The notes under the pieces: generated by a model | Told to the model about the DNA's origin: nothing | Database searches by the model: none | What the model saw: only the letters and a program-made list of their open reading frames with translations | Translations under genes and position numbers: made by a program | Origin: Pseudovibrio sp. Ad37 | GTDB lineage: Bacteria > Pseudomonadota > Alphaproteobacteria > Rhizobiales > Stappiaceae | Reading direction: 5' to 3' | Assembly: GCF_001623075.1 (NCBI RefSeq) | Contig: NZ_LMCF01000083.1 | Coordinates: 1 to 46,629, forward strand | Length of the DNA stretch: 46,629 nucleotides | Shown: piece by piece, positions 1 through 46,629 of the stretch | How the letters are laid out: every line of letters starts with the position of its first letter | How positions within the stretch are numbered: the stretch's first letter is position 1

Positions 1-25
1 GGTTCTGGCTCAAATCGCTGATCAC
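1..25 (-). CDS. Possible start of the next transfer-operon gene (partial)
   Basis: On the minus strand one frame is open from the left edge back past the stop of the 66-aa gene. A GTG at 25 is preceded by TGAGGCGGG, a plausible ribosome-binding site, and would give a protein beginning MISDLSQN. Too little is visible for any function, and another start or no gene is possible. Its position, downstream of several closely packed minus-strand genes, suggests the operon simply continues off the edge. Confidence 0.2.
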
Positions 26-68
26 AAGATCACCCGCCTCAACGATCTCATGCCGTGGTGTTACGCTG

Positions 69-269
69 CTAAGCCAGCGTAACAGGGCCTATTTCCGTTT
101 TGTAGGTCGGGTTCGCCGGACGCACACCCTGCACATTGGATTGATCAATCTTTTGATAGGCAAGAAGAGCAGCGCCGACGAAAACCGTTTGGACGATTAT
201 AACCCCCACCAGCAAGCCTGGTAACCACCGACCACTTTCGCCGTTCTTTTTAGCCTCTGGATTAGACAC
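69..269 (-). CDS. Small single-pass membrane protein
   Basis: A 66-aa protein with a charged N-terminus (about residues 1-14), one strongly hydrophobic segment (about residues 17-38, WLPGLLVGVIIVQTVFVGAA) and a short polar tail. The layout predicts an inner-membrane protein with its tail outside. It follows the nuclease-like gene by about 40 bases on the same strand and is probably in the same transfer operon. No family is recognised. The start ATG has only a weak upstream GAGGGATG; no other start retains the membrane segment. Confidence 0.6.
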   Translation of the reverse strand: MSNPEAKKNGESGRWLPGLLVGVIIVQTVFVGAALLAYQKIDQSNVQGVRPANPTYKTEIGPVTLA

Positions 270-308
270 TGCTTTTCATCCCTCGTTCTTTTAAACTAGA
301 GTTGAAAT

Positions 309-926
309 TTAGCGCACAGGCCGAAAATCTAAGGAACCTCGATAGTCGTTTTGCGGTGAGTTGTCTTTTTCCACCTCTTTGTATCTCTGATCATCGGTCT
401 TCTTTTCGCGAACAAGGCCAGTTTGAAGAAGAGCGCTATCTGACAACGCATTTAGTTGATCGACGCCAAGTAGTTGAACATTGTGGTATCGGATCGTCTT
501 GCCAGTTTCATTCAAGACAACCGTACGGATAAACGCGAAATCACATCTCGGCTGATATTGGCTTTCGGTCATTAGCTGGTCGTAGACCGATACCTGAATA
601 AGATCATCCTCAGTCACCCGATGTGAACGTCGCAACTTCGTGTCAATTAGAAAATGATGACTGCTCTTGGTACGCAGAATTTGATCGGCGCGGCCGCAGA
701 CTTCCAAGTGTCCAACTCCGATGGTGCCTTCAAGTTCAACTTCAGATCCCACGAGAACAGAGTCGCCAACTATTGTTGGAAGCTGCTCCTTGATCGACCA
801 CAACTTAAATTCTGCATGTCGAGTGCCATGTCTCAGATCAACTAACAAGATCGCCATGACCCAGACAGCCGCAAAGATCCAAAAAGCAACAGTATCATCA
901 AACAGCACCTGGGATCTCCAGTTCAT
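309..926 (-). CDS. Membrane-anchored PD-(D/E)XK (Cas4/RecB-like) nuclease
   Basis: 205 aa. Residues about 10-30 form one membrane segment (TVAFWIFAAVWVMAILLVDL). After this come the elements of a PD-(D/E)XK nuclease: GRAD (active-site Asp), then LIDTKLR (the D-x-K pair) and QVSVYDQLM (the QxxxY motif of Cas4/RecB-type enzymes). I see no four-cysteine cluster, so an Fe-S Cas4 is unlikely. The C-terminus is polar. The gene overlaps the preceding 138-aa gene by 29 bases, which implies co-translation within the MobI operon. A role in processing or protecting transferred DNA at the membrane is inference from context. The fold assignment rests on motifs only. Confidence 0.6.
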   Translation of the reverse strand: MNWRSQVLFDDTVAFWIFAAVWVMAILLVDLRHGTRHAEFKLWSIKEQLPTIVGDSVLVGSEVELEGTIGVGHLEVCGRADQILRTKSSHHFLIDTKLRRSHRVTEDDLIQVSVYDQLMTESQYQPRCDFAFIRTVVLNETGKTIRYHNVQLLGVDQLNALSDSALLQTGLVREKKTDDQRYKEVEKDNSPQNDYRGSLDFRPVR

Positions 927-1314
927 CTAGGGTCCAGTCACTTATGGCTTCCAAGGTTTCCTTGTCGTAGCCAATATCACTGACGGGCTTGCCGGCATAA
1001 GAAACGTTCGGAAAAAAGGATGGATGGAACACTCCATGAGGAATACTCTCTTCGTCTCCGAGCCACTTCCTTGCACGAAGATCGATCAGGAACTCACCAT
1101 CAAGACAGATCCAAAAATGTGGCGCCACAAGAGCACCGGTCGTGCGGTCATTCAACCCACCTTGAATGCACGTGTGAGGGACAAACGCTTTACGCAGATG
1201 GTATGAGATGATCGCAGTCATGCCATCACAATCAGCACTGCATTCATCCCAACAAAGAAGTGCTAACTCCACATGATCATGCCATCTAGTTTTGCAGGGT
1301 AAACTCATGACCAA
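898..1314 (-). CDS. Putative Cys-His-Asp (transglutaminase/papain-like) protein
   Basis: 138 aa, no signal peptide or membrane segment. A Cys in SADCDGMTAI, a His in PHFWICLDGEF and an Asp in FLIDLRARKWLG occur in the order and spacing typical of the Cys-His-Asp triad of transglutaminase/papain-like folds. This is a motif impression, not a proven homology. The start is uncertain: TTG at 1314 has AAGG seven bases upstream, while the ATG two codons later (1308) is the more usual codon. It begins directly after the stop of the 75-aa gene and overlaps the nuclease gene, so it belongs to the same operon. Confidence 0.5.
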   Translation of the reverse strand: MVMSLPCKTRWHDHVELALLCWDECSADCDGMTAIISYHLRKAFVPHTCIQGGLNDRTTGALVAPHFWICLDGEFLIDLRARKWLGDEESIPHGVFHPSFFPNVSYAGKPVSDIGYDKETLEAISDWTLDELEIPGAV

Positions 1315-1316
1315 TT

Positions 1317-1544
1317 CTAAGCCTTAAAAAAAATAAAGAGCGGTATCCAAGGTAACAACCACAAGCACCACATCGCGATCTTGTACCAACGTTGATCCGC
1401 ACGCCGTTGCAAAATAGCCTTTTCATTTAGAAAATTCGCGGCCTCATTTTCAAAAATTCTGTGTTCACGCTCACCTTGTTTGCGACGATATTGAACACGA
1501 TTATCTTTCGCATGTTGCACCAGCCGCGTGACTGAGTGTTTCAC
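1317..1544 (-). CDS. Small C-terminally anchored membrane protein
   Basis: 75 aa. The first 50 residues are highly charged and probably helical; the last 20 (IAMWCLWLLPWIPLFIFF) form one membrane segment, so the protein would be tail-anchored with a cytoplasmic basic domain. The start is GTG, overlapping the MobI-like stop as GTGA, which couples translation to that gene. No family is recognised. Its place between mobI-like and nuclease genes suggests a role in DNA transfer or its control. Confidence 0.6.
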   Translation of the reverse strand: MKHSVTRLVQHAKDNRVQYRRKQGEREHRIFENEAANFLNEKAILQRRADQRWYKIAMWCLWLLPWIPLFIFFKA

Positions 1545-2077
1545 TTTTCAATTCTCCTTGTAGAGCTCGTGCGACACTTCTCAATGGCCTTAACAGTTTT
1601 GCGGATCGTTGTGAGAGCTGCCGCCCTTTCTCGCAGTAGAGCATAACGGGGCTCGATGATTTCAATAAGATCTAACTCCCAATCCAAAGCTGCCCGAAAG
1701 GAGTTCATGTTGTGCTTAAAACCTTTCGGCTTACTCATGTATGTCGAGAATACTCTAGTGCTTCCTCCCGCTACCTTCATGTAGCGGTTCTTAAACCACT
1801 CCGCAGAGAATGTCGTTTTCTGCACCAACCGAACTCGTGTTCCAAACGTCGCCAGCTCTGCATCTTTTTCTTTGCGTGCGGCGGCATGTGTCTTCCAAAA
1901 CCAATCAGCTTCGGCCTGTCCCTCAATCAAAATTGCGCGCAACTCCGCATCTAGCCAAGCCAGGATCTCTGCTTGTCGTGCCCCGGCATTCGCCCTGTCA
2001 TCCAACAGGAACTTAAGGCGTGCATCTTCAACGTCAGCACCCTTATTTGACCCTAATTCATCCAGCGTATATTCCAT
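1541..2077 (-). CDS. mobI: MobI-like conjugative transfer protein
   Basis: About 178 aa from ATG 2077; an upstream in-frame GTG at 2089 would add four residues. The N-terminal half is rich in Ala, Glu and Lys, with ADWFWKTHAAARKEKDAEL. The middle has a positively charged stretch (RVRLVQKTTFSAEWFKNRY) and the end a helical segment with WELDLIEIIEPRYALLRERA. This order fits my recollection of MobI of SXT/R391 and IncA/C elements, a small auxiliary relaxase-complex protein encoded next to oriT. No alignment was run. The upstream palindromic region and the FlhDC-like activator gene match the SXT-type layout and raise confidence. Confidence 0.55.
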   Translation of the reverse strand: MEYTLDELGSNKGADVEDARLKFLLDDRANAGARQAEILAWLDAELRAILIEGQAEADWFWKTHAAARKEKDAELATFGTRVRLVQKTTFSAEWFKNRYMKVAGGSTRVFSTYMSKPKGFKHNMNSFRAALDWELDLIEIIEPRYALLRERAAALTTIRKTVKAIEKCRTSSTRRIEK

Positions 2078-2138
2078 CACATTTTCCACATCACTATCTA
2101 TCTGGAAATTACACGCCTAATTTCACTATGAAACCCTA

Positions 2139-2167
2139 GGTAGTAGCTTTCCATATTACGGTGTCAA
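2139..2167 (-). promoter_or_regulatory. Candidate mobI operon promoter
   Basis: On the minus strand a perfect TTGACA (2167-2162) abuts palindrome A. No good -10 is seen at the expected distance (ACTACC at 17 bases; TACCTA two bases further). A strong -35 beside an upstream operator with a poor -10 is typical of activator-dependent promoters. The transcript would read into the mobI-like gene. Confidence 0.4.
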
Positions 2168-2188
2168 TTTCCACATATATTTGGAAAT
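2167..2188. promoter_or_regulatory. Palindromic operator A
   Basis: Near-perfect 22-bp palindrome with half-sites ATTTCC and GGAAAT around an AT-rich centre; one mismatched base pair. It touches the -35 hexamer of the candidate mobI promoter. Together with palindromes B and C it is a likely binding array for the FlhDC-like or Ner-like regulator encoded next door, or part of an origin of transfer. Confidence 0.6.
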
Positions 2189-2238
2189 ATTCTTTCCTAT
2201 TCCAATCGATCCGATTTATGCCACCTATTCATGCCTAC

Positions 2239-2262
2239 AATTTCCAAATATATTTGGAAATT
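2239..2262. promoter_or_regulatory. Palindromic operator B (perfect)
   Basis: A perfect 24-bp palindrome with half-sites AATTTCCAAATA and TATTTGGAAATT. Its centre is 73 bp from that of palindrome A and 71 bp from that of palindrome C, about seven helical turns each way. Confidence 0.6.
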
Positions 2263-2310
2263 AGATCATCAAATACAATAGGTTTACAGTATTCGGCATT
2301 TTATGAATTC

Positions 2311-2332
2311 ATTTCCATATATATGTGGAAAT
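2311..2332. promoter_or_regulatory. Palindromic operator C
   Basis: Near-perfect 22-bp palindrome, half-sites ATTTCCATATA and TATGTGGAAAT, third in the evenly spaced array between the FlhDC-like gene and mobI. The rest of the gap (2078-2444) holds no gene. A fourth, loose pair of half-sites (TTTTCCAC near 2082 and TGGAAATT near 2103) surrounds the mobI-like start. Confidence 0.6.
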
Positions 2333-2444
2333 AGAAGAGTCATATTGAGAATATTGCTCTCTTCCTACCAACTAAGCGGAGATACATGTATCAAACATTT
2401 TCGGAAAAAGGCTGGCGGCTTACAATCAAGTTCAAACCTAGCAT

Positions 2445-3638
2445 CTACGACTGTTTGCAGAAAGGGCAGCTCCGAACTGTACTCTGGTCAATCCATACAT
2501 AATGATCTGATTTGCATGAAAGACACTCATCTACCCATGCTTCGGAATTCACGATATAAAGCAGCAATGAATGCAGCACTGGCATCGCATTATCACGCCA
2601 TCCGGTCGAGCGCGTAGGCCACTCTCGCAGTGAGGCCGTATAGAGCTTGAACGCCTTACACATGGTTGGAATCTCGATACCTTTGGTTTCGATATCACCG
2701 GCTAAATAAGTGCGATAACAGAGGGCGCCCAAAGACGCCAACATGAGGTCACCAGCATTACAAAGGACGTTCCTGTAGTCTTCACGTTTCTTTCGAGCCT
2801 CCGCCAATTTCACAGTCTCAGGGCTCATGTCGTCATAGAGATTACGTATTGAAGTCGCGCCCATACCAACGTGTGGAATTACAGCGTCGATAGAGAACCC
2901 CGCGACGAGCAGAAACCTGGCCACAGCTTTACGTTTCCAACTGGACATATCCGCATTCACCCGCGAAGCAACCTCACCCGCAAGACTACCAAAACGCGAT
3001 ATCCAATTAGTGAGTATCTGAATTGTTTTTTTCGCAATCAAGTCCGCTTCAAGGTCCTGTAATTCAGAGACTGTACATTTTTCCGGGTCTTCATACTTGC
3101 GGATTTGCAAGCTAAGAATGTCGAATATTACTTGCTCCGAAAAGCGCAACGAAAGAAGGCACTCCACCTTGCTCGCGATAACAAACAGCTCAGAGAGCGA
3201 TACGATAGATAGCTTCTGCATTATCGCTGGAGATACGCCGCACAATTGACTGGCTAGCTCTTTATCGTGATCAACTGCAATCTTGAGAACCTGCCAGTAA
3301 TAACGCACCAACGGTTCCTCAATCGATACGTCCTCCACAAACATATTCGTACCGCTGCATTCGCCAAGCACCTTATGCAAGTCAAAGTCGTCAAGTGTTA
3401 AGCCAAAAGACAGCCATCCTCCTTTTGAGAGCAACTCAAGGTGATAGTCATCCAGCTTGCTTAAAGAACGTATTGCTTTTTGTGACAGGTCAAAAATTTC
3501 AGTTCCACGCTTTTGAGCAGCTTCGCGAACCCAGAACCACATCGCCAACTCAAAGTCACACAAGTCGCGCGGGGCTCGGGCTTCATAGAGTTCGTTTGCC
3601 TTTTTATCCAAGCTTTCCGTGATCTCTGAAAAGGCCAT
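2445..3638 (-). CDS. FlhD-FlhD-FlhC fusion, putative transfer master activator
   Basis: 397 aa. Residues about 130-174 (LCGVSPAIMQKLSIVSLSE...) align without gaps to the core of flagellar FlhD (RLGINEEMANTLGALTL...). Residues about 48-91 (LSKLDDYHLELLSKGGW region) align to the same core and look like a second, more diverged FlhD copy. From about 235 the sequence follows FlhC: a helix-turn-helix-like AGFSIDAVIPHVGMGATSIRN, then LYDDM, CNA and KAFKLY. It ends in a zinc site with Cys372, Cys375, Cys391 and Cys394. FlhDC-type activators (SetCD, AcaCD) switch on transfer genes of SXT and IncA/C elements but are two separate proteins. The start ATG follows the transglycosylase stop directly, with AAGGGCG upstream. 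It may act at the palindromes downstream of its own gene. Confidence 0.75.
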   Translation of the reverse strand: MAFSEITESLDKKANELYEARAPRDLCDFELAMWFWVREAAQKRGTEIFDLSQKAIRSLSKLDDYHLELLSKGGWLSFGLTLDDFDLHKVLGECSGTNMFVEDVSIEEPLVRYYWQVLKIAVDHDKELASQLCGVSPAIMQKLSIVSLSELFVIASKVECLLSLRFSEQVIFDILSLQIRKYEDPEKCTVSELQDLEADLIAKKTIQILTNWISRFGSLAGEVASRVNADMSSWKRKAVARFLLVAGFSIDAVIPHVGMGATSIRNLYDDMSPETVKLAEARKKREDYRNVLCNAGDLMLASLGALCYRTYLAGDIETKGIEIPTMCKAFKLYTASLREWPTRSTGWRDNAMPVLHSLLLYIVNSEAWVDECLSCKSDHYVWIDQSTVRSCPFCKQS

Positions 3639-4190
3639 CTATTCGCCCTTTATGTTTCGCCAGATAGCGAGGACACGTTGACCGTAGTTTCGTGCTCGGT
3701 TTTCATCGGCCCATGTGTGATACCTTCCGATACCCAATTCGATGTCATCGGGTGCTGAGAGTATCGCCTCCACCAGGATCTGCGCCCCAACCTCAATATT
3801 CACCACAGGATCCAATAGTTCTGAAGGATGCTGTACCCGATGCCCATGCCAACGCAAGTTCACCTGCATCAGGCCCACGTCAACCATTTTCCCGTGCGCT
3901 TTTGTAAGGCGATCTAGCTCTGAGAGAGCTAGTTCCAAGGTGAACGGGTACACAGCACCGCTTGGTGCTCTTAGTGCCCAAATTGACGGTGCGATATTGC
4001 CCTTGCCAACACTTTTTGCGGATTCAGCCAGAGCAACTGAATATAGCAAGAAGGGGTCTATGCGTTGCTCCTCGCCAACCTTTGAAAAGATCGTGTCATG
4101 GAGATCTACAGCAGCAGAAGGTGACGTAGATAATAAAACAAATAAAAATGTTACGTAGATCCAGTAACGCATCTTGAATACCACTTTCAT
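3639..4190 (-). CDS. Lytic transglycosylase, VirB1/Slt type
   Basis: 183 aa with an N-terminal signal sequence (residues about 7-27, cleavage near SAA). The SLT-fold signature is clear: LLYSVALAES with the catalytic Glu at about residue 56, then GLMQVN, and later a tail with GIGRYHTW and a basic region. Such enzymes cut peptidoglycan in the periplasm to let the type IV secretion apparatus through. The ATG overlaps the Ner-like stop as ATGA, and the FlhDC-like gene begins one base after its stop, so the three form one tight operon. The same trio of functions occurs near the activator genes of SXT/IncA/C elements. Confidence 0.85.
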   Translation of the reverse strand: MKVVFKMRYWIYVTFLFVLLSTSPSAAVDLHDTIFSKVGEEQRIDPFLLYSVALAESAKSVGKGNIAPSIWALRAPSGAVYPFTLELALSELDRLTKAHGKMVDVGLMQVNLRWHGHRVQHPSELLDPVVNIEVGAQILVEAILSAPDDIELGIGRYHTWADENRARNYGQRVLAIWRNIKGE

Positions 4191-4468
4191 GAACCTAATG
4201 AATCTTCGTCCAACCTATAGGTATCCATGTATCTGGGGCAGAGCTCAGGCCAAATTTTCGATGCTGGCATCTTCACTGCTTGCTCGATTATAGAACGGAG
4301 TTTTCTCGTTGGTTTAGATAATGCTGCGCTCACAGCTTGCCTCGTGACCTTATTTTCGTCGGCGAGCGCCTGAATCGTGTAACCATTCACTGATAAACGA
4401 TACTTCAGCCAAGCAACTCGTTCTTTGGAATCTTTTGGTACTGGATCGGTTTCACCCGTTTTACTCAT
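4187..4468 (-). CDS. Ner-like helix-turn-helix regulator
   Basis: 93 aa from ATG 4468, chosen over an upstream TTG because AGGGA lies eight bases before it. The core WLKYRLSVNGYTIQALADEN, followed by KVTRQAVSAALSKPTRKLR and KIWPELCPRY, matches the Mu Ner / Nlp family, including the ending with IWP. These small proteins bind DNA as repressors. It is first in the operon with the transglycosylase and the FlhDC-like protein; an Acr1-type Ner-like repressor occupies a comparable place in IncA/C plasmids. Its operator could be in the AT-rich region upstream. Confidence 0.7.
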   Translation of the reverse strand: MSKTGETDPVPKDSKERVAWLKYRLSVNGYTIQALADENKVTRQAVSAALSKPTRKLRSIIEQAVKMPASKIWPELCPRYMDTYRLDEDSLGS

Positions 4469-4926
4469 ATCTGGTTCCCTGACCAAGAAACTATTTAAAG
4501 TTGTCAGTATTCAGGAGCAGTTAGTTGCGTTTAATTGCGCATGTCAACTAGAGGATGAGAACGTCAGGTTTATCGTCTTTAATTTAGTTTAATGCATTTC
4601 ATGCATACCGCATAAGCAGATGAATTTGAGCAGGTTTCCGTAGCGCAAGATCTGTAATGGTGTGACATCCGTAATGCATTTACTAAGTTTTTAGTCGTTT
4701 CACGCAACATTCAATCTTGATTAAATTTTATTTTAAATATGATTTGAATTTACTTCATCTTATAGTCAAATTTAGTTAAGTTGTGAATATTCGGTATCAG
4801 ACAAGCCGAGTATTTTCCAACTTGCACCTTACGCATTACTCGTGATGCGCGGCGAATCTAACGTCATCTATTGATTGCAATCTAGAGTTTAATATTTTAT
4901 AATTAAATTATATTGGAGGTTGCATT
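4469..4926. other. AT-rich divergent intergenic region
   Basis: No gene seen. The region separates the Ner-like operon (minus) from the small membrane protein (plus) and should hold both promoters. It has long A/T runs (about 4715-4780), a small palindrome ATGCATTTCATGCAT near 4592, and a good ribosome-binding site GGAGG just before the plus-strand gene. No confident -35/-10 pair could be chosen. Confidence 0.4.
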
Positions 4927-5235
4927 ATGATTTTGCGTTTGTTTACTTGCTGGCAGGCTTACCTATTGATTGCCGCCTTCGCATTGTTCACGGGATACTA
5001 CAACGGAGCTTGGTGGTTTTTTGTGTCTGCAGTCGTATCGCCGTTACTGAGAAATTTAAGTGCCATTAGCTGGGACGAAAGCACTTCGGAAGTCAAAGAT
5101 CCATTAGGGTCGGATATGCTTGACCCAGGATCCCACGTTTCCCCTGCAACACAAATTATTGATTTTACGGGTTTCGCCGAAAATGGCCCTAATGATGGCT
5201 CACGGCATTATGTCCCGACAAGCAGCCCATTTTAA
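4927..5235 (+). CDS. Small membrane protein beside traG (entry-exclusion candidate)
   Basis: 102 aa with GGAGG eight bases before the ATG. The N-terminal 45 residues hold two close hydrophobic stretches (CWQAYLLIAAFALFTGYY and WWFFVSAVVSPLL); the rest is polar. It is convergent with traG and shares a terminator with it. In F and SXT/R391 systems the entry-exclusion protein is a small inner-membrane protein encoded next to traG, which is its target, so this is a candidate by position and topology only. It has no sequence match that I recognise, and it lies on the opposite strand to traG, unlike the known cases. Confidence 0.7.
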   Translation: MILRLFTCWQAYLLIAAFALFTGYYNGAWWFFVSAVVSPLLRNLSAISWDESTSEVKDPLGSDMLDPGSHVSPATQIIDFTGFAENGPNDGSRHYVPTSSPF

Positions 5236-5271
5236 ATAAGGGGCAGATAATTTTTCTAAAACTAAGAGTAG

Positions 5272-5300
5272 AAGAGTGCGCTCTGAAGTCACGCACTCTT
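5272..5300. terminator. Bidirectional terminator between the small membrane gene and traG
   Basis: Perfect 9-bp stem AAGAGTGCG / CGCACTCTT with an 11-base loop, between two convergent genes. T-rich bases follow on both strands, though without a long uninterrupted run. Confidence 0.6.
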
Positions 5301-5310
5301 TGATTTGTGG

Positions 5311-8300
5311 TTAATCCCGCTGTTCAAAAGGGGTGCTTGCCCCATAGTAATTCATCACCGGCCTTATCGCTTCTCCGAAACTCGTTGGAGAAGAGGCCGC
5401 GAAATCTAGACGGCTCACCATCGCTGCATACAGGAGAGGATCGTCTCGCAGCTCCTGATGGAGGTTTCCTGTAGCTTCTTGAACATCAGCATCACGTCCA
5501 CCCACTTGTGCCGAGACGTAGTCTGCACTAGCAGGGCTTAAGTTAAATTTTTCCTGCAAACGTTCTGATAATTGAGAAGTCTCAAAAGCTGATGCTTGAT
5601 CTTTCAGACCAATCGACCGTGAGAAATCTTTCCAACCTTCCCGAACAGTAGAGCCTACATTCTGCAAGAACTTTTGATCATTTTTGGATCGTATTAACTC
5701 CTCACGAGCCACGGCACGGCTATCACTATTAGCAACACCCTCGTTAGCAGCCTGCAAAGTAGAATCTGTATTTCTTTCATGTTCTTGTAACATACCGGGA
5801 GGGGCCTCGGCGAAGTTTTCACGTCGCTTGACTCCCAATCCAATACGCTTCAACCGATCGTCTTCGAAATGATTTTGTCGGTTTTTCATATCTTCCAAAT
5901 TCAAATTATTTGCTGCAGGTGCCAAAGGCTGACCGTCAGTCCCAACCTGCAGCACATTACCGCTGCCAGAGGCAGCAGGTGCATTGTTCGCGCTGCCAGA
6001 CGTGGCTGGAGTTATGTTTCCGCTGCCAGACGGTCTAGGTGTTCCAAATTGAGATCCAACTTCCTGAGGAGCAATATTGGCTCCTGTTGCTTGGCTCATA
6101 AACGAATTGATTGAAGAGGTTCCATCGTTGGCCAGCGCCAAGATACCTGCAGTAGCCTTAGCGACTGCAGGTGACATATTCATGTATTGTGTGAAGCGGT
6201 TTTCCATATCAGATGCATTTTGTCTGACGTGCTGCGGAGCAAAGCGTAATTGCTCCTGGATTGTTCCGCCTAACCCCTGTCTGAGCAGTTCAGCACCAAC
6301 TACATTTGCCGGTGCAGAATACGATACTCCCACATTTTGACTTGCCTGGTTAAGTCGAGTGAACTGCTGGCTCGCCTTAGTCGCTTCTTTTGCAGACTCT
6401 GAAATCTGTTCGGAATAACCATAACCCCAAGTATCGGATATATCTGACGCTGTATTGGTTGAGAACGACTGGGCGAGTTCGTTCGAGAGAGCGTTATGTG
6501 TTGATTTATCAAACCCAAACTGCTCTGCAAACTGTTGCGCAAGCCGAGAGTTTTTCGAACTCGATATACTATCCGAGGTAGTTGTTGACCCACTTACTCC
6601 TCCCGAAAGACCAGCTTTGCCGGTACTTAGAGGACCTGATGCGTCTCCATTCATCGCTAGAGAACCTGATGCGCCTCCATTCATCGCTAGCGCACCTACT
6701 ATCTGCTCAGAACGGCCCTCATCTAAGCCTCGTGATCTTAGGAAACTTTTTACTTGGTTATTCAACGCATTGAAGGTCTCACCATTGGTGACTGAAAGTC
6801 GGCGTGCCACCGCTCTTTCTTGAGTATCACGCTCAGAAACATTGGAGGTATTGTTATAGGCGTGTTGTACTGATCTGGAAAATTCGTCGGTCTTTTCTCT
6901 CGACGTAACCTCTGCTGAAGAAGCCGCAGATTGGAGCGCTTTTCCTGCTTCAATATTGCCAATTAGTGACTCAGTACCTGATTTAGTCATACCCGAGTGA
7001 GAGTCCCACGTATTCATTGGTGCAGCTTTGACCAACGGACCACTTTGAAGCATGTCAGGAGCCATGGCCTTTTCGTTAATGTGATCTGCTCCATTTACCC
7101 GGCTAGCGAGACTATTAAACGTGTAGGTTGAACCGGAAATAATGAAGAGCGCCAACATAGGTGTGGCAGCTGCTAGCATCCCTCCAGTCGCGATATAACT
7201 CTGAAGTACATCACCCGCTTCATTCAATCCGTACATCGTGGTGATCGACTTTGAATCAAGTACGCGCTCCAGCTCATTCGATGAAGCGACATAGAGGTAA
7301 AGGTTCGTAATTGATAAGATCGGATACCAAAGCTGTACCCAAATCAGCACTTGGAAGTACTTCACTGCGAGAGTGATCCCCATGCCCCCGAGCATGATGA
7401 TAAAGGCCATAATCGGCGTCACGCCATAAATGAAGCCCTCGAAAAAGGCGAGTACGGGATCCACAACAGACAAGAAAAGAGAATGCTCAGCGGACCATTG
7501 AACATTTCTTTGAGCGATAGCTTGGGCGACCATCTGTGCAGAATTAAAGTCCTGCAAATCAGAGTATCGGGTATATACCGCTTCGTAGTAGAGGGGCTCC
7601 AATATTGCAGTTTGCATGTATTCTGAAGCCGATGCCGAAACCAAACCAAGCGCTTGGAGACCGTTGCCTACTTTTCTTAGAGCGCTTTCACCCAAGTCAG
7701 TGTTGAGATTAAGCAGCTGAGATATGCGTATATCAACCTCACCACCGGGAATTACCTTGGCCAATGCTTCACTCAGCAACGCAAACCCCTCTGAACAAGA
7801 CACGTTCTGCCCATTAGGGTTCGCCAAGTATATCATGGTTCCATAGTTATTATTGTTGAACTGGATGGCCTCCAGGATCTCCTGTTCGAAAAGGCTTTCT
7901 TTATTTACATTGCTCATCTCCATTTTTTTGAGTGTGCATTCAGCAATGTAGTTCTTGGCTGACGTTGCGAAATCTGCACCAGAGCCGTAACTCGCATTGA
8001 TCGCCTGAATCACCGAGCTATTGTACCCGTTTCGTCTAGCCTGATTTAACACTTGAAGGGCTTCCATATAGCCATTCTCGCTCATAGCAGGATAAATTGG
8101 AGAGTAGGCCTGCTCCATCAGCTCCGTGAGCCCATAACCAATGTTGCTGATGATACCTCCAGCAATGCCAACACCAATGGGCACGTTGTCGACTGGGCGC
8201 ACTTCCCCCCGTTGTATATCCTCAATATTAACTGTCACTGTGGGGAAGAAAAACATACCGTACACCAGCCATCCTAAGAAGACTTGTTGCCAGTTAATCG

Positions 8301-8466
8301 CCTTAGCACCACCAAAAACAGACTGCACAGTAACAATGATGACACCGAGCAAGAGCCCAATGCTAACCATTGTTTCAAAATCTCCTGTGCCAGTAATCAT
8401 CGCTATGGAGATCAGGATTTGTTCCAGGAACGCCGCATCGCCAATGGAGTAAAGTGTAAAGTCCAT
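5311..8466 (-). CDS. traG: TraG, conjugal mating-pair assembly/stabilisation protein
   Basis: 1051 aa. The N-terminal part (to about residue 460) has the membrane segments of TraG_N proteins: TGDFETMVSIGLLLGVIIV, a central pair near residues 340-390 and another near 430-450. The C-terminal 550 residues are soluble and Ser/Asn/Gln/Ala-rich, predicted to be periplasmic. They include low-complexity copies such as GGASGSLAMNGDASG and repeated PATSGS/PAASGSGN near residue 820. TraG works with TraF, TraH and TraN in the F-type secretion channel and in mating-pair stabilisation. Length and order match the family. The ATG overlaps the traH stop by one base. Confidence 0.9.
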   Translation of the reverse strand: MDFTLYSIGDAAFLEQILISIAMITGTGDFETMVSIGLLLGVIIVTVQSVFGGAKAINWQQVFLGWLVYGMFFFPTVTVNIEDIQRGEVRPVDNVPIGVGIAGGIISNIGYGLTELMEQAYSPIYPAMSENGYMEALQVLNQARRNGYNSSVIQAINASYGSGADFATSAKNYIAECTLKKMEMSNVNKESLFEQEILEAIQFNNNNYGTMIYLANPNGQNVSCSEGFALLSEALAKVIPGGEVDIRISQLLNLNTDLGESALRKVGNGLQALGLVSASASEYMQTAILEPLYYEAVYTRYSDLQDFNSAQMVAQAIAQRNVQWSAEHSLFLSVVDPVLAFFEGFIYGVTPIMAFIIMLGGMGITLAVKYFQVLIWVQLWYPILSITNLYLYVASSNELERVLDSKSITTMYGLNEAGDVLQSYIATGGMLAAATPMLALFIISGSTYTFNSLASRVNGADHINEKAMAPDMLQSGPLVKAAPMNTWDSHSGMTKSGTESLIGNIEAGKALQSAASSAEVTSREKTDEFSRSVQHAYNNTSNVSERDTQERAVARRLSVTNGETFNALNNQVKSFLRSRGLDEGRSEQIVGALAMNGGASGSLAMNGDASGPLSTGKAGLSGGVSGSTTTSDSISSSKNSRLAQQFAEQFGFDKSTHNALSNELAQSFSTNTASDISDTWGYGYSEQISESAKEATKASQQFTRLNQASQNVGVSYSAPANVVGAELLRQGLGGTIQEQLRFAPQHVRQNASDMENRFTQYMNMSPAVAKATAGILALANDGTSSINSFMSQATGANIAPQEVGSQFGTPRPSGSGNITPATSGSANNAPAASGSGNVLQVGTDGQPLAPAANNLNLEDMKNRQNHFEDDRLKRIGLGVKRRENFAEAPPGMLQEHERNTDSTLQAANEGVANSDSRAVAREELIRSKNDQKFLQNVGSTVREGWKDFSRSIGLKDQASAFETSQLSERLQEKFNLSPASADYVSAQVGGRDADVQEATGNLHQELRDDPLLYAAMVSRLDFAASSPTSFGEAIRPVMNYYGASTPFEQRD

Positions 8467-9869
8467 TACACTGCACCCTTAGGTAGGCCGTATTGTATAG
8501 CTCTTGTATTTCTTAGGACCTCTCTCCAGTAGAACGTTTTCTCTGCGATACTGCCGTGCTCATCAATAAGCGCTTGATATTGCGCCCCGAGAATACTCCG
8601 GCTTCGGTTGAGCTGATCATGGACCTTTGTCAGATATGGAGAAGACTCTTTTTTCGTCAACGCTGTGCGTGCTGTCCGAAATAGCTGTAAGACCGTGTCG
8701 TAGATCATAGAAACGGCAACAGTGGCAGCAACCTCTTGGGCAAACAAGCGTGCCGAGTCTTCACTCAGCGAACCTATATTGTAAAACATGCCCCCCATCC
8801 CGCTTGGGAGGTAAGCCAAAAAGTTCTTTTCTTTGCTTGTTAGAACTTGCTCAGTAGATTTCAGTTTTGCTACAATTCCGATACTAGTTCCATTACCAAG
8901 CAACATCTCCTCAACTTGCTGCTTAAATCCAGTAATTCGCTCGTTACGCAGGTTTACCTTGGTGCAAAGGTCTCCACCCTCAATACAGTTGTATAGTTTT
9001 AGATTACCTCCTTGGATAAGGTCCTGAAGCGAAATCAAATTACCTTCTAAATAGGTAATTGAATTCGTCTTTTGATCTGGAGCAGGAGAGTGAGGATCTG
9101 GTACTAAGTCTCCCACAATCACCGAGCCTGTAATAGACATGATCGACCGCATCAAAGTGTCATCTCCAGAGGCAAACCAACTTTTGACCCCTCCTTCGTT
9201 CAGCGCCTGCCAAACGATATTCCCCATCAAGTCTTTCAACTTTTCTGGGTCATTCTCCTCAAGATTTTCTCTAGTCGATTTTCCTCCTGGTTTCGCAAAA
9301 GCGTCAAAGATGTCATCAGAGAAACCTTTAACGTTTTCAACTAGCGAACCATCAACCTTTCCTTTCAGCTCCATCCCACTCGTCACATCATTCACCAACC
9401 CCTGTGCCAACTGACAAGAGTTGCCAAAGTGCTGATTAAGCTCCTGAATTTTCTTCTGGAGTGCCTCAATCATACTTGAGCAGCTTTCACACACGTTGGC
9501 CAAAGCTAACTGAAACGCATAACCGGCAGCATTAGCAGCAACCGACCGCATCAACTGAACCAACTGATCAGCATTAATGAACGAGAATGACCCACCAAAA
9601 AAGTCGATGCCCCCGCAGCCAGCTTTCCAACTTGGAGGTGTAAATGACACGAGGTTTTCGTTGTAGATCTTTACCTTGCTCGTATAACGGCCACCAGACA
9701 AAACCCCCCTCCTCTGGGTTTCGTGAACTCCGGGCATTGTTACATTGCTCATTCCATCAAAAACTTTATTTAACTGCGTGTCTATACCACCAGCAGTAGC
9801 TGGAGATGAGACTAAGCAAGCAGATACCAATACAGCGGCAATTTTCTTCCCAATACGAAGTAACATCAC
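8466..9869 (-). CDS. traH: TraH, conjugal transfer pilus assembly protein
   Basis: 467 aa, with a signal peptide (residues about 1-26, cut after SPATA). Family features visible are the N-terminal GGIDTQLNKVFDGMSNVT, the conserved PSWKAGCGGIDFFGGSFSF and the cysteine cluster ANVCESCSSM. TraH is a periplasmic component of F-type type IV secretion that helps extend or retract the pilus with TraF and TraW. The length is typical. The start overlaps traF by four bases (ATGA) and its stop overlaps traG by one, giving a strictly coupled traFHG unit. Confidence 0.92.
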   Translation of the reverse strand: MMLLRIGKKIAAVLVSACLVSSPATAGGIDTQLNKVFDGMSNVTMPGVHETQRRGVLSGGRYTSKVKIYNENLVSFTPPSWKAGCGGIDFFGGSFSFINADQLVQLMRSVAANAAGYAFQLALANVCESCSSMIEALQKKIQELNQHFGNSCQLAQGLVNDVTSGMELKGKVDGSLVENVKGFSDDIFDAFAKPGGKSTRENLEENDPEKLKDLMGNIVWQALNEGGVKSWFASGDDTLMRSIMSITGSVIVGDLVPDPHSPAPDQKTNSITYLEGNLISLQDLIQGGNLKLYNCIEGGDLCTKVNLRNERITGFKQQVEEMLLGNGTSIGIVAKLKSTEQVLTSKEKNFLAYLPSGMGGMFYNIGSLSEDSARLFAQEVAATVAVSMIYDTVLQLFRTARTALTKKESSPYLTKVHDQLNRSRSILGAQYQALIDEHGSIAEKTFYWREVLRNTRAIQYGLPKGAV

Positions 9870-10876
9870 TGCCTACCTCTCTGTAGATTTGATTTAAGGG
9901 CTTTCAAAAGAACTTTTGGAGGAACAAATTCATCTCCAGAAACTGTCGGCATCCCTTCAATGGGTTGCCCGTCGATCCCTAGTCTGTCAGCTAGGTTGTT
10001 ATCTAAGTCAGTTAGTGGGCGTGTCTCATTGTACTGCTCGTTGGTAATCCACCCAGCTTTGAGTGATGCAATCAGCGCGCGCTGGGAAATCTGTGGGAGT
10101 GCCATTGCTCCTTGGCCAATCGGCGCGATTTCACCCTCATCAGACACCAAGAACACCGCAGGTAAAACCTGAACTCCGAGCATTTCAGCATGGCCATCGT
10201 CGATACTAAACGGACGAGCTTGCAGGCCAGGAATAGGTTTGCCGTCTAGGGAGATACGCATCACGCTGAAACCCATATTGTCTTCAATGAGGTTCATGAT
10301 GTTGTCTTGGGTGTAGCAGAGCTCACAATCGGACTTGAAGAAGTAGAAGAAACCAACTTTCTCCGTCAGAGTGCTAAGAAGCTTCTCTCTTTTACGGCCA
10401 GCAATTCGATCTAGCTGCTGCGTGGCAAAACTAGCAGAAGGTCGTCGTGCTAATTCATCAAGATTCTGGTTGCCAACCGTTACAACTTGGGACACTTCCG
10501 CGAACGTTTGAGAGCGATCCATCGCTATCCTCTGAAGCATCAAATAAGCTTCAACGTTTTCTAGCGTAGGATTATCCATCGCCGCATCAAGATAGCGCGG
10601 CATGTTTTCCCTTAGCCACGCAGCGCCTATCGTTATAGGAGCCTTAGGAGCAGGATCGTCTTGTACTTCTGACTGTTCAGGTGAGGAGATAACAATTTGG
10701 GGAGCAGGTGCTACCGGTTCAGGTGCGACCTCCTCCACTTCAGGTTCCTCTTTATACCAAAACCAACCTTCTTCAGAACGCTCAAAGAAGCCTTCTTCTT
10801 GGCTTTGTGACCACGAAACAGTGGCGCAAAGGCATAGGGCAAAGAAACCCAATGTTCCAATGGTACGTTTCATCAA
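9866..10876 (-). CDS. traF: TraF, thioredoxin-fold pilus assembly protein
   Basis: 336 aa, with a signal peptide (about residues 1-22) and a Glu/Pro/Ala-rich stretch after it (EEPEVEEVAPEPVAPAPQ). The conserved TraF core includes GFFYFFKSDCELCYTQ, with a CxxC pair, and later a cis-Pro-like region in VQVLPAVFLVSDEG. F-type TraF proteins often lack the CxxC, while R391/IncA/C and related ones retain it, so this one may be an active disulfide catalyst in the periplasm. It is the first gene of traFHG; its promoter should lie in 10877-11151, opposite a divergent gene. Confidence 0.9.
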   Translation of the reverse strand: MMKRTIGTLGFFALCLCATVSWSQSQEEGFFERSEEGWFWYKEEPEVEEVAPEPVAPAPQIVISSPEQSEVQDDPAPKAPITIGAAWLRENMPRYLDAAMDNPTLENVEAYLMLQRIAMDRSQTFAEVSQVVTVGNQNLDELARRPSASFATQQLDRIAGRKREKLLSTLTEKVGFFYFFKSDCELCYTQDNIMNLIEDNMGFSVMRISLDGKPIPGLQARPFSIDDGHAEMLGVQVLPAVFLVSDEGEIAPIGQGAMALPQISQRALIASLKAGWITNEQYNETRPLTDLDNNLADRLGIDGQPIEGMPTVSGDEFVPPKVLLKALKSNLQRGRQ

Positions 10877-11151
10877 ACAAGCTCCGTTTCAATGAAGCGA
10901 AACTTGCACAACCAGCTGATATCTGTGGCGAGCTATCTATCTGTTTTGCAAACTTTTGGGAAATTCCAGACAAGAGCAAAACCTCTGTACCAGCTTACTC
11001 AAGAAAGTTTGTTCTCTTGATACGCTTTTACCACTATTTTTGTCTCAACAATACAAAGCTAAGTCTTTGTTTTTATTATTTTTTTTGCTTGTATTCTAAA
11101 CTCCATTGTGCTTGCATGGTAGCAACCAAATTGCAAATACGTGAGGCTAAT

Positions 11152-11742
11152 ATGTTCAATGAAATGCACTCCGTACAGGTGACTGACTATTCAGACTACA
11201 CCCCGTTGGATCCTACTGCAGCGCCTATGCTAAAGCTGTATGGAGAACGATTGGGCTTAAACAACATGGATCTTGCTGAGATCGCGGGTACAAAAGGGCT
11301 AGAAGTTGATAGCTGGTGGCACGGCGCTGAGCTTCCAGCTGAGGGCTTCTTAGCAATCCTGCACTTTGGCTCACGATTGGTTGAACACAACGCGAACATA
11401 TTCGCAAAACAATGCTTCGCCGGTCGGAAGATGTTCCCTGTTTTTTTGAATAACGAAATGGCTCGTGTTTTCGAAGATCGCGAGAGTGCAGAAGGAATGT
11501 TCCTATGGTCTCGTATGGGACAAGCAACAGGCATGTTTGCGACAATGGGGAACTTGGCTATCCAGCGAGCACATGAAATCGTATGCACGCGAATTGAGGA
11601 GCAGTTGTCAGCTGACGAAGCCCATTTCGACAGCAGCCTTGATGTGCCTGTATTTAAGACAGCCTTTTTTGATGATCTTCCATATGAAGAATTTCGCTGG
11701 CGTAACGCGGCCCCCTCCCCTCACCTCCGGTTGGTTAAATAA
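11152..11742 (+). CDS. Hypothetical protein with possible N-terminal HTH
   Basis: 196 aa from ATG 11152, chosen because GAGG lies five bases before it; an ATG at 11116 in the same frame is possible. Residues about 25-65 (LKLYGERLGLNNMDLAEIAG followed by TKGLEVDSWW) have the spacing of an XRE-type helix-turn-helix. The remainder has no recognisable domain. It is divergent from traF across 275 bp, so it could regulate the tra operon, but this is inference from position. Confidence 0.6.
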   Translation: MFNEMHSVQVTDYSDYTPLDPTAAPMLKLYGERLGLNNMDLAEIAGTKGLEVDSWWHGAELPAEGFLAILHFGSRLVEHNANIFAKQCFAGRKMFPVFLNNEMARVFEDRESAEGMFLWSRMGQATGMFATMGNLAIQRAHEIVCTRIEEQLSADEAHFDSSLDVPVFKTAFFDDLPYEEFRWRNAAPSPHLRLVK

Positions 11743-11878
11743 GCTTCATAACGGGCGCCCAGATTATTTGCCAGCTGTAAGCATTTTCTTCAAATTTCAA
11801 ATTGTGCGTGAAGCTGCCGAATAGCCAAAGGTTTCTTTGCTATCAGTTCTATTTGAAAACTCACAGAAATCTCGAGAC

Positions 11879-12535
11879 ATGATATTGACCACTCGCTTTT
11901 GGGGATCAAGAAAATTGATTTATGGATATTGCACTCAATTAGATACTAATGCTGTAACTCTTACTGGAGCAGATTTTGCTCCGCACAAATGTGATCAAGT
12001 GGTTGTTGAGCGCATTCAATCTGCATCCCGTGCACGCATCAAACTCGCTGAAGTTCTCAACAAAAGCAAGAAGGGTGATCTGATAGTTGTACGTCAACTG
12101 AGCGATTTATCTTGGCGCTTGCCAGAGTTGGTCGCAACACTCGAATCCCTAAACAAACGTGATATCGAGTTGTTGGACATGTCTAGCGGCTTAAAGCTTC
12201 TAAATGCAACCGCAATCGATCTCTGTGGTGCTCTCACCAAGTACACCCAATCGGTATCTCAATTGAAAACGGTATACAGACACTTGCAGGCGACTAGGTC
12301 TGCTGGCCGTCCCTCAGAAATCTCTAATAAGAAATGGGAGAACATGAGAAACGACTTGAAAGACGGCATGACCGTTAAAGAGGTCGCGGAAAAATGGAAG
12401 GTAAAAGCTCAAGCGGTCTATTACCGAAGACGATGTGACGCTGACGAAACGGCATCCGGTATTCTACGGGATCCTAGTCAAATAGATATAGAGTCCTATA
12501 TCAGCCGAACCACAGAGACCCACCCGATGGTTTGA
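11879..12535 (+). CDS. Catalytically dead serine-recombinase relative
   Basis: 218 aa from ATG 11879; TTG 11837 with AAGG upstream would add 14 residues. The plan of a resolvase is retained: IYGYCTQLDT where YxRVSxxxQ is expected, then RIQSASRARIKLAEVLNKSK, GDLIVVRQLSDLSWRLPELV (for GDtLvVwrLDRLgRs) and a C-terminal AGRPSEISNKKWENM plus KEVAEKWKVKAQAVYYRRR helix-turn-helix. The catalytic Ser and the LDRLgR arginine are replaced, so it should not cut DNA. It probably survives as a DNA-binding protein. It lies just upstream of the palindrome array and convergent to repC, which suggests a partition or copy-control accessory, not a recombinase. Confidence 0.65.
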   Translation: MILTTRFWGSRKLIYGYCTQLDTNAVTLTGADFAPHKCDQVVVERIQSASRARIKLAEVLNKSKKGDLIVVRQLSDLSWRLPELVATLESLNKRDIELLDMSSGLKLLNATAIDLCGALTKYTQSVSQLKTVYRHLQATRSAGRPSEISNKKWENMRNDLKDGMTVKEVAEKWKVKAQAVYYRRRCDADETASGILRDPSQIDIESYISRTTETHPMV

Positions 12536-12601
12536 TTAGCCTCTTCATCCTTGATGAAGGGATCAAAAACGAAGGTTAAGGCAAGTCCTTGCTAATAACA
12601 G

Positions 12602-12969
12602 TTTTACAGCTGTAAAAATCTACGCGCCAAAGCGCACCGCACATCCAGCATCAACATCCGAGCCAGCCCACAACATCCGTTTTACAGCTGTAAAAAATCA
12701 AACCGGAGAGGCGCCGCCTCATACTGAAGCCCCGTCACCCCGTGGTGGATCCTAAGCAAAACTGGCAGACAGAGCGTTTTTACAGCTGTAAAAATCTACG
12801 CGCCAAAGCGCCCGCACATCCAGCATCAACATCCGAGCCAACCCACAACATCCGTTTTACAGCTGTAAAAAATCAAACCGGAGAGGCGCCGCCTCATACT
12901 GAAGCCCCGTCACCCCGTGGTGGATCCTAAGCAAAACTGGCAGACAGAGCGTTTTTTACAGCTGTAAAA
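12602..12969. promoter_or_regulatory. parS: Candidate parS centromere cluster
   Basis: Five perfect copies of TTTTACAGCTGTAAAA at 12602, 12680, 12778, 12855 and 12954, plus a half site at 13031. The known repABC parS consensus is a 16-bp palindrome with a central GC and outer GTT/AAC. These sites have the same length and central GC with TTT/AAA ends. Location downstream of repC is one of the known parS positions. Binding by RepB is inferred; the dead recombinase upstream is an alternative binder. Confidence 0.55.
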
Positions 12970-13046
12970 ATCTACGCGCCAAAGCGCCCGCACATCCAGC
13001 ATCAACATCCGAGCCAGCCCACAACATCCGTTTTACAGCCCAAAAC
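12602..13046. repeat. 176-bp tandem repeat (two full copies and half a third)
   Basis: Units run 12602-12777, 12778-12953 and 12954 to about 13040, almost identical to each other. Each unit begins with TTTTACAGCTGTAAAA, carries a second copy 77-78 bp further on, and has a GC-rich filler (GGAGAGGCGCCGCC region) between. No real gene is seen; the open frame through the repeat is a by-product. The third unit ends with a half palindrome at 13031. Confidence 0.9.
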
Positions 13047-13237
13047 TCTCATCACCCCTAATGGATGCAGAGCGTGGAGCCGAAGCGTCCTATTTTTGAT
13101 TACGCTAATTGGCTGTTGTTTGTATTTCCCATTCATCTACCTGCTTGCTGAAAACAAACACCGCAAATTCACTCATTAAGATTCCCGCTGCCAGTCAACA
13201 TGTTCCTCTTTTAGCAAAGCGTCGGGCCGCAGGACCT

Positions 13238-13266
13238 GCAGCGCGCGGTGCGGCCAGAAGCAGGGC
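13238..13266 (+). repeat. GC-rich dispersed repeat, copy 1
   Basis: A 29-bp GC-rich stretch (core GCAGCGCGCGG, then GCGGCCAG and AGCAGGGC) that recurs at 30598-30626 in the same orientation with two differences. It sits in the short gap after repC in otherwise less GC-rich sequence. Function unknown. Confidence 0.5.
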
Positions 13267-13282
13267 GCTCATTGCACCTCTT

Positions 13283-14581
13283 CTACGCATCAAGACCGAC
13301 GTTATTCAGACCAAACAGTGTCTTATGGAGCATCAACTTGCCGTCGATCGCACGGTCTATGCAAGCCCTGAAATAACCGGCAGGTCGAGAAATGCTTTGC
13401 GGAACGCGAAGAGTTTTCTCGACTGTTGTAATTAGAACCGCACCAGCAAGATATGGCCCCACCTTGGCTCTTGCGTCTTCCCATCCAGCTTCAGATAGCC
13501 CAACTAAAAGACGCATTTTTCTGCAAACTAGTTCCAACGCACCCCAACTTGATAACTCAAACTCAAGTGTTTCTTGTGCCTCACGAGTGGCGCTTTGCAA
13601 AAGCCCTAATGATACCTCAGACAGTGCACTCGTAAATCCGTCACTAACTGGTGTTTTGGCACCAAATTTGCTCAAGCCATTTTTTTCTAAAGCCATTTTG
13701 GTCGAGCCTTTGGCGAGACTTGGAGATTTTGAGTGATCATCTTTTGATGATCGCCGCCTGTTCTTACTTAAATTTGAGTCTTGATGGGTTGTATTATTAT
13801 ATGGGGTGACATCTATGACACCTGTGGTTGTCATTTGTTCAGAATGAACAATTCTACTGCTCAACCTTGAGGTTTCATCATCCGCTAGATTTACCTCCTC
13901 AGACTGTCCTTCAAACAAGATTAATGCTTGCTCGTGAAGAAGTGTTAATGCCTCTGCCTTCTCAAGGAGGTCATACCCTTGCTGTTCAATTTGATTGTGG
14001 ACACGGGCGATCTCTTCAAAGTCAACACCTTCCTGCTTGGCTAGTAGACGTAGGTCTTCTAGAGCACGGCGAAGCTGACTATTGGTTCGCCTAGCGTCTT
14101 TTTCATGCTTCAAACGTTCGGCAAACTCGTTACCAATCCTTTTGAGCTTTTTTAACTGCTGCCTTGCAGGTGAGAAATCAAGGCCATAACCATGCTCAAT
14201 AACTCGTTCTTCGCCCCGTCGGTAGATGTAGCGCCTACCGGTGGGGCTGTCCTTGTAGGCCAGGACACCCGCTTCAACCAACCTGCGCAGGGACCTCACC
14301 ACAGTGCGTTTTGAGCGGGAGACATACTCAGCCAGTTTTTCATTGGAAATCGCAACCAATGGACGGCGAGATTGCTGCCAGTCTTCCGCTGCTGTGAGAC
14401 CGATCAGTATATCCAGAATATGATAGGTAGTGCCGTCGATCCCCAAAGCAGGAGCTGCTTTTTTCAAAGCCATCGCTACTTCGGACTTGGTCGTTTTAAC
14501 AATGTCATTTGCCATAGCCAGACGCTGGCTGGCTAACATTGCCGGGGTTAATTTGCGAAATGGTGCTACACTCATGGTCAT
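13283..14581 (-). CDS. repC: RepC, repABC plasmid replication initiator
   Basis: 432 aa. The N-terminus RKLTPAMLASQRLA and the block DILIGLTAAEDWQQSRRPLV with a winged-helix core (SNEKLAEYVSRSKRTVVRSL, then RRLVEAGVL and the beta-wing TGRRYIYRRGE) are characteristic of RepC. The middle is coiled-coil-like (residues about 140-210). The C-terminal part carries ELVCRKMRLLVGLSEAGWED and PAGYFRACIDRA. RepC is the only protein essential for replication of repABC plasmids and usually acts at an origin within its own gene, in an AT-rich stretch; here about 13730-13830 is the most AT-rich part. Third gene of the operon, separated from repB by the antisense RNA region. Confidence 0.93.
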   Translation of the reverse strand: MTMSVAPFRKLTPAMLASQRLAMANDIVKTTKSEVAMALKKAAPALGIDGTTYHILDILIGLTAAEDWQQSRRPLVAISNEKLAEYVSRSKRTVVRSLRRLVEAGVLAYKDSPTGRRYIYRRGEERVIEHGYGLDFSPARQQLKKLKRIGNEFAERLKHEKDARRTNSQLRRALEDLRLLAKQEGVDFEEIARVHNQIEQQGYDLLEKAEALTLLHEQALILFEGQSEEVNLADDETSRLSSRIVHSEQMTTTGVIDVTPYNNTTHQDSNLSKNRRRSSKDDHSKSPSLAKGSTKMALEKNGLSKFGAKTPVSDGFTSALSEVSLGLLQSATREAQETLEFELSSWGALELVCRKMRLLVGLSEAGWEDARAKVGPYLAGAVLITTVEKTLRVPQSISRPAGYFRACIDRAIDGKLMLHKTLFGLNNVGLDA

Positions 14582-14659
14582 AAGAGCGCTCTCGAATGAA
14601 GAAAGTTATCAATCACTCCAAAAAAAAAGCGCCAAAAACCGTTCCCAGAAAATAGTGGG

Positions 14660-14688
14660 TTGAAATATGGTCGGTGTCGAACTAGATT
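14660..14688 (+). promoter_or_regulatory. Promoter of the antisense RNA
   Basis: TTGAAA (14660-14665) and TAGATT (14683-14688) with a 17-base spacer on the plus strand, opposite to the rep genes. Transcription would start near 14695 and run toward repB. Confidence 0.6.
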
Positions 14689-14692
14689 GGAA

Positions 14693-14772
14693 CTGCTAAG
14701 ATCTATCTGTTCGAGCGCTATGCTTGGAGCAGTTTAAAGCGGCTTTGCAGGTTCTGCCTCAAAGCCGTTTTG
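14693..14772 (+). ncRNA. Counter-transcribed (Inc-alpha type) antisense RNA
   Basis: repABC plasmids encode a small antisense RNA between repB and repC that lowers RepC synthesis and determines incompatibility. Here the gap of about 190 bp has, on the plus strand, a promoter, a first stem (AACTGCT 14691-14697 with AGCAGTT 14728-14734) and a strong second hairpin (GGCTTTG... 14740-14767 with an inner AGG/CCT) followed by TTTT, i.e. a rho-independent terminator only on this strand. Ends are estimates. Position, strand, promoter and terminator agree with the known class. Confidence 0.75.
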
Positions 14773-14774
14773 CA

Positions 14775-15821
14775 TTATTGCTTTTCCATCTCTTCCTCCT
14801 CACGAAATTTTTGGATATAACTCTCCAGGTTTTCCCGGATAAATGCAGCAAACTTCGGCTGTTTTTTCAAATCGATCTCAAACGACATTTTGGTTGCTGT
14901 TTCCTTCAGCAAAACCTCCGACGCCGGTCCAAACTTCGAACGCACGACTTGCCGTTTCGTACGTTTTTGTCGGTTCTCTTGCTTGGGGACATCTATTGCG
15001 ATGTCCAACAGATGCGTGAAACGCCCCTCCGTTCCAAGCTCGTTGTAATCTTCTTGGGTGGCGTTAGAGATCTCTTTTCTAATCGCCTCCTTGACGAGAT
15101 CATGATCCCATAGCGCCGCGAACTCTTCCCATCGTGGTCGGCCAACTCCGCGAGCATTACCGATCCATTCAAGAACCTCTGTATCCGGCAGTAATCGTGC
15201 AAGTGACATGTAAGTTGACACCGTAGCTTCAGACTTATTTCCAATTGCGCGCGCAATCGTGTTTCTGGGTATGTTCTCCTTTTCCCATAATTTCCATACC
15301 CAGCAGAGTACCTCCAAGAAGGTTAGGTCCTGTCGTTCGCTGTTCTCTTGTCCCTGCGCGACAAGCATCTCCTCATGGCTCATGGGTTTTACGAGGGCAG
15401 GGACCTTGGAACCAAGTTGCTCACACGCAGTTCGCCGCCGATTACCATATACAGTTTGGTATCGATCTGGCTGATCCGGATGAGGACGAACAGTTATTGG
15501 TGTTTGAACACCGCCTTCGTCAATCGACTTTTTGAGGCTCTCGAACGCTTCTTCGTCTGTAAAACGAAACCGATCCGGAACCGGAGAGGGGTCGATGTCA
15601 GAGGGGTCCAGCAAATAGATTGCCACACCTGCGGCAATCATTTCTTTCATTTTTTCGTTAGCTTCTTCGACCTCCATTAAGCTGCCTGACATTGCTCTAA
15701 TTGGGCCAGTGCTTCCTGGCTTCTTTGGCCTTGTTCCAGCGCTCTTTTTCAAGAGTGTCTCAGCATCAATTGGGGCAGAGAAGAGCCTGTTGACCTGGCT
15801 CTTCCGGCTGTTCTTGGTCAT
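14775..15821 (-). CDS. repB: RepB, ParB-type partition protein
   Basis: 348 aa from ATG 15821, preferred to the ATG at 15836 because GGAGG lies eight bases before it and the repA stop overlaps it (TAATG). The ParB N-domain is visible: LDPSDIDPSPVPDRF, then GGVQTPITVRPHPDQ and the signature YGNRRRTACEQLG near residue 120. A central HTH region (RNTIARAIGNKSEATVSTYM) binds parS. The C-terminal 80 residues are charged and should dimerise. RepB pairs with RepA to segregate the plasmid and co-represses the operon. Members of different repABC groups differ in the DNA-binding helix, which sets compatibility. Confidence 0.93.
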   Translation of the reverse strand: MTKNSRKSQVNRLFSAPIDAETLLKKSAGTRPKKPGSTGPIRAMSGSLMEVEEANEKMKEMIAAGVAIYLLDPSDIDPSPVPDRFRFTDEEAFESLKKSIDEGGVQTPITVRPHPDQPDRYQTVYGNRRRTACEQLGSKVPALVKPMSHEEMLVAQGQENSERQDLTFLEVLCWVWKLWEKENIPRNTIARAIGNKSEATVSTYMSLARLLPDTEVLEWIGNARGVGRPRWEEFAALWDHDLVKEAIRKEISNATQEDYNELGTEGRFTHLLDIAIDVPKQENRQKRTKRQVVRSKFGPASEVLLKETATKMSFEIDLKKQPKFAAFIRENLESYIQKFREEEEMEKQ

Positions 15822-17041
15822 TATGTGCGCCTCCATGCCGATCGGAGAAGTTCATAAACCTCTCGATTAACTGCGTTCACACTGTCTAACGCTCGCGTTA
15901 ACGTCGGCCCGCTTACTATACCTTTGTCAATTTCATAGACGGACTTTTTTTCCAGCGCGGCAGAAGCAATCGCTGTTGATTCTAGAACAGAGCTCTTCAA
16001 AACATTATCGGTGAATAGCCCTCGCATGAGTGTCCCACAATTTAACTGCGGATGATCGTTGGGGTTATATCGAGTAAAGACATACTTCAGGAAATCGAGC
16101 TCAACGCGCCCGCCATTGTTCTCAATCACGACCATCAGATCAGCGAGCATGTTTAGAAACTGGCTCATACTTGAGACATCAATCATCGAGGGATGAACAG
16201 TCACCAACACGCCGGTAGCTGCAAATACAGCCCCCAGCGTCAGATAACCAAGCTGGGGTGGAGCATCAATGACAATAACATCGTAATCGTCTCTGACAGG
16301 ATCCAATGCATTATGAATCGAGCGGTAAAATGCGTTCTTTCCTCTTGCTATACCATCATTAATTGCGGTCGGGACGCGGTGCTCATATTCCATCAGCTCT
16401 AAGTTGGCCGGAATCAGATCGAGATTATAGAAATACGTTTTTCGAATAACTTGCTCAATTGGAACCCGCTCTTCGTCATAACGAATAGCTCCAAACAAAG
16501 ATGCATTGTCACCAATGTCAATCTCTGGCTGCAGTCCGAAAAGCGAAGTCATTGAGGCCTGAGGATCCAAATCAATAGCAAGCGTGCGAAGACCTTGCAT
16601 TGCGAGGTACTGAGCCAACGGTGTGGCTGTTGTAGTTTTCGCTGAACCACCTTTAAAGTTTGCTACACAAATAATCTGCAGCTTCTCATCTTCAGTCCGA
16701 GTAGGCACCAGCCCCGGCCACTTACCCGGCTTGCCATTTTCAGAAAGGTACTTTCTAATTTCCCAGAGATTTTCAAGCGTATAGGCTCTATTGTTGCGCG
16801 GGTCACGCTCAAACAGTCTGAAGACACTGTCGTCTATTGAACGTAGCGTGTGCGTGTTGACACCCAAAATGTCAGATGCTTCCCGTGGAGTGAATGTCCG
16901 CATCACTTTTTGCGCTTTAGGGGGATATGTCATCTCACTCAGATGAGACAACTGCGCCGAGAGGAGCTTCGCATGCTGATTAACTTGGTCTGCAACTGAT
17001 AACGGCATCTCATCACCGTCAACCTGATATAATTCGGACAT
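15821..17041 (-). CDS. repA: RepA, ParA-type partition ATPase
   Basis: 406 aa from ATG 17041 (a GTG directly precedes it). The N-terminus has a MerR-like DNA-binding segment (TFTPREASDILGVNTHTLRS) used for autoregulation. The ATPase follows: deviant Walker A FKGGSAKTTTA near residue 130, LAIDLDPQASMTSLFGLQ (A') and DYDVIVIDAPPQLGYLTLGA (Walker B region). RepA drives plasmid segregation with RepB and represses the repABC promoter. It is first gene in the operon; the long upstream region contains a parS-like palindrome. Confidence 0.95.
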   Translation of the reverse strand: MSELYQVDGDEMPLSVADQVNQHAKLLSAQLSHLSEMTYPPKAQKVMRTFTPREASDILGVNTHTLRSIDDSVFRLFERDPRNNRAYTLENLWEIRKYLSENGKPGKWPGLVPTRTEDEKLQIICVANFKGGSAKTTTATPLAQYLAMQGLRTLAIDLDPQASMTSLFGLQPEIDIGDNASLFGAIRYDEERVPIEQVIRKTYFYNLDLIPANLELMEYEHRVPTAINDGIARGKNAFYRSIHNALDPVRDDYDVIVIDAPPQLGYLTLGAVFAATGVLVTVHPSMIDVSSMSQFLNMLADLMVVIENNGGRVELDFLKYVFTRYNPNDHPQLNCGTLMRGLFTDNVLKSSVLESTAIASAALEKKSVYEIDKGIVSGPTLTRALDSVNAVNREVYELLRSAWRRT

Positions 17042-17145
17042 CACCCCAAAACCTCTATATGCAAATCTAAGGTACAGGCGTATTTTTCGCCATTACATTA
17101 GATTTGAAGCTGCACCCTATTTTTTAATTGGTCAACGGTTTTTTG

Positions 17146-17161
17146 GTTAATGCTCATTAAC
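17146..17161. promoter_or_regulatory. 16-bp palindrome upstream of repA
   Basis: GTTAATGCTCATTAAC, perfect 7-bp arms around CT. It has the GTT/AAC ends and 16-bp length of the general repABC parS palindrome but a different centre. Sitting about 105 bp before the repA start, it could be a second parS or the RepA/RepB operator. The rest of 17042-17759 holds no gene that I can support. Confidence 0.45.
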
Positions 17162-17347
17162 TATTTGATCTACTGAAGGTGGTAATTGGGCAATCGCTCA
17201 CCCCTAAACAGTCTGGTAGGACAGAATTACGTATATTTTTCAATCTCATAGCTTCTTCTCATTCTTCTTCTGAAGTCAAATTCTGACCTATGAATTAAAC
17301 TGTCGGTAACAACGTTCAGCCTGCGTTCTCAACTCAGACATGCAAAA

Positions 17348-17400
17348 TGAAGTAGATCCTTCGAGAATCAGCTTCTTACTGATTCTGGCTTTTCACTTCA
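17348..17400 (+). terminator. Nested inverted repeat / plus-strand terminator
   Basis: Inner stem AGAATCAG (17364-17371) / CTGATTCT (17379-17386) followed by GGCTTTTC. An outer pair TGAAGT (17348) / ACTTCA (17395) encloses it. It would end plus-strand transcripts, of which none is annotated here. Confidence 0.45.
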
Positions 17401-17514
17401 TCTGAAACAAAATATTCATCCACACACTCGGCACGGGAAGCTTCGCTCACTTTTTTGAATTTCCACACTTAAAATTTGCCAACCAGGACAAAGCTTGTCT
17501 CCAAAGCAAAAAAA

Positions 17515-17539
17515 CACCTCTCAAATCAATTGAGAGGTG
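17515..17539 (-). terminator. Minus-strand terminator upstream of repA
   Basis: Perfect 10-bp stem CACCTCTCAA / TTGAGAGGTG with a 5-base loop. On the minus strand it is followed by TTTTTTTGC, a good intrinsic terminator. No minus-strand gene lies just upstream, so it either insulates repA from read-through or ends an unannotated small RNA starting between 17540 and about 17750. Confidence 0.65.
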
Positions 17540-17759
17540 CTTCCCACTGGTCAGTTAAGAGCACGACCAGTTCAACGCCGCATCTGTGCAGTTTCAAGCT
17601 GCAAAACCAGCATACACCCTTTGAATAGAAACTCGCATCAGCTATCCCTAAAAAGGGGATCAAGAAGCATTTTGCTCAAAAGTGCGCGTAGCTTCGGATT
17701 GGCCTTATCAAAGAAACATATGCATCACTCAACAGCAGAATATTGAGGGCGATGAGCAT

Positions 17760-18404
17760 ATGACCAAACCTGACCATCATAATTGGCAAACTTCAGAGCG
17801 CGAATTTCTGGATCAGATGATCAGGCAATTGGCAGATATGGATGATCAGGATCAAGCGCGCTTCGAACACCCAAGCATTCCTATTGCTTTAAAGGCCTCC
17901 TCAGAGGGGGACTGGATCAGCATTTCACTCGTTCTTTCAACAGATGAGGAGACACCAGCTTGGATTGGAGAGTTCGCTCGATTTGCAGAAGAAGGAGAAA
18001 AGGTGCCGAATCTAGTTCGCCGGCTCAGAAAGAGCCGTGTGAAGTCTAATAAAGCACATACCAAGATCGCAAATGAGATCCAAACGACCATGCTGGAGCC
18101 GGTCAAACCCCTTTCAATTCGTTCCGTTATTGCAATTGGACACCTTAAACAAAAAAGAAAAGAAATAGCTGAGACAGTGCAAGCCTTAGGCATCATTGTA
18201 CCGGACGATTTAACAACCAGACTTCTGGATGCATCATTTTGCTTAGATGCTTCTCCGTATTTCGGTCAAGAAAACGCAAGCTTGTCGATCGATACACAAA
18301 GAGGAAGTGGGACTCTGGTAATCAACGACATACCAACTAAGCACCTACCCAAGATAGTATCGTACCTTTGCGGAAAACATATACAAAGCTTATCACATGA
18401 GTAA
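17760..18404 (+). CDS. Hypothetical cytoplasmic protein
   Basis: 214 aa from ATG 17760; the same frame is open upstream but the preceding GAGGGCGATGAG favours this start. No signal or membrane segment. The sequence is acidic at the N-terminus, then basic with LVRRLRKSRVKSNKAHTKIA, and has a predicted helical region SVIAIGHLKQKRKEIAETVQ. No family is recognised. It stands alone downstream of the repA control region; a regulatory or stability function is possible but unsupported. Confidence 0.6.
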   Translation: MTKPDHHNWQTSEREFLDQMIRQLADMDDQDQARFEHPSIPIALKASSEGDWISISLVLSTDEETPAWIGEFARFAEEGEKVPNLVRRLRKSRVKSNKAHTKIANEIQTTMLEPVKPLSIRSVIAIGHLKQKRKEIAETVQALGIIVPDDLTTRLLDASFCLDASPYFGQENASLSIDTQRGSGTLVINDIPTKHLPKIVSYLCGKHIQSLSHE

Positions 18405-18575
18405 ATAACTTTAGATTAGTTCAATTCTTGAAAAGAAGACACAACAGAACAAACAATATCTATTTTTGTACTGGTAATACAATCAACAACTTTGATTAAC
18501 CTCAGTATTTACAATATAAGTTCGATATATATGTTGCATACTCAGAGTAATTCGAGTGACTTTCGCATTTGGAGA

Positions 18576-19361
18576 ATGAAATTGAAAAAATACTACCGGC
18601 TGTCTTCATTACTGTTCTTATCAATTCTCGCAGGTTGTCAAGTAACGGCACCCACTGCAAAAGACCCTCTAGGGATTATTAAACGAACAGAGATCGTCAC
18701 CCCCGTAGAAAATTACAGTAAAACCTATATCGTGCCCGCCAAAGCTGTAGACAAAAATGATGTCGCCTTTGGATTGGTATTTCACATTCCAGAGCGCACG
18801 ACAGACATGGTTCCAACCGGCACGCACTCATTTGACGTAACTATTGATCGATCCCGAGGGGATGTTCAGTACACCAAGAACCGATGGGCACCCCACGTCT
18901 ATCGTGTAAAGGCTACGGCAAAACCTGTGAGCAACGGCTATCGTGTCACCTTCACCCCATATGAACGAATTGATTTCCTTAAGTGGAAGGGAGATTCAAC
19001 CCAAGCATCCAGTTTCCTTGAACTGGAACGAATGCTTTCACAACCATATTACTCTTTTAGACAAGAAATTCCCTCTTCGTACTCAACAGAGGCTATAATC
19101 GCCAGCTTTGATCAGAATAAAGCAGCCCGTCCACTTGGTAGCCGTGGCAACGAGTTCCTGCTGGATATTCCGGAAGCGAGCAAACAAGGTCATGCATCAG
19201 TAATGATTGAAGTAGTTCCGTATCGTAATGGCTCTAAGGTCATCGTGACCGGGAACCCAATCAGCCTCCATTACAAGAAGTCGGTTGACAAGTCTGTCGT
19301 GAACTTGATTGCGCGAGAAAAGGAGATCAAACGATATGTCCGACAGGCCATGAACTCCTAG
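18576..19361 (+). CDS. Predicted outer-membrane or periplasmic lipoprotein
   Basis: About 261 aa with a lipoprotein signal: KKYYRLSSLLFLSILAGC, the lipobox being LAG-Cys. Start: GGAGA touches ATG 18576, too close for efficient binding, whereas the TTG at 18582 (MKKYYR) is seven bases from GGAG, so TTG may be the true start. The mature part is beta-rich and polar, with no hydrophobic segment and no domain I recognise. After its stop come about 670 bases with only a gene remnant. A role at the cell surface is all that can be inferred. Confidence 0.7.
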   Translation: MKLKKYYRLSSLLFLSILAGCQVTAPTAKDPLGIIKRTEIVTPVENYSKTYIVPAKAVDKNDVAFGLVFHIPERTTDMVPTGTHSFDVTIDRSRGDVQYTKNRWAPHVYRVKATAKPVSNGYRVTFTPYERIDFLKWKGDSTQASSFLELERMLSQPYYSFRQEIPSSYSTEAIIASFDQNKAARPLGSRGNEFLLDIPEASKQGHASVMIEVVPYRNGSKVIVTGNPISLHYKKSVDKSVVNLIAREKEIKRYVRQAMNS

Positions 19362-19643
19362 TCGGCCCAGTGGGCACCAGGCTGTATATTTGGCCATCTT
19401 GAGGATCAGATAGAGAACAAATTGCACGTTATTTAGGGTAGACCCGTGGTTCACACTCTGAAATGAACAGATTAGCAGCATTATACTGTTTATTTTGGGT
19501 CAATTCGATTGATATTGAACACTTCTCTGCGAGGCAAACCCAAAATCAACGCTTCAAAACGTTATTGTAAGCTCATGCAGAGTGCAAAAGAGCTTAATTT
19601 GTACCTTTTATGTTCTTTAAGATGGCCATTGGTGCAGCTATGT

Positions 19644-19901
19644 GTTCATAGGGCCAGGTACGCCCGCCACGCACTACAAATTTGTACGGGCTACGTTGCG
19701 CTCCTTCTCACAGCAAAAATTGACAGCGGTATAACGCGAACAGATTTGTTCAGAGACAACGCTCGTTTTTGTGGCAAAGTTGTTTTGTTGGATCGCATCA
19801 GTTTCGAACGAAACGGAAAAGGTGGCACTGAAGACCACGCATGGTACATCTGGTCACCAGTCCAGCAAGTAAATACTTCAAAGCAAATATTCTATGAGCA
19901 A
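19644..19901 (+). pseudogene. Remnant of an adenine-specific DNA methyltransferase
   Basis: An 86-codon stretch reads ARHALQICTGYVALLLT, then LFRDNARFCGKVVLLDRISF and GGTEDHAWYIWSPVQQ. This is the C-terminal half of the phage/plasmid type of class I SAM-dependent adenine methyltransferase (RISF... GG... AWFVWD). The catalytic NPPY motif and everything before it are missing, and the flanking codons do not look coding. It is therefore a decayed gene fragment. The region 19362-20033 holds nothing else that I can support. Confidence 0.55.
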
Positions 19902-20033
19902 AAAAAAAGCTGCGTAAAAGCGTCTATTTCAGACTGCGTCAGGCCATTCTCCAAAAAAACGCTCGTAGCTACCAACATCGTGAAAAATTCTTTGATAGCA
20001 CTTTCATAAAGCCCCAATGCTGAGAGGTAAAAG

Positions 20034-20285
20034 ATGTCTGACTTGGAATGCGGAGTTGAACACATTGGCAATGGTCAACGGTACGGAACCACCCAAGATA
20101 TGATTCAAGAAATCAATAAGCTTCGGGCCGAAAACGATCTGCTCAAAAGCCAACTGAAAACCGAACCGTGCCCGATAGGCTGTAAACCTGTTCAAGAAGT
20201 AAACTGCCATATTTGTGGTGATACGGGAGCGATTACAGAGGCTGATCGGCAAACGTTAGCCGACGCATTTGGACGCCACGGATGA
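20034..20285 (+). CDS. Small protein with coiled coil and CxxC
   Basis: 83 aa; GAGAGG lies before the ATG. Residues about 20-45 (MIQEINKLRAENDLLKSQL) form a short leucine-rich coiled coil, followed by CPIGC and NCHICGDTG, two Cys pairs that could bind zinc. No named family. It lies between the methyltransferase remnant and the convergent integrase and may be cargo of the same mobile segment. Confidence 0.6.
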   Translation: MSDLECGVEHIGNGQRYGTTQDMIQEINKLRAENDLLKSQLKTEPCPIGCKPVQEVNCHICGDTGAITEADRQTLADAFGRHG

Positions 20286-20479
20286 CAATCAAACAGCGCC
20301 AGGTGCGAGCATGTCATTTAATGCGCGTGATCGCGTCTCCAACCTCCGGCAGTTTCCTTTCAAAAAAAAGAGCTGCAAACAGTTCGAAAACAAACAGTCC
20401 AACAACCCGACCGAAAGGCGATTAAAGTAAACTAACTTGGTGAGTAAAATAAACTCGGAAACCATTACTCAAGCTCCAA

Positions 20480-21457
20480 TCATAACTCCATAAAGCTCGT
20501 ACTTTCACGACGAGCCTCCATGTCACGATGATCGTAAATCTGGGTTGTTGTGACACTCGCGTGCCCCATGTTGTCTCGGACAGTCAGAATGTCGACATCG
20601 TTCTCGAACTGCAGAGTTGCATAGGTTCGTCTTAGATCATGCGCTGTACATCGCTCAATCTCAGCCTCACGAGCCAACTTGGTGACAATGTAATGTAGAC
20701 CTTGCACGGTTAGCCGGTCTTCTGTGGTGATCTCTCCACGAGTAATTCCAAAAAAAAGAGGTCCATCATGCGACCCACGAACACGCTCACACCATTCATG
20801 TATTCTGGTCATTACAGACTTCGACATGAATGAGACCCTCTCTTTGTTTCCCTTACCAGTGAAAATCAGTGCACTGGCTTTCCAATCGACATGTTCATAG
20901 TTCAACTTGACCAGCTCCTCTCTACGCAGACCACACAGCGAGAGAACACTAATGATCGCCTCATCGCGAAGCCCTCGAATGGACTGTCTCTGTCGACATG
21001 CATTAAACATCGCAGACAGCTCATCCTTTGAGAGTGCACGTCCTTTTGCAATTTTATGACCACTAATGCGAGGAAGCGCTTCCTTTATCTTCCTGTATTC
21101 ATTTTCAGGAATGAGATTGGCAAGCCAAGCTTCACGAGCAACGCCCCGGAGCGCGGCCAACGCGGTGCGGACTGTGCGCAAAGATAACCCTCTATCTTTA
21201 TGCAAATATTCTACGTATGCCAAAAGAGCTATTCGATTTAGCCTTACCCACTCACAGTCTTTCCAAGTCGCCTCAACGTCTTGCTCAAGCCACTTTGCAG
21301 CACTGTTCAAAAAGCTCTGCATTGTATGTTTACTGGCATCGGACTGCAGCTGCCCAAGATAAAGCGCCGCTGGGTTTAAGTGATGGAAACGGTCCCGATC
21401 AACCTGGAGAGCTTGATGCTTGAACTTCGTCGGTAAGAGAGTCACTTGATTACCCAT
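20480..21457 (-). CDS. Tyrosine recombinase (site-specific integrase)
   Basis: 325 aa. The N-terminal SAM-like core-binding domain covers about residues 35-125 (NSAAKWLEQDVEATWKDCEW, RTALAALRGVAREAW). The catalytic domain has Arg in LCGLRREELVKL, Lys in FTGKGNKERVSF, HxxR in TAHDLRRTYA, His in MGHASVTTTQIY and the nucleophile Tyr in TQIYDH. The full set is present, so it should be active. AAAGGA lies upstream of the ATG. It resembles plasmid and integron-like XerC/D relatives; it could resolve plasmid multimers or move a cassette. No attachment site was found beside it. Confidence 0.88.
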   Translation of the reverse strand: MGNQVTLLPTKFKHQALQVDRDRFHHLNPAALYLGQLQSDASKHTMQSFLNSAAKWLEQDVEATWKDCEWVRLNRIALLAYVEYLHKDRGLSLRTVRTALAALRGVAREAWLANLIPENEYRKIKEALPRISGHKIAKGRALSKDELSAMFNACRQRQSIRGLRDEAIISVLSLCGLRREELVKLNYEHVDWKASALIFTGKGNKERVSFMSKSVMTRIHEWCERVRGSHDGPLFFGITRGEITTEDRLTVQGLHYIVTKLAREAEIERCTAHDLRRTYATLQFENDVDILTVRDNMGHASVTTTQIYDHRDMEARRESTSFMEL

Positions 21458-21581
21458 GACTGTCCTTTCAAGTGCATATTTTTAGAACCAAGGCGCACCC
21501 AATTGCAGATCCAGAAACACCCCATAACAAGCGCCTGACGATGGCTTACCGCACCTGCAGCACCTCCGTGCGCCTTGCTAT

Positions 21582-21599
21582 ATTAAATAGTTATTTAAT
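21582..21599. promoter_or_regulatory. Inverted repeat upstream of the integrase
   Basis: ATTAAATA GT TATTTAAT, perfect 8-bp arms, about 130 bp before the integrase start in an AT-rich stretch; a likely operator. The rest of 21458-21779 has no gene. Confidence 0.4.
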
Positions 21600-21779
21600 A
21601 GAATAAAAACAACAAAAACGAAGGAAAACCAAGTTAAAATGTGTGAGTTGACTTACCAGAACAAAACATAATGAAGAGTTGTTAGCCTTGAACAAAACTA
21701 CAGCAAGCTTTGTGCGACTAATACAAAGCTTGAATACTTACGCAAGGCAGAATAGTCAATGCAGCTGGTTTTGTCCGCC

Positions 21780-22301
21780 TCAAACAAGGCTGTCATCGTA
21801 CGCGCTTTCAGCTGAAAATACTGCGTCCGCTTTGCTACTGCGGTAGCCGCTGGCAATCTTCTCTGCACCTCGGGTAACGATGAAAGACCACAGACTATGT
21901 TGACTGTCTTCAACGCACTTTTGGACCCGCATTCTTACGGTTCGATCTCCCGGCACGCGGCCCACACCGCGCCCCTCACCAAACGCAGCGCCTCTATCCG
22001 GCGCCCAGATATACCGGAGCTTTCTTGGTGCGGCCGACTTCAAATGGAAATCAGTTAGAGTGCCGACATAACGCGAATAAGCTTGTTGGGAAGAGATAAC
22101 CCCAAGCGCACGGCTCGCCTCACCTCCTGACGCTTTCTTCTCGCCCATGTGCAACACTTGCCATTGCCACGAAAGGGCAGGGGGCGCTGCTGGCTCTTGC
22201 CACAGCATGATCGCCACTTCCTTTGACCGCATGGAAGCGCCCAGGAACGTATTTGCTTTCCCTGTTACCTCTTTCCAGACAAAACCAGGTTGCCAACCCA
22301 T
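21780..22301 (-). CDS. Hypothetical protein
   Basis: 173 aa, AGGA ten bases before the ATG. No signal or membrane segment; basic and glycine-rich in the middle (RGAAFGEGRGVGRVPGDRTV) with a tryptophan-rich start. No family is recognised. The base usage looks more GC-rich than the neighbours, which suggests separate acquisition. Divergent from the 105-aa membrane protein. Confidence 0.55.
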   Translation of the reverse strand: MGWQPGFVWKEVTGKANTFLGASMRSKEVAIMLWQEPAAPPALSWQWQVLHMGEKKASGGEASRALGVISSQQAYSRYVGTLTDFHLKSAAPRKLRYIWAPDRGAAFGEGRGVGRVPGDRTVRMRVQKCVEDSQHSLWSFIVTRGAEKIASGYRSSKADAVFSAESAYDDSLV

Positions 22302-22450
22302 TATCTATCCTATTTGTTCACTCTATGTTCTCTTTTGCGCTCCAATGCAAAGAGAGTCAAGAAATGCTCAGCACAAGTTTTTTTTGTTCCTTGCATACCG
22401 AGTTCTTAATCTCGCGTTGTTCAACAAGAACAGCTTATAGGAGAAAACTA

Positions 22451-22768
22451 ATGCGAAAATTCGTCGACTATCTGAAGAGCCGGTGGGACTTGCTTTGCCG
22501 TACCATGGGAAAACGGGTAGACCCCGACTTCCGTTCAGAAATTTCAAAACTCTTTAAAAATCCGAGTGTTATATTACCTTCTGCCACAGGTTTATGCTGG
22601 TTAGTCTTCAATCGTTTTTCGCCAGACCCTTTGCCTATGAAGGCCATCGTCATAATGGCTGCTGGATGTATTTTGCTCGTCGCCACATTCGTCATACTGG
22701 CTGGCATGATGCATCACGAAAACGAAGACCGCCGTCGTGAACTCGAAAACCCTACTGATACAGACTGA
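22451..22768 (+). CDS. Small two-segment membrane protein
   Basis: 105 aa from ATG 22451, with AGGAG six bases before it; the open frame extends further upstream but without a ribosome site. Two hydrophobic segments (about residues 38-55, VILPSATGLCWLVFN, and 62-85, AIVIMAAGCILLVATFVILA) flank a short loop; the N-terminus is basic, the C-terminus acidic. No family recognised. A terminator follows directly. Confidence 0.65.
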   Translation: MRKFVDYLKSRWDLLCRTMGKRVDPDFRSEISKLFKNPSVILPSATGLCWLVFNRFSPDPLPMKAIVIMAAGCILLVATFVILAGMMHHENEDRRRELENPTDTD

Positions 22769-22780
22769 AGCCACCTCAAA

Positions 22781-22806
22781 AAAAAGGGGGAAAGCTCCCC
22801 CTTTTT
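22781..22806. terminator. Bidirectional rho-independent terminator
   Basis: AAAAAGGGGG, a 6-base loop, then CCCCCTTTTT. A- and T-runs on both sides let it work for the plus gene ending at 22768 and the minus gene ending at 22847. Confidence 0.85.
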
Positions 22807-22846
22807 CTCATAAATTCTATTGAAGATGACCGGTGCTAACTTACAC

Positions 22847-23329
22847 TCAAGAGTCAAATTCGTCTCTGCCGCAGTGTTCACAATAAATGCTTGTATAAAA
22901 GGTGATGCTACCACCCTCAACCTTTTCCCAGCGATGACAGGTAGCTAACTCTCCGCAGCAAGAACACTGCTCTTGAGATCTACCAAGACCACCTTCGTCA
23001 CCATAAAGAGCTTCAGCAGCCTCTAGGACCGCTTCTAGTGAGAACTGATGAATATCACTTTCATCGCAATCAGTTAGCTCTGGCAGACCCATTGTATCAG
23101 CGCACTCGCACCTAAATTGCTTATATTGATCAAGATCCTTATGGAGTCCCTCTTTCCGAGCTACTTCCTGGATCAGGTATAAATGGTCCTCAACATACTG
23201 CTCATAGACCTGAGAGATACGAATTGTTTTGAGACCTTTTTTAATGGCTTCAAACGCTCTCCTTTGGGTTGCGTTTTTTCTGACACTTTCCCAATAGCCA
23301 GGTGCGTTTGCGTCAACTGAAATAATCAT
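22847..23329 (-). CDS. Hypothetical protein with C-terminal zinc-binding cysteines
   Basis: 160 aa; AAGGAG lies seven bases before the ATG. The N-terminal two thirds are charged and helical. The end has CSCCGELATC followed by YCEHCG, which would make a zinc ribbon. No named family. The leader contains a conserved-type stem-loop (23419-23434). The upstream gene on the same strand (stop 23463) is probably in the same transcription unit. Confidence 0.65.
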   Translation of the reverse strand: MIISVDANAPGYWESVRKNATQRRAFEAIKKGLKTIRISQVYEQYVEDHLYLIQEVARKEGLHKDLDQYKQFRCECADTMGLPELTDCDESDIHQFSLEAVLEAAEALYGDEGGLGRSQEQCSCCGELATCHRWEKVEGGSITFYTSIYCEHCGRDEFDS

Positions 23330-23418
23330 TTTGTGCTCCTTGAGATTTGAACGTCCTCCTGTTTCCAGCTACGGAAAACCTGAGGTCGTAATCAAAAATG
23401 ACGGATGCACTCCCCCCG

Positions 23419-23434
23419 CTGGGTGTGCACCCAG
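23419..23434 (-). promoter_or_regulatory. Leader stem-loop before the 160-aa gene
   Basis: CTGGGTG TG CACCCAG, extended to 11 bp by CCCG/TGGG on either side. Its flanks resemble those of the 41641 hairpin (GCAC then CCCC before it; GGGTT after it, plus-strand reading). One of nine related leader hairpins. Confidence 0.65.
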
Positions 23435-23462
23435 TGGGTTTGTATTGAGTTCGACTTTCCTA

Positions 23463-23786
23463 CTACGCGAACGAAGGAAGGCCGCTGATGGTTTCCGCCC
23501 CTTTTTCGAATAACAGATGCGTCAGTTTGGCTTCTCTGGCCAAAACGAGACAGGAACGGAGGTCTTCAGGCGTTTTCGCTAAATCTTCTTCCGAGTTCAG
23601 TGTTGTAACCCACCATCCTAAGGAAGTTGATGCACCGAGACGTGGTTTTTTTGGAGGTTCTTTATAACCAAGCGAGAGCGAGCGTTGGGCCAACCAATCA
23701 CGAGTGATTGCGCTTAGGTGGCCAGATGATAGCCTCAGGAACTTCGGTTCACAGTCTGCAGGTCGATGAAGAAATGGATTGTGCAT
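23463..23786 (-). CDS. Hypothetical protein
   Basis: 107 aa from ATG 23786; the longer frame to 23834 would run through the leader hairpin, so it is rejected. Basic and Leu-rich, ending LTHLLFEKGAETISGLPSFA; no signal, membrane segment or known motif. Its leader has both the hairpin at 23821 and the four-copy element at 23870, the same order as before the genes at 32573 and 44763, which supports this being a real expressed gene. Confidence 0.55.
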   Translation of the reverse strand: MHNPFLHRPADCEPKFLRLSSGHLSAITRDWLAQRSLSLGYKEPPKKPRLGASTSLGWWVTTLNSEEDLAKTPEDLRSCLVLAREAKLTHLLFEKGAETISGLPSFA

Positions 23787-23820
23787 GGCAGGCGTCCATA
23801 AGTGAGCTGGATGTCGCCCG

Positions 23821-23840
23821 TTCTGGGTAGACACCCAGAA
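23821..23840 (-). promoter_or_regulatory. Leader stem-loop before the 107-aa gene
   Basis: TTCTGGGT AGAC ACCCAGAA, perfect 8-bp arms, 35 bases before the start codon. One of the nine leader hairpins. Confidence 0.65.
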
Positions 23841-23869
23841 GGTTCATTGGAATGGAATGATGGTTTGAT

Positions 23870-23923
23870 GCTGCTTATTTGCAGAGCCCAGCTAGCTCTT
23901 CAAAGCAATGCAAATGCATCGCT
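23870..23923 (-). promoter_or_regulatory. Four-copy leader element, copy A
   Basis: Plus-strand reading: GCTG, nine T-rich bases, stem AGAGC with loop CCAGCTA and GCTCT, then hairpin AGCAATGC/GCATCGCT. As RNA (minus strand) the loop UAGCUGG can pair its GCUG with the CAGC that lies nine bases after the stem, giving an H-type pseudoknot. Copies at 32447, 41938 and 44857 keep the spacing exactly while the stems vary together. Confidence 0.6.
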
Positions 23924-24028
23924 AAAGCTACTTACCAATCGGCCCTTAAGGAAAGCAGCTTCAATTGAAAAAAGCATAAACTGCGAAGTCCTTGCAAACA
24001 AGGAGAAAGAAGGTGTTTTGTAATCTTA

Positions 24029-24163
24029 ATGCAACAGTTAGGAGAGCTTAAAGGTCTCGATTTGAACAACTCAAACTTCTCATTTCTTGATTTGTTGAGG
24101 TTTGAGAGCTATATTCTAAAAAGGAAAGGGGAGCTTTCGCCCCCCAGTCCGATCACCAAGTGA
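24029..24163 (+). CDS. Possible 44-aa peptide or small RNA
   Basis: An ATG-initiated frame of 44 codons without a clear ribosome-binding site, ending 11 bases before a plus-strand terminator. Either a small protein or an untranslated small RNA may be encoded. The rest of 23924-24466 shows no gene, only further inverted repeats (CTCAAAC near 24070 with GTTTGAG near 24100). Confidence 0.2.
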   Translation: MQQLGELKGLDLNNSNFSFLDLLRFESYILKRKGELSPPSPITK

Positions 24164-24173
24164 TTTTGAAAAC

Positions 24174-24212
24174 GGCCCGGAACCAGACGTCCAATCTTTT
24201 CCGGGTCTTTTT
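24174..24212 (+). terminator. Plus-strand rho-independent terminator without an assigned gene
   Basis: GGCCCGGAA / TTCCGGGTC stem (9 bp with one G-U) and then TTTTTC. A clean terminator on the plus strand where no gene is annotated implies an unlisted transcript. Confidence 0.65.
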
Positions 24213-24424
24213 CAATTCAAACTTCAGTTCAAATCTCACCTAGCATACCACCTCCTTTACCTAGGCTTTGCTACTGTCGGAGCGCCTAATTCCTCCGATT
24301 GCGCAGATTGGCATGCGCTGCTGCTTCGCAAAGAAGGTGGATTTAGTAATCGTAATTTATGCGGAAGCTTCACACTACCAAAGAACCAAACGTGTGAGCT
24401 GTTACCCACGACTATCTGGATGAA

Positions 24425-24449
24425 AGCCCGGAACCATCTTGATCGGGCT
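24425..24449 (-). terminator. Terminator of the 27.0-24.5 kb operon
   Basis: On the minus strand AGCCCG / CGGGCT with a 13-base loop followed by TTC, about 20 bases after the stop of the 279-aa gene. Confidence 0.5.
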
Positions 24450-24466
24450 GGGCGAAATTGCCCCCC

Positions 24467-25306
24467 TTAGCCAAAACTGGCATCAGAACCGTTCCCACTG
24501 TCATTGCTAGTTCCGGAGTTGCTATTACTACTCGCAACAGCAACTGCGGCAGCTACGGCCAAGAGGTCGCCGCAACCAGAAGTGTTTCGAGTTGATTGTC
24601 TCGACGCACGCGCGGCGCGGTAGGTGCGGCTCCGGCGAACTGCGGATGATTTTTTTTGCGGCCGTTCACTTTGAGACTCTTCGTCCTCATTGCTCGGAAA
24701 AGCATACACCGGTGCCTGCCGTGCAATTCGTACTCTATTCCAATCCCATATGAGCGGAATCTTGCAGGATCTCTCGCGGTCCGCGGTTTGGCTTACCCAC
24801 TCTTGCAACGTACTCGCTTCAATCTCGAAAAGGAGCCCATGAGGCGCTTCTACTGAAGATGGCGCCGCCGCTTTGGAGTGCACTACAGCCGCCAAAACAA
24901 GTTCTCCGTGGGTAGCAACAACTTTTACAAACGAGTGTTTTGTCAATTTCCAGACGTGGTAGATTGTGTCCCGAGAAAGGCCAGAACTACGGACAATACT
25001 TACAACACTATTTGGGCCGATGTGGTAGGTGTCTGCAGGGATATGTACTCCAACCTCAATACTCTGTGTATCAAGCTCAGATACACCTTTGGCACGATAA
25101 CTCCTGAATGGCAGGATCTGCCTCTCAAACTCGACAAGATCACACCCATACTTAGCGCGACGGTTGTAACGCGCCTTATCTTCCCATGCTGCTTTCGACT
25201 TCTGCCTTCTAATATCTCTCTTTATCTCCCATTCTGGCGCATTTTTCATAAGCCAACAGACAAAAATGACTGTGAATGGGAGCGTCACAAAAATCCAATG
25301 TTCCAT
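24467..25306 (-). CDS. Membrane protein with low-complexity tail
   Basis: 279 aa from ATG 25306. One N-terminal membrane segment (about residues 4-21, WIFVTLPFTVIFVCWLM), then a basic coiled stretch (IKRDIRRQKSKAAWEDKARY), a globular middle, a basic linker with SQSERPQKKSSAVRRSRTYR, and a tail with AVAAAVAVASSNSNSGTSN rich in Ser, Asn and Gly. No family recognised. Last gene of a five-gene minus-strand run from 27063. Confidence 0.6.
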   Translation of the reverse strand: MEHWIFVTLPFTVIFVCWLMKNAPEWEIKRDIRRQKSKAAWEDKARYNRRAKYGCDLVEFERQILPFRSYRAKGVSELDTQSIEVGVHIPADTYHIGPNSVVSIVRSSGLSRDTIYHVWKLTKHSFVKVVATHGELVLAAVVHSKAAAPSSVEAPHGLLFEIEASTLQEWVSQTADRERSCKIPLIWDWNRVRIARQAPVYAFPSNEDEESQSERPQKKSSAVRRSRTYRAARASRQSTRNTSGCGDLLAVAAAVAVASSNSNSGTSNDSGNGSDASFG

Positions 25307-25407
25307 CAATCCGTAACTTTCTCTGTCAAAGGAAACAAACAAAAAGCAGCAGGGTCTGAAGCGGTTGACTTCTCTTTACTTCAAAAAACTACTAAGCAAA
25401 CGATCAA

Positions 25408-25764
25408 TCAATGCGACCCCATTATGTCAGGGAACTCATCCAGAATAAGAGGAGGTTTTTCTTCAATCCTGTCCGGGTTAGGGCGCTTGTCTAGCCAGGA
25501 CGAAACCTGCTCAGGAGCAAGCCTTGAAGCAAGTTGCAATGGCAAACATTTGCTGTTGGTTCCAATCTGTTCTGTTTCATCCTCGAAAAGATCAAGTATG
25601 AAGAAGAACGGGTCTTTATCGGGATCACCAGCCGCTTCATCCTCAATAGTCTGATCCACATCAGATAAGGTTTTTAGACCCTGCTGTCGGCTCTCAATGT
25701 TCCACCGCGCCAGATAAATGCACCCATTTTGACGATTATCACCGACCGTTAGAGTAATATACAT
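25408..25764 (-). CDS. Hypothetical acidic protein
   Basis: 118 aa, acidic, with no signal or membrane segment. The middle is strongly acidic (DEAAGDPDKDPFFFILDLFE). It starts three bases after the stop of the 188-aa gene, so the two are likely co-translated. No family recognised. Confidence 0.55.
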   Translation of the reverse strand: MYITLTVGDNRQNGCIYLARWNIESRQQGLKTLSDVDQTIEDEAAGDPDKDPFFFILDLFEDETEQIGTNSKCLPLQLASRLAPEQVSSWLDKRPNPDRIEEKPPLILDEFPDIMGSH

Positions 25765-25767
25765 AGC

Positions 25768-26334
25768 TCATCTCACATTGCTGATTTGAAGTTCTGCCTC
25801 AATTTTACGTCTTTCTCCGGCTACATCAGCTGCCAAGTATTGAGCTACCAGAGTCTCCAACTTCGCGGCATCCACGCCAGATTTTCCATTACGCCAAATT
25901 TCGAATATTTCGCTTGTTGCGCTTGAACTTTCATCATCCTGCAGCCATTCATCCGGCACATAACAGCAGCGCACAGAGCCGGCATGGAAAGGCTCGCGTT
26001 CATTGTCCAAAGAAGCCGTTCTGATAGTCACAGTCGTTTTCACACTGATGTGGGAGCGGGAGGTTAAACGATTAGTTGCAAGCTGCCTCGCGGCTTTTAC
26101 CGCGCGTTCGTGGCCTGTCCCAAATCCATAGTAATCATCGTAGGGATCGCTTTTGTCCATCAACAACCCCCTGCAATAGACGTGCACTCTGCTGACTGTC
26201 GAAATTGCATCGACAACAGCTAAGTCAAAAGGCTTCTGGAAGTTCTTGCGCGCGCCAAACGGATCAACGTATGTCGTATATGTCAGGGTTCTTGGGTTAA
26301 CGATCGGCCCAAAATGGTCCACTGAATTTAGCAT
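25768..26334 (-). CDS. Hypothetical protein
   Basis: 188 aa. The ATG overlaps the stop of the preceding gene (ATGCTAA), indicating translational coupling. Mixed alpha/beta composition with VHVYCRGLLMDKSDPYDDYY and a double Cys in VRCCYVPDEW. No motif I can assign. It belongs to the 27063-24467 run. Confidence 0.55.
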   Translation of the reverse strand: MLNSVDHFGPIVNPRTLTYTTYVDPFGARKNFQKPFDLAVVDAISTVSRVHVYCRGLLMDKSDPYDDYYGFGTGHERAVKAARQLATNRLTSRSHISVKTTVTIRTASLDNEREPFHAGSVRCCYVPDEWLQDDESSSATSEIFEIWRNGKSGVDAAKLETLVAQYLAADVAGERRKIEAELQISNVR

Positions 26335-26822
26335 GTCTCAGGATCAGATCCATTAAGAACCTCCAGAGCCACCGCGCAGGAGTCGCTCAGGTGGCTGGAC
26401 GCTGCGTCCATCTTTTCCTGAATAGAGGCGAGTGTTTCTGCATCAAGGTTATGATCACGCAGGCAGTCGTCAGCGCGATCTTCAGGATGATACAAAAGCC
26501 CTGCAGCACCGAGTTCAAAGATGAATTGCTTTGACGTAGCCACGCATGTTGGTGTGACAAAACTCTGCATGACGGTACTCCTGTCTAATCGGTTAGATTT
26601 TTGATTGAGATTTGTGCAGTGCCGGATTGCTGCTGCAGCATCTATCCGGCCTTGGTCATAGTTGTTTCCAGCATCCCAGAACTTCGAGCCATCAGTTTGA
26701 TAATCATCACCAGCTGAATGTGTCGGCCAACCTTCAGCGAGCTTGGCAGCGTCTTCTAGGCCCTTTGCATAACCATCGGCATACTCGCCCATTGTATGCT
26801 TCTCATTGCCCTCAGTACCCAT
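26328..26822 (-). CDS. Hypothetical protein
   Basis: 164 aa. The start ATG 26822 is fixed by GGAGG five bases before it, within the end of the 83-aa gene (11-base overlap); the longer frame to 27011 is a shadow of that gene. The N-terminal part has a repeating Ala/Gly pattern (GEYADGYAKGLEDAAKLAEG and YDQGRIDAAAAIRHC), the C-terminal part is helical. No family recognised. Confidence 0.6.
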   Translation of the reverse strand: MGTEGNEKHTMGEYADGYAKGLEDAAKLAEGWPTHSAGDDYQTDGSKFWDAGNNYDQGRIDAAAAIRHCTNLNQKSNRLDRSTVMQSFVTPTCVATSKQFIFELGAAGLLYHPEDRADDCLRDHNLDAETLASIQEKMDAASSHLSDSCAVALEVLNGSDPETC

Positions 26823-27063
26823 TGGCACCTCCAGAAAGGTTATTCTCGCGAACGTAGGCCTTTCCTGCCTCTGTAGCCCTGAGCGTATCGCCGCTGTTGC
26901 CTTTAAAGAAATCGAGCAGCCTACGGTCAATGAGGCCGTTAACAACGTTGTAGCCTGAGTTGCCACACTGGACTCGAACCTTGGCCCAAATCTCGTGATC
27001 TGAAAGACCATTTTCTACCGTTGCCCGGATGAGTTCTTTCATATGGTCAGTCAAAGGCAACAT
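26812..27063 (-). CDS. Small winged-helix-like protein
   Basis: 83 aa. The sequence LIRATVENGLSDHEIWAKVR, then NVVNGLIDRRLLDFF and RATEAGKAYV, has the rhythm of a small winged helix (ending in the frequent wHTH phrase 'T..G..Y'). It is first of the operon, and the intergenic region to the divergent gene at 27274 has two inverted repeats that may be its operators. GAGG lies ten bases before the ATG. Confidence 0.55.
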   Translation of the reverse strand: MLPLTDHMKELIRATVENGLSDHEIWAKVRVQCGNSGYNVVNGLIDRRLLDFFKGNSGDTLRATEAGKAYVRENNLSGGANGY

Positions 27064-27179
27064 TTGCCACTTACCTCAATCGTTCAAAGGGCAGGGGCAT
27101 CTGCTATTTCAAACAGAGGCCATGCCTTACCAATCTACGCTATCACTCGGCACAGCATTCTCACGCCAGCTCTCGACAC

Positions 27180-27213
27180 ATTTTATTTTTACCACATATA
27201 GTAAAAATAAAAT
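27180..27213. promoter_or_regulatory. Inverted repeat operator in divergent region
   Basis: Perfect 13-bp arms, ATTTTATTTTTAC and GTAAAAATAAAAT, separated by eight bases. It sits between the divergent genes starting at 27063 and 27274. Confidence 0.55.
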
Positions 27214-27236
27214 CATTGCCGAAGTCAATATATTTT

Positions 27237-27259
27237 TGCTATTTGTGGTATAAATAGCA
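27237..27259. promoter_or_regulatory. Second inverted repeat overlapping a -10 box
   Basis: TGCTATTT and AAATAGCA, perfect 8-bp arms with a seven-base spacer that covers GTATAAAT, a likely -10 for the plus-strand gene. Binding here should block that promoter. Confidence 0.5.
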
Positions 27260-27273
27260 GCGAGGCTGAGGGT

Positions 27274-27768
27274 TTGGTTTTAGCAACACATAACGGTAGC
27301 GAGTTCCAAAAATGGGCTTGCATCACTCTGCACAAGTGGCTCCCGAGCAAAGCCCAGCAAATAGCTGGCGCTCGCGCATGGGGAGCGCATAACGACTGGC
27401 TTTCGGGCATCGAAGAGGTGCCGACCACGTTTACAGACGATATCAGAGACGTGAAGACAACCAGATGGGGAGACGACCGTTGGCCGGCAAAACTCCCAAA
27501 TCGAGCAACGCTCATTCATGCCTTGTCAAAAAGTGAGATACCTCTGGATCAGGTCTACTTTCGCAGTCCGCTCTGTGTAGGCATTTCGCAAAAATTAGCG
27601 CTAGCAACAATAAATGCTATCTGGGACGCAAAAGCACTCGTTTACGTGCAAACCATGGACGTTCTTTACAAAGCTGGAGACGACTTGGAAGATTTTTGCA
27701 CTCAGCTGCGCAAAGACATTAAGGCTTCGCAAAACAAAGATCAGCGGCGGCGGCATCCAGAAGGCTGA
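27274..27768 (+). CDS. Hypothetical protein
   Basis: 164 aa if it starts at TTG 27274, which has GAGG eight bases upstream; no ATG start keeps the N-terminus. Tryptophan-rich, no signal or membrane segment (WACITLHKWLPSKAQQIAGA; TRWGDDRWPAKLPNRATLI). No family recognised. The divergent promoter region with two operators suggests regulated expression. Confidence 0.45.
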   Translation: MVLATHNGSEFQKWACITLHKWLPSKAQQIAGARAWGAHNDWLSGIEEVPTTFTDDIRDVKTTRWGDDRWPAKLPNRATLIHALSKSEIPLDQVYFRSPLCVGISQKLALATINAIWDAKALVYVQTMDVLYKAGDDLEDFCTQLRKDIKASQNKDQRRRHPEG

Positions 27769-27887
27769 GCCGCAGGACAAACCATCATCATGGTGGGTTG
27801 AAACCAAAACACAAAGCGAAGTATAGATGCAAAATGCAATTTATACGCGCTGTATTGATGCAACAAAACAAAGACAGGTCTTTTGCG

Positions 27888-28112
27888 ATGAAGTCGACTA
27901 AAAATACCCTATTGAAGTTCTTTGCGCTTTTGATGTTCGCAGATGTCTTCTACCAAGCTTTCCAAATGTACAACGCGGGAGTCATGTCGCTTGCGAGCGC
28001 GGGTGATATCATCAAGACGTTCACGCTCGGCAGTTTCACATTGATGTTGGTTAAGTTACTGAACAACAACGACAGATTAAACGCCCTCATCCAGAATAGG
28101 CAATCTAACTAA
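27888..28112 (+). CDS. Small membrane protein
   Basis: 74 aa from ATG 27888 (in-frame ATGs further upstream would add up to 30 mostly basic residues). Two hydrophobic segments: NTLLKFFALLMFADVFYQAF and IIKTFTLGSFTLMLVKLL. It ends overlapping the convergent 164-aa membrane protein by four bases. No family recognised. Confidence 0.5.
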   Translation: MKSTKNTLLKFFALLMFADVFYQAFQMYNAGVMSLASAGDIIKTFTLGSFTLMLVKLLNNNDRLNALIQNRQSN

Positions 28113-28603
28113 GGTGATTTCTTCAGAGTTGGCGTAATCAGCGCTTCCACGAGCAGGCCACCGAAGCCAAAGATCAGCAGCGACAACATTGTCCTTTTTA
28201 CGGTTCGTTTCTGGCCGAGTAAAAGGCTCATTACACCTCCGGAAAACCAAACAACAATCAAACCAGCTATGGTTTTCGGGAGGAATAAACAGAACCCGGC
28301 AAGATTTCCATTTGCGAGCATAGCGAACCTAAGCGATCTGGATAAGGCATAGAGAAATACCGCCAGACTAAGTCCCGCAACGACAACTTGAAGCCACGTC
28401 TGAAGAAGGCTACCTACCGCTAACGGCGCACCTTCAGGCCGCAGCCACAACAACAACAATCCGGTATAAATCGGCGTTAATTGCAGACACATTGACCAAA
28501 GAAAATCACGCACTCCCAAGTAGAGAACAGCGCTGCCACGTTTTACCGCAATGAAAAAACAGACCAGTGAAACCAACGCCAGGACAATAATCAATAGCAA
28601 CAT
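28109..28603 (-). CDS. Multi-pass membrane protein
   Basis: 164 aa with four or five membrane segments (MLLLIIVLALVSLVCFFIAV; TPIYTGLLLLWL; LQVVVAGLSLAVFLYALS; TIAGLIVVWFSGGVMSLLLG; MLSLLIFGFGGLLVEALI). It looks like a small integral protein without known catalytic residues. It follows the SNase gene by about 130 bases on the same strand. No clear ribosome site; function unknown. Confidence 0.6.
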   Translation of the reverse strand: MLLLIIVLALVSLVCFFIAVKRGSAVLYLGVRDFLWSMCLQLTPIYTGLLLLWLRPEGAPLAVGSLLQTWLQVVVAGLSLAVFLYALSRSLRFAMLANGNLAGFCLFLPKTIAGLIVVWFSGGVMSLLLGQKRTVKRTMLSLLIFGFGGLLVEALITPTLKKSP

Positions 28604-28736
28604 ACTGTAGCCTGTTTACTCCCCTAGGCCTGAGACTGAAATGAATGCTCCCTCGACGAGGGCCAATTCCAGAAAATATGGCACGAAGAAGCAGATCGCG
28701 CAATTCCAGAGCAGATCAACACGGCGCTTAGCAGAG

Positions 28737-29189
28737 TCAGCACCAAGGCTTCCGGCGCCCAGTCCAATGCCTTGCCAGTCCCTCGCGCACCAGTATGTCA
28801 CCCAGAGACCGACCATCACGCACAACTTTTCGCAAGAGACGACCGTAGCGATCTTTGTCTCTGCCAGTAGCCACAAGTTCAAAAGGGCCGGCATTCAGGA
28901 GCTCAATCATGCGCGCTGTTGCTTTTGCTCCGAGCTGAGCTTCGTAATCACATTCCGGGCGGTAGGTCTCGGGTGTATTGATGTCAGATATACGGATCCG
29001 CTCATATCCGATGTAAAACGTATCGCCATCAATCACACAGTCCGGGCCGCGACCTTTGTCACACTTTTGGTACTCAACCCGAGCTCGGCTAATTTCGCGA
29101 GAGCTCTCTTCAGCCAGTGCTTCTGCAGCTATGCAAGCATTCAGGCCGACAAAAAAAACTGACAGAACCAATACATTGTTGCGTTTCAT
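28737..29189 (-). CDS. Secreted SNase-like nuclease (thermonuclease homologue)
   Basis: 150 aa with a signal peptide (residues about 1-24). The SNase fold is clear: CVIDGDTFYIGYERIRISDI with the Ca-binding Asp and first catalytic Arg region, NTPE, then the second motif GRDKDRYGRLLRKV and VREGLARHW. Such proteins degrade DNA in the periplasm or outside the cell; plasmid-borne copies are common in Alphaproteobacteria. Cys residues in YQKCDKGRGPDCVIDG may form a disulfide. Its promoter lies in the gap to the divergent plus-strand gene at 29325. Confidence 0.85.
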   Translation of the reverse strand: MKRNNVLVLSVFFVGLNACIAAEALAEESSREISRARVEYQKCDKGRGPDCVIDGDTFYIGYERIRISDINTPETYRPECDYEAQLGAKATARMIELLNAGPFELVATGRDKDRYGRLLRKVVRDGRSLGDILVREGLARHWTGRRKPWC

Positions 29190-29324
29190 TGCGCCGGTGA
29201 GCTCCCCACATGAATTTTGGTATAGTGTTCAACCCTAACAGAATCGGCGCACTCTCAGTTGAGCTAACACCACAAATCAAGGTCAAACATTGGGGAGTGC
29301 TAAATCGTGAACCTGAGGAGAAAC

Positions 29325-29628
29325 ATGAACTACCTGCTTCCTTTAGAATACATTGCCCCTTGGTTCATTTTGTGTGCTGGTTATAAAAAATTGGCGATGG
29401 CTTAACGCGGACAAGTTTCTTGGACACTTGGGAATTAATTTCGTTGCCCTTGTGATTGCCGGGATTTGGATCAAGCCCTTCAGCTTTAGCAGATGGGCTA
29501 GCTCGGTGGAAACCTTTGGTGAAATGACTGAGCGAGCTGCGGATATGGTGTCCTATAGCGGTGGGGTTGTTGTTCTAGTGTTATTGGCAATACATCAGGG
29601 TAAGCTTTGGTTGGATAGCACTCGATAG
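29325..29628 (+). pseudogene. Small membrane protein gene with a frameshift at A6
   Basis: GAGGAG lies seven bases before ATG 29325, and the first frame reads MNYLLPLEYIAPWFILCAG before a stop at 29405. The following coding-like sequence (KFLGHLGINFVALVIAGIWI and SYSGGVVVLVLLAIHQGKLW) is in the +1 frame. The switch falls at a run of six A (about 29385-29390). Removing one A gives a single 100-residue membrane protein. A sequencing error, a real mutation, or slippage at the A-run would each explain it. Confidence 0.5.
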
Positions 29629-29723
29629 ACTGCTTGAAGGCAAGCAAAACACGCCGCACGTTTTCATGTACGGTAGTTCTTTGCAGAAGCCCGAAAAGGA
29701 ACGTTGTAGGGAAGGAAACAGGC

Positions 29724-30477
29724 ATGCGCGAAAAAGTTTTTTTTTCTGATGTACGAACCTTACAGGCAAAGTCTGATAGAGGGGCATGAATTCTATGTGG
29801 AGCAGGGGAAGCATCGCTTGCTGTCACAATTTGAGAATATCAATGAAGATGCAGACAAACACGCTGACGAATGGCTGAAAGAAAGCGGAAAGTGGTTTAA
29901 CCCCGAAACCGACGATCCGGCGCACGGTTATGAGAGGGCCGAACAGAAAGCAATCGAATTTTATGGCATGCTTGTCGATCTGCGTGAAACCACACGGCTA
30001 ATCATTACTGCCGGAATGTTCCACCAATGGGATAAGCAGCTCCGAGACTTACTCACAACAGAAATCAGAAAATGGTACGATGGCAAAGAGTTCCCAAAGC
30101 GGGTATGGAATGCAAATTTCGATCAGATCGTTGAACTACTGAAATCCATGGGCTGGAATATTGAGGACACTGAGTTTTTTGAATCTTTGAACCGCTGCCG
30201 CCATGTGGTGAATGTCTTTAAGCATGGAAATGGAGGATCATTTGAGACGCTGCGCGATGAATACCCAGAGTTTTTTAAGAATCTCCCAAGCGAACATCCT
30301 ATGTGGATACAATTTGATCAGCTCAAAGTGAACGAAGATCACCTCGACGAGTTTTCGAGTGCGATCATCGCATTTTGGAAAAAGTTTCCCGACGATGTGA
30401 CCGACAAAGATTTAGGTGAAGCACCTGATTGGGTGGAAAAGGCACTCAAGAAAGATGAGAAGCAAAAAGAACGGTAA
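29724..30477 (+). CDS. HEPN-like hypothetical protein (possible N-terminal frameshift)
   Basis: About 242-250 aa. The frame that carries the protein starts at ATG 29749, which has no ribosome site. ATG 29724, with AAGGAAA upstream, is in another frame until a run of nine T; one T fewer would join them as MREKVFFLMYEPYRQ. The body is helical, with LRETTRLIITAGMFHQWDKQ and a phrase RCRHVVNVFKHGNGGSFETL that recalls the Arg-His motif of HEPN domains. HEPN proteins are often RNases in defence or toxin systems, but this match is weak. Confidence 0.55.
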
Positions 30478-30481
30478 AACG

Positions 30482-30507
30482 GGCGGATAGAAAACAATTA
30501 TCCCGCC
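30482..30507 (+). terminator. Stem-loop after the HEPN-like gene
   Basis: GGCGGATA / TATCCCGCC with one bulged base; followed downstream by a second, stronger inverted repeat (30564-30573 CAGCTCAGCG with 30580-30589 CGCTGAGCTG). Both lie between convergent genes and probably terminate transcription. No T-run follows. Confidence 0.45.
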
Positions 30508-30597
30508 GGTGTCGAAAAGTAATAATGCTTCATACTTAAGAGACACAAATTCTTGGTTTGTTCCAGCTCAGCGGCAGGGCGCTGAGCTGTTGGAGCC

Positions 30598-30626
30598 GCA
30601 GCGCGCGGCGCGGCCAGGAGCAGGGC
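30598..30626 (+). repeat. GC-rich dispersed repeat, copy 2
   Basis: 27 of 29 bases match the copy at 13238, same orientation, 17.36 kb apart. The two enclose repABC, the integrase and the first accessory genes. Confidence 0.5.
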
Positions 30627-30680
30627 ACAGGCCAAGAGGCTCAACGGCAGAGGAACTCTGCATCATCCAGATCAGCGGCA

Positions 30681-31601
30681 CTAAGCACGCTCAGCTGAGT
30701 GAACAACGGTGGAGTTTGAAACTTTATCGGCCAGTTTCAGCAGGCGGTCGCGCCTCAATTCTATAGGTGGGTGAGAGCGAACCCAATATGCAAACAAGCC
30801 GGAACCCGCGACATTTTCACGGCGATACATAGAGTCGAACAAACTTGCGATCCCTGATGGACCTACCAGACGAAAGGCAAATTCATCTGCTCTAAACTCT
30901 TGAAGTCTGGATGTTAACGGCAGCAAACTATTTGCAATGCGAACGGGCACCGATAAAGCCATCAGTATTAAGATGGAAACCGGACCAACGAGCGGAATCG
31001 GACCAAGCATCCTGATTATCACTTTGATTAAGAAGTTGTACGGTGCCATCAATAGGCGTGAAAGCATTTGCCATCGCGTGTCCCAATGGCGCAAGTGTCC
31101 CATTTCATGCGCGATGACGGATCCAAGTTCCAACAGTCCGTTGTCTCGTGTCTGAGTTGTAATAAGCAAGCCGCTGGTGACTGCAACTCGGTTTCGCGTG
31201 TATGCAACAGCATTCTCACCTGTTTGATCGATGACACGCAAGACGATACGCGGTAGCGCGACATTGGCGGTCGTTGCTTGTAGCTGCACCAGTTCAAGAG
31301 CATCGGCCAATTGTTTTTTTTCGCGTTCACTAGGCTTTCTAGCCCCTACCTCAATGTCAGTGAGAGTTTCAATCAGGCCAGGAATGACATGTGCGACCAT
31401 GGCCCAAAAAACAGTTACGAGAGCGCTTATACCAAATGCGTGCAGGTCCGTGATTTGCGGAACGTTAGCATAAAACAGTGAAAGTAGTCGCCTGACCAGC
31501 TGCAAGACTAATGCGATCAGCATAGCAGACCCGATCAGGTAGAGGCCAAGTGTAAGCAACGCAACAATTTCAATTATCAATGCGCGAAATAGCTTAAGCA
31601 T
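30681..31601 (-). CDS. M48-family (HtpX/Ste24-like) membrane metallopeptidase
   Basis: 306 aa from ATG 31601, which has AAGG upstream; an upstream in-frame start adds 19 residues. Two N-terminal membrane segments (IIEIVALLTLGLYLIGSAML and FGISALVTVFWAMVAHVIP). Then comes the zinc site VIAHEMGHLRHWD (HExxH) with a later FRADEFAFRL (third ligand Glu). A second hydrophobic pair lies in between (LVGPVSILILMALSV). M48 peptidases degrade misfolded membrane proteins; the role on a plasmid is unknown. It is convergent with the HEPN-like gene. Confidence 0.8.
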   Translation of the reverse strand: MLKLFRALIIEIVALLTLGLYLIGSAMLIALVLQLVRRLLSLFYANVPQITDLHAFGISALVTVFWAMVAHVIPGLIETLTDIEVGARKPSEREKKQLADALELVQLQATTANVALPRIVLRVIDQTGENAVAYTRNRVAVTSGLLITTQTRDNGLLELGSVIAHEMGHLRHWDTRWQMLSRLLMAPYNFLIKVIIRMLGPIPLVGPVSILILMALSVPVRIANSLLPLTSRLQEFRADEFAFRLVGPSGIASLFDSMYRRENVAGSGLFAYWVRSHPPIELRRDRLLKLADKVSNSTVVHSAERA

Positions 31602-31877
31602 CGGAAATACCTTATGAAATACCTCATGCAAACTACCCTGTAGTCCGTTAGCTATCAAGTAAATTGGCTATTATACAAAGTAGGGAGCCTTTGCAGATCC
31701 TTCCTGGCCTTAAGGCCCCTTCGCACCTTCAATTGTAGTGCTGCCTTCATGGATGGAAATATTTGCGCAGTCGCGGCCAAATATGGGCTTGCGTACAAAA
31801 GCGCTGTTCAGATCCGCTTTCTCATGCAAGTTGCCTCAACCAACCTAAAGTCGCGGAGAGAGGGTACTATAGAAGCT

Positions 31878-32231
31878 CTACTTAGATCGAAGTTCATAGA
31901 GTTCACGAAACATTTTGCAAACCAGTTCTGCTTCCTGGTTAACATCCGGCTTAAAACCGAATTCATCAATGATGGTTTTCGCAGCTAAAACCGCGCTCTT
32001 CACCAATCTAATTGGTGACGGCTCCAGCATATCACCTCGTCCTAATAAGAGCCATGAAGCAGAGATAGCGTACTCCTTAGACAGCTGAATCAAAACAGCG
32101 CTCGGAACGGGGGTCACGTTTCCCTCATAGTTCTTATAAGAAGTGCCGGAGACACCCAATTCATCAGCAAATTCGAGTTGTTTCTTATCAAGGTGTTTCC
32201 GCACCATTCGCAGCCGTTCGTGAATTTCCAT
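31878..32231 (-). CDS. XRE-family repressor
   Basis: 117 aa; GAGGAA lies before the ATG. The N-terminal HTH is clear: LRMVRKHLDKKQLEFADELG followed by VSGTSYKNYEGNVTPVPSAV. The phrase LSKEYAISASWLLLGRGDML is typical of CI-like phage and plasmid repressors. The C-terminal 40 residues are helical and may dimerise; no protease domain. Two palindromes just upstream (32294-32317) are probable operators for autoregulation. Confidence 0.75.
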   Translation of the reverse strand: MEIHERLRMVRKHLDKKQLEFADELGVSGTSYKNYEGNVTPVPSAVLIQLSKEYAISASWLLLGRGDMLEPSPIRLVKSAVLAAKTIIDEFGFKPDVNQEAELVCKMFRELYELRSK

Positions 32232-32293
32232 TGTTCCTCACGCATTGATTTTCGACATTATCCTATCCTCCAAAGCCATAATACCACCCAAGA

Positions 32294-32317
32294 TTGATAT
32301 CAATTTGATATGTCAAA
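32294..32317. promoter_or_regulatory. Twin operators upstream of the XRE repressor
   Basis: TTGATATCAA (perfect) immediately followed by TTTGATATGTCAAA (arms TTTGA/TCAAA). Repeated TTGATAT on both; about 65 bases before the repressor start. The stretch 32318-32446 has only a 31-codon frame of doubtful value. Confidence 0.5.
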
Positions 32318-32446
32318 CTATACGCCGCGCTGACACAGAAAGAACGCGCAATATGTATTATGGAATGTCCAACGATTACCCAGCTGTGGCTGCAATGATT
32401 GCGATACACAATCGGATAAGCTATCGTGCAGTACGAATATTGATTT

Positions 32447-32499
32447 AGTGATGCATTGCATCACTTGGTGAAGTTAGCTGGACTTCGAAAATAAACAGC
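32447..32499 (+). promoter_or_regulatory. Four-copy leader element, copy B
   Basis: In the sense strand: hairpin AGTGATGC ATT GCATCACT, then stem GAAGT with loop TAGCTGG and ACTTC (32470-32486), an A-rich linker GAAAATAAA and CAGC (32496-32499). The loop's GCTG is complementary to CAGC. It is oriented toward the gene at 32573, and is opposite in strand to the other three copies, which also face their own genes. Confidence 0.65.
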
Positions 32500-32515
32500 G
32501 AACTATGTTTTGAAA

Positions 32516-32542
32516 CCCCAGAGGTGCATCGCACCTCTGGGG
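32516..32542 (+). promoter_or_regulatory. Leader stem-loop before the 234-aa gene
   Basis: CCCCAGAGGTGC ATC GCACCTCTGGGG, perfect 12-bp arms, about 30 bases before the start codon. Confidence 0.7.
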
Positions 32543-32551
32543 CGGTGCTCC

Positions 32552-32565
32552 CTCCAAATTTGGAG
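32552..32565 (+). promoter_or_regulatory. Hairpin that covers the ribosome-binding site
   Basis: CTCCAAATTTGGAG: its 3' arm contains the GGAG that lies seven bases before ATG 32573 and its 5' arm the complementary CTCC. Pairing would hide the ribosome site. Confidence 0.55.
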
Positions 32566-32572
32566 TAAGCAT

Positions 32573-33277
32573 ATGATTAACACAGCAGCAATTCGTAGAC
32601 GCCTTGAATTACGCGGATATCCGTGTCTCGGGCTAGAAGCTCCCACAGATAGTTCACATAGCGGCGTGCGGTTCTTTGGATCGATTTCCCTCGAACTCTT
32701 TAGGAGATTGACACTTAGGTTCGTCAGAGAGTCTGACTACGACAACGTAGATCGTGCAGAACTTGAACACTGGTACTCAAATGCCGTTCGTGACATCGGA
32801 GAATCGCCGTTTAAGGTGACCTGCGATTTTTCGTCCACCAACTCAGCCCCATTGGTAGAGACAGCCTTTGACTTGGCGGTACATCGCCAGCATCTAGTCC
32901 TAGATTTTTATCAATGGCTACTGACAGACATAAACAGAACACGGCAGGACATATTTAAGGAATTGTGCAAGGTACTCCAGCCAACCGCAGAACCCCGCCA
33001 GGGTTTACAGTCCCATGTGAAAAATCTTTGGAATCACAGTCAGTGCATTGTTCTTTCGAGCTATAAGAATGGAAAATATGCGTATTTGAAAACCGAGTTT
33101 CCCGGCGTCCGTGACGCAGTAATTGCGGATCGCCTTTTACGATTCATTCTTACTGAGTTGGATGATCCGGAAAACAGCAAGAGCACTGAATGTGCTCGCG
33201 TCCACCTGACCGACTTGATGTTTCACATCGAACGAGTTTCAGGCGATCTGACAGAAACTTTTGCGCAGGTTGCGTAA
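32573..33277 (+). CDS. Hypothetical protein
   Basis: 234 aa from ATG 32573, fixed by GGAG. Mixed alpha/beta, no signal or membrane segment; phrases such as FFGSISLELFRRLTLRFVRE and LDFYQWLLTDINRTRQDIFK. No known family. Its leader combines the four-copy element, the perfect 12-bp stem-loop and an SD-masking hairpin, the most elaborate of the simple leaders, so expression is likely controlled post-transcriptionally. Confidence 0.65.
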   Translation: MINTAAIRRRLELRGYPCLGLEAPTDSSHSGVRFFGSISLELFRRLTLRFVRESDYDNVDRAELEHWYSNAVRDIGESPFKVTCDFSSTNSAPLVETAFDLAVHRQHLVLDFYQWLLTDINRTRQDIFKELCKVLQPTAEPRQGLQSHVKNLWNHSQCIVLSSYKNGKYAYLKTEFPGVRDAVIADRLLRFILTELDDPENSKSTECARVHLTDLMFHIERVSGDLTETFAQVA

Positions 33278-33278
33278 A

Positions 33279-33316
33279 ATGAACAAGGCCAGCAAAATTG
33301 CTGGCCTTGTTCATTG
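33279..33316. terminator. Long hairpin between convergent genes
   Basis: 18-bp arms starting AATGAACAAGGCC and ending GGCCTTGTTCATT around a two-base centre. It lies between the plus gene ending at 33277 and the minus gene ending at 33331; probably a shared terminator although no T-run follows. Confidence 0.7.
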
Positions 33317-33330
33317 GCTAACCACTTCGT

Positions 33331-33855
33331 TCATATAATCCGCCTCCCCACAAGCTCTGCTTGGATCGCTTCTTTAAACCCATTGTCTTCTTCCATTCTG
33401 GCATTTAGTTCCACTAGGTGCTGCCGAAGCTCAGAACGAGACATATCTTTCAGCTCAGGTAGGAAGTCTCCCATATGTATGCTCTCAAGACTTTGCGGCG
33501 AAATCGTTGGTGCGGGGTCGTCGGTGAAAACAACATCCGGGCCTTGCTCTTGAATCAAGTGTTCTAGTTCTTGCGCTATGAAAGCCCCAGCTATCGACAG
33601 CATTTTGATCTGGTTTCCAGGGTTCCAAGAAGCGCCTGTGAAAGGCCAATCGAACATATCAGTCCGATAGAGTGGCGGATTGCCGTTGTATTGATTATCC
33701 TGTTGCATCGAACACATGGTTGAGGCAAGAGCGTAGTTGGCTGCAGCCGAACTCAGTTCGCCGCGTTGGTATTTGTACTCGCCATTTGCCCCCCGCCGTT
33801 CTTCATGGATCTGTCGTTCCTGTTCACTCGCAATCAGTTCGATACCAGTACGCAT
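33331..33855 (-). CDS. Conserved phage/plasmid protein (RTGIELIAxE type)
   Basis: 174 aa from ATG 33855, which has AGGGG seven bases before it. The pattern RTGIELIASEQERQI..., YQRGELSSAAANYA, FDWPFTGASWNP and IAGAFIAQELEHL is that of a widespread phage and plasmid protein family of unknown function. The C-terminal 60 residues with a charged helix are extra. No catalytic residues known. It is upstream of, and divergent from, the Gabija-like pair. Confidence 0.65.
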   Translation of the reverse strand: MRTGIELIASEQERQIHEERRGANGEYKYQRGELSSAAANYALASTMCSMQQDNQYNGNPPLYRTDMFDWPFTGASWNPGNQIKMLSIAGAFIAQELEHLIQEQGPDVVFTDDPAPTISPQSLESIHMGDFLPELKDMSRSELRQHLVELNARMEEDNGFKEAIQAELVGRRII

Positions 33856-34534
33856 ACGTTCACCCCTACAAGCATTCACTTTTGTTTAATCTCACGCTCA
33901 GCTGAGTTCTAAGACTTCGCCTAGCTCGCAATCAATACATGCCAGTTTTCGGCTGCTTGCGAGCGCAGCTATGTATCAATTTGACGAAAACTTCTCTCTG
34001 CTGTCTGAGCGAAAAGTGGAAATAGAGTATCACCCTGAAGGGTCATGAGCTGACTTTCGGGCGTTTCCATTATGAGTTGAGACACGTCCAACTGAAGGCT
34101 TCTACAGTCGCTCTTATTGACGATCTGGAAATACCCGACTGACCATTTGCCGACGTTCGGCCAACTCTGAGTTCGCAGAGTGAGAGTAAGACCACAACGC
34201 TGGGTTACCTTCATTCACTTTATTGCAAAGGGCGGAAAGCAGAAGCTAGCTGCGGGCGAGATGTGTTTGGAGGATCAATTAACAGCAGACACCTAGACTC
34301 AACCAACCGACTGACCTTCAGGTTTTAGAAGGAAGGTAGCAAGCAGAAGTTTTCTCTCAATATGCGGTGACTTGTGGAGGGCGAAGAGAATACGTTGAAT
34401 TCCAAGAAATTTTTAGCTCGATATATTTGCACAACTCATTCGGACGTGGGTTCAAAGATAATTTGCTTTATATATTGCCGTTTGTCCTGCAGATTAGTTA
34501 AGCTGGTTGAATAATTTAAACATTTGAGGGCAGT
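33856..34534. other. Upstream region of the defence pair
   Basis: 679 bases. A minus-strand frame of 81 codons (33969-34214) is possible but has no ribosome site and no similarity I recognise. The gajA-like start has GAGGG just before it, and AT-rich stretches at 34460-34525 could hold its promoter. Nothing else is seen. Confidence 0.3.
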
Positions 34535-36364
34535 ATGAGAATTTGCAACCTTTCCATTAAGAATTTTCGGGGGGTAGCCGAAGCTGAACTGGTTTTCCCG
34601 AGCCACACGGTCCTCATTGGTGATAATAATACAGGGAAGTCGACAGTTCTCGAAGCGCTGGATTTAGTGCTAGGACCAGATCGCGCGCATAGGATGCCGC
34701 CAGTCGATGAACACGACTTCTTTCAAGGGAAGTATATTCTAAGTAAGCCAGAGCCAGCAGCTGTAGCTGCGGTCGACACTAATGAAGACCCAATTGGTGA
34801 GGCAGAACAGGTCGAAGAGCCTGCGGAAGGAACCGCGCCGGTTCTTCGGATCGACGCGACAGTCTGTGATCTCTCAGATGAACAGAAAGCTCGTTTTTTT
34901 GCGAATGTCGAATGGTGGGACGATGCCCAAAGTTGTGTCCTAGATCAGCCAACTGCTGGACAGGTAGCAACAGCATCGCCCTGCATTCGTGTCTCGTTTA
35001 TCGGTTGGTATGATACCGAAGATGATGATTTTTCTGGGGAGACGTTTTTCACGAAAACAGATGAGGATGGACAACGGCAACCGTTCCGCAAAAAGGATAA
35101 GCAAACCTGTGGCTTCTTGTACCTTCGAACCCTTCGAACCGGCTCACGGGCGCTTAGTCTAGAACGGGGAAGCCTACTAGACATTATTCTCAGATTGCAG
35201 GAGGCCCGCCCAAAGTTGTGGGAAGACAGTCTCGAGTCTCTTTCGACACTGCAGCTATCTGACGACGCAGAAGGCGGCTTAGGAGAGGTGCTTGAGAGTG
35301 TGAACGCTGCACTCAAGAAGTACGTACCAAAGGAGTGGGGTGCTCAACCTCAGCTCAGAGTATCAAATCTCACTAGAGAGCATCTGCGCAAGATCGTAAC
35401 TGCGTTCATGTCTACTGGTGATGGAGAACATTTGGCTCCGTATTACCGGCAAGGTACAGGCACCATCAATATGCTGGTGTTGGCACTTTTGTCTCAGATC
35501 GCTGCTGGTAAGCAAAATGTAATATTCGCAATGGAAGAGCCAGAGATTGCCATACCTCCATATGCACAAAAACAGATTGTCAACGAAGTTCGCAAGCTCT
35601 CATCGCAAACGATTTTCACCTCTCATTCGCCATATGTAATCGAAGAGTTTAGGGTCAAAGAAACGGTCCCGCTTAGCCGTGATGCGGCAGGTGTATTAAG
35701 ACAACGTGAGATAGTACTTCCTGCTTCGATCAAACCGAAGTTCTACCGTCAGAACTTTCGAACAGTGTTTTGTGAGGGGTTGCTGTCAAGTAGGGTGTTA
35801 CTGGCAGAGGGCGCAACAGAAGCGATTGCGTTTCCAGCGGTGGCGCGAAGGTTGTCTAAACTCAGACCAGCAGATTTCAAAACCCTTGAAAGCATCGGTG
35901 TGTGTACGATTGATGCTGGTTCCGAGAGCAAAATCATTGCAATGGCGGGTTTATATCGCGGCCTTGGAAAAGAGGTTATTTGTACCTGCGATGATCAAGA
36001 CGCAGCGGTGACGACCGACATGAAAGCCGCACTTGACCTTGTACTGATGCATGATGAGAAAGGTTTTGAAAAGATGGTGCTGGCAGGCACTACGGAAGCG
36101 GCCATGGAGCGATACATCGACAGCATTACGTGGCCGCAAGCGCTTCAAGCGCAATTTCCGACTCCTAAAACTGATCTTGCCAATGCGATGCAGGCCTACC
36201 TTTCCAAATACAAAGGAGAGGGGGTCGCGGCAGATTTTTTAGTGCAGTGTGAATTTGAAGAAATCCCTGAGTGGATACGGAATGCCTGTTTAGCAATCCA
36301 ACAACTCTGTGTTGGCGAAGAGGATGATCCTGAGCCACTGGTGCTAGCTGGAGCAGATGCATGA
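34535..36364 (+). CDS. gajA: OLD-family ATPase/TOPRIM nuclease (GajA-like)
   Basis: 609 aa. Residues 29-37 are the ABC-type Walker A (GDNNTGKST) after a standard IKNFRG start. The ATPase continues to EEPEIAIPP (Walker B region, about residue 331) and TSHSPYVIEEF. A TOPRIM nuclease domain follows: LLAEGATEA (catalytic Glu, about 422) and CTCDDQDAA (Asp residues, about 485). This is an OLD-family endonuclease. Overlapping a UvrD-like helicase gene it matches the Gabija phage-defence system (GajA + GajB), also called class 2 OLD. An insertion-rich 90-170 region is not typical. The family name is well supported, the subtype slightly less. Confidence 0.8.
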   Translation: MRICNLSIKNFRGVAEAELVFPSHTVLIGDNNTGKSTVLEALDLVLGPDRAHRMPPVDEHDFFQGKYILSKPEPAAVAAVDTNEDPIGEAEQVEEPAEGTAPVLRIDATVCDLSDEQKARFFANVEWWDDAQSCVLDQPTAGQVATASPCIRVSFIGWYDTEDDDFSGETFFTKTDEDGQRQPFRKKDKQTCGFLYLRTLRTGSRALSLERGSLLDIILRLQEARPKLWEDSLESLSTLQLSDDAEGGLGEVLESVNAALKKYVPKEWGAQPQLRVSNLTREHLRKIVTAFMSTGDGEHLAPYYRQGTGTINMLVLALLSQIAAGKQNVIFAMEEPEIAIPPYAQKQIVNEVRKLSSQTIFTSHSPYVIEEFRVKETVPLSRDAAGVLRQREIVLPASIKPKFYRQNFRTVFCEGLLSSRVLLAEGATEAIAFPAVARRLSKLRPADFKTLESIGVCTIDAGSESKIIAMAGLYRGLGKEVICTCDDQDAAVTTDMKAALDLVLMHDEKGFEKMVLAGTTEAAMERYIDSITWPQALQAQFPTPKTDLANAMQAYLSKYKGEGVAADFLVQCEFEEIPEWIRNACLAIQQLCVGEEDDPEPLVLAGADA

Positions 36365-38175
36365 AGGTAACTGACGAGCAGCGGCGGGCCTTGGATGCAG
36401 AAGGGCATTGTCTGGTGCTAGGTGGGCCAGGTGCTGGCAAGACGACAATCTCAATTATGAAGGCAGCCGCATTTGTTGAGGCAGAGCTAAAGCCTGAGCA
36501 GCATGTGTTGTTCTTGAGTTTCGCGCGGGCGACGGTTTCTCGTGTGAGTGAAGGTATTGCCCGTGATCTTAACGTGCCCAAGGCTGTTTCAAATCGCATT
36601 GAAGTTGATACATACCATTCTTTCTTTTGGCGCATACTTAAGGGGCACGGATACCTTTTAGGCCTGCCACACTCACTAGAACTATTGCTACCGGCTGATG
36701 TTGCTGGTGTCTTGTCTGAACTTCGAACCACCACGGATCAATCCCGTGATGACGGATTGCTTGAGCTCACCGATGAAGAAAAAGCCGTGCTGCAAACTGT
36801 TGCATTCGAAGATGGGAGAATTGGCTTCGATCTGTTTGCGCCATTGTTGGCTGATCTGTTGACCAAATTTCCAACCATTGGCGATCTCGTTGCGAACCGG
36901 TATCCTCTGATTATTTTGGATGAGTTTCAGGATACTAGCGATGAGCAGTGGGAAATCGTTAAGCGATTGGGCAGCAAGTCGCGATGTCTTGCTCTCGCTG
37001 ATCCTGATCAGAGAATCTTCGATTTCATTGCCACCGACCCGGAGCGATCAAACCATTTTATAGACTATTTTGAAGCGGAAGAGATTGATTTAGGTGGACT
37101 CAGTCACCGAAACCTTCATACGGACATAACACTGTTTGGTGATGACATACTTAGAGGGACGTTTTCTCAATTGGCCTATGAAGGGGTAGATTTAGTTGGA
37201 TACCCCCGCATTGAAGCGCAAGCGCATACTAAGCTAATCACCGAAGTTATGCAGGCTCGAAAACGAGCTATGAAGGCAAGCGGCGAAGCGTGGTCTGTAG
37301 CTGTGCTGGTGCCGACCAAGCCACTGACCAAAAAAATTTCTGACTTGTTCACGCAAGGTTTAGGGAAAATGCCACTTATACCGCATACAGCTGTGATCGA
37401 GCGGGATGCTGCTATTTTGTCGGCTCACTGTATCGGGGTTTTGCTTGAGAAACGACCAGTAGCTGATGGTTTCGAGCGCTTTGTTTTACAAGTTGCCAGT
37501 TTCTATCGCGGGCGGAGTGGGAGCAGTCCTGCTAAAGGCCACCTCAAGACGGCTAACAGTTTCGTTGCGGACCTTCAAAAACGTCGCGAGCGGCAAGCCA
37601 TAGGTAAAGATCTGCCTGCAAATTCGAAGATGCGAAAAATGGAGCAGGTTTACAAGGAAGTACTTGCTCTTTCTTTTACTGGTGATCCACAGCAAGACTG
37701 GGTGATGGTGCGTAATGTTTTGGAGAAGGGGTGCTGTGTTCAACTGCGCGACATCGCGGAAGAAGCCCGCAATCTGCGCTTTCTGGATCGCGGAAAGCAG
37801 CTTCGTCTAGTTCTATCGGAAGACTGGGACGGTGCCGCTGCCTACCCAAGCGCGTTTGATTTAACTAAAGAGGCATTTGTACAAGAACATTTTGCCATGG
37901 CAGGGCAGCCTGAGGGTGGTGTGGTCATAATGAACTTGCACAAAGCCAAAGGAAAACAATTTGATGAGACAATCCTGTTTGAAGATATGCCTATCATCGT
38001 GAGAGGCATAGGGATAGTCAGAAATAGTGGAAGATTTGTGCGAGAAAACGAGGCGAATGACAACATTGCTCAGTACCGGAAAAACTTCCGCATGGCTGTG
38101 ACTAGGTCAAAGTATCGGACAACCGTTCTTACGCCAAAACAAGACAAGTGTATTTTGGTTCGCGCTTTGATGTAG
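36361..38175 (+). CDS. gajB: UvrD/Rep-like helicase (GajB-like)
   Basis: 604 aa; ATGA overlap with the OLD gene shows coupling. Helicase motifs: Q-motif TDEQRRAL, Walker A LGGPGAGKTTIS (residues about 18-30), motif Ia LFLSFARATVSRV, Walker B LIILDEFQDTSDEQW (about 185), motif III LADPDQRIF, motif V/VI region MNLHKAKGKQFDETI and RMAVTRSKYRTTVL. It belongs to superfamily 1. In Gabija, GajB senses DNA ends or damage caused by phage and activates killing with the nuclease. Length is within the range for GajB-like proteins. All motifs are intact. Confidence 0.8.
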   Translation: MKVTDEQRRALDAEGHCLVLGGPGAGKTTISIMKAAAFVEAELKPEQHVLFLSFARATVSRVSEGIARDLNVPKAVSNRIEVDTYHSFFWRILKGHGYLLGLPHSLELLLPADVAGVLSELRTTTDQSRDDGLLELTDEEKAVLQTVAFEDGRIGFDLFAPLLADLLTKFPTIGDLVANRYPLIILDEFQDTSDEQWEIVKRLGSKSRCLALADPDQRIFDFIATDPERSNHFIDYFEAEEIDLGGLSHRNLHTDITLFGDDILRGTFSQLAYEGVDLVGYPRIEAQAHTKLITEVMQARKRAMKASGEAWSVAVLVPTKPLTKKISDLFTQGLGKMPLIPHTAVIERDAAILSAHCIGVLLEKRPVADGFERFVLQVASFYRGRSGSSPAKGHLKTANSFVADLQKRRERQAIGKDLPANSKMRKMEQVYKEVLALSFTGDPQQDWVMVRNVLEKGCCVQLRDIAEEARNLRFLDRGKQLRLVLSEDWDGAAAYPSAFDLTKEAFVQEHFAMAGQPEGGVVIMNLHKAKGKQFDETILFEDMPIIVRGIGIVRNSGRFVRENEANDNIAQYRKNFRMAVTRSKYRTTVLTPKQDKCILVRALM

Positions 38176-38475
38176 GAAGCAAAGCGTGATGATTGGGTTA
38201 GGCACCATGTACTCATCAAAAAACTCAAAATGCTTTGCCATTCATGAGCGGTGGCATTCAGTAAATCGATAGGTAGGTTTTAGAAGTGTAGAATGTCCAG
38301 TGAGGGTTGAGCAAGCAACCAGTTCGCTCTTGAGAGTAACAACAAAAGCCTTTGGGTGGCTCTGGTGCAACTCAGTATAGAGACATCTGAATGACCACCT
38401 CTGACCCAAGCGAAATCAATTTTTGAGTGACCCTCGAAGGTGATTTTGAACATCACAACATCAGCCGGGTATGGT
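38176..38475. other. Non-coding gap
   Basis: 300 bases between the helicase gene and a convergent minus-strand gene. No gene, RNA or clear terminator was found; only a short GGTTG...CAACC repeat near 38310. Confidence 0.4.
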
Positions 38476-38856
38476 TTAGTTTTTCGAAAACTGATCTAAA
38501 TAATAGGCGCGTTTGGCCTCGCATATATCCGCCTGCATATCATGTATTACGCCAGGTGAAACATTGGGATTTGAATAAGCAAGTATGGCGGCAGAAATAT
38601 ATTCCTGTCTTTGAATTGAGTTCTCTTTTTGTTGCCAAACTGGTCTGCTGAACTCAATAAGAAATTCTTTCAAAGGATATCCACTATCTCTCGATTTCGC
38701 CGCCTTTTCCGCCGCGTCAGCGGTGTTTCTGCATAAAAGTGAAAACGAAAATGTAGGTTTATTAAACGGCCACATCACGCCATTGTCATCAATCGACAAA
38801 TACAACGCAGCAACTATTGAAGTGAAAACAAACAACCCAGCATAAAAAGATCTCAT
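38476..38856 (-). CDS. Small exported or anchored protein
   Basis: 126 aa from ATG 38856 (MRSFYAGLFVFTSIVAALYL), a signal peptide or single anchor. The rest is polar and helical with two Cys (CRNTADAAEKAAKSRDSGY; DICEAKRAYYLDQF). No family recognised. It is separated from neighbours by non-coding sequence on both sides. Confidence 0.5.
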   Translation of the reverse strand: MRSFYAGLFVFTSIVAALYLSIDDNGVMWPFNKPTFSFSLLCRNTADAAEKAAKSRDSGYPLKEFLIEFSRPVWQQKENSIQRQEYISAAILAYSNPNVSPGVIHDMQADICEAKRAYYLDQFSKN

Positions 38857-39523
38857 ATCGGTGTGCAATAACCTTTCTTAGACAATCAATCGGCTGTTAC
38901 AGGTAACCTGTAGCGACCGAAGCCCAACATGCACTCACTTTGATAATCGTTTGGCCACTAAAGGCGACTATCAAGCTAATACAGACTTGTTTAACACGTC
39001 TATGCAGGAGATATTGTAGTCGCGACCTTTTCCTTCTATTGTTTATACTTCGCCTCCTCAAACATGACTAGCCACTATGGGTTCTGAGAATCATTTGATG
39101 CCCCGCTCATGTGATCGCATCGATCCACAAAAGACTGCTCACCATGGTACTCAGAACATCCCTTCAGCAGACGCCTACAACCCTTGATGGAACTGCTCGA
39201 ATGGCAACTCCTGGCCCTGATTACAAGCTGATTAAGGTCAACCCTAGGTTTGCGTCTGCCTCTGGCTGAGGCTGCTCCGTAACCAGCGAACGGCGGCAAT
39301 GGTCACTGACCGCCATGCTTAGCAAGCAACATATCTTAAACGAAGCTGTACTTAGAGTGATACATTTTTTCCATCCCATAGCGATGTTTGCAAGCCGAGG
39401 TGATTATGATTGCAGGTCGTGACACTTAGAGTGTCATTCCGCCCCCTACTGGAACAGACCTCACATATATGAGATACAGCATGGTCGGAATATTCAACGA
39501 CCAAACCACAGGGCGCGTTGAAA
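38857..39523. other. Non-coding region with small repeats
   Basis: About 670 bases without a supportable gene. It has a perfect hairpin TGACACT TAG AGTGTCA (39420-39436), and the string ACTTAGAGTG appears twice (near 39350 and 39424). It may be a remnant of lost sequence. Confidence 0.35.
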
Positions 39524-39550
39524 CAAAAAAAGGGGGCTCTAGCCCCCCCT
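39524..39550 (-). terminator. Terminator of the 41.9-39.5 kb operon
   Basis: On the minus strand GGGGGC... / GCCCCC stem followed by TTTTTTTG, directly at the end of the 103-aa gene. A strong intrinsic terminator. Confidence 0.85.
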
Positions 39551-39860
39551 ATCTTGTTATAGCAGAAGACGCATAGCCTCCTCCATTTTCTGGTAGCATA
39601 AGCCAAGTGTTATGATGCTCTTGGGCCTCTGCATCCCATTGCTTCGCGAGTTTGTGAGCTTGCTCAGGCTCGTGCACAGCAACAACCAGTATCTCTTGCA
39701 AACTCTGATTGTTGACCTTCTCAAGCCTCAATTGCTTAGACGTTTTGATGATTACGATGATCGCCACAAACAACAAGCCAATGAATATGAAAAACAATAC
39801 GCTTCTCCTGACACTGGAAAATTGAAGTTGGTTTATTTTTTTACGCTGCCAGTGAGGCAC
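39549..39860 (-). CDS. Small membrane protein
   Basis: 103 aa. A basic N-terminus, one membrane segment (about residues 19-38, SVLFFIFIGLLFVAIIVII) and a helical soluble part with HEPEQAHKLAKQWDAEAQEH. It overlaps the end of the preceding gene by 20 bases, so it is translationally coupled. Last gene before a strong terminator. No family recognised. Confidence 0.6.
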   Translation of the reverse strand: MPHWQRKKINQLQFSSVRRSVLFFIFIGLLFVAIIVIIKTSKQLRLEKVNNQSLQEILVVAVHEPEQAHKLAKQWDAEAQEHHNTWLMLPENGGGYASSAITR

Positions 39861-40524
39861 TGTTCGCGCTGAGCTCTCTCATCTCAGATATAGCTTCATG
39901 AAGTACCCCGATTGGCGAAGGCCAATATAATCCGGGTTCTGAAAGTGAACTCTCTTTTTGCACGGCATTGCCGGTCTGCTGATCTCGAATGTCGACAAGA
40001 ATTTGAACAGCGGTATGCCCACTCATGAAATAAGAGATGTGGTCATCCTTCTGCTGATCACTCCATCCGCTAACATCAAAATCACCGGCACACCGGTGCA
40101 TGTGTCCGACCGAGACGATAAATCGTCTGGTACGTTTTCTCTCCACTGCGACCCAGTCTTCCGGAACACGACTCAGCTTCTCCTGCTCGCGTTCAATCAT
40201 TTTCACGACCGAGTTCACGTCACGATCCAGCCAACGAAAGAATGCCTTTAAGATCGCCGTTTCTTTGATTGTTCTGGTTCCACAATTTGGTAGCGAGACC
40301 ACTACGTTAACAGGCCCGTCGCCATCCCTAGTGAAACCGAACAGCCCATTTTTCATCCAGTAATCCTGAGTGTTCAAGATCCAATTTTTAAGGATGTTTT
40401 TGTCTAGTTCGGAAGCTGACCACCGGTCAATGAGCTTTAGTGGTGAGGGCTTCAAACCAGATTCGCTGGAGTAACCCTTCGCGCCCATTTGCTGTGCTGA
40501 GAAATACTGAAAGATATTTTGCAT
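39841..40524 (-). CDS. Hypothetical protein
   Basis: 227 aa from ATG 40524, which has GGAG seven bases upstream; the longer frame to 40584 would run through the leader hairpin. Soluble, rich in Trp and charged residues, with RFIVSVGHMHRCAGDFDVSG and FRWLDRDVNSVVKMIEREQE. No known family. It is part of the run 41866-39549. Confidence 0.6.
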   Translation of the reverse strand: MQNIFQYFSAQQMGAKGYSSESGLKPSPLKLIDRWSASELDKNILKNWILNTQDYWMKNGLFGFTRDGDGPVNVVVSLPNCGTRTIKETAILKAFFRWLDRDVNSVVKMIEREQEKLSRVPEDWVAVERKRTRRFIVSVGHMHRCAGDFDVSGWSDQQKDDHISYFMSGHTAVQILVDIRDQQTGNAVQKESSLSEPGLYWPSPIGVLHEAISEMRELSANSASLAA

Positions 40525-40555
40525 TTTGCTTCTCCAAAAATGAGAGAGCAACGGC

Positions 40556-40589
40556 CCTTCATGAGGGGATGCCGCCACCCTCATGAAGG
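40556..40589 (-). promoter_or_regulatory. Leader stem-loop before the 227-aa gene
   Basis: CCTTCATGAGGG and CCCTCATGAAGG, perfect 12-bp arms with a ten-base loop, 32 bases before the start. Confidence 0.75.
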
Positions 40590-40630
40590 TTGATAAAATT
40601 GAAAAAGACGGTCTCGCCTTTGGAGTTCGC

Positions 40631-41035
40631 CTACGTTTCAGTTCGCTTGGTAAAAAGTAAATCGCCTGAAGCGAGCGTTATCTCTTCCCATTGAAGGGTG
40701 TCATACGGTCCCCAAGGCATGTCTAACGAACATAACATATCCACAGGGTCGGAAAATTCTTTACCATCACCAATTCGATCCGATGGCAAATGACCATAAT
40801 TTTCCAGCTGCTTCATCAAAAACGCATCAAAGTCCTCTTGTTTGGTAAATAGGGGCGTATCCAGCCCATGATCATGATCATGACCAACGACCCACACACT
40901 AGCTTCCAAATCAGGAGAAGTGCTTTTGATTGCTTGAACGCTCGCGCAAGCAGCAGCAGCAGCAAAATCATTTTGCAAAGAGGGTTTGCTGTCTGATCGT
41001 TCAGATGAAGTGATTGAAGGATTGAGTGTTGTCAT
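40631..41035 (-). CDS. Hypothetical protein
   Basis: 134 aa from ATG 41035 (AAAGG upstream); the frame to 41092 crosses the leader hairpin. Acidic, with a His/Asp run (VVGHDHDHGLDTPLF) that could bind a metal, and a C-terminal WGPYDTLQWEEITLASGDLL. No family is recognised. Confidence 0.55.
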   Translation of the reverse strand: MTTLNPSITSSERSDSKPSLQNDFAAAAACASVQAIKSTSPDLEASVWVVGHDHDHGLDTPLFTKQEDFDAFLMKQLENYGHLPSDRIGDGKEFSDPVDMLCSLDMPWGPYDTLQWEEITLASGDLLFTKRTET

Positions 41036-41073
41036 GGTGCGACCTTTCAAGAAAATTGGGCGCACCATCTCCC

Positions 41074-41093
41074 CTTGAGTGCGTGCACCCAAG
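41074..41093 (-). promoter_or_regulatory. Leader stem-loop before the 134-aa gene
   Basis: CTTGAGTGC GT GCACCCAAG, 9-bp arms with one mismatch, about 40 bases before the start. Confidence 0.6.
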
Positions 41094-41167
41094 CGGGATC
41101 TATTTGGAATTAAGTTTGTGATTTTAGGAGCAACAGGCCTAACGGCCAGATGGTTGTGGCCTCAAAC

Positions 41168-41275
41168 TTATTTATAGTGAGAGGCTTCTCTGATCGCACG
41201 AAGTGAAACAAAGATCGCCCATGCAGCAAACAAAATCAGGATAGGTGATGATACAAGAATAAAAGACATATTCAT
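41168..41275 (-). CDS. 35-aa membrane peptide
   Basis: An ATG overlapping the preceding stop (ATGA) opens a 35-codon frame: MNMSFILVSSPILILF, then AAWAIFVSLRAIREASHYK, a single membrane segment with a basic tail. Start/stop coupling and hydrophobic content suggest a real small protein in the operon. Confidence 0.55.
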   Translation of the reverse strand: MNMSFILVSSPILILFAAWAIFVSLRAIREASHYK

Positions 41276-41604
41276 TTCCTAGGCTTTCCTTCTTGTGAAT
41301 GATAACGCTTATTGCGCGTTGCGCGCAACTGCTTTTCAGACCTCATTTTGCTTGCTGCTTCTGTAGTAAAAATACTCGTAACAAACATAATGACTGCCCC
41401 CAGAACGGAGAAGAGTAATGTTGAGACTGGAATAGTCTCTTTGATCGCAACGTTTATGACTCCCCCGACAAAAATACTTATGCCAAGTTTTTCTGAGATC
41501 GATGCAATCTTATCGAGCGATGTTTCACTAGGCCTATAGCCTGAGGCTACACCGAAGAGCTGTAATAGCCTTCGAAGAAACTTGCTACTTCGTTTTATCT
41601 GCAT
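41272..41604 (-). CDS. Two-segment membrane protein
   Basis: 110 aa from ATG 41604, which has AAGGA eight bases upstream; the long frame to 41700 includes the leader hairpin and is rejected. Two membrane segments (GISIFVGGVINVAIKETI and VSTLLFSVLGAVIMFVTSIF) lie between a basic N-terminus and a basic tail (KQLRATRNKRYHSQEGKPRK). No family recognised. Coupled to the 35-aa peptide. Confidence 0.6.
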   Translation of the reverse strand: MQIKRSSKFLRRLLQLFGVASGYRPSETSLDKIASISEKLGISIFVGGVINVAIKETIPVSTLLFSVLGAVIMFVTSIFTTEAASKMRSEKQLRATRNKRYHSQEGKPRK

Positions 41605-41640
41605 GTAATGCATCCTTATTATGCCGGACGCACTTCCCCT

Positions 41641-41660
41641 GCTGGGTGCGTGCACCCAGC
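41641..41660 (-). promoter_or_regulatory. Leader stem-loop before the 110-aa gene
   Basis: GCTGGGTGC GT GCACCCAGC, perfect 9-bp arms, about 37 bases before the start and 27 bases after the stop of the upstream 59-aa gene. Confidence 0.7.
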
Positions 41661-41686
41661 GGGTTGATATGATTTCAGTACCTACT

Positions 41687-41866
41687 TTAAGAGCTCTCAA
41701 TAAGCTCCTGTAGATCCACTTTTACGCAATTGCCTTCTTCGTCGGAAACGTTAAAGACGTTTGCTGAGCTGCCTGGTCTTCGCATGATGTTCCATGCTTC
41801 TTGAGCAGCTTCTTCGGGAGTCGCAGCTTCCACGTCGATTTCCCATGTCAATGTGTAATGGTTCAT
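41687..41866 (-). CDS. Small conserved-type protein (59 aa)
   Basis: 59 aa beginning MNHYTLTWEIDVEAATPEEA and ending VDLQELIESS, with MRRPGSSANVFNV between. This recalls a short protein common on alphaproteobacterial replicons, but the function is unknown. AAGGAC lies upstream of the ATG. It is first of the run to 39549, and the four-copy element copy C lies about 70 bases before it. Confidence 0.6.
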   Translation of the reverse strand: MNHYTLTWEIDVEAATPEEAAQEAWNIMRRPGSSANVFNVSDEEGNCVKVDLQELIESS

Positions 41867-41937
41867 ATTGAACTAGTCCTTTGGTGCGCCAGATAGTCCA
41901 GCGGCCCTAAGAGGCTCATGATATTTTGATTGAAAAT

Positions 41938-41999
41938 GCTGTTTATTTTCGAAGTCCAGCTAACTTCACCAAGCGATGCAACGCACCACTAAATCGCTT
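41938..41999 (-). promoter_or_regulatory. Four-copy leader element, copy C
   Basis: Plus-strand reading: GCTG, nine T-rich bases, GAAGT-CCAGCTA-ACTTC (41951-41967), then AAGCGA ... TCGCTT. It is nearly identical to copy B, with the same 13-base offset between GCTG and the stem. It faces the 59-aa gene. Confidence 0.65.
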
Positions 42000-42037
42000 C
42001 ATCAATGCTTTTTGAGCATAGAAAAAGAGACGAGGGG

Positions 42038-42064
42038 GACAGGCGCACAAAGTGCGCGCCTGTC
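42038..42064 (-). terminator. Terminator of the primase operon
   Basis: GACAGGCGC / GCGCCTGTC perfect 9-bp stem overlapping the stop of the 119-aa gene; on the minus strand a CT-rich stretch and TTTTTC follow. Confidence 0.55.
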
Positions 42065-42422
42065 AGTTTCCAAGTTCAACGATTTCGTCAATTTGATCGT
42101 ATCGCCGCCCAGCCCAGGCAATTAAGTCCTGATAGACACTTTCATCCAAGCTATGATCTGAATAGATCTCTCGAATGATGTCGCTATCAACCTGGAGCCA
42201 GAGTGCGAACGCTTTGGCAGGGTTGAAATTTGCCCTCTCAAAGATTTTAAGCAAGACGAAATTGTCAGTGCCTGTAATCACGTCCAACTCTCCAGCATCA
42301 TCAAAAGTCAGTTTGTCTTTCTGGAGCAAAGCAAGCCAAGCTTTTGCGACTTTGGGGAGATTGAGTGGAGCATGAGGAAACGCTTTTCGTATCCTCACGA
42401 TAATTACGTCTCTCGTGATCAT
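42063..42422 (-). CDS. Hypothetical protein downstream of the primase
   Basis: 119 aa; ATGA overlap with the primase stop shows coupling. Soluble, mostly helical (VAKAWLALLQKDKLTFDDAG, FERANFNPAKAFALWLQVDS). It may be a partner of the primase. No family recognised. Confidence 0.55.
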   Translation of the reverse strand: MITRDVIIVRIRKAFPHAPLNLPKVAKAWLALLQKDKLTFDDAGELDVITGTDNFVLLKIFERANFNPAKAFALWLQVDSDIIREIYSDHSLDESVYQDLIAWAGRRYDQIDEIVELGN

Positions 42423-43540
42423 GCATAGGCCTCCATATCTGGAGACCTGTGTGCATTGAGATACCGCCAGAGGTGCTCACCACTCGGAAAACCTTGAGAT
42501 CCCTGCTGTTGCCAAACTTGGTTCCAGTCGAGTCCCTTGGTTCCCTGAGGAATGGTCCCTTTCGGTTTGATGATAAAGGCAGAAAGCCCTTCAAGTTTCA
42601 GTCGTTGGCACAACTCTAATGCAGCCGAGTCACCGACGCCGAGAATGTCCTTGTCACACCAGATCAGCACCGTATGGACGCTTTCTGGTGGTTTGAACCT
42701 CTTCAGCATGTTTGCGGTCACTGCTGACCAGCAATTAAGACCCGTTGCACAGTAAACCGCACCGGCATTTTCAAAGCCTTCAGCAACGCTTAGAACGCCT
42801 TGAATTGGCGTTCCATATCGAATTGCAGAACCGGCAATCGAAAATCTTTCTGGTATCTTCATCATCAACCGCGGATTTTCGACACCCGCTTTCTGGCCAT
42901 CACTTGTCAGATAAGTTCGGTGAAGATTTACGATATCACCTTGCTTATTTCGAATAGCCAGAAACTTGGCAGGAAAATACTGCCCGCTCGGATGCTTGAA
43001 GCGTCTAACAAAACGCACATCATCACAAGGCCCGTGAAGTAGCTTACTCAGGCCTCTGGACTGCCAATATTTTCGCAAAGGCTCCGCTGACTGGTGCCCA
43101 ACGCTAACGCCGAGACCCCAGAAATAGTCGAGCTTTCTCCGGTAATCAGCAATGCTTTTGTTGTTGGGCTTTGGAGCCTGTTTTGTCACAGGTGTTGCTT
43201 TAAACGCTCTGCTATTGGAGGTCGGATGCTTCCTACCGTCCACTGCCGACGCACCAATTAAAGCTCCAACTTCATTTACTGTTTTCGAGAAGTCCCATTT
43301 ATTGACTTCCATCAGCAACTTAAACTTGGAAAAACACCCGCATGTATTGCAGATAGCAGCACCGCTGTCGTCAAAACGTGGGAACAGCCGGAAACCGTCT
43401 GTGCCACCATGTATTGGACACGGAACATGCCTGTGATTTGCATCTAAGGCTGGCTGGAGATCAGGAGCCAGGTCACTTGCAATCTGCCCCCATTTGCCTG
43501 CAGCTTTCTCTTGAACAACCTTCGCGTCATAAGAAACCAT
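42419..43540 (-). CDS. DNA primase-like protein (zinc finger + TOPRIM)
   Basis: 373 aa; AAGGAGG lies seven bases before the ATG. Residues about 41-67 give a zinc-ribbon with Cys41, His44, Cys64, Cys67 (CPIHGGTDGF... AICNTCG). A TOPRIM domain follows, with the Glu in SVAEGFENA (about 250) and DxD in WCDKDILG (about 295). Similar to small phage/plasmid primases of the TraC/P4 type, which prime replication of transferred single-stranded DNA. It follows the degenerate paralogue in a shared operon, with a leader containing mutually exclusive structures. Confidence 0.75.
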   Translation of the reverse strand: MVSYDAKVVQEKAAGKWGQIASDLAPDLQPALDANHRHVPCPIHGGTDGFRLFPRFDDSGAAICNTCGCFSKFKLLMEVNKWDFSKTVNEVGALIGASAVDGRKHPTSNSRAFKATPVTKQAPKPNNKSIADYRRKLDYFWGLGVSVGHQSAEPLRKYWQSRGLSKLLHGPCDDVRFVRRFKHPSGQYFPAKFLAIRNKQGDIVNLHRTYLTSDGQKAGVENPRLMMKIPERFSIAGSAIRYGTPIQGVLSVAEGFENAGAVYCATGLNCWSAVTANMLKRFKPPESVHTVLIWCDKDILGVGDSAALELCQRLKLEGLSAFIIKPKGTIPQGTKGLDWNQVWQQQGSQGFPSGEHLWRYLNAHRSPDMEAYA

Positions 43541-43547
43541 CGTACTA

Positions 43548-43660
43548 CCTCCTTGGCTAAAGCGAGATTTCGTTCAAATCCAGACAACTGGATTTCAACG
43601 AAACCCCGCTGGAGAAGAAAAAAATGCCAAGGAGGCCCCAACCGGGAGTCTCCCCGGCAT
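43548..43660 (-). promoter_or_regulatory. Attenuator-like leader of the primase gene
   Basis: On the minus strand, in order: CCGGG/CCCGG small stem; a terminator stem ATGCCGGGGAG with CTCCTTGGCAT followed by TTTTTTT; a long hairpin (AAATCCAG TTGT CTGGATTT core plus a 14-bp lower stem, 43561-43610); and the ribosome site GCCAAGGAGG (43557-43548). The string CCTCCTTGGC (43635-43626) lies within the terminator and is perfectly complementary to the ribosome site, so these pairings exclude each other. Confidence 0.65.
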
Positions 43661-43722
43661 GGGTTAATGTTCAGCGCTTTCGCGCTTTTAAGGTTGATTG
43701 GCCAAAGCCAAATCAATCAGTT

Positions 43723-44763
43723 TCAAGAGGCCTTTATGCTGTGAGTAACAGATAGGGCTCTGGCGGTCGTAGGGAACGCACTGGCGCCTTCCGTCTGCCA
43801 CATGTCAAACCATGATAGCTCTGGTTCTCCCACCTTTAGGTCTCTTGTTGGAGTTAACAATCCGCAAGCTCTTCCCTGCCCTTGTAAAACATCAATGAAA
43901 TGCTCATCATCAGGGGTCGGGGTATCCTTGCTACGTTTGTTTGCCCAAAGAACAACAGTCGAAACATGTTTTGGAAGAGTGACCCCTTTCCAGTCGCCTG
44001 AGATACTCACCCAAGTAGGGATCCCAGTTGCTTCGAATATTGCCATTGCGCTTAAAACGTCCTTAGCCAGGAACAAAATGCCATTGTCAGGAAAACCCAA
44101 ACGTACCGGCGTTGTGTTGGCTAAAGTGGATCGCTTATCGGAACTGAAGCGCTTTATCTCACCCGATAATATCCCCTCGGATGAAATCGGAATGCGATAG
44201 TGAGCCGCAAGTTCTCCATTTGAGTTTCGACTACCACAGACAATGCTATGAGTAGCCCTTCGAAAGGAAAAAAGGTTCTTCCTGCCAGGAACAAACCAAA
44301 TGTCACTTCTCTCCAAATCAAGTATACGGGTCAGCCCGTTTTGGAGCAGAAACTTATGGGCAGGTCTTGCGTTTTCCTCGCTACACCTAATCCAGTTACT
44401 TCTGATCGACCGCTCAGCTTTTGGGGCTTGAACGACTTTGTTCTCGTCTGTTTTGATCACCTGCTTAACAGCAAAAGGGACAACACCAGTGAGTTGCTCT
44501 GCAGTTAAATGTTCTGGAGCATGTAGAAGCTCACCGATCAAGTTGACTACTTCCGCTTTGGGTTTCTTCAGGTCCCAACTAAGCAGTGCAAAACCATTAT
44601 CGAAACGCGCACCATTAACTGACGCACTTCCATTGTTTTTATTGATCCGCTTGAGTATCGCTGGATCAATAGATGGTTTCATTTTTTGAACAATGTCTTG
44701 CCATTTGCCTCTAGCGATAAACAACAAGATATTTTCATCATATTTTGAAGATGGATTTGTCAT
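43723..44763 (-). CDS. Degenerate primase paralogue
   Basis: 346 aa. It aligns in outline with the 373-aa primase: WQDIVQKMKPSIDPAI at the start, a middle with IRCSEENARPAHKFLLQ, then LFLAKDVLSAMAIFEATG where the TOPRIM Glu should be, LWANKRSKD where DxD should be, and SWFDMWQTEGASAFP. The zinc cysteines are absent, the TOPRIM Glu is Lys and the Asp pair is lost, so it cannot be catalytic in the known way. A structural or decoy partner is possible. GAGGAG lies before the ATG. Confidence 0.65.
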   Translation of the reverse strand: MTNPSSKYDENILLFIARGKWQDIVQKMKPSIDPAILKRINKNNGSASVNGARFDNGFALLSWDLKKPKAEVVNLIGELLHAPEHLTAEQLTGVVPFAVKQVIKTDENKVVQAPKAERSIRSNWIRCSEENARPAHKFLLQNGLTRILDLERSDIWFVPGRKNLFSFRRATHSIVCGSRNSNGELAAHYRIPISSEGILSGEIKRFSSDKRSTLANTTPVRLGFPDNGILFLAKDVLSAMAIFEATGIPTWVSISGDWKGVTLPKHVSTVVLWANKRSKDTPTPDDEHFIDVLQGQGRACGLLTPTRDLKVGEPELSWFDMWQTEGASAFPTTARALSVTHSIKAS

Positions 44764-44770
44764 TAGGATT

Positions 44771-44823
44771 ACTCCTCAATTAAAAAACCAAGGAGTCCCC
44801 CTGCGGGAGATCTCCCGGCAGGG
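44771..44823 (-). promoter_or_regulatory. Leader of the degenerate primase gene
   Basis: Minus strand: stem CCCTGC-GGGAG / CTCCC-GCAGGG (44823-44799, one bulge), then ACTCCTTGG (44796-44788), TTTTTT, and the ribosome site GAGGAGT (44777-44771). ACTCCTT can pair with GAGGAGT (one G-U). Same order of parts as the 43.6 kb leader. Confidence 0.6.
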
Positions 44824-44856
44824 TATTGATATGTGTTTGCGCAAATGCGCTTCATT

Positions 44857-44907
44857 GCTGCTTATTTACAAAGCTCAGCTAGCTTTTCTATGCGATGCAA
44901 CAGCATC
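44857..44907 (-). promoter_or_regulatory. Four-copy leader element, copy D
   Basis: Plus-strand reading: GCTG, nine T-rich bases, AAAGC-TCAGCTA-GCTTT (44870-44886), then GATGC AACA GCATC (44894-44907). A third hairpin GCGC AAAT GCGC lies just before it. Faces the degenerate primase gene. Confidence 0.65.
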
Positions 44908-45075
44908 ACAAAGCTCGATTGCCAATACCGTTATCAGCATGGGGAATTGAGCTAAACAAAAACTACTGAATTTCGAGGGTCAACACAAGTCCAGATTGTT
45001 CCCCGACATGCTTTCGCACGCCGGAGAACTTCTTTTATTGAAAGTGGTTTATCTCACCGATTTTTGCAACGGGCT

Positions 45076-46458
45076 TCACGCTGCCATTTTTTGCAATGCA
45101 TAGCCCTCGAAAGCCCATCGTTGGACATGTTCTGCAATAGCTGAACCAACAGCTTCGAACACCGGCCATATGACCGATTGACCCAAGATGGTGTGCGCTG
45201 TGGTAGCTGGCAAACCAGCAACCAATTCTTCAGGGATGCCTTTGACTCGCGCATGTTCTACGGGAGTGAAAAGACGTGATTTTTCCGGATCTTCAGGATG
45301 AAGCAATCGCGGTTCAGTTGAACGACTTTTGTTGTAACCGGCCCCAATTGTCCCACATGAAGGAGCATCAGGCGCCAGCAGCTGCATCCGAAAACCTTTC
45401 CCGGCTTTTAGATCACGCTTCTCTTTATCGACCTTGGACGCATGGCTCTTCCATTCATCCGCATCGAGAGGACGATCTTCCAAAATTATCGAAAGATCTA
45501 CTGGTTTAAGCAGCTGTGGAAGGATCGCATCAAGATCGATGGGATCCAACTCACGACTTACGGCCACCACACACAATCGCTTTCTCTTTTCAAGTGAACC
45601 AAACTCGCTACCATCAAACACCCTTTCGGAGAGTTTGTAGTCCATGCTGGTGAGAACAGATCTGATCACCTCCATAGAAGCAGTATTCTGGTATTCAGGA
45701 ACATTCTCCAACATTACAACGCTTGGATTCAGCTCCTCAATAAACCTTAGAGTGGTAAAAAACATAGCCCCTGCCTTGTCGTGAGACTCAGCATGGTCCA
45801 ACTTGTTTGCCGCTCTACCTGCTCGCGAAGCACCAGTGCACGGAATCCCACCAAAAAGTACGTCAACTTCTGGCGGGTCTTTCCTAAGGTTCATCATTTC
45901 AACCGGCCCACATAAGGCTATGACATCTTCGCTCCAGATATCTGGATTTTCCATCGAGTGATTGAGGAATTCATCCTCCAGCTCGCTGACAATCGAAACA
46001 CTGGATCGCAGACCACTTTGCGCCATTCCAGAATGCAAGGCCCTATCGAGTATGCCGCCGCCATGAAACAAGCTGCAGACTGACAGCGACTGCCCGCGTT
46101 GAACCTTCTCCTTAAGCCGCGCTTCCCGCCTGCGTGTTTTAATCTCCTGATGATGCGCCGTTATAACGATCATCCCTTTAGAGATTTGAACGCGCAGACG
46201 TTCGACACCCTCAAATAGTTCAGCCAGTACACCGTTTGTAAGGTCAATGATTGGCTTTAGCGTGCCTTTCGCGGTCCTTTTGCTCACAGTGTATTGGCCA
46301 AGGGTATCAGCCTTCAGCTGGACTTGATCATCAACCACATGGACGTTGTAGCCCATCCCCGGAGTAAAGCCTTCTTTACCAAGATAGTGGCCTTCCACCC
46401 AAAAACGGCGGTTTCCAGTTTTTGTGGTTCCTAGTTTCAAAACTTTGATTGTTGGCAT
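45076..46458 (-). CDS. DNA cytosine-5 methyltransferase (orphan)
   Basis: 460 aa from ATG 46458 (GAGGA upstream); the longer frame passes through the leader hairpin. Motifs: I, SVCSLFHGGGILDRAL (about 124); IV, FGGIPCTGAS with the catalytic Cys (about 198); VI, VMLENVPEY (about 244); VIII, KRKRLCVVAVS (about 289); and a C-terminal FTPVEHARVKGIP and LGQSVIWPVFEA. The first 110 residues are an extra N-terminal domain. No restriction enzyme is seen beside it, so it may protect the plasmid from host restriction. Confidence 0.85.
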   Translation of the reverse strand: MPTIKVLKLGTTKTGNRRFWVEGHYLGKEGFTPGMGYNVHVVDDQVQLKADTLGQYTVSKRTAKGTLKPIIDLTNGVLAELFEGVERLRVQISKGMIVITAHHQEIKTRRREARLKEKVQRGQSLSVCSLFHGGGILDRALHSGMAQSGLRSSVSIVSELEDEFLNHSMENPDIWSEDVIALCGPVEMMNLRKDPPEVDVLFGGIPCTGASRAGRAANKLDHAESHDKAGAMFFTTLRFIEELNPSVVMLENVPEYQNTASMEVIRSVLTSMDYKLSERVFDGSEFGSLEKRKRLCVVAVSRELDPIDLDAILPQLLKPVDLSIILEDRPLDADEWKSHASKVDKEKRDLKAGKGFRMQLLAPDAPSCGTIGAGYNKSRSTEPRLLHPEDPEKSRLFTPVEHARVKGIPEELVAGLPATTAHTILGQSVIWPVFEAVGSAIAEHVQRWAFEGYALQKMAA

Positions 46459-46492
46459 GGTCTTCCTCATAAGAAAACGAGCCACACCCCTG

Positions 46493-46509
46493 ATGGGGCA
46501 TGGCCCCAT
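46493..46509 (-). promoter_or_regulatory. Leader stem-loop before the methyltransferase
   Basis: ATGGGGC ATG GCCCCAT, 7-bp arms, 35 bases before the start. Further upstream GCTAACTTC (46552) resembles a piece of the four-copy element, but the whole element is not present. 46510-46629 holds no other gene. Confidence 0.6.
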
Positions 46510-46629
46510 AGGCGCTAACTTAAGAAATAACTATCTGATAATATTGATGTAACGCTAACTTCTTGAAAAGCAGAATAGGCGTCTATTATTGGTTTTTTGA
46601 CCAATATCAGCATTGCGTCTTCGTTGACG

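Follow-up and report, generated by a model that had tools for sequence, protein, structure and literature searches.

Four genes in a 46,629-nt stretch of a Pseudovibrio plasmid, analysed as a whole and called the window here, are preceded by copies of one short element. Does this element act as DNA or as RNA, and what would it do for the genes behind it?

Layout of the element and its copies in the window

The core begins with a variable hairpin (hairpin A), followed by a 5-bp stem with the loop UAGCUGG, a 9-nt A-rich linker and CAGC. The letters conserved across copies are TAGCTGG and AAAYAAR-CAGC. Relatives usually continue with a GC-rich hairpin C, a hairpin D that hides the SD sequence, and AUG. 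The features in the window are as follows.

23870-23923, minus: copy 1, whole; also matched by the model
23904-23923, minus: copy 1 hairpin A, AGCGATGC ATTT GCATTGCT
23895-23899 with 23883-23887, minus: copy 1 stem, from the set AGAGC/GCTCT, GAAGT/ACTTC or AAAGC/GCTTT
23888-23894, minus: copy 1 loop TAGCTGG, with linker 23874-23882 and CAGC 23870-23873
23821..23840, minus: copy 1 hairpin C, TTCTGGGTGTCTACCCAGAA, from sequence and predicted fold
23463..23786, minus: first ORF after copy 1, 107 aa, DUF5983 domain
32447-32499, plus: copy 2, whole
32447-32465, plus: copy 2 hairpin A, with stem 32470-32474 paired to 32482-32486
32475-32481, plus: copy 2 loop TAGCTGG, with linker 32487-32495 and CAGC 32496-32499
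32516..32542, plus: copy 2 hairpin C, GC-rich 12-bp stem, from predicted fold
32545..32572, plus: copy 2 hairpin D from predicted fold, SD (GGAG) in the 3' arm, directly 5' of the ATG at 32573
32573..33277, plus: ORF after copy 2, 234 aa, within a longer frame (32510-33277)
41938-41990, minus: copy 3, whole
41972-41990, minus: copy 3 hairpin A, with stem 41963-41967 paired to 41951-41955
41956-41962, minus: copy 3 loop TAGCTGG, with linker 41942-41950 and CAGC 41938-41941
41687..41866, minus: ORF after copy 3, 59 aa
44857-44910, minus: copy 4, whole
44891-44910, minus: copy 4 hairpin A, with stem 44882-44886 paired to 44870-44874
44875-44881, minus: copy 4 loop TAGCTGA, with linker 44861-44869 and CAGC 44857-44860
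44799..44823, minus: copy 4 hairpin C (CCCTGC/GCAGGG), by eye
44766..44798, minus: copy 4 hairpin D, GGACTCC...GGAGTAATCC, around the SD before the ATG at 44763, by eye
43723..44763, minus: ORF after copy 4, 346 aa

The earlier note on this DNA had placed four copies at these positions, with a stem changed on both sides together and a loop GCUG complementary to CAGC at a fixed distance. All three observations are confirmed. A layout search demanding 5/5 stem pairs, with a pattern composed after the copies had been seen, gave four matches in the window against a mean of 0.0 in 100 block-dinucleotide shuffles. The stem is AGAGC/GCTCT once, GAAGT/ACTTC twice and AAAGC/GCTTT once, and GCUG faces the constant CAGC across the 9-nt linker in all four copies. 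The same genome holds three further copies outside the window; across these seven, 98.3% of cells pair, and two-sided changes occur in 10 cells versus 3.5 when shuffled. A first, loose pattern was too unspecific alone: it matched this genome 40 times forward and 33 times reverse, and when turned back to front it still gave 15 and 17 matches.

The 234-aa product behind copy 2 gave no family above the cut-off. An ORF similar to the 59-aa one behind copy 3 also follows a copy in a related locus (L032). The protein behind copy 4 falls into one single-linkage blastp group with a DUF7146/Toprim/primase-zinc protein encoded at 42419-43540. Clear SD-hiding hairpins were not found at the start of the copy 1 ORF or, by eye, at copy 3.

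Occurrence and linkage to acaB

We collected 177 distinct copies on conjugative plasmids and ICE-like islands of alpha-, beta- and gammaproteobacteria. The carriers are IncC plasmids, Vibrio plasmids, beta- and gammaproteobacterial ICE-like islands, and the Pseudovibrio plasmid of the window; one copy, taken from an NDM plasmid, has matches in 863 PLSDB records. Six weak model matches had been removed from this set, and six from a 125-copy set used for start distances. Five are common to both; L306 16123 was removed from the larger set and kept in the smaller, and L139 7263 the reverse. Matches in MAGs labelled Planctomycetes, Bryobacterales, Anaerolineaceae, Hydrogenedentes and similar were rejected as host range because binning may be wrong. 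A pattern scan of 49 stretches of viral contigs gave no convincing copy; L165, L173 and L175 have 4/5 pairs, and by eye the context is absent.

The element is linked to acaB, which encodes a transcription regulator of solved structure (PDB 6n8b). Within one family that was sampled, every genome with a strong AcaB match (20 of 20) also has the element, and at 19 loci 162-212 nt separate the first copy from an acaB-like gene that is divergent. Genes judged ssb-like by eye follow some copies, and an annotated ssb is present in the IncC block. Strand agrees within each of the 23 other clusters tabulated (116/116 copies). Copy 2 of the window lies opposite to the other three, and one contig of a related genome (G025) is mixed too, with one copy on each strand.

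Folding of the sense strand

The sense strand of the element folds. Hairpin A contains 65 G-U against 10 A-C wobbles on this strand, where about 62:38 is expected (p=2e-6, which the kinship of the copies makes optimistic). The count covers 61 hairpins from 86 nonredundant copies, with 11 weak model matches left out and a finder neutral between G-U and A-C, and takes the downstream genes as marking the sense strand; composition and shuffles (126:78) give the same expectation. Stem 1 covariation is 0.476 versus 0.116 shuffled in alignment A3 (67 distinct rows, selected for at least 4/5 stem pairs), and 0.481 versus 0.111 in alignment A6 (55 distinct rows, collected with the model and hence biased towards structure). 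A3 leaves out five chance-looking sequences (L044, L082, L097, L100, L175) and, by judgement, L046, L091, L103 and L126. A pattern free of any stem requirement still found at least 4/5 pairs in 111 of 202 matches. A strand comparison by folding energy was discarded as uninformative, the skew of the upstream control being no smaller.

The second helix is a separate matter. GCTG and CAGC are present in 171/177 copies; the six variants comprise one double change, three G-U pairs and two broken pairings, so that pairing is kept in four. The S2 helix hardly varies, and covariation is therefore no proof of a pseudoknot. The H-type pseudoknot suggested in the earlier note fits in detail and is inferred mainly from the invariant complementarity, with two of the six variants speaking against it.

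Promoter-like hexamers and the region downstream

The position of the promoter is set at the first copies of relatives. A -10-like hexamer (at least 4/6) ends 8-13 nt before hairpin A in 16 of 20, and at least 5/6 letters match in 11 of 20; control windows further upstream gave 6.2% and 0/160, respectively. These figures refer to 20 readable copies of 21 listed, and the 8-13 range was picked after a preliminary look. Both L247 and L249 have TTGACA, a spacer of 16 and TAGAAT. A scan of 32300-45100 yielded five promoter sites versus 14.1 expected in shuffles, none of them just upstream of copies 2-4; one weak match starts inside the linker of copy 3 (41945-41918, minus strand). The claim that each copy heads a transcription unit thus stands in part. 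A start codon lies 71-93 nt downstream of each copy, but none of the four has a -10-like hexamer at the position seen in relatives, where many copies are intercistronic.

Behind the core, a start was found for 110 of 125 copies, at a median of 86.5 nt from CAGC; for the other 15 none was found downstream. The unpaired probability of the SD is 0.22 in 90 nonredundant leaders, versus 0.38 in 900 shuffles and 0.46 where 124 other genes from these loci served as controls, and the computed folds predict its sequestration by hairpin D. Hairpin C has a stem of at least 7 bp in 59% of cases versus 7% of mononucleotide shuffles (n=118). A long hairpin Z upstream of some internal copies reaches at least 8 bp in 42% versus 10% shuffled (n=118); it was left out of the core because most first copies lack it by eye. 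The idea preferred by the earlier note, a ligand- or protein-binding RNA, is supported in part: the strand-asymmetric wobbles, the first-copy hexamers in relatives, the stem covariation and the enriched SD-hiding hairpin speak for a structured RNA, and its binding of a ligand or protein would be hypothetical.

Comparison with known systems

With E up to 5, Rfam 15 gave weak matches only, and none overlapped a copy in the window or in the IncC plasmid stretch covered (25.5 kb); in 18 related loci the gathering cut-off likewise gave no overlapping match. No description of the leader was seen in these Rfam 15 scans or in the open-licence literature searched. As in riboswitches, there is a conserved structured leader with covariation (A3, A6). 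An SD-hiding hairpin is enriched where an expression platform would be, its switching being putative.

PreQ1-I and SAM-II are small pseudoknot riboswitches. The element resembles them in its predicted H-type pseudoknot, short stem 1, A-rich third loop and place upstream of a predicted sequestered SD, but it has no Rfam match, serves conjugative establishment genes and occurs in several copies per conjugative element. The T4 gene 32 mRNA has a pseudoknot at its 5' end and is autoregulated by a single-strand binding protein. Genes that look ssb-like follow some copies of our element, which unlike the T4 leader has its SD in a hairpin and precedes many unrelated genes; protein binding would be hypothetical.

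According to PMC4542580, AcaCD/SetCD drive bet/exo transcription, and in SXT a 'strong translational attenuator' precedes bet, which IncA/C plasmids are said to have as well. Control of SD type and the gene block are shared with the element, but in the IncC stretch none of the pseudoknot copies falls between ssb and bet, and identity of the attenuator with hairpin D would be conjectural. Frpo/ssi sites are described in PMC11541004 as single-stranded-DNA promoters. Like the element, they are folded and stand repeatedly ahead of leading-region genes, but our element folds on the sense strand rather than on a transferred template strand (65:10), and the first-copy promoter-like hexamers precede it.

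Proposed function and alternatives

We propose, with a probability of roughly two in three, that in conjugative elements this sequence works as a cis-acting leader RNA for translation, a putative switch with a hypothetical ligand. The small folded RNA looks like a previously undescribed leader governing translation of the genes behind it. The sense RNA would form hairpin A and then the pseudoknot, made of stem 1 (5 bp, sequence free), the loop UA-GCUG-G and stem 2 (GCUG/CAGC), with the 9-nt A-rich loop running along stem 1. Hairpin C would usually follow, and then hairpin D, which would pair the SD. In relatives, transcription of the first unit of each cluster probably starts no more than a few bases from hairpin A, at a promoter that faces away from an acaB-like gene. 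Later copies, between genes of the same block, would supply every gene with its own closed ribosome site. The pseudoknot may be the sensing or recruiting part that determines the opening of hairpin D, and the establishment genes (ssb, bet, exo, CobS/CobT-like, methylases, radC-like, primase-like) would therefore be translated together on cue. The ligand may be a host or element-coded protein, or a small molecule.

The folded RNA could instead act on RNA polymerase or RNases as a processive antitermination or RNA-stability element that keeps a long transfer/establishment operon transcribed or intact, hairpin D being a separate translational feature. Recurrence within a long gene block on a single strand (the 23 clusters) accords with this, as does transcription of the IncC bet/exo from an AcaCD promoter (PMC4542580). 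However, such an element needs neither the narrow copy-to-start distance of most copies nor an SD hidden more than in controls, and it matched no Rfam family; we consider it unlikely. We give similarly little credence to a folded ribosome-recruiting (standby/S1) site that merely aids translation of a structured start, unregulated. The A-rich stretch upstream of the closed SD and the spread across three proteobacterial classes suit such a site, but the near-invariant UAGCUGG and CAGC are more than a generic unstructured site requires.

A single-stranded-DNA promoter active after conjugation was raised in the earlier note; taken as a site of the Frpo/ssi type, used on the transferred strand right after entry, it now appears very improbable. 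It would agree with the establishment-type genes, the multiple copies, the single strand in most relatives, the weak promoter match starting in copy 3, and the idea set out in PMC11541004. Its folded strand would be the template (T-), and therefore its G-T wobbles would show as sense-strand A-C, the opposite of what hairpin A contains. Furthermore, the conserved letters by themselves include no -35/-10 hexamers, the first-copy hexamers lie before the element, and copy 2 of the window points the opposite way. The note's other alternative, a DNA operator, considered here as a duplex site for AcaB or a different regulator, can be largely set aside despite the nearby divergent acaB-like gene and the known regulator structure. 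A duplex site would not be expected to have a stem of free sequence that changes in a compensatory way, wobbles specific to one strand, or a loop and linker that stay fixed, and internal copies have no adjoining acaB.

Implications

If the element is a translational leader, its sharing by ssb, recombination, methylase and primase-like genes would put establishment and transfer under a second layer of control, at translation, beside transcription control by AcaCD/AcaB. IncC plasmids, which are important carriers of multidrug resistance, have published genome-wide transcription data. It is a tentative and rather doubtful further step that AcaB-type conjugative elements may own a new class of RNA switch, which would sense whether entry or transfer is under way through a signal such as AcaB, free single-strand binding protein or a host metabolite, and would open all establishment and recombination ribosome sites together in the carriers named above.

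Copies of the element in the genome

The element comprises hairpin A, a 5-bp stem (stem 1) closing the loop UAGCUGG, a nine-nucleotide A-rich linker and the tail CAGC, often followed by a GC-rich hairpin C, a hairpin D holding the Shine-Dalgarno (SD) sequence in its 3' arm, and the start codon. The earlier note named four copies in the window, and each was confirmed base by base.

23870-23923, minus strand, copy 1
32447-32499, plus strand, copy 2
41938-41990, minus strand, copy 3
44857-44910, minus strand, copy 4

Other genes of the window include repABC-type ones and a TraF/TraH/TraG set of the F type. Three further copies are found in the same genome, two on contig C103 and one on contig C146; a covariance model of the seven detected no others there at E up to 1. 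The order on C103 (AcaB-like, copy, AAA ATPase, Bet, Exo, copy, DUF3150-like, CobT-like) is similar to that of IncC plasmids. Copies at matching positions are seen in a contig of another genome of the genus (G025) and in CANNAV010000154.1 ('uncultured Pseudovibrio'). The DUF5983 gene at 23463-23834, together with its pseudoknot leader, has a close duplicate on C146 (13815-14189 of the stretch examined).

The window contains other repeats. Three direct repeats of 87 nt near repC (12602-13039, spacing 175-176 nt), with TTTTTACAGCTGTAAAAA palindromes, are possibly plasmid replication or partition sites. Three near-palindromes TTTCCANATATATNTGGAAA at 2165-2332, spaced 73 and 71 nt apart, look like operator or partition sites.

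Distribution across plasmids and genomes

A scan with a pattern in which loop, A-rich linker and CAGC were fixed and the stem was free matched at least 117 genome-contig stretches and 49 viral-contig stretches. Among the matches listed, in which own-genome loci are counted repeatedly, at least 202 sites were found; 111 have at least four of the five stem pairs, and 47 of these have all five. Stem sequences are diverse (e.g., GAAGG/CCTTC, AGCGG/CCGCT, TACGT/ACGTC, CCTCG/CGAGG). The carriers among the matches listed include a Providencia NDM plasmid and contigs of Vibrio, Shewanella, Photorhabdus, Edwardsiella, Comamonas, Alcanivorax, Marinomonas, Nitrosomonas, Sulfuritalea, Tepidiphilus, and Accumulibacter. 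The 161 bases surrounding the Providencia copy have matches in 863 of 72,556 PLSDB records, at 3,889 places. The three plasmid records examined are all conjugative with MOBH and MPF_F, and two are typed as IncC. A 40 kb V. cholerae IncC stretch has seven copies and a 12 kb stretch of V. harveyi p345-185 has four.

In model searches of sampled genomes, the element is present in 2 of 87 from the window's family (model R1, E 0.01), 1 of 289 from its class, namely its own genome (model R2, E 0.001), and 3 of 398 from its phylum. It is present in 24 of 249 (E 0.001) from the family of genome G355, which, judged by contig identity, includes Sulfuritalea and Tepidiphilus contigs and is therefore probably betaproteobacterial; copies there occur in clusters, with 1-11 in each carrier. 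All 116 copies in 23 tabulated clusters agree in strand within their cluster. The exceptions are the window (one plus, three minus) and the G025 contig (one plus, one minus).

Stem 1 and the loop-to-tail helix

Both-side changes occur at all five pairs of stem 1 in 70 diverse copies (67 distinct). The covariation score in this set, which was selected for at least four of five pairs and is therefore biased towards stem 1, is 0.476; shuffles give 0.116 and slid alignments at most 0.106. A second set, 93 model hits of which 55 are distinct, comes from genomes that partly overlap those of the first alignment; it scores 0.481, its shuffles 0.111 and its slid alignments at most 0.167.

The earlier note also proposed an H-type pseudoknot between the loop and CAGC. 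The complementarity holds: GCTG/CAGC is found in 171 of 177 distinct copies, most of them originally detected by searches in which this sequence was fixed or weighted. The linker measures 9 nt in 162 copies, 8 nt in eight and 10 nt in seven, and its prevailing form in the pattern-selected set, NNAAAYAAR, is compatible with an A-rich third loop along stem 1. The six variants comprise one double change (ACTG/CAGT, Nitrosomonas halophila), three G-U pairs and two breaks. As the helix is nearly invariant and variants are few, the pseudoknot is likely rather than proven.

Downstream hairpins and genes

For 110 of the 125 nonidentical copies, an ORF preceded by an SD-like site begins no more than about 300 nt away, at a median distance of 86.5 nt from CAGC; for the other 15, no start was found in this range. 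Hairpin C, with a stem of at least 7 bp, is present in 59% of 118 nonredundant copies and 7% of shuffles. The start codon is often directly preceded by an inverted repeat whose 3' arm holds the SD; in the window this repeat is clear only at copies 2 and 4. The mean unpaired probability of the SD is 0.22 in 90 nonredundant leaders with starts 55-135 nt after CAGC, 0.38 in 900 shuffles of their upstream part, and 0.46 in 124 further genes from these loci (p about 1e-13 and 1e-12).

A translational leader RNA explains the observations most simply, and we assign this reading a probability of about 0.68. Hairpin A with the pseudoknot would form the receptor, and hairpin D the closed ribosome site. 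It is unlikely that the element instead recruits ribosomes without regulating them.

Among the genes that come first after a copy are those for AAA/CbbQ-type ATPase, DUF3150 and DUF5983 proteins; inspection by eye adds single-strand binding, RadC-like and primase-like proteins. Internal copies are located between genes: the IncC copy at 20050-20087, for instance, lies between exo, which ends at 19963, and the DUF3150 gene, which starts at 20163. Upstream of several internal copies of the IncC plasmid (the region at about 19964-20045 is one example) are a GC-rich and a long imperfect hairpin (CTTTCC...GGAAAG and other versions), so that the intergenic region looks largely folded. Two neighboring proteins at 42419-44763 (minus strand) of the window belong to one single-linkage blastp group that is represented in 7 of 11 element clusters; primase zinc, DUF7146 and Toprim domains occur in the protein at 42419-43540. 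A Gabija-type defense pair (34535-38175, plus strand; GajA, E 3e-241; GajB, E 1e-192) lies downstream of copy 2's gene at a distance of about 1.3 kb; two ORFs of the opposite strand separate them.

Promoter-like hexamers and the predicted transcription start

The first copies of clusters point away from a conserved neighbor gene. A -10-like hexamer matching at least 4/6 lies within the 32 bases before hairpin A in 19 of 21 first copies, ending 8-13 nt before it in 16. In a controlled count over this range, which was picked after inspecting the hexamer positions at first copies, 16 of 20 readable first copies match at 4/6 or better and 11 at 5/6 or better; in 160 control windows further upstream the figures are 6.2% and none. 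For the remaining copies, a few of which also head a cluster, the count is 34 of 162 against 4.8% in controls. Two related stretches (L247 and L249) have TTGACA, 16 nt, and TAGAAT. From the hexamer position, the first-unit transcript would start no more than a few bases from hairpin A. In five stretches (L247, L249, L252, L246, L310), a conserved motif like AAAAGCRC..CCAAAAYGC.CTGTTT was seen by eye upstream of the promoter, in the interval that separates the acaB-like gene from the first copy; it may be an activator site.

None of the four window copies has the hexamer in the 8-13 nt range. A scan of 32300-45100 gave five promoter-like sites, one beginning in the linker of copy 3, against 14.1 expected in shuffles. 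Since neither approach identified a promoter for the window's own copies, confidence in the leader reading is slightly lower. Antitermination, an action on transcription, is also improbable.

According to PMC4542580, an AcaCD-dependent promoter, Pvcrx087, drives transcription of bet and exo in IncA/C plasmids; a translational attenuator that acts upstream of bet in SXT is reported there (citing Garriss 2013) to occur in IncA/C plasmids as well. From PMC11493245, vcrx087 seems to come after acaB, and it is therefore likely to be the gene that follows the first IncC copy.

Association with AcaB-like genes

By blastp, 9 of 11 clusters share a divergent neighbor protein, 204-243 aa long. The IncC gene product at the same place matches the solved AcaB (6n8b) over all 213 residues (E 1.1e-135), alike in letters throughout the alignment displayed, which brings the AcaB-like neighbor to 10 of 11 clusters; the eleventh is a partial Vibrio stretch. 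Searched by itself, a family member on a Sulfuritalea contig also hits 6n8b (E 2.7e-34). Matches to the Pfam AcaB family are weak, with one exceeding the cut-off. At 19 loci, the AcaB-like gene is 162-212 nt from the element.

Of the 249 G355-family genomes, 24 carry the element (E 0.001), 20 have a strong AcaB-like match (E <1e-57), and 19 have both (Fisher p 6e-23). In the twentieth strong-AcaB genome, G799, both AcaB-like genes have a copy next to them (E 9e-6). Five genomes have a single copy and no strong match; in five others the AcaB-like matches are weak at best (E 5e-13 to 2e-11) and the element is absent. AcaB and AcaDC boost each other's expression, according to PMC9927553.

The strand that folds

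The sense strand of hairpin A has 65 G-U and 10 A-C pairs (61 hairpins, 86 nonredundant copies), counted by a finder that handles both equally. The expected ratio is 62:38 from arm composition and 126:78 in mononucleotide shuffles. The binomial p of 2e-6 is optimistic because the copies are related, but the direction is clear. A looser earlier count gave 74 and 9. A strand comparison by folding energy was uninformative, as an upstream control was equally skewed.

Such an excess is not expected of a duplex site or of a folded transferred template strand. The two alternatives raised in the earlier note thus fare poorly. A single-stranded-DNA promoter is very improbable, since it is the sense strand that folds, and a double-stranded DNA operator equally so, given the strand-specific wobbles and the single-stranded parts with fixed spacing.

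A candidate class of leader RNA

No Rfam 15 family matches a copy from the window, the related loci or the IncC stretch. A search confined to open-licence literature found no description of this leader. In its workings the element resembles small pseudoknot leaders such as preQ1-I, SAM-II and that of T4 gene 32, but it could be placed in none of these groups. The loop and tail are near-invariant while stem 1 varies freely, which points to recognition by something specific. The element would represent a new class of leader RNA, with a putative ligand and a putative switch.
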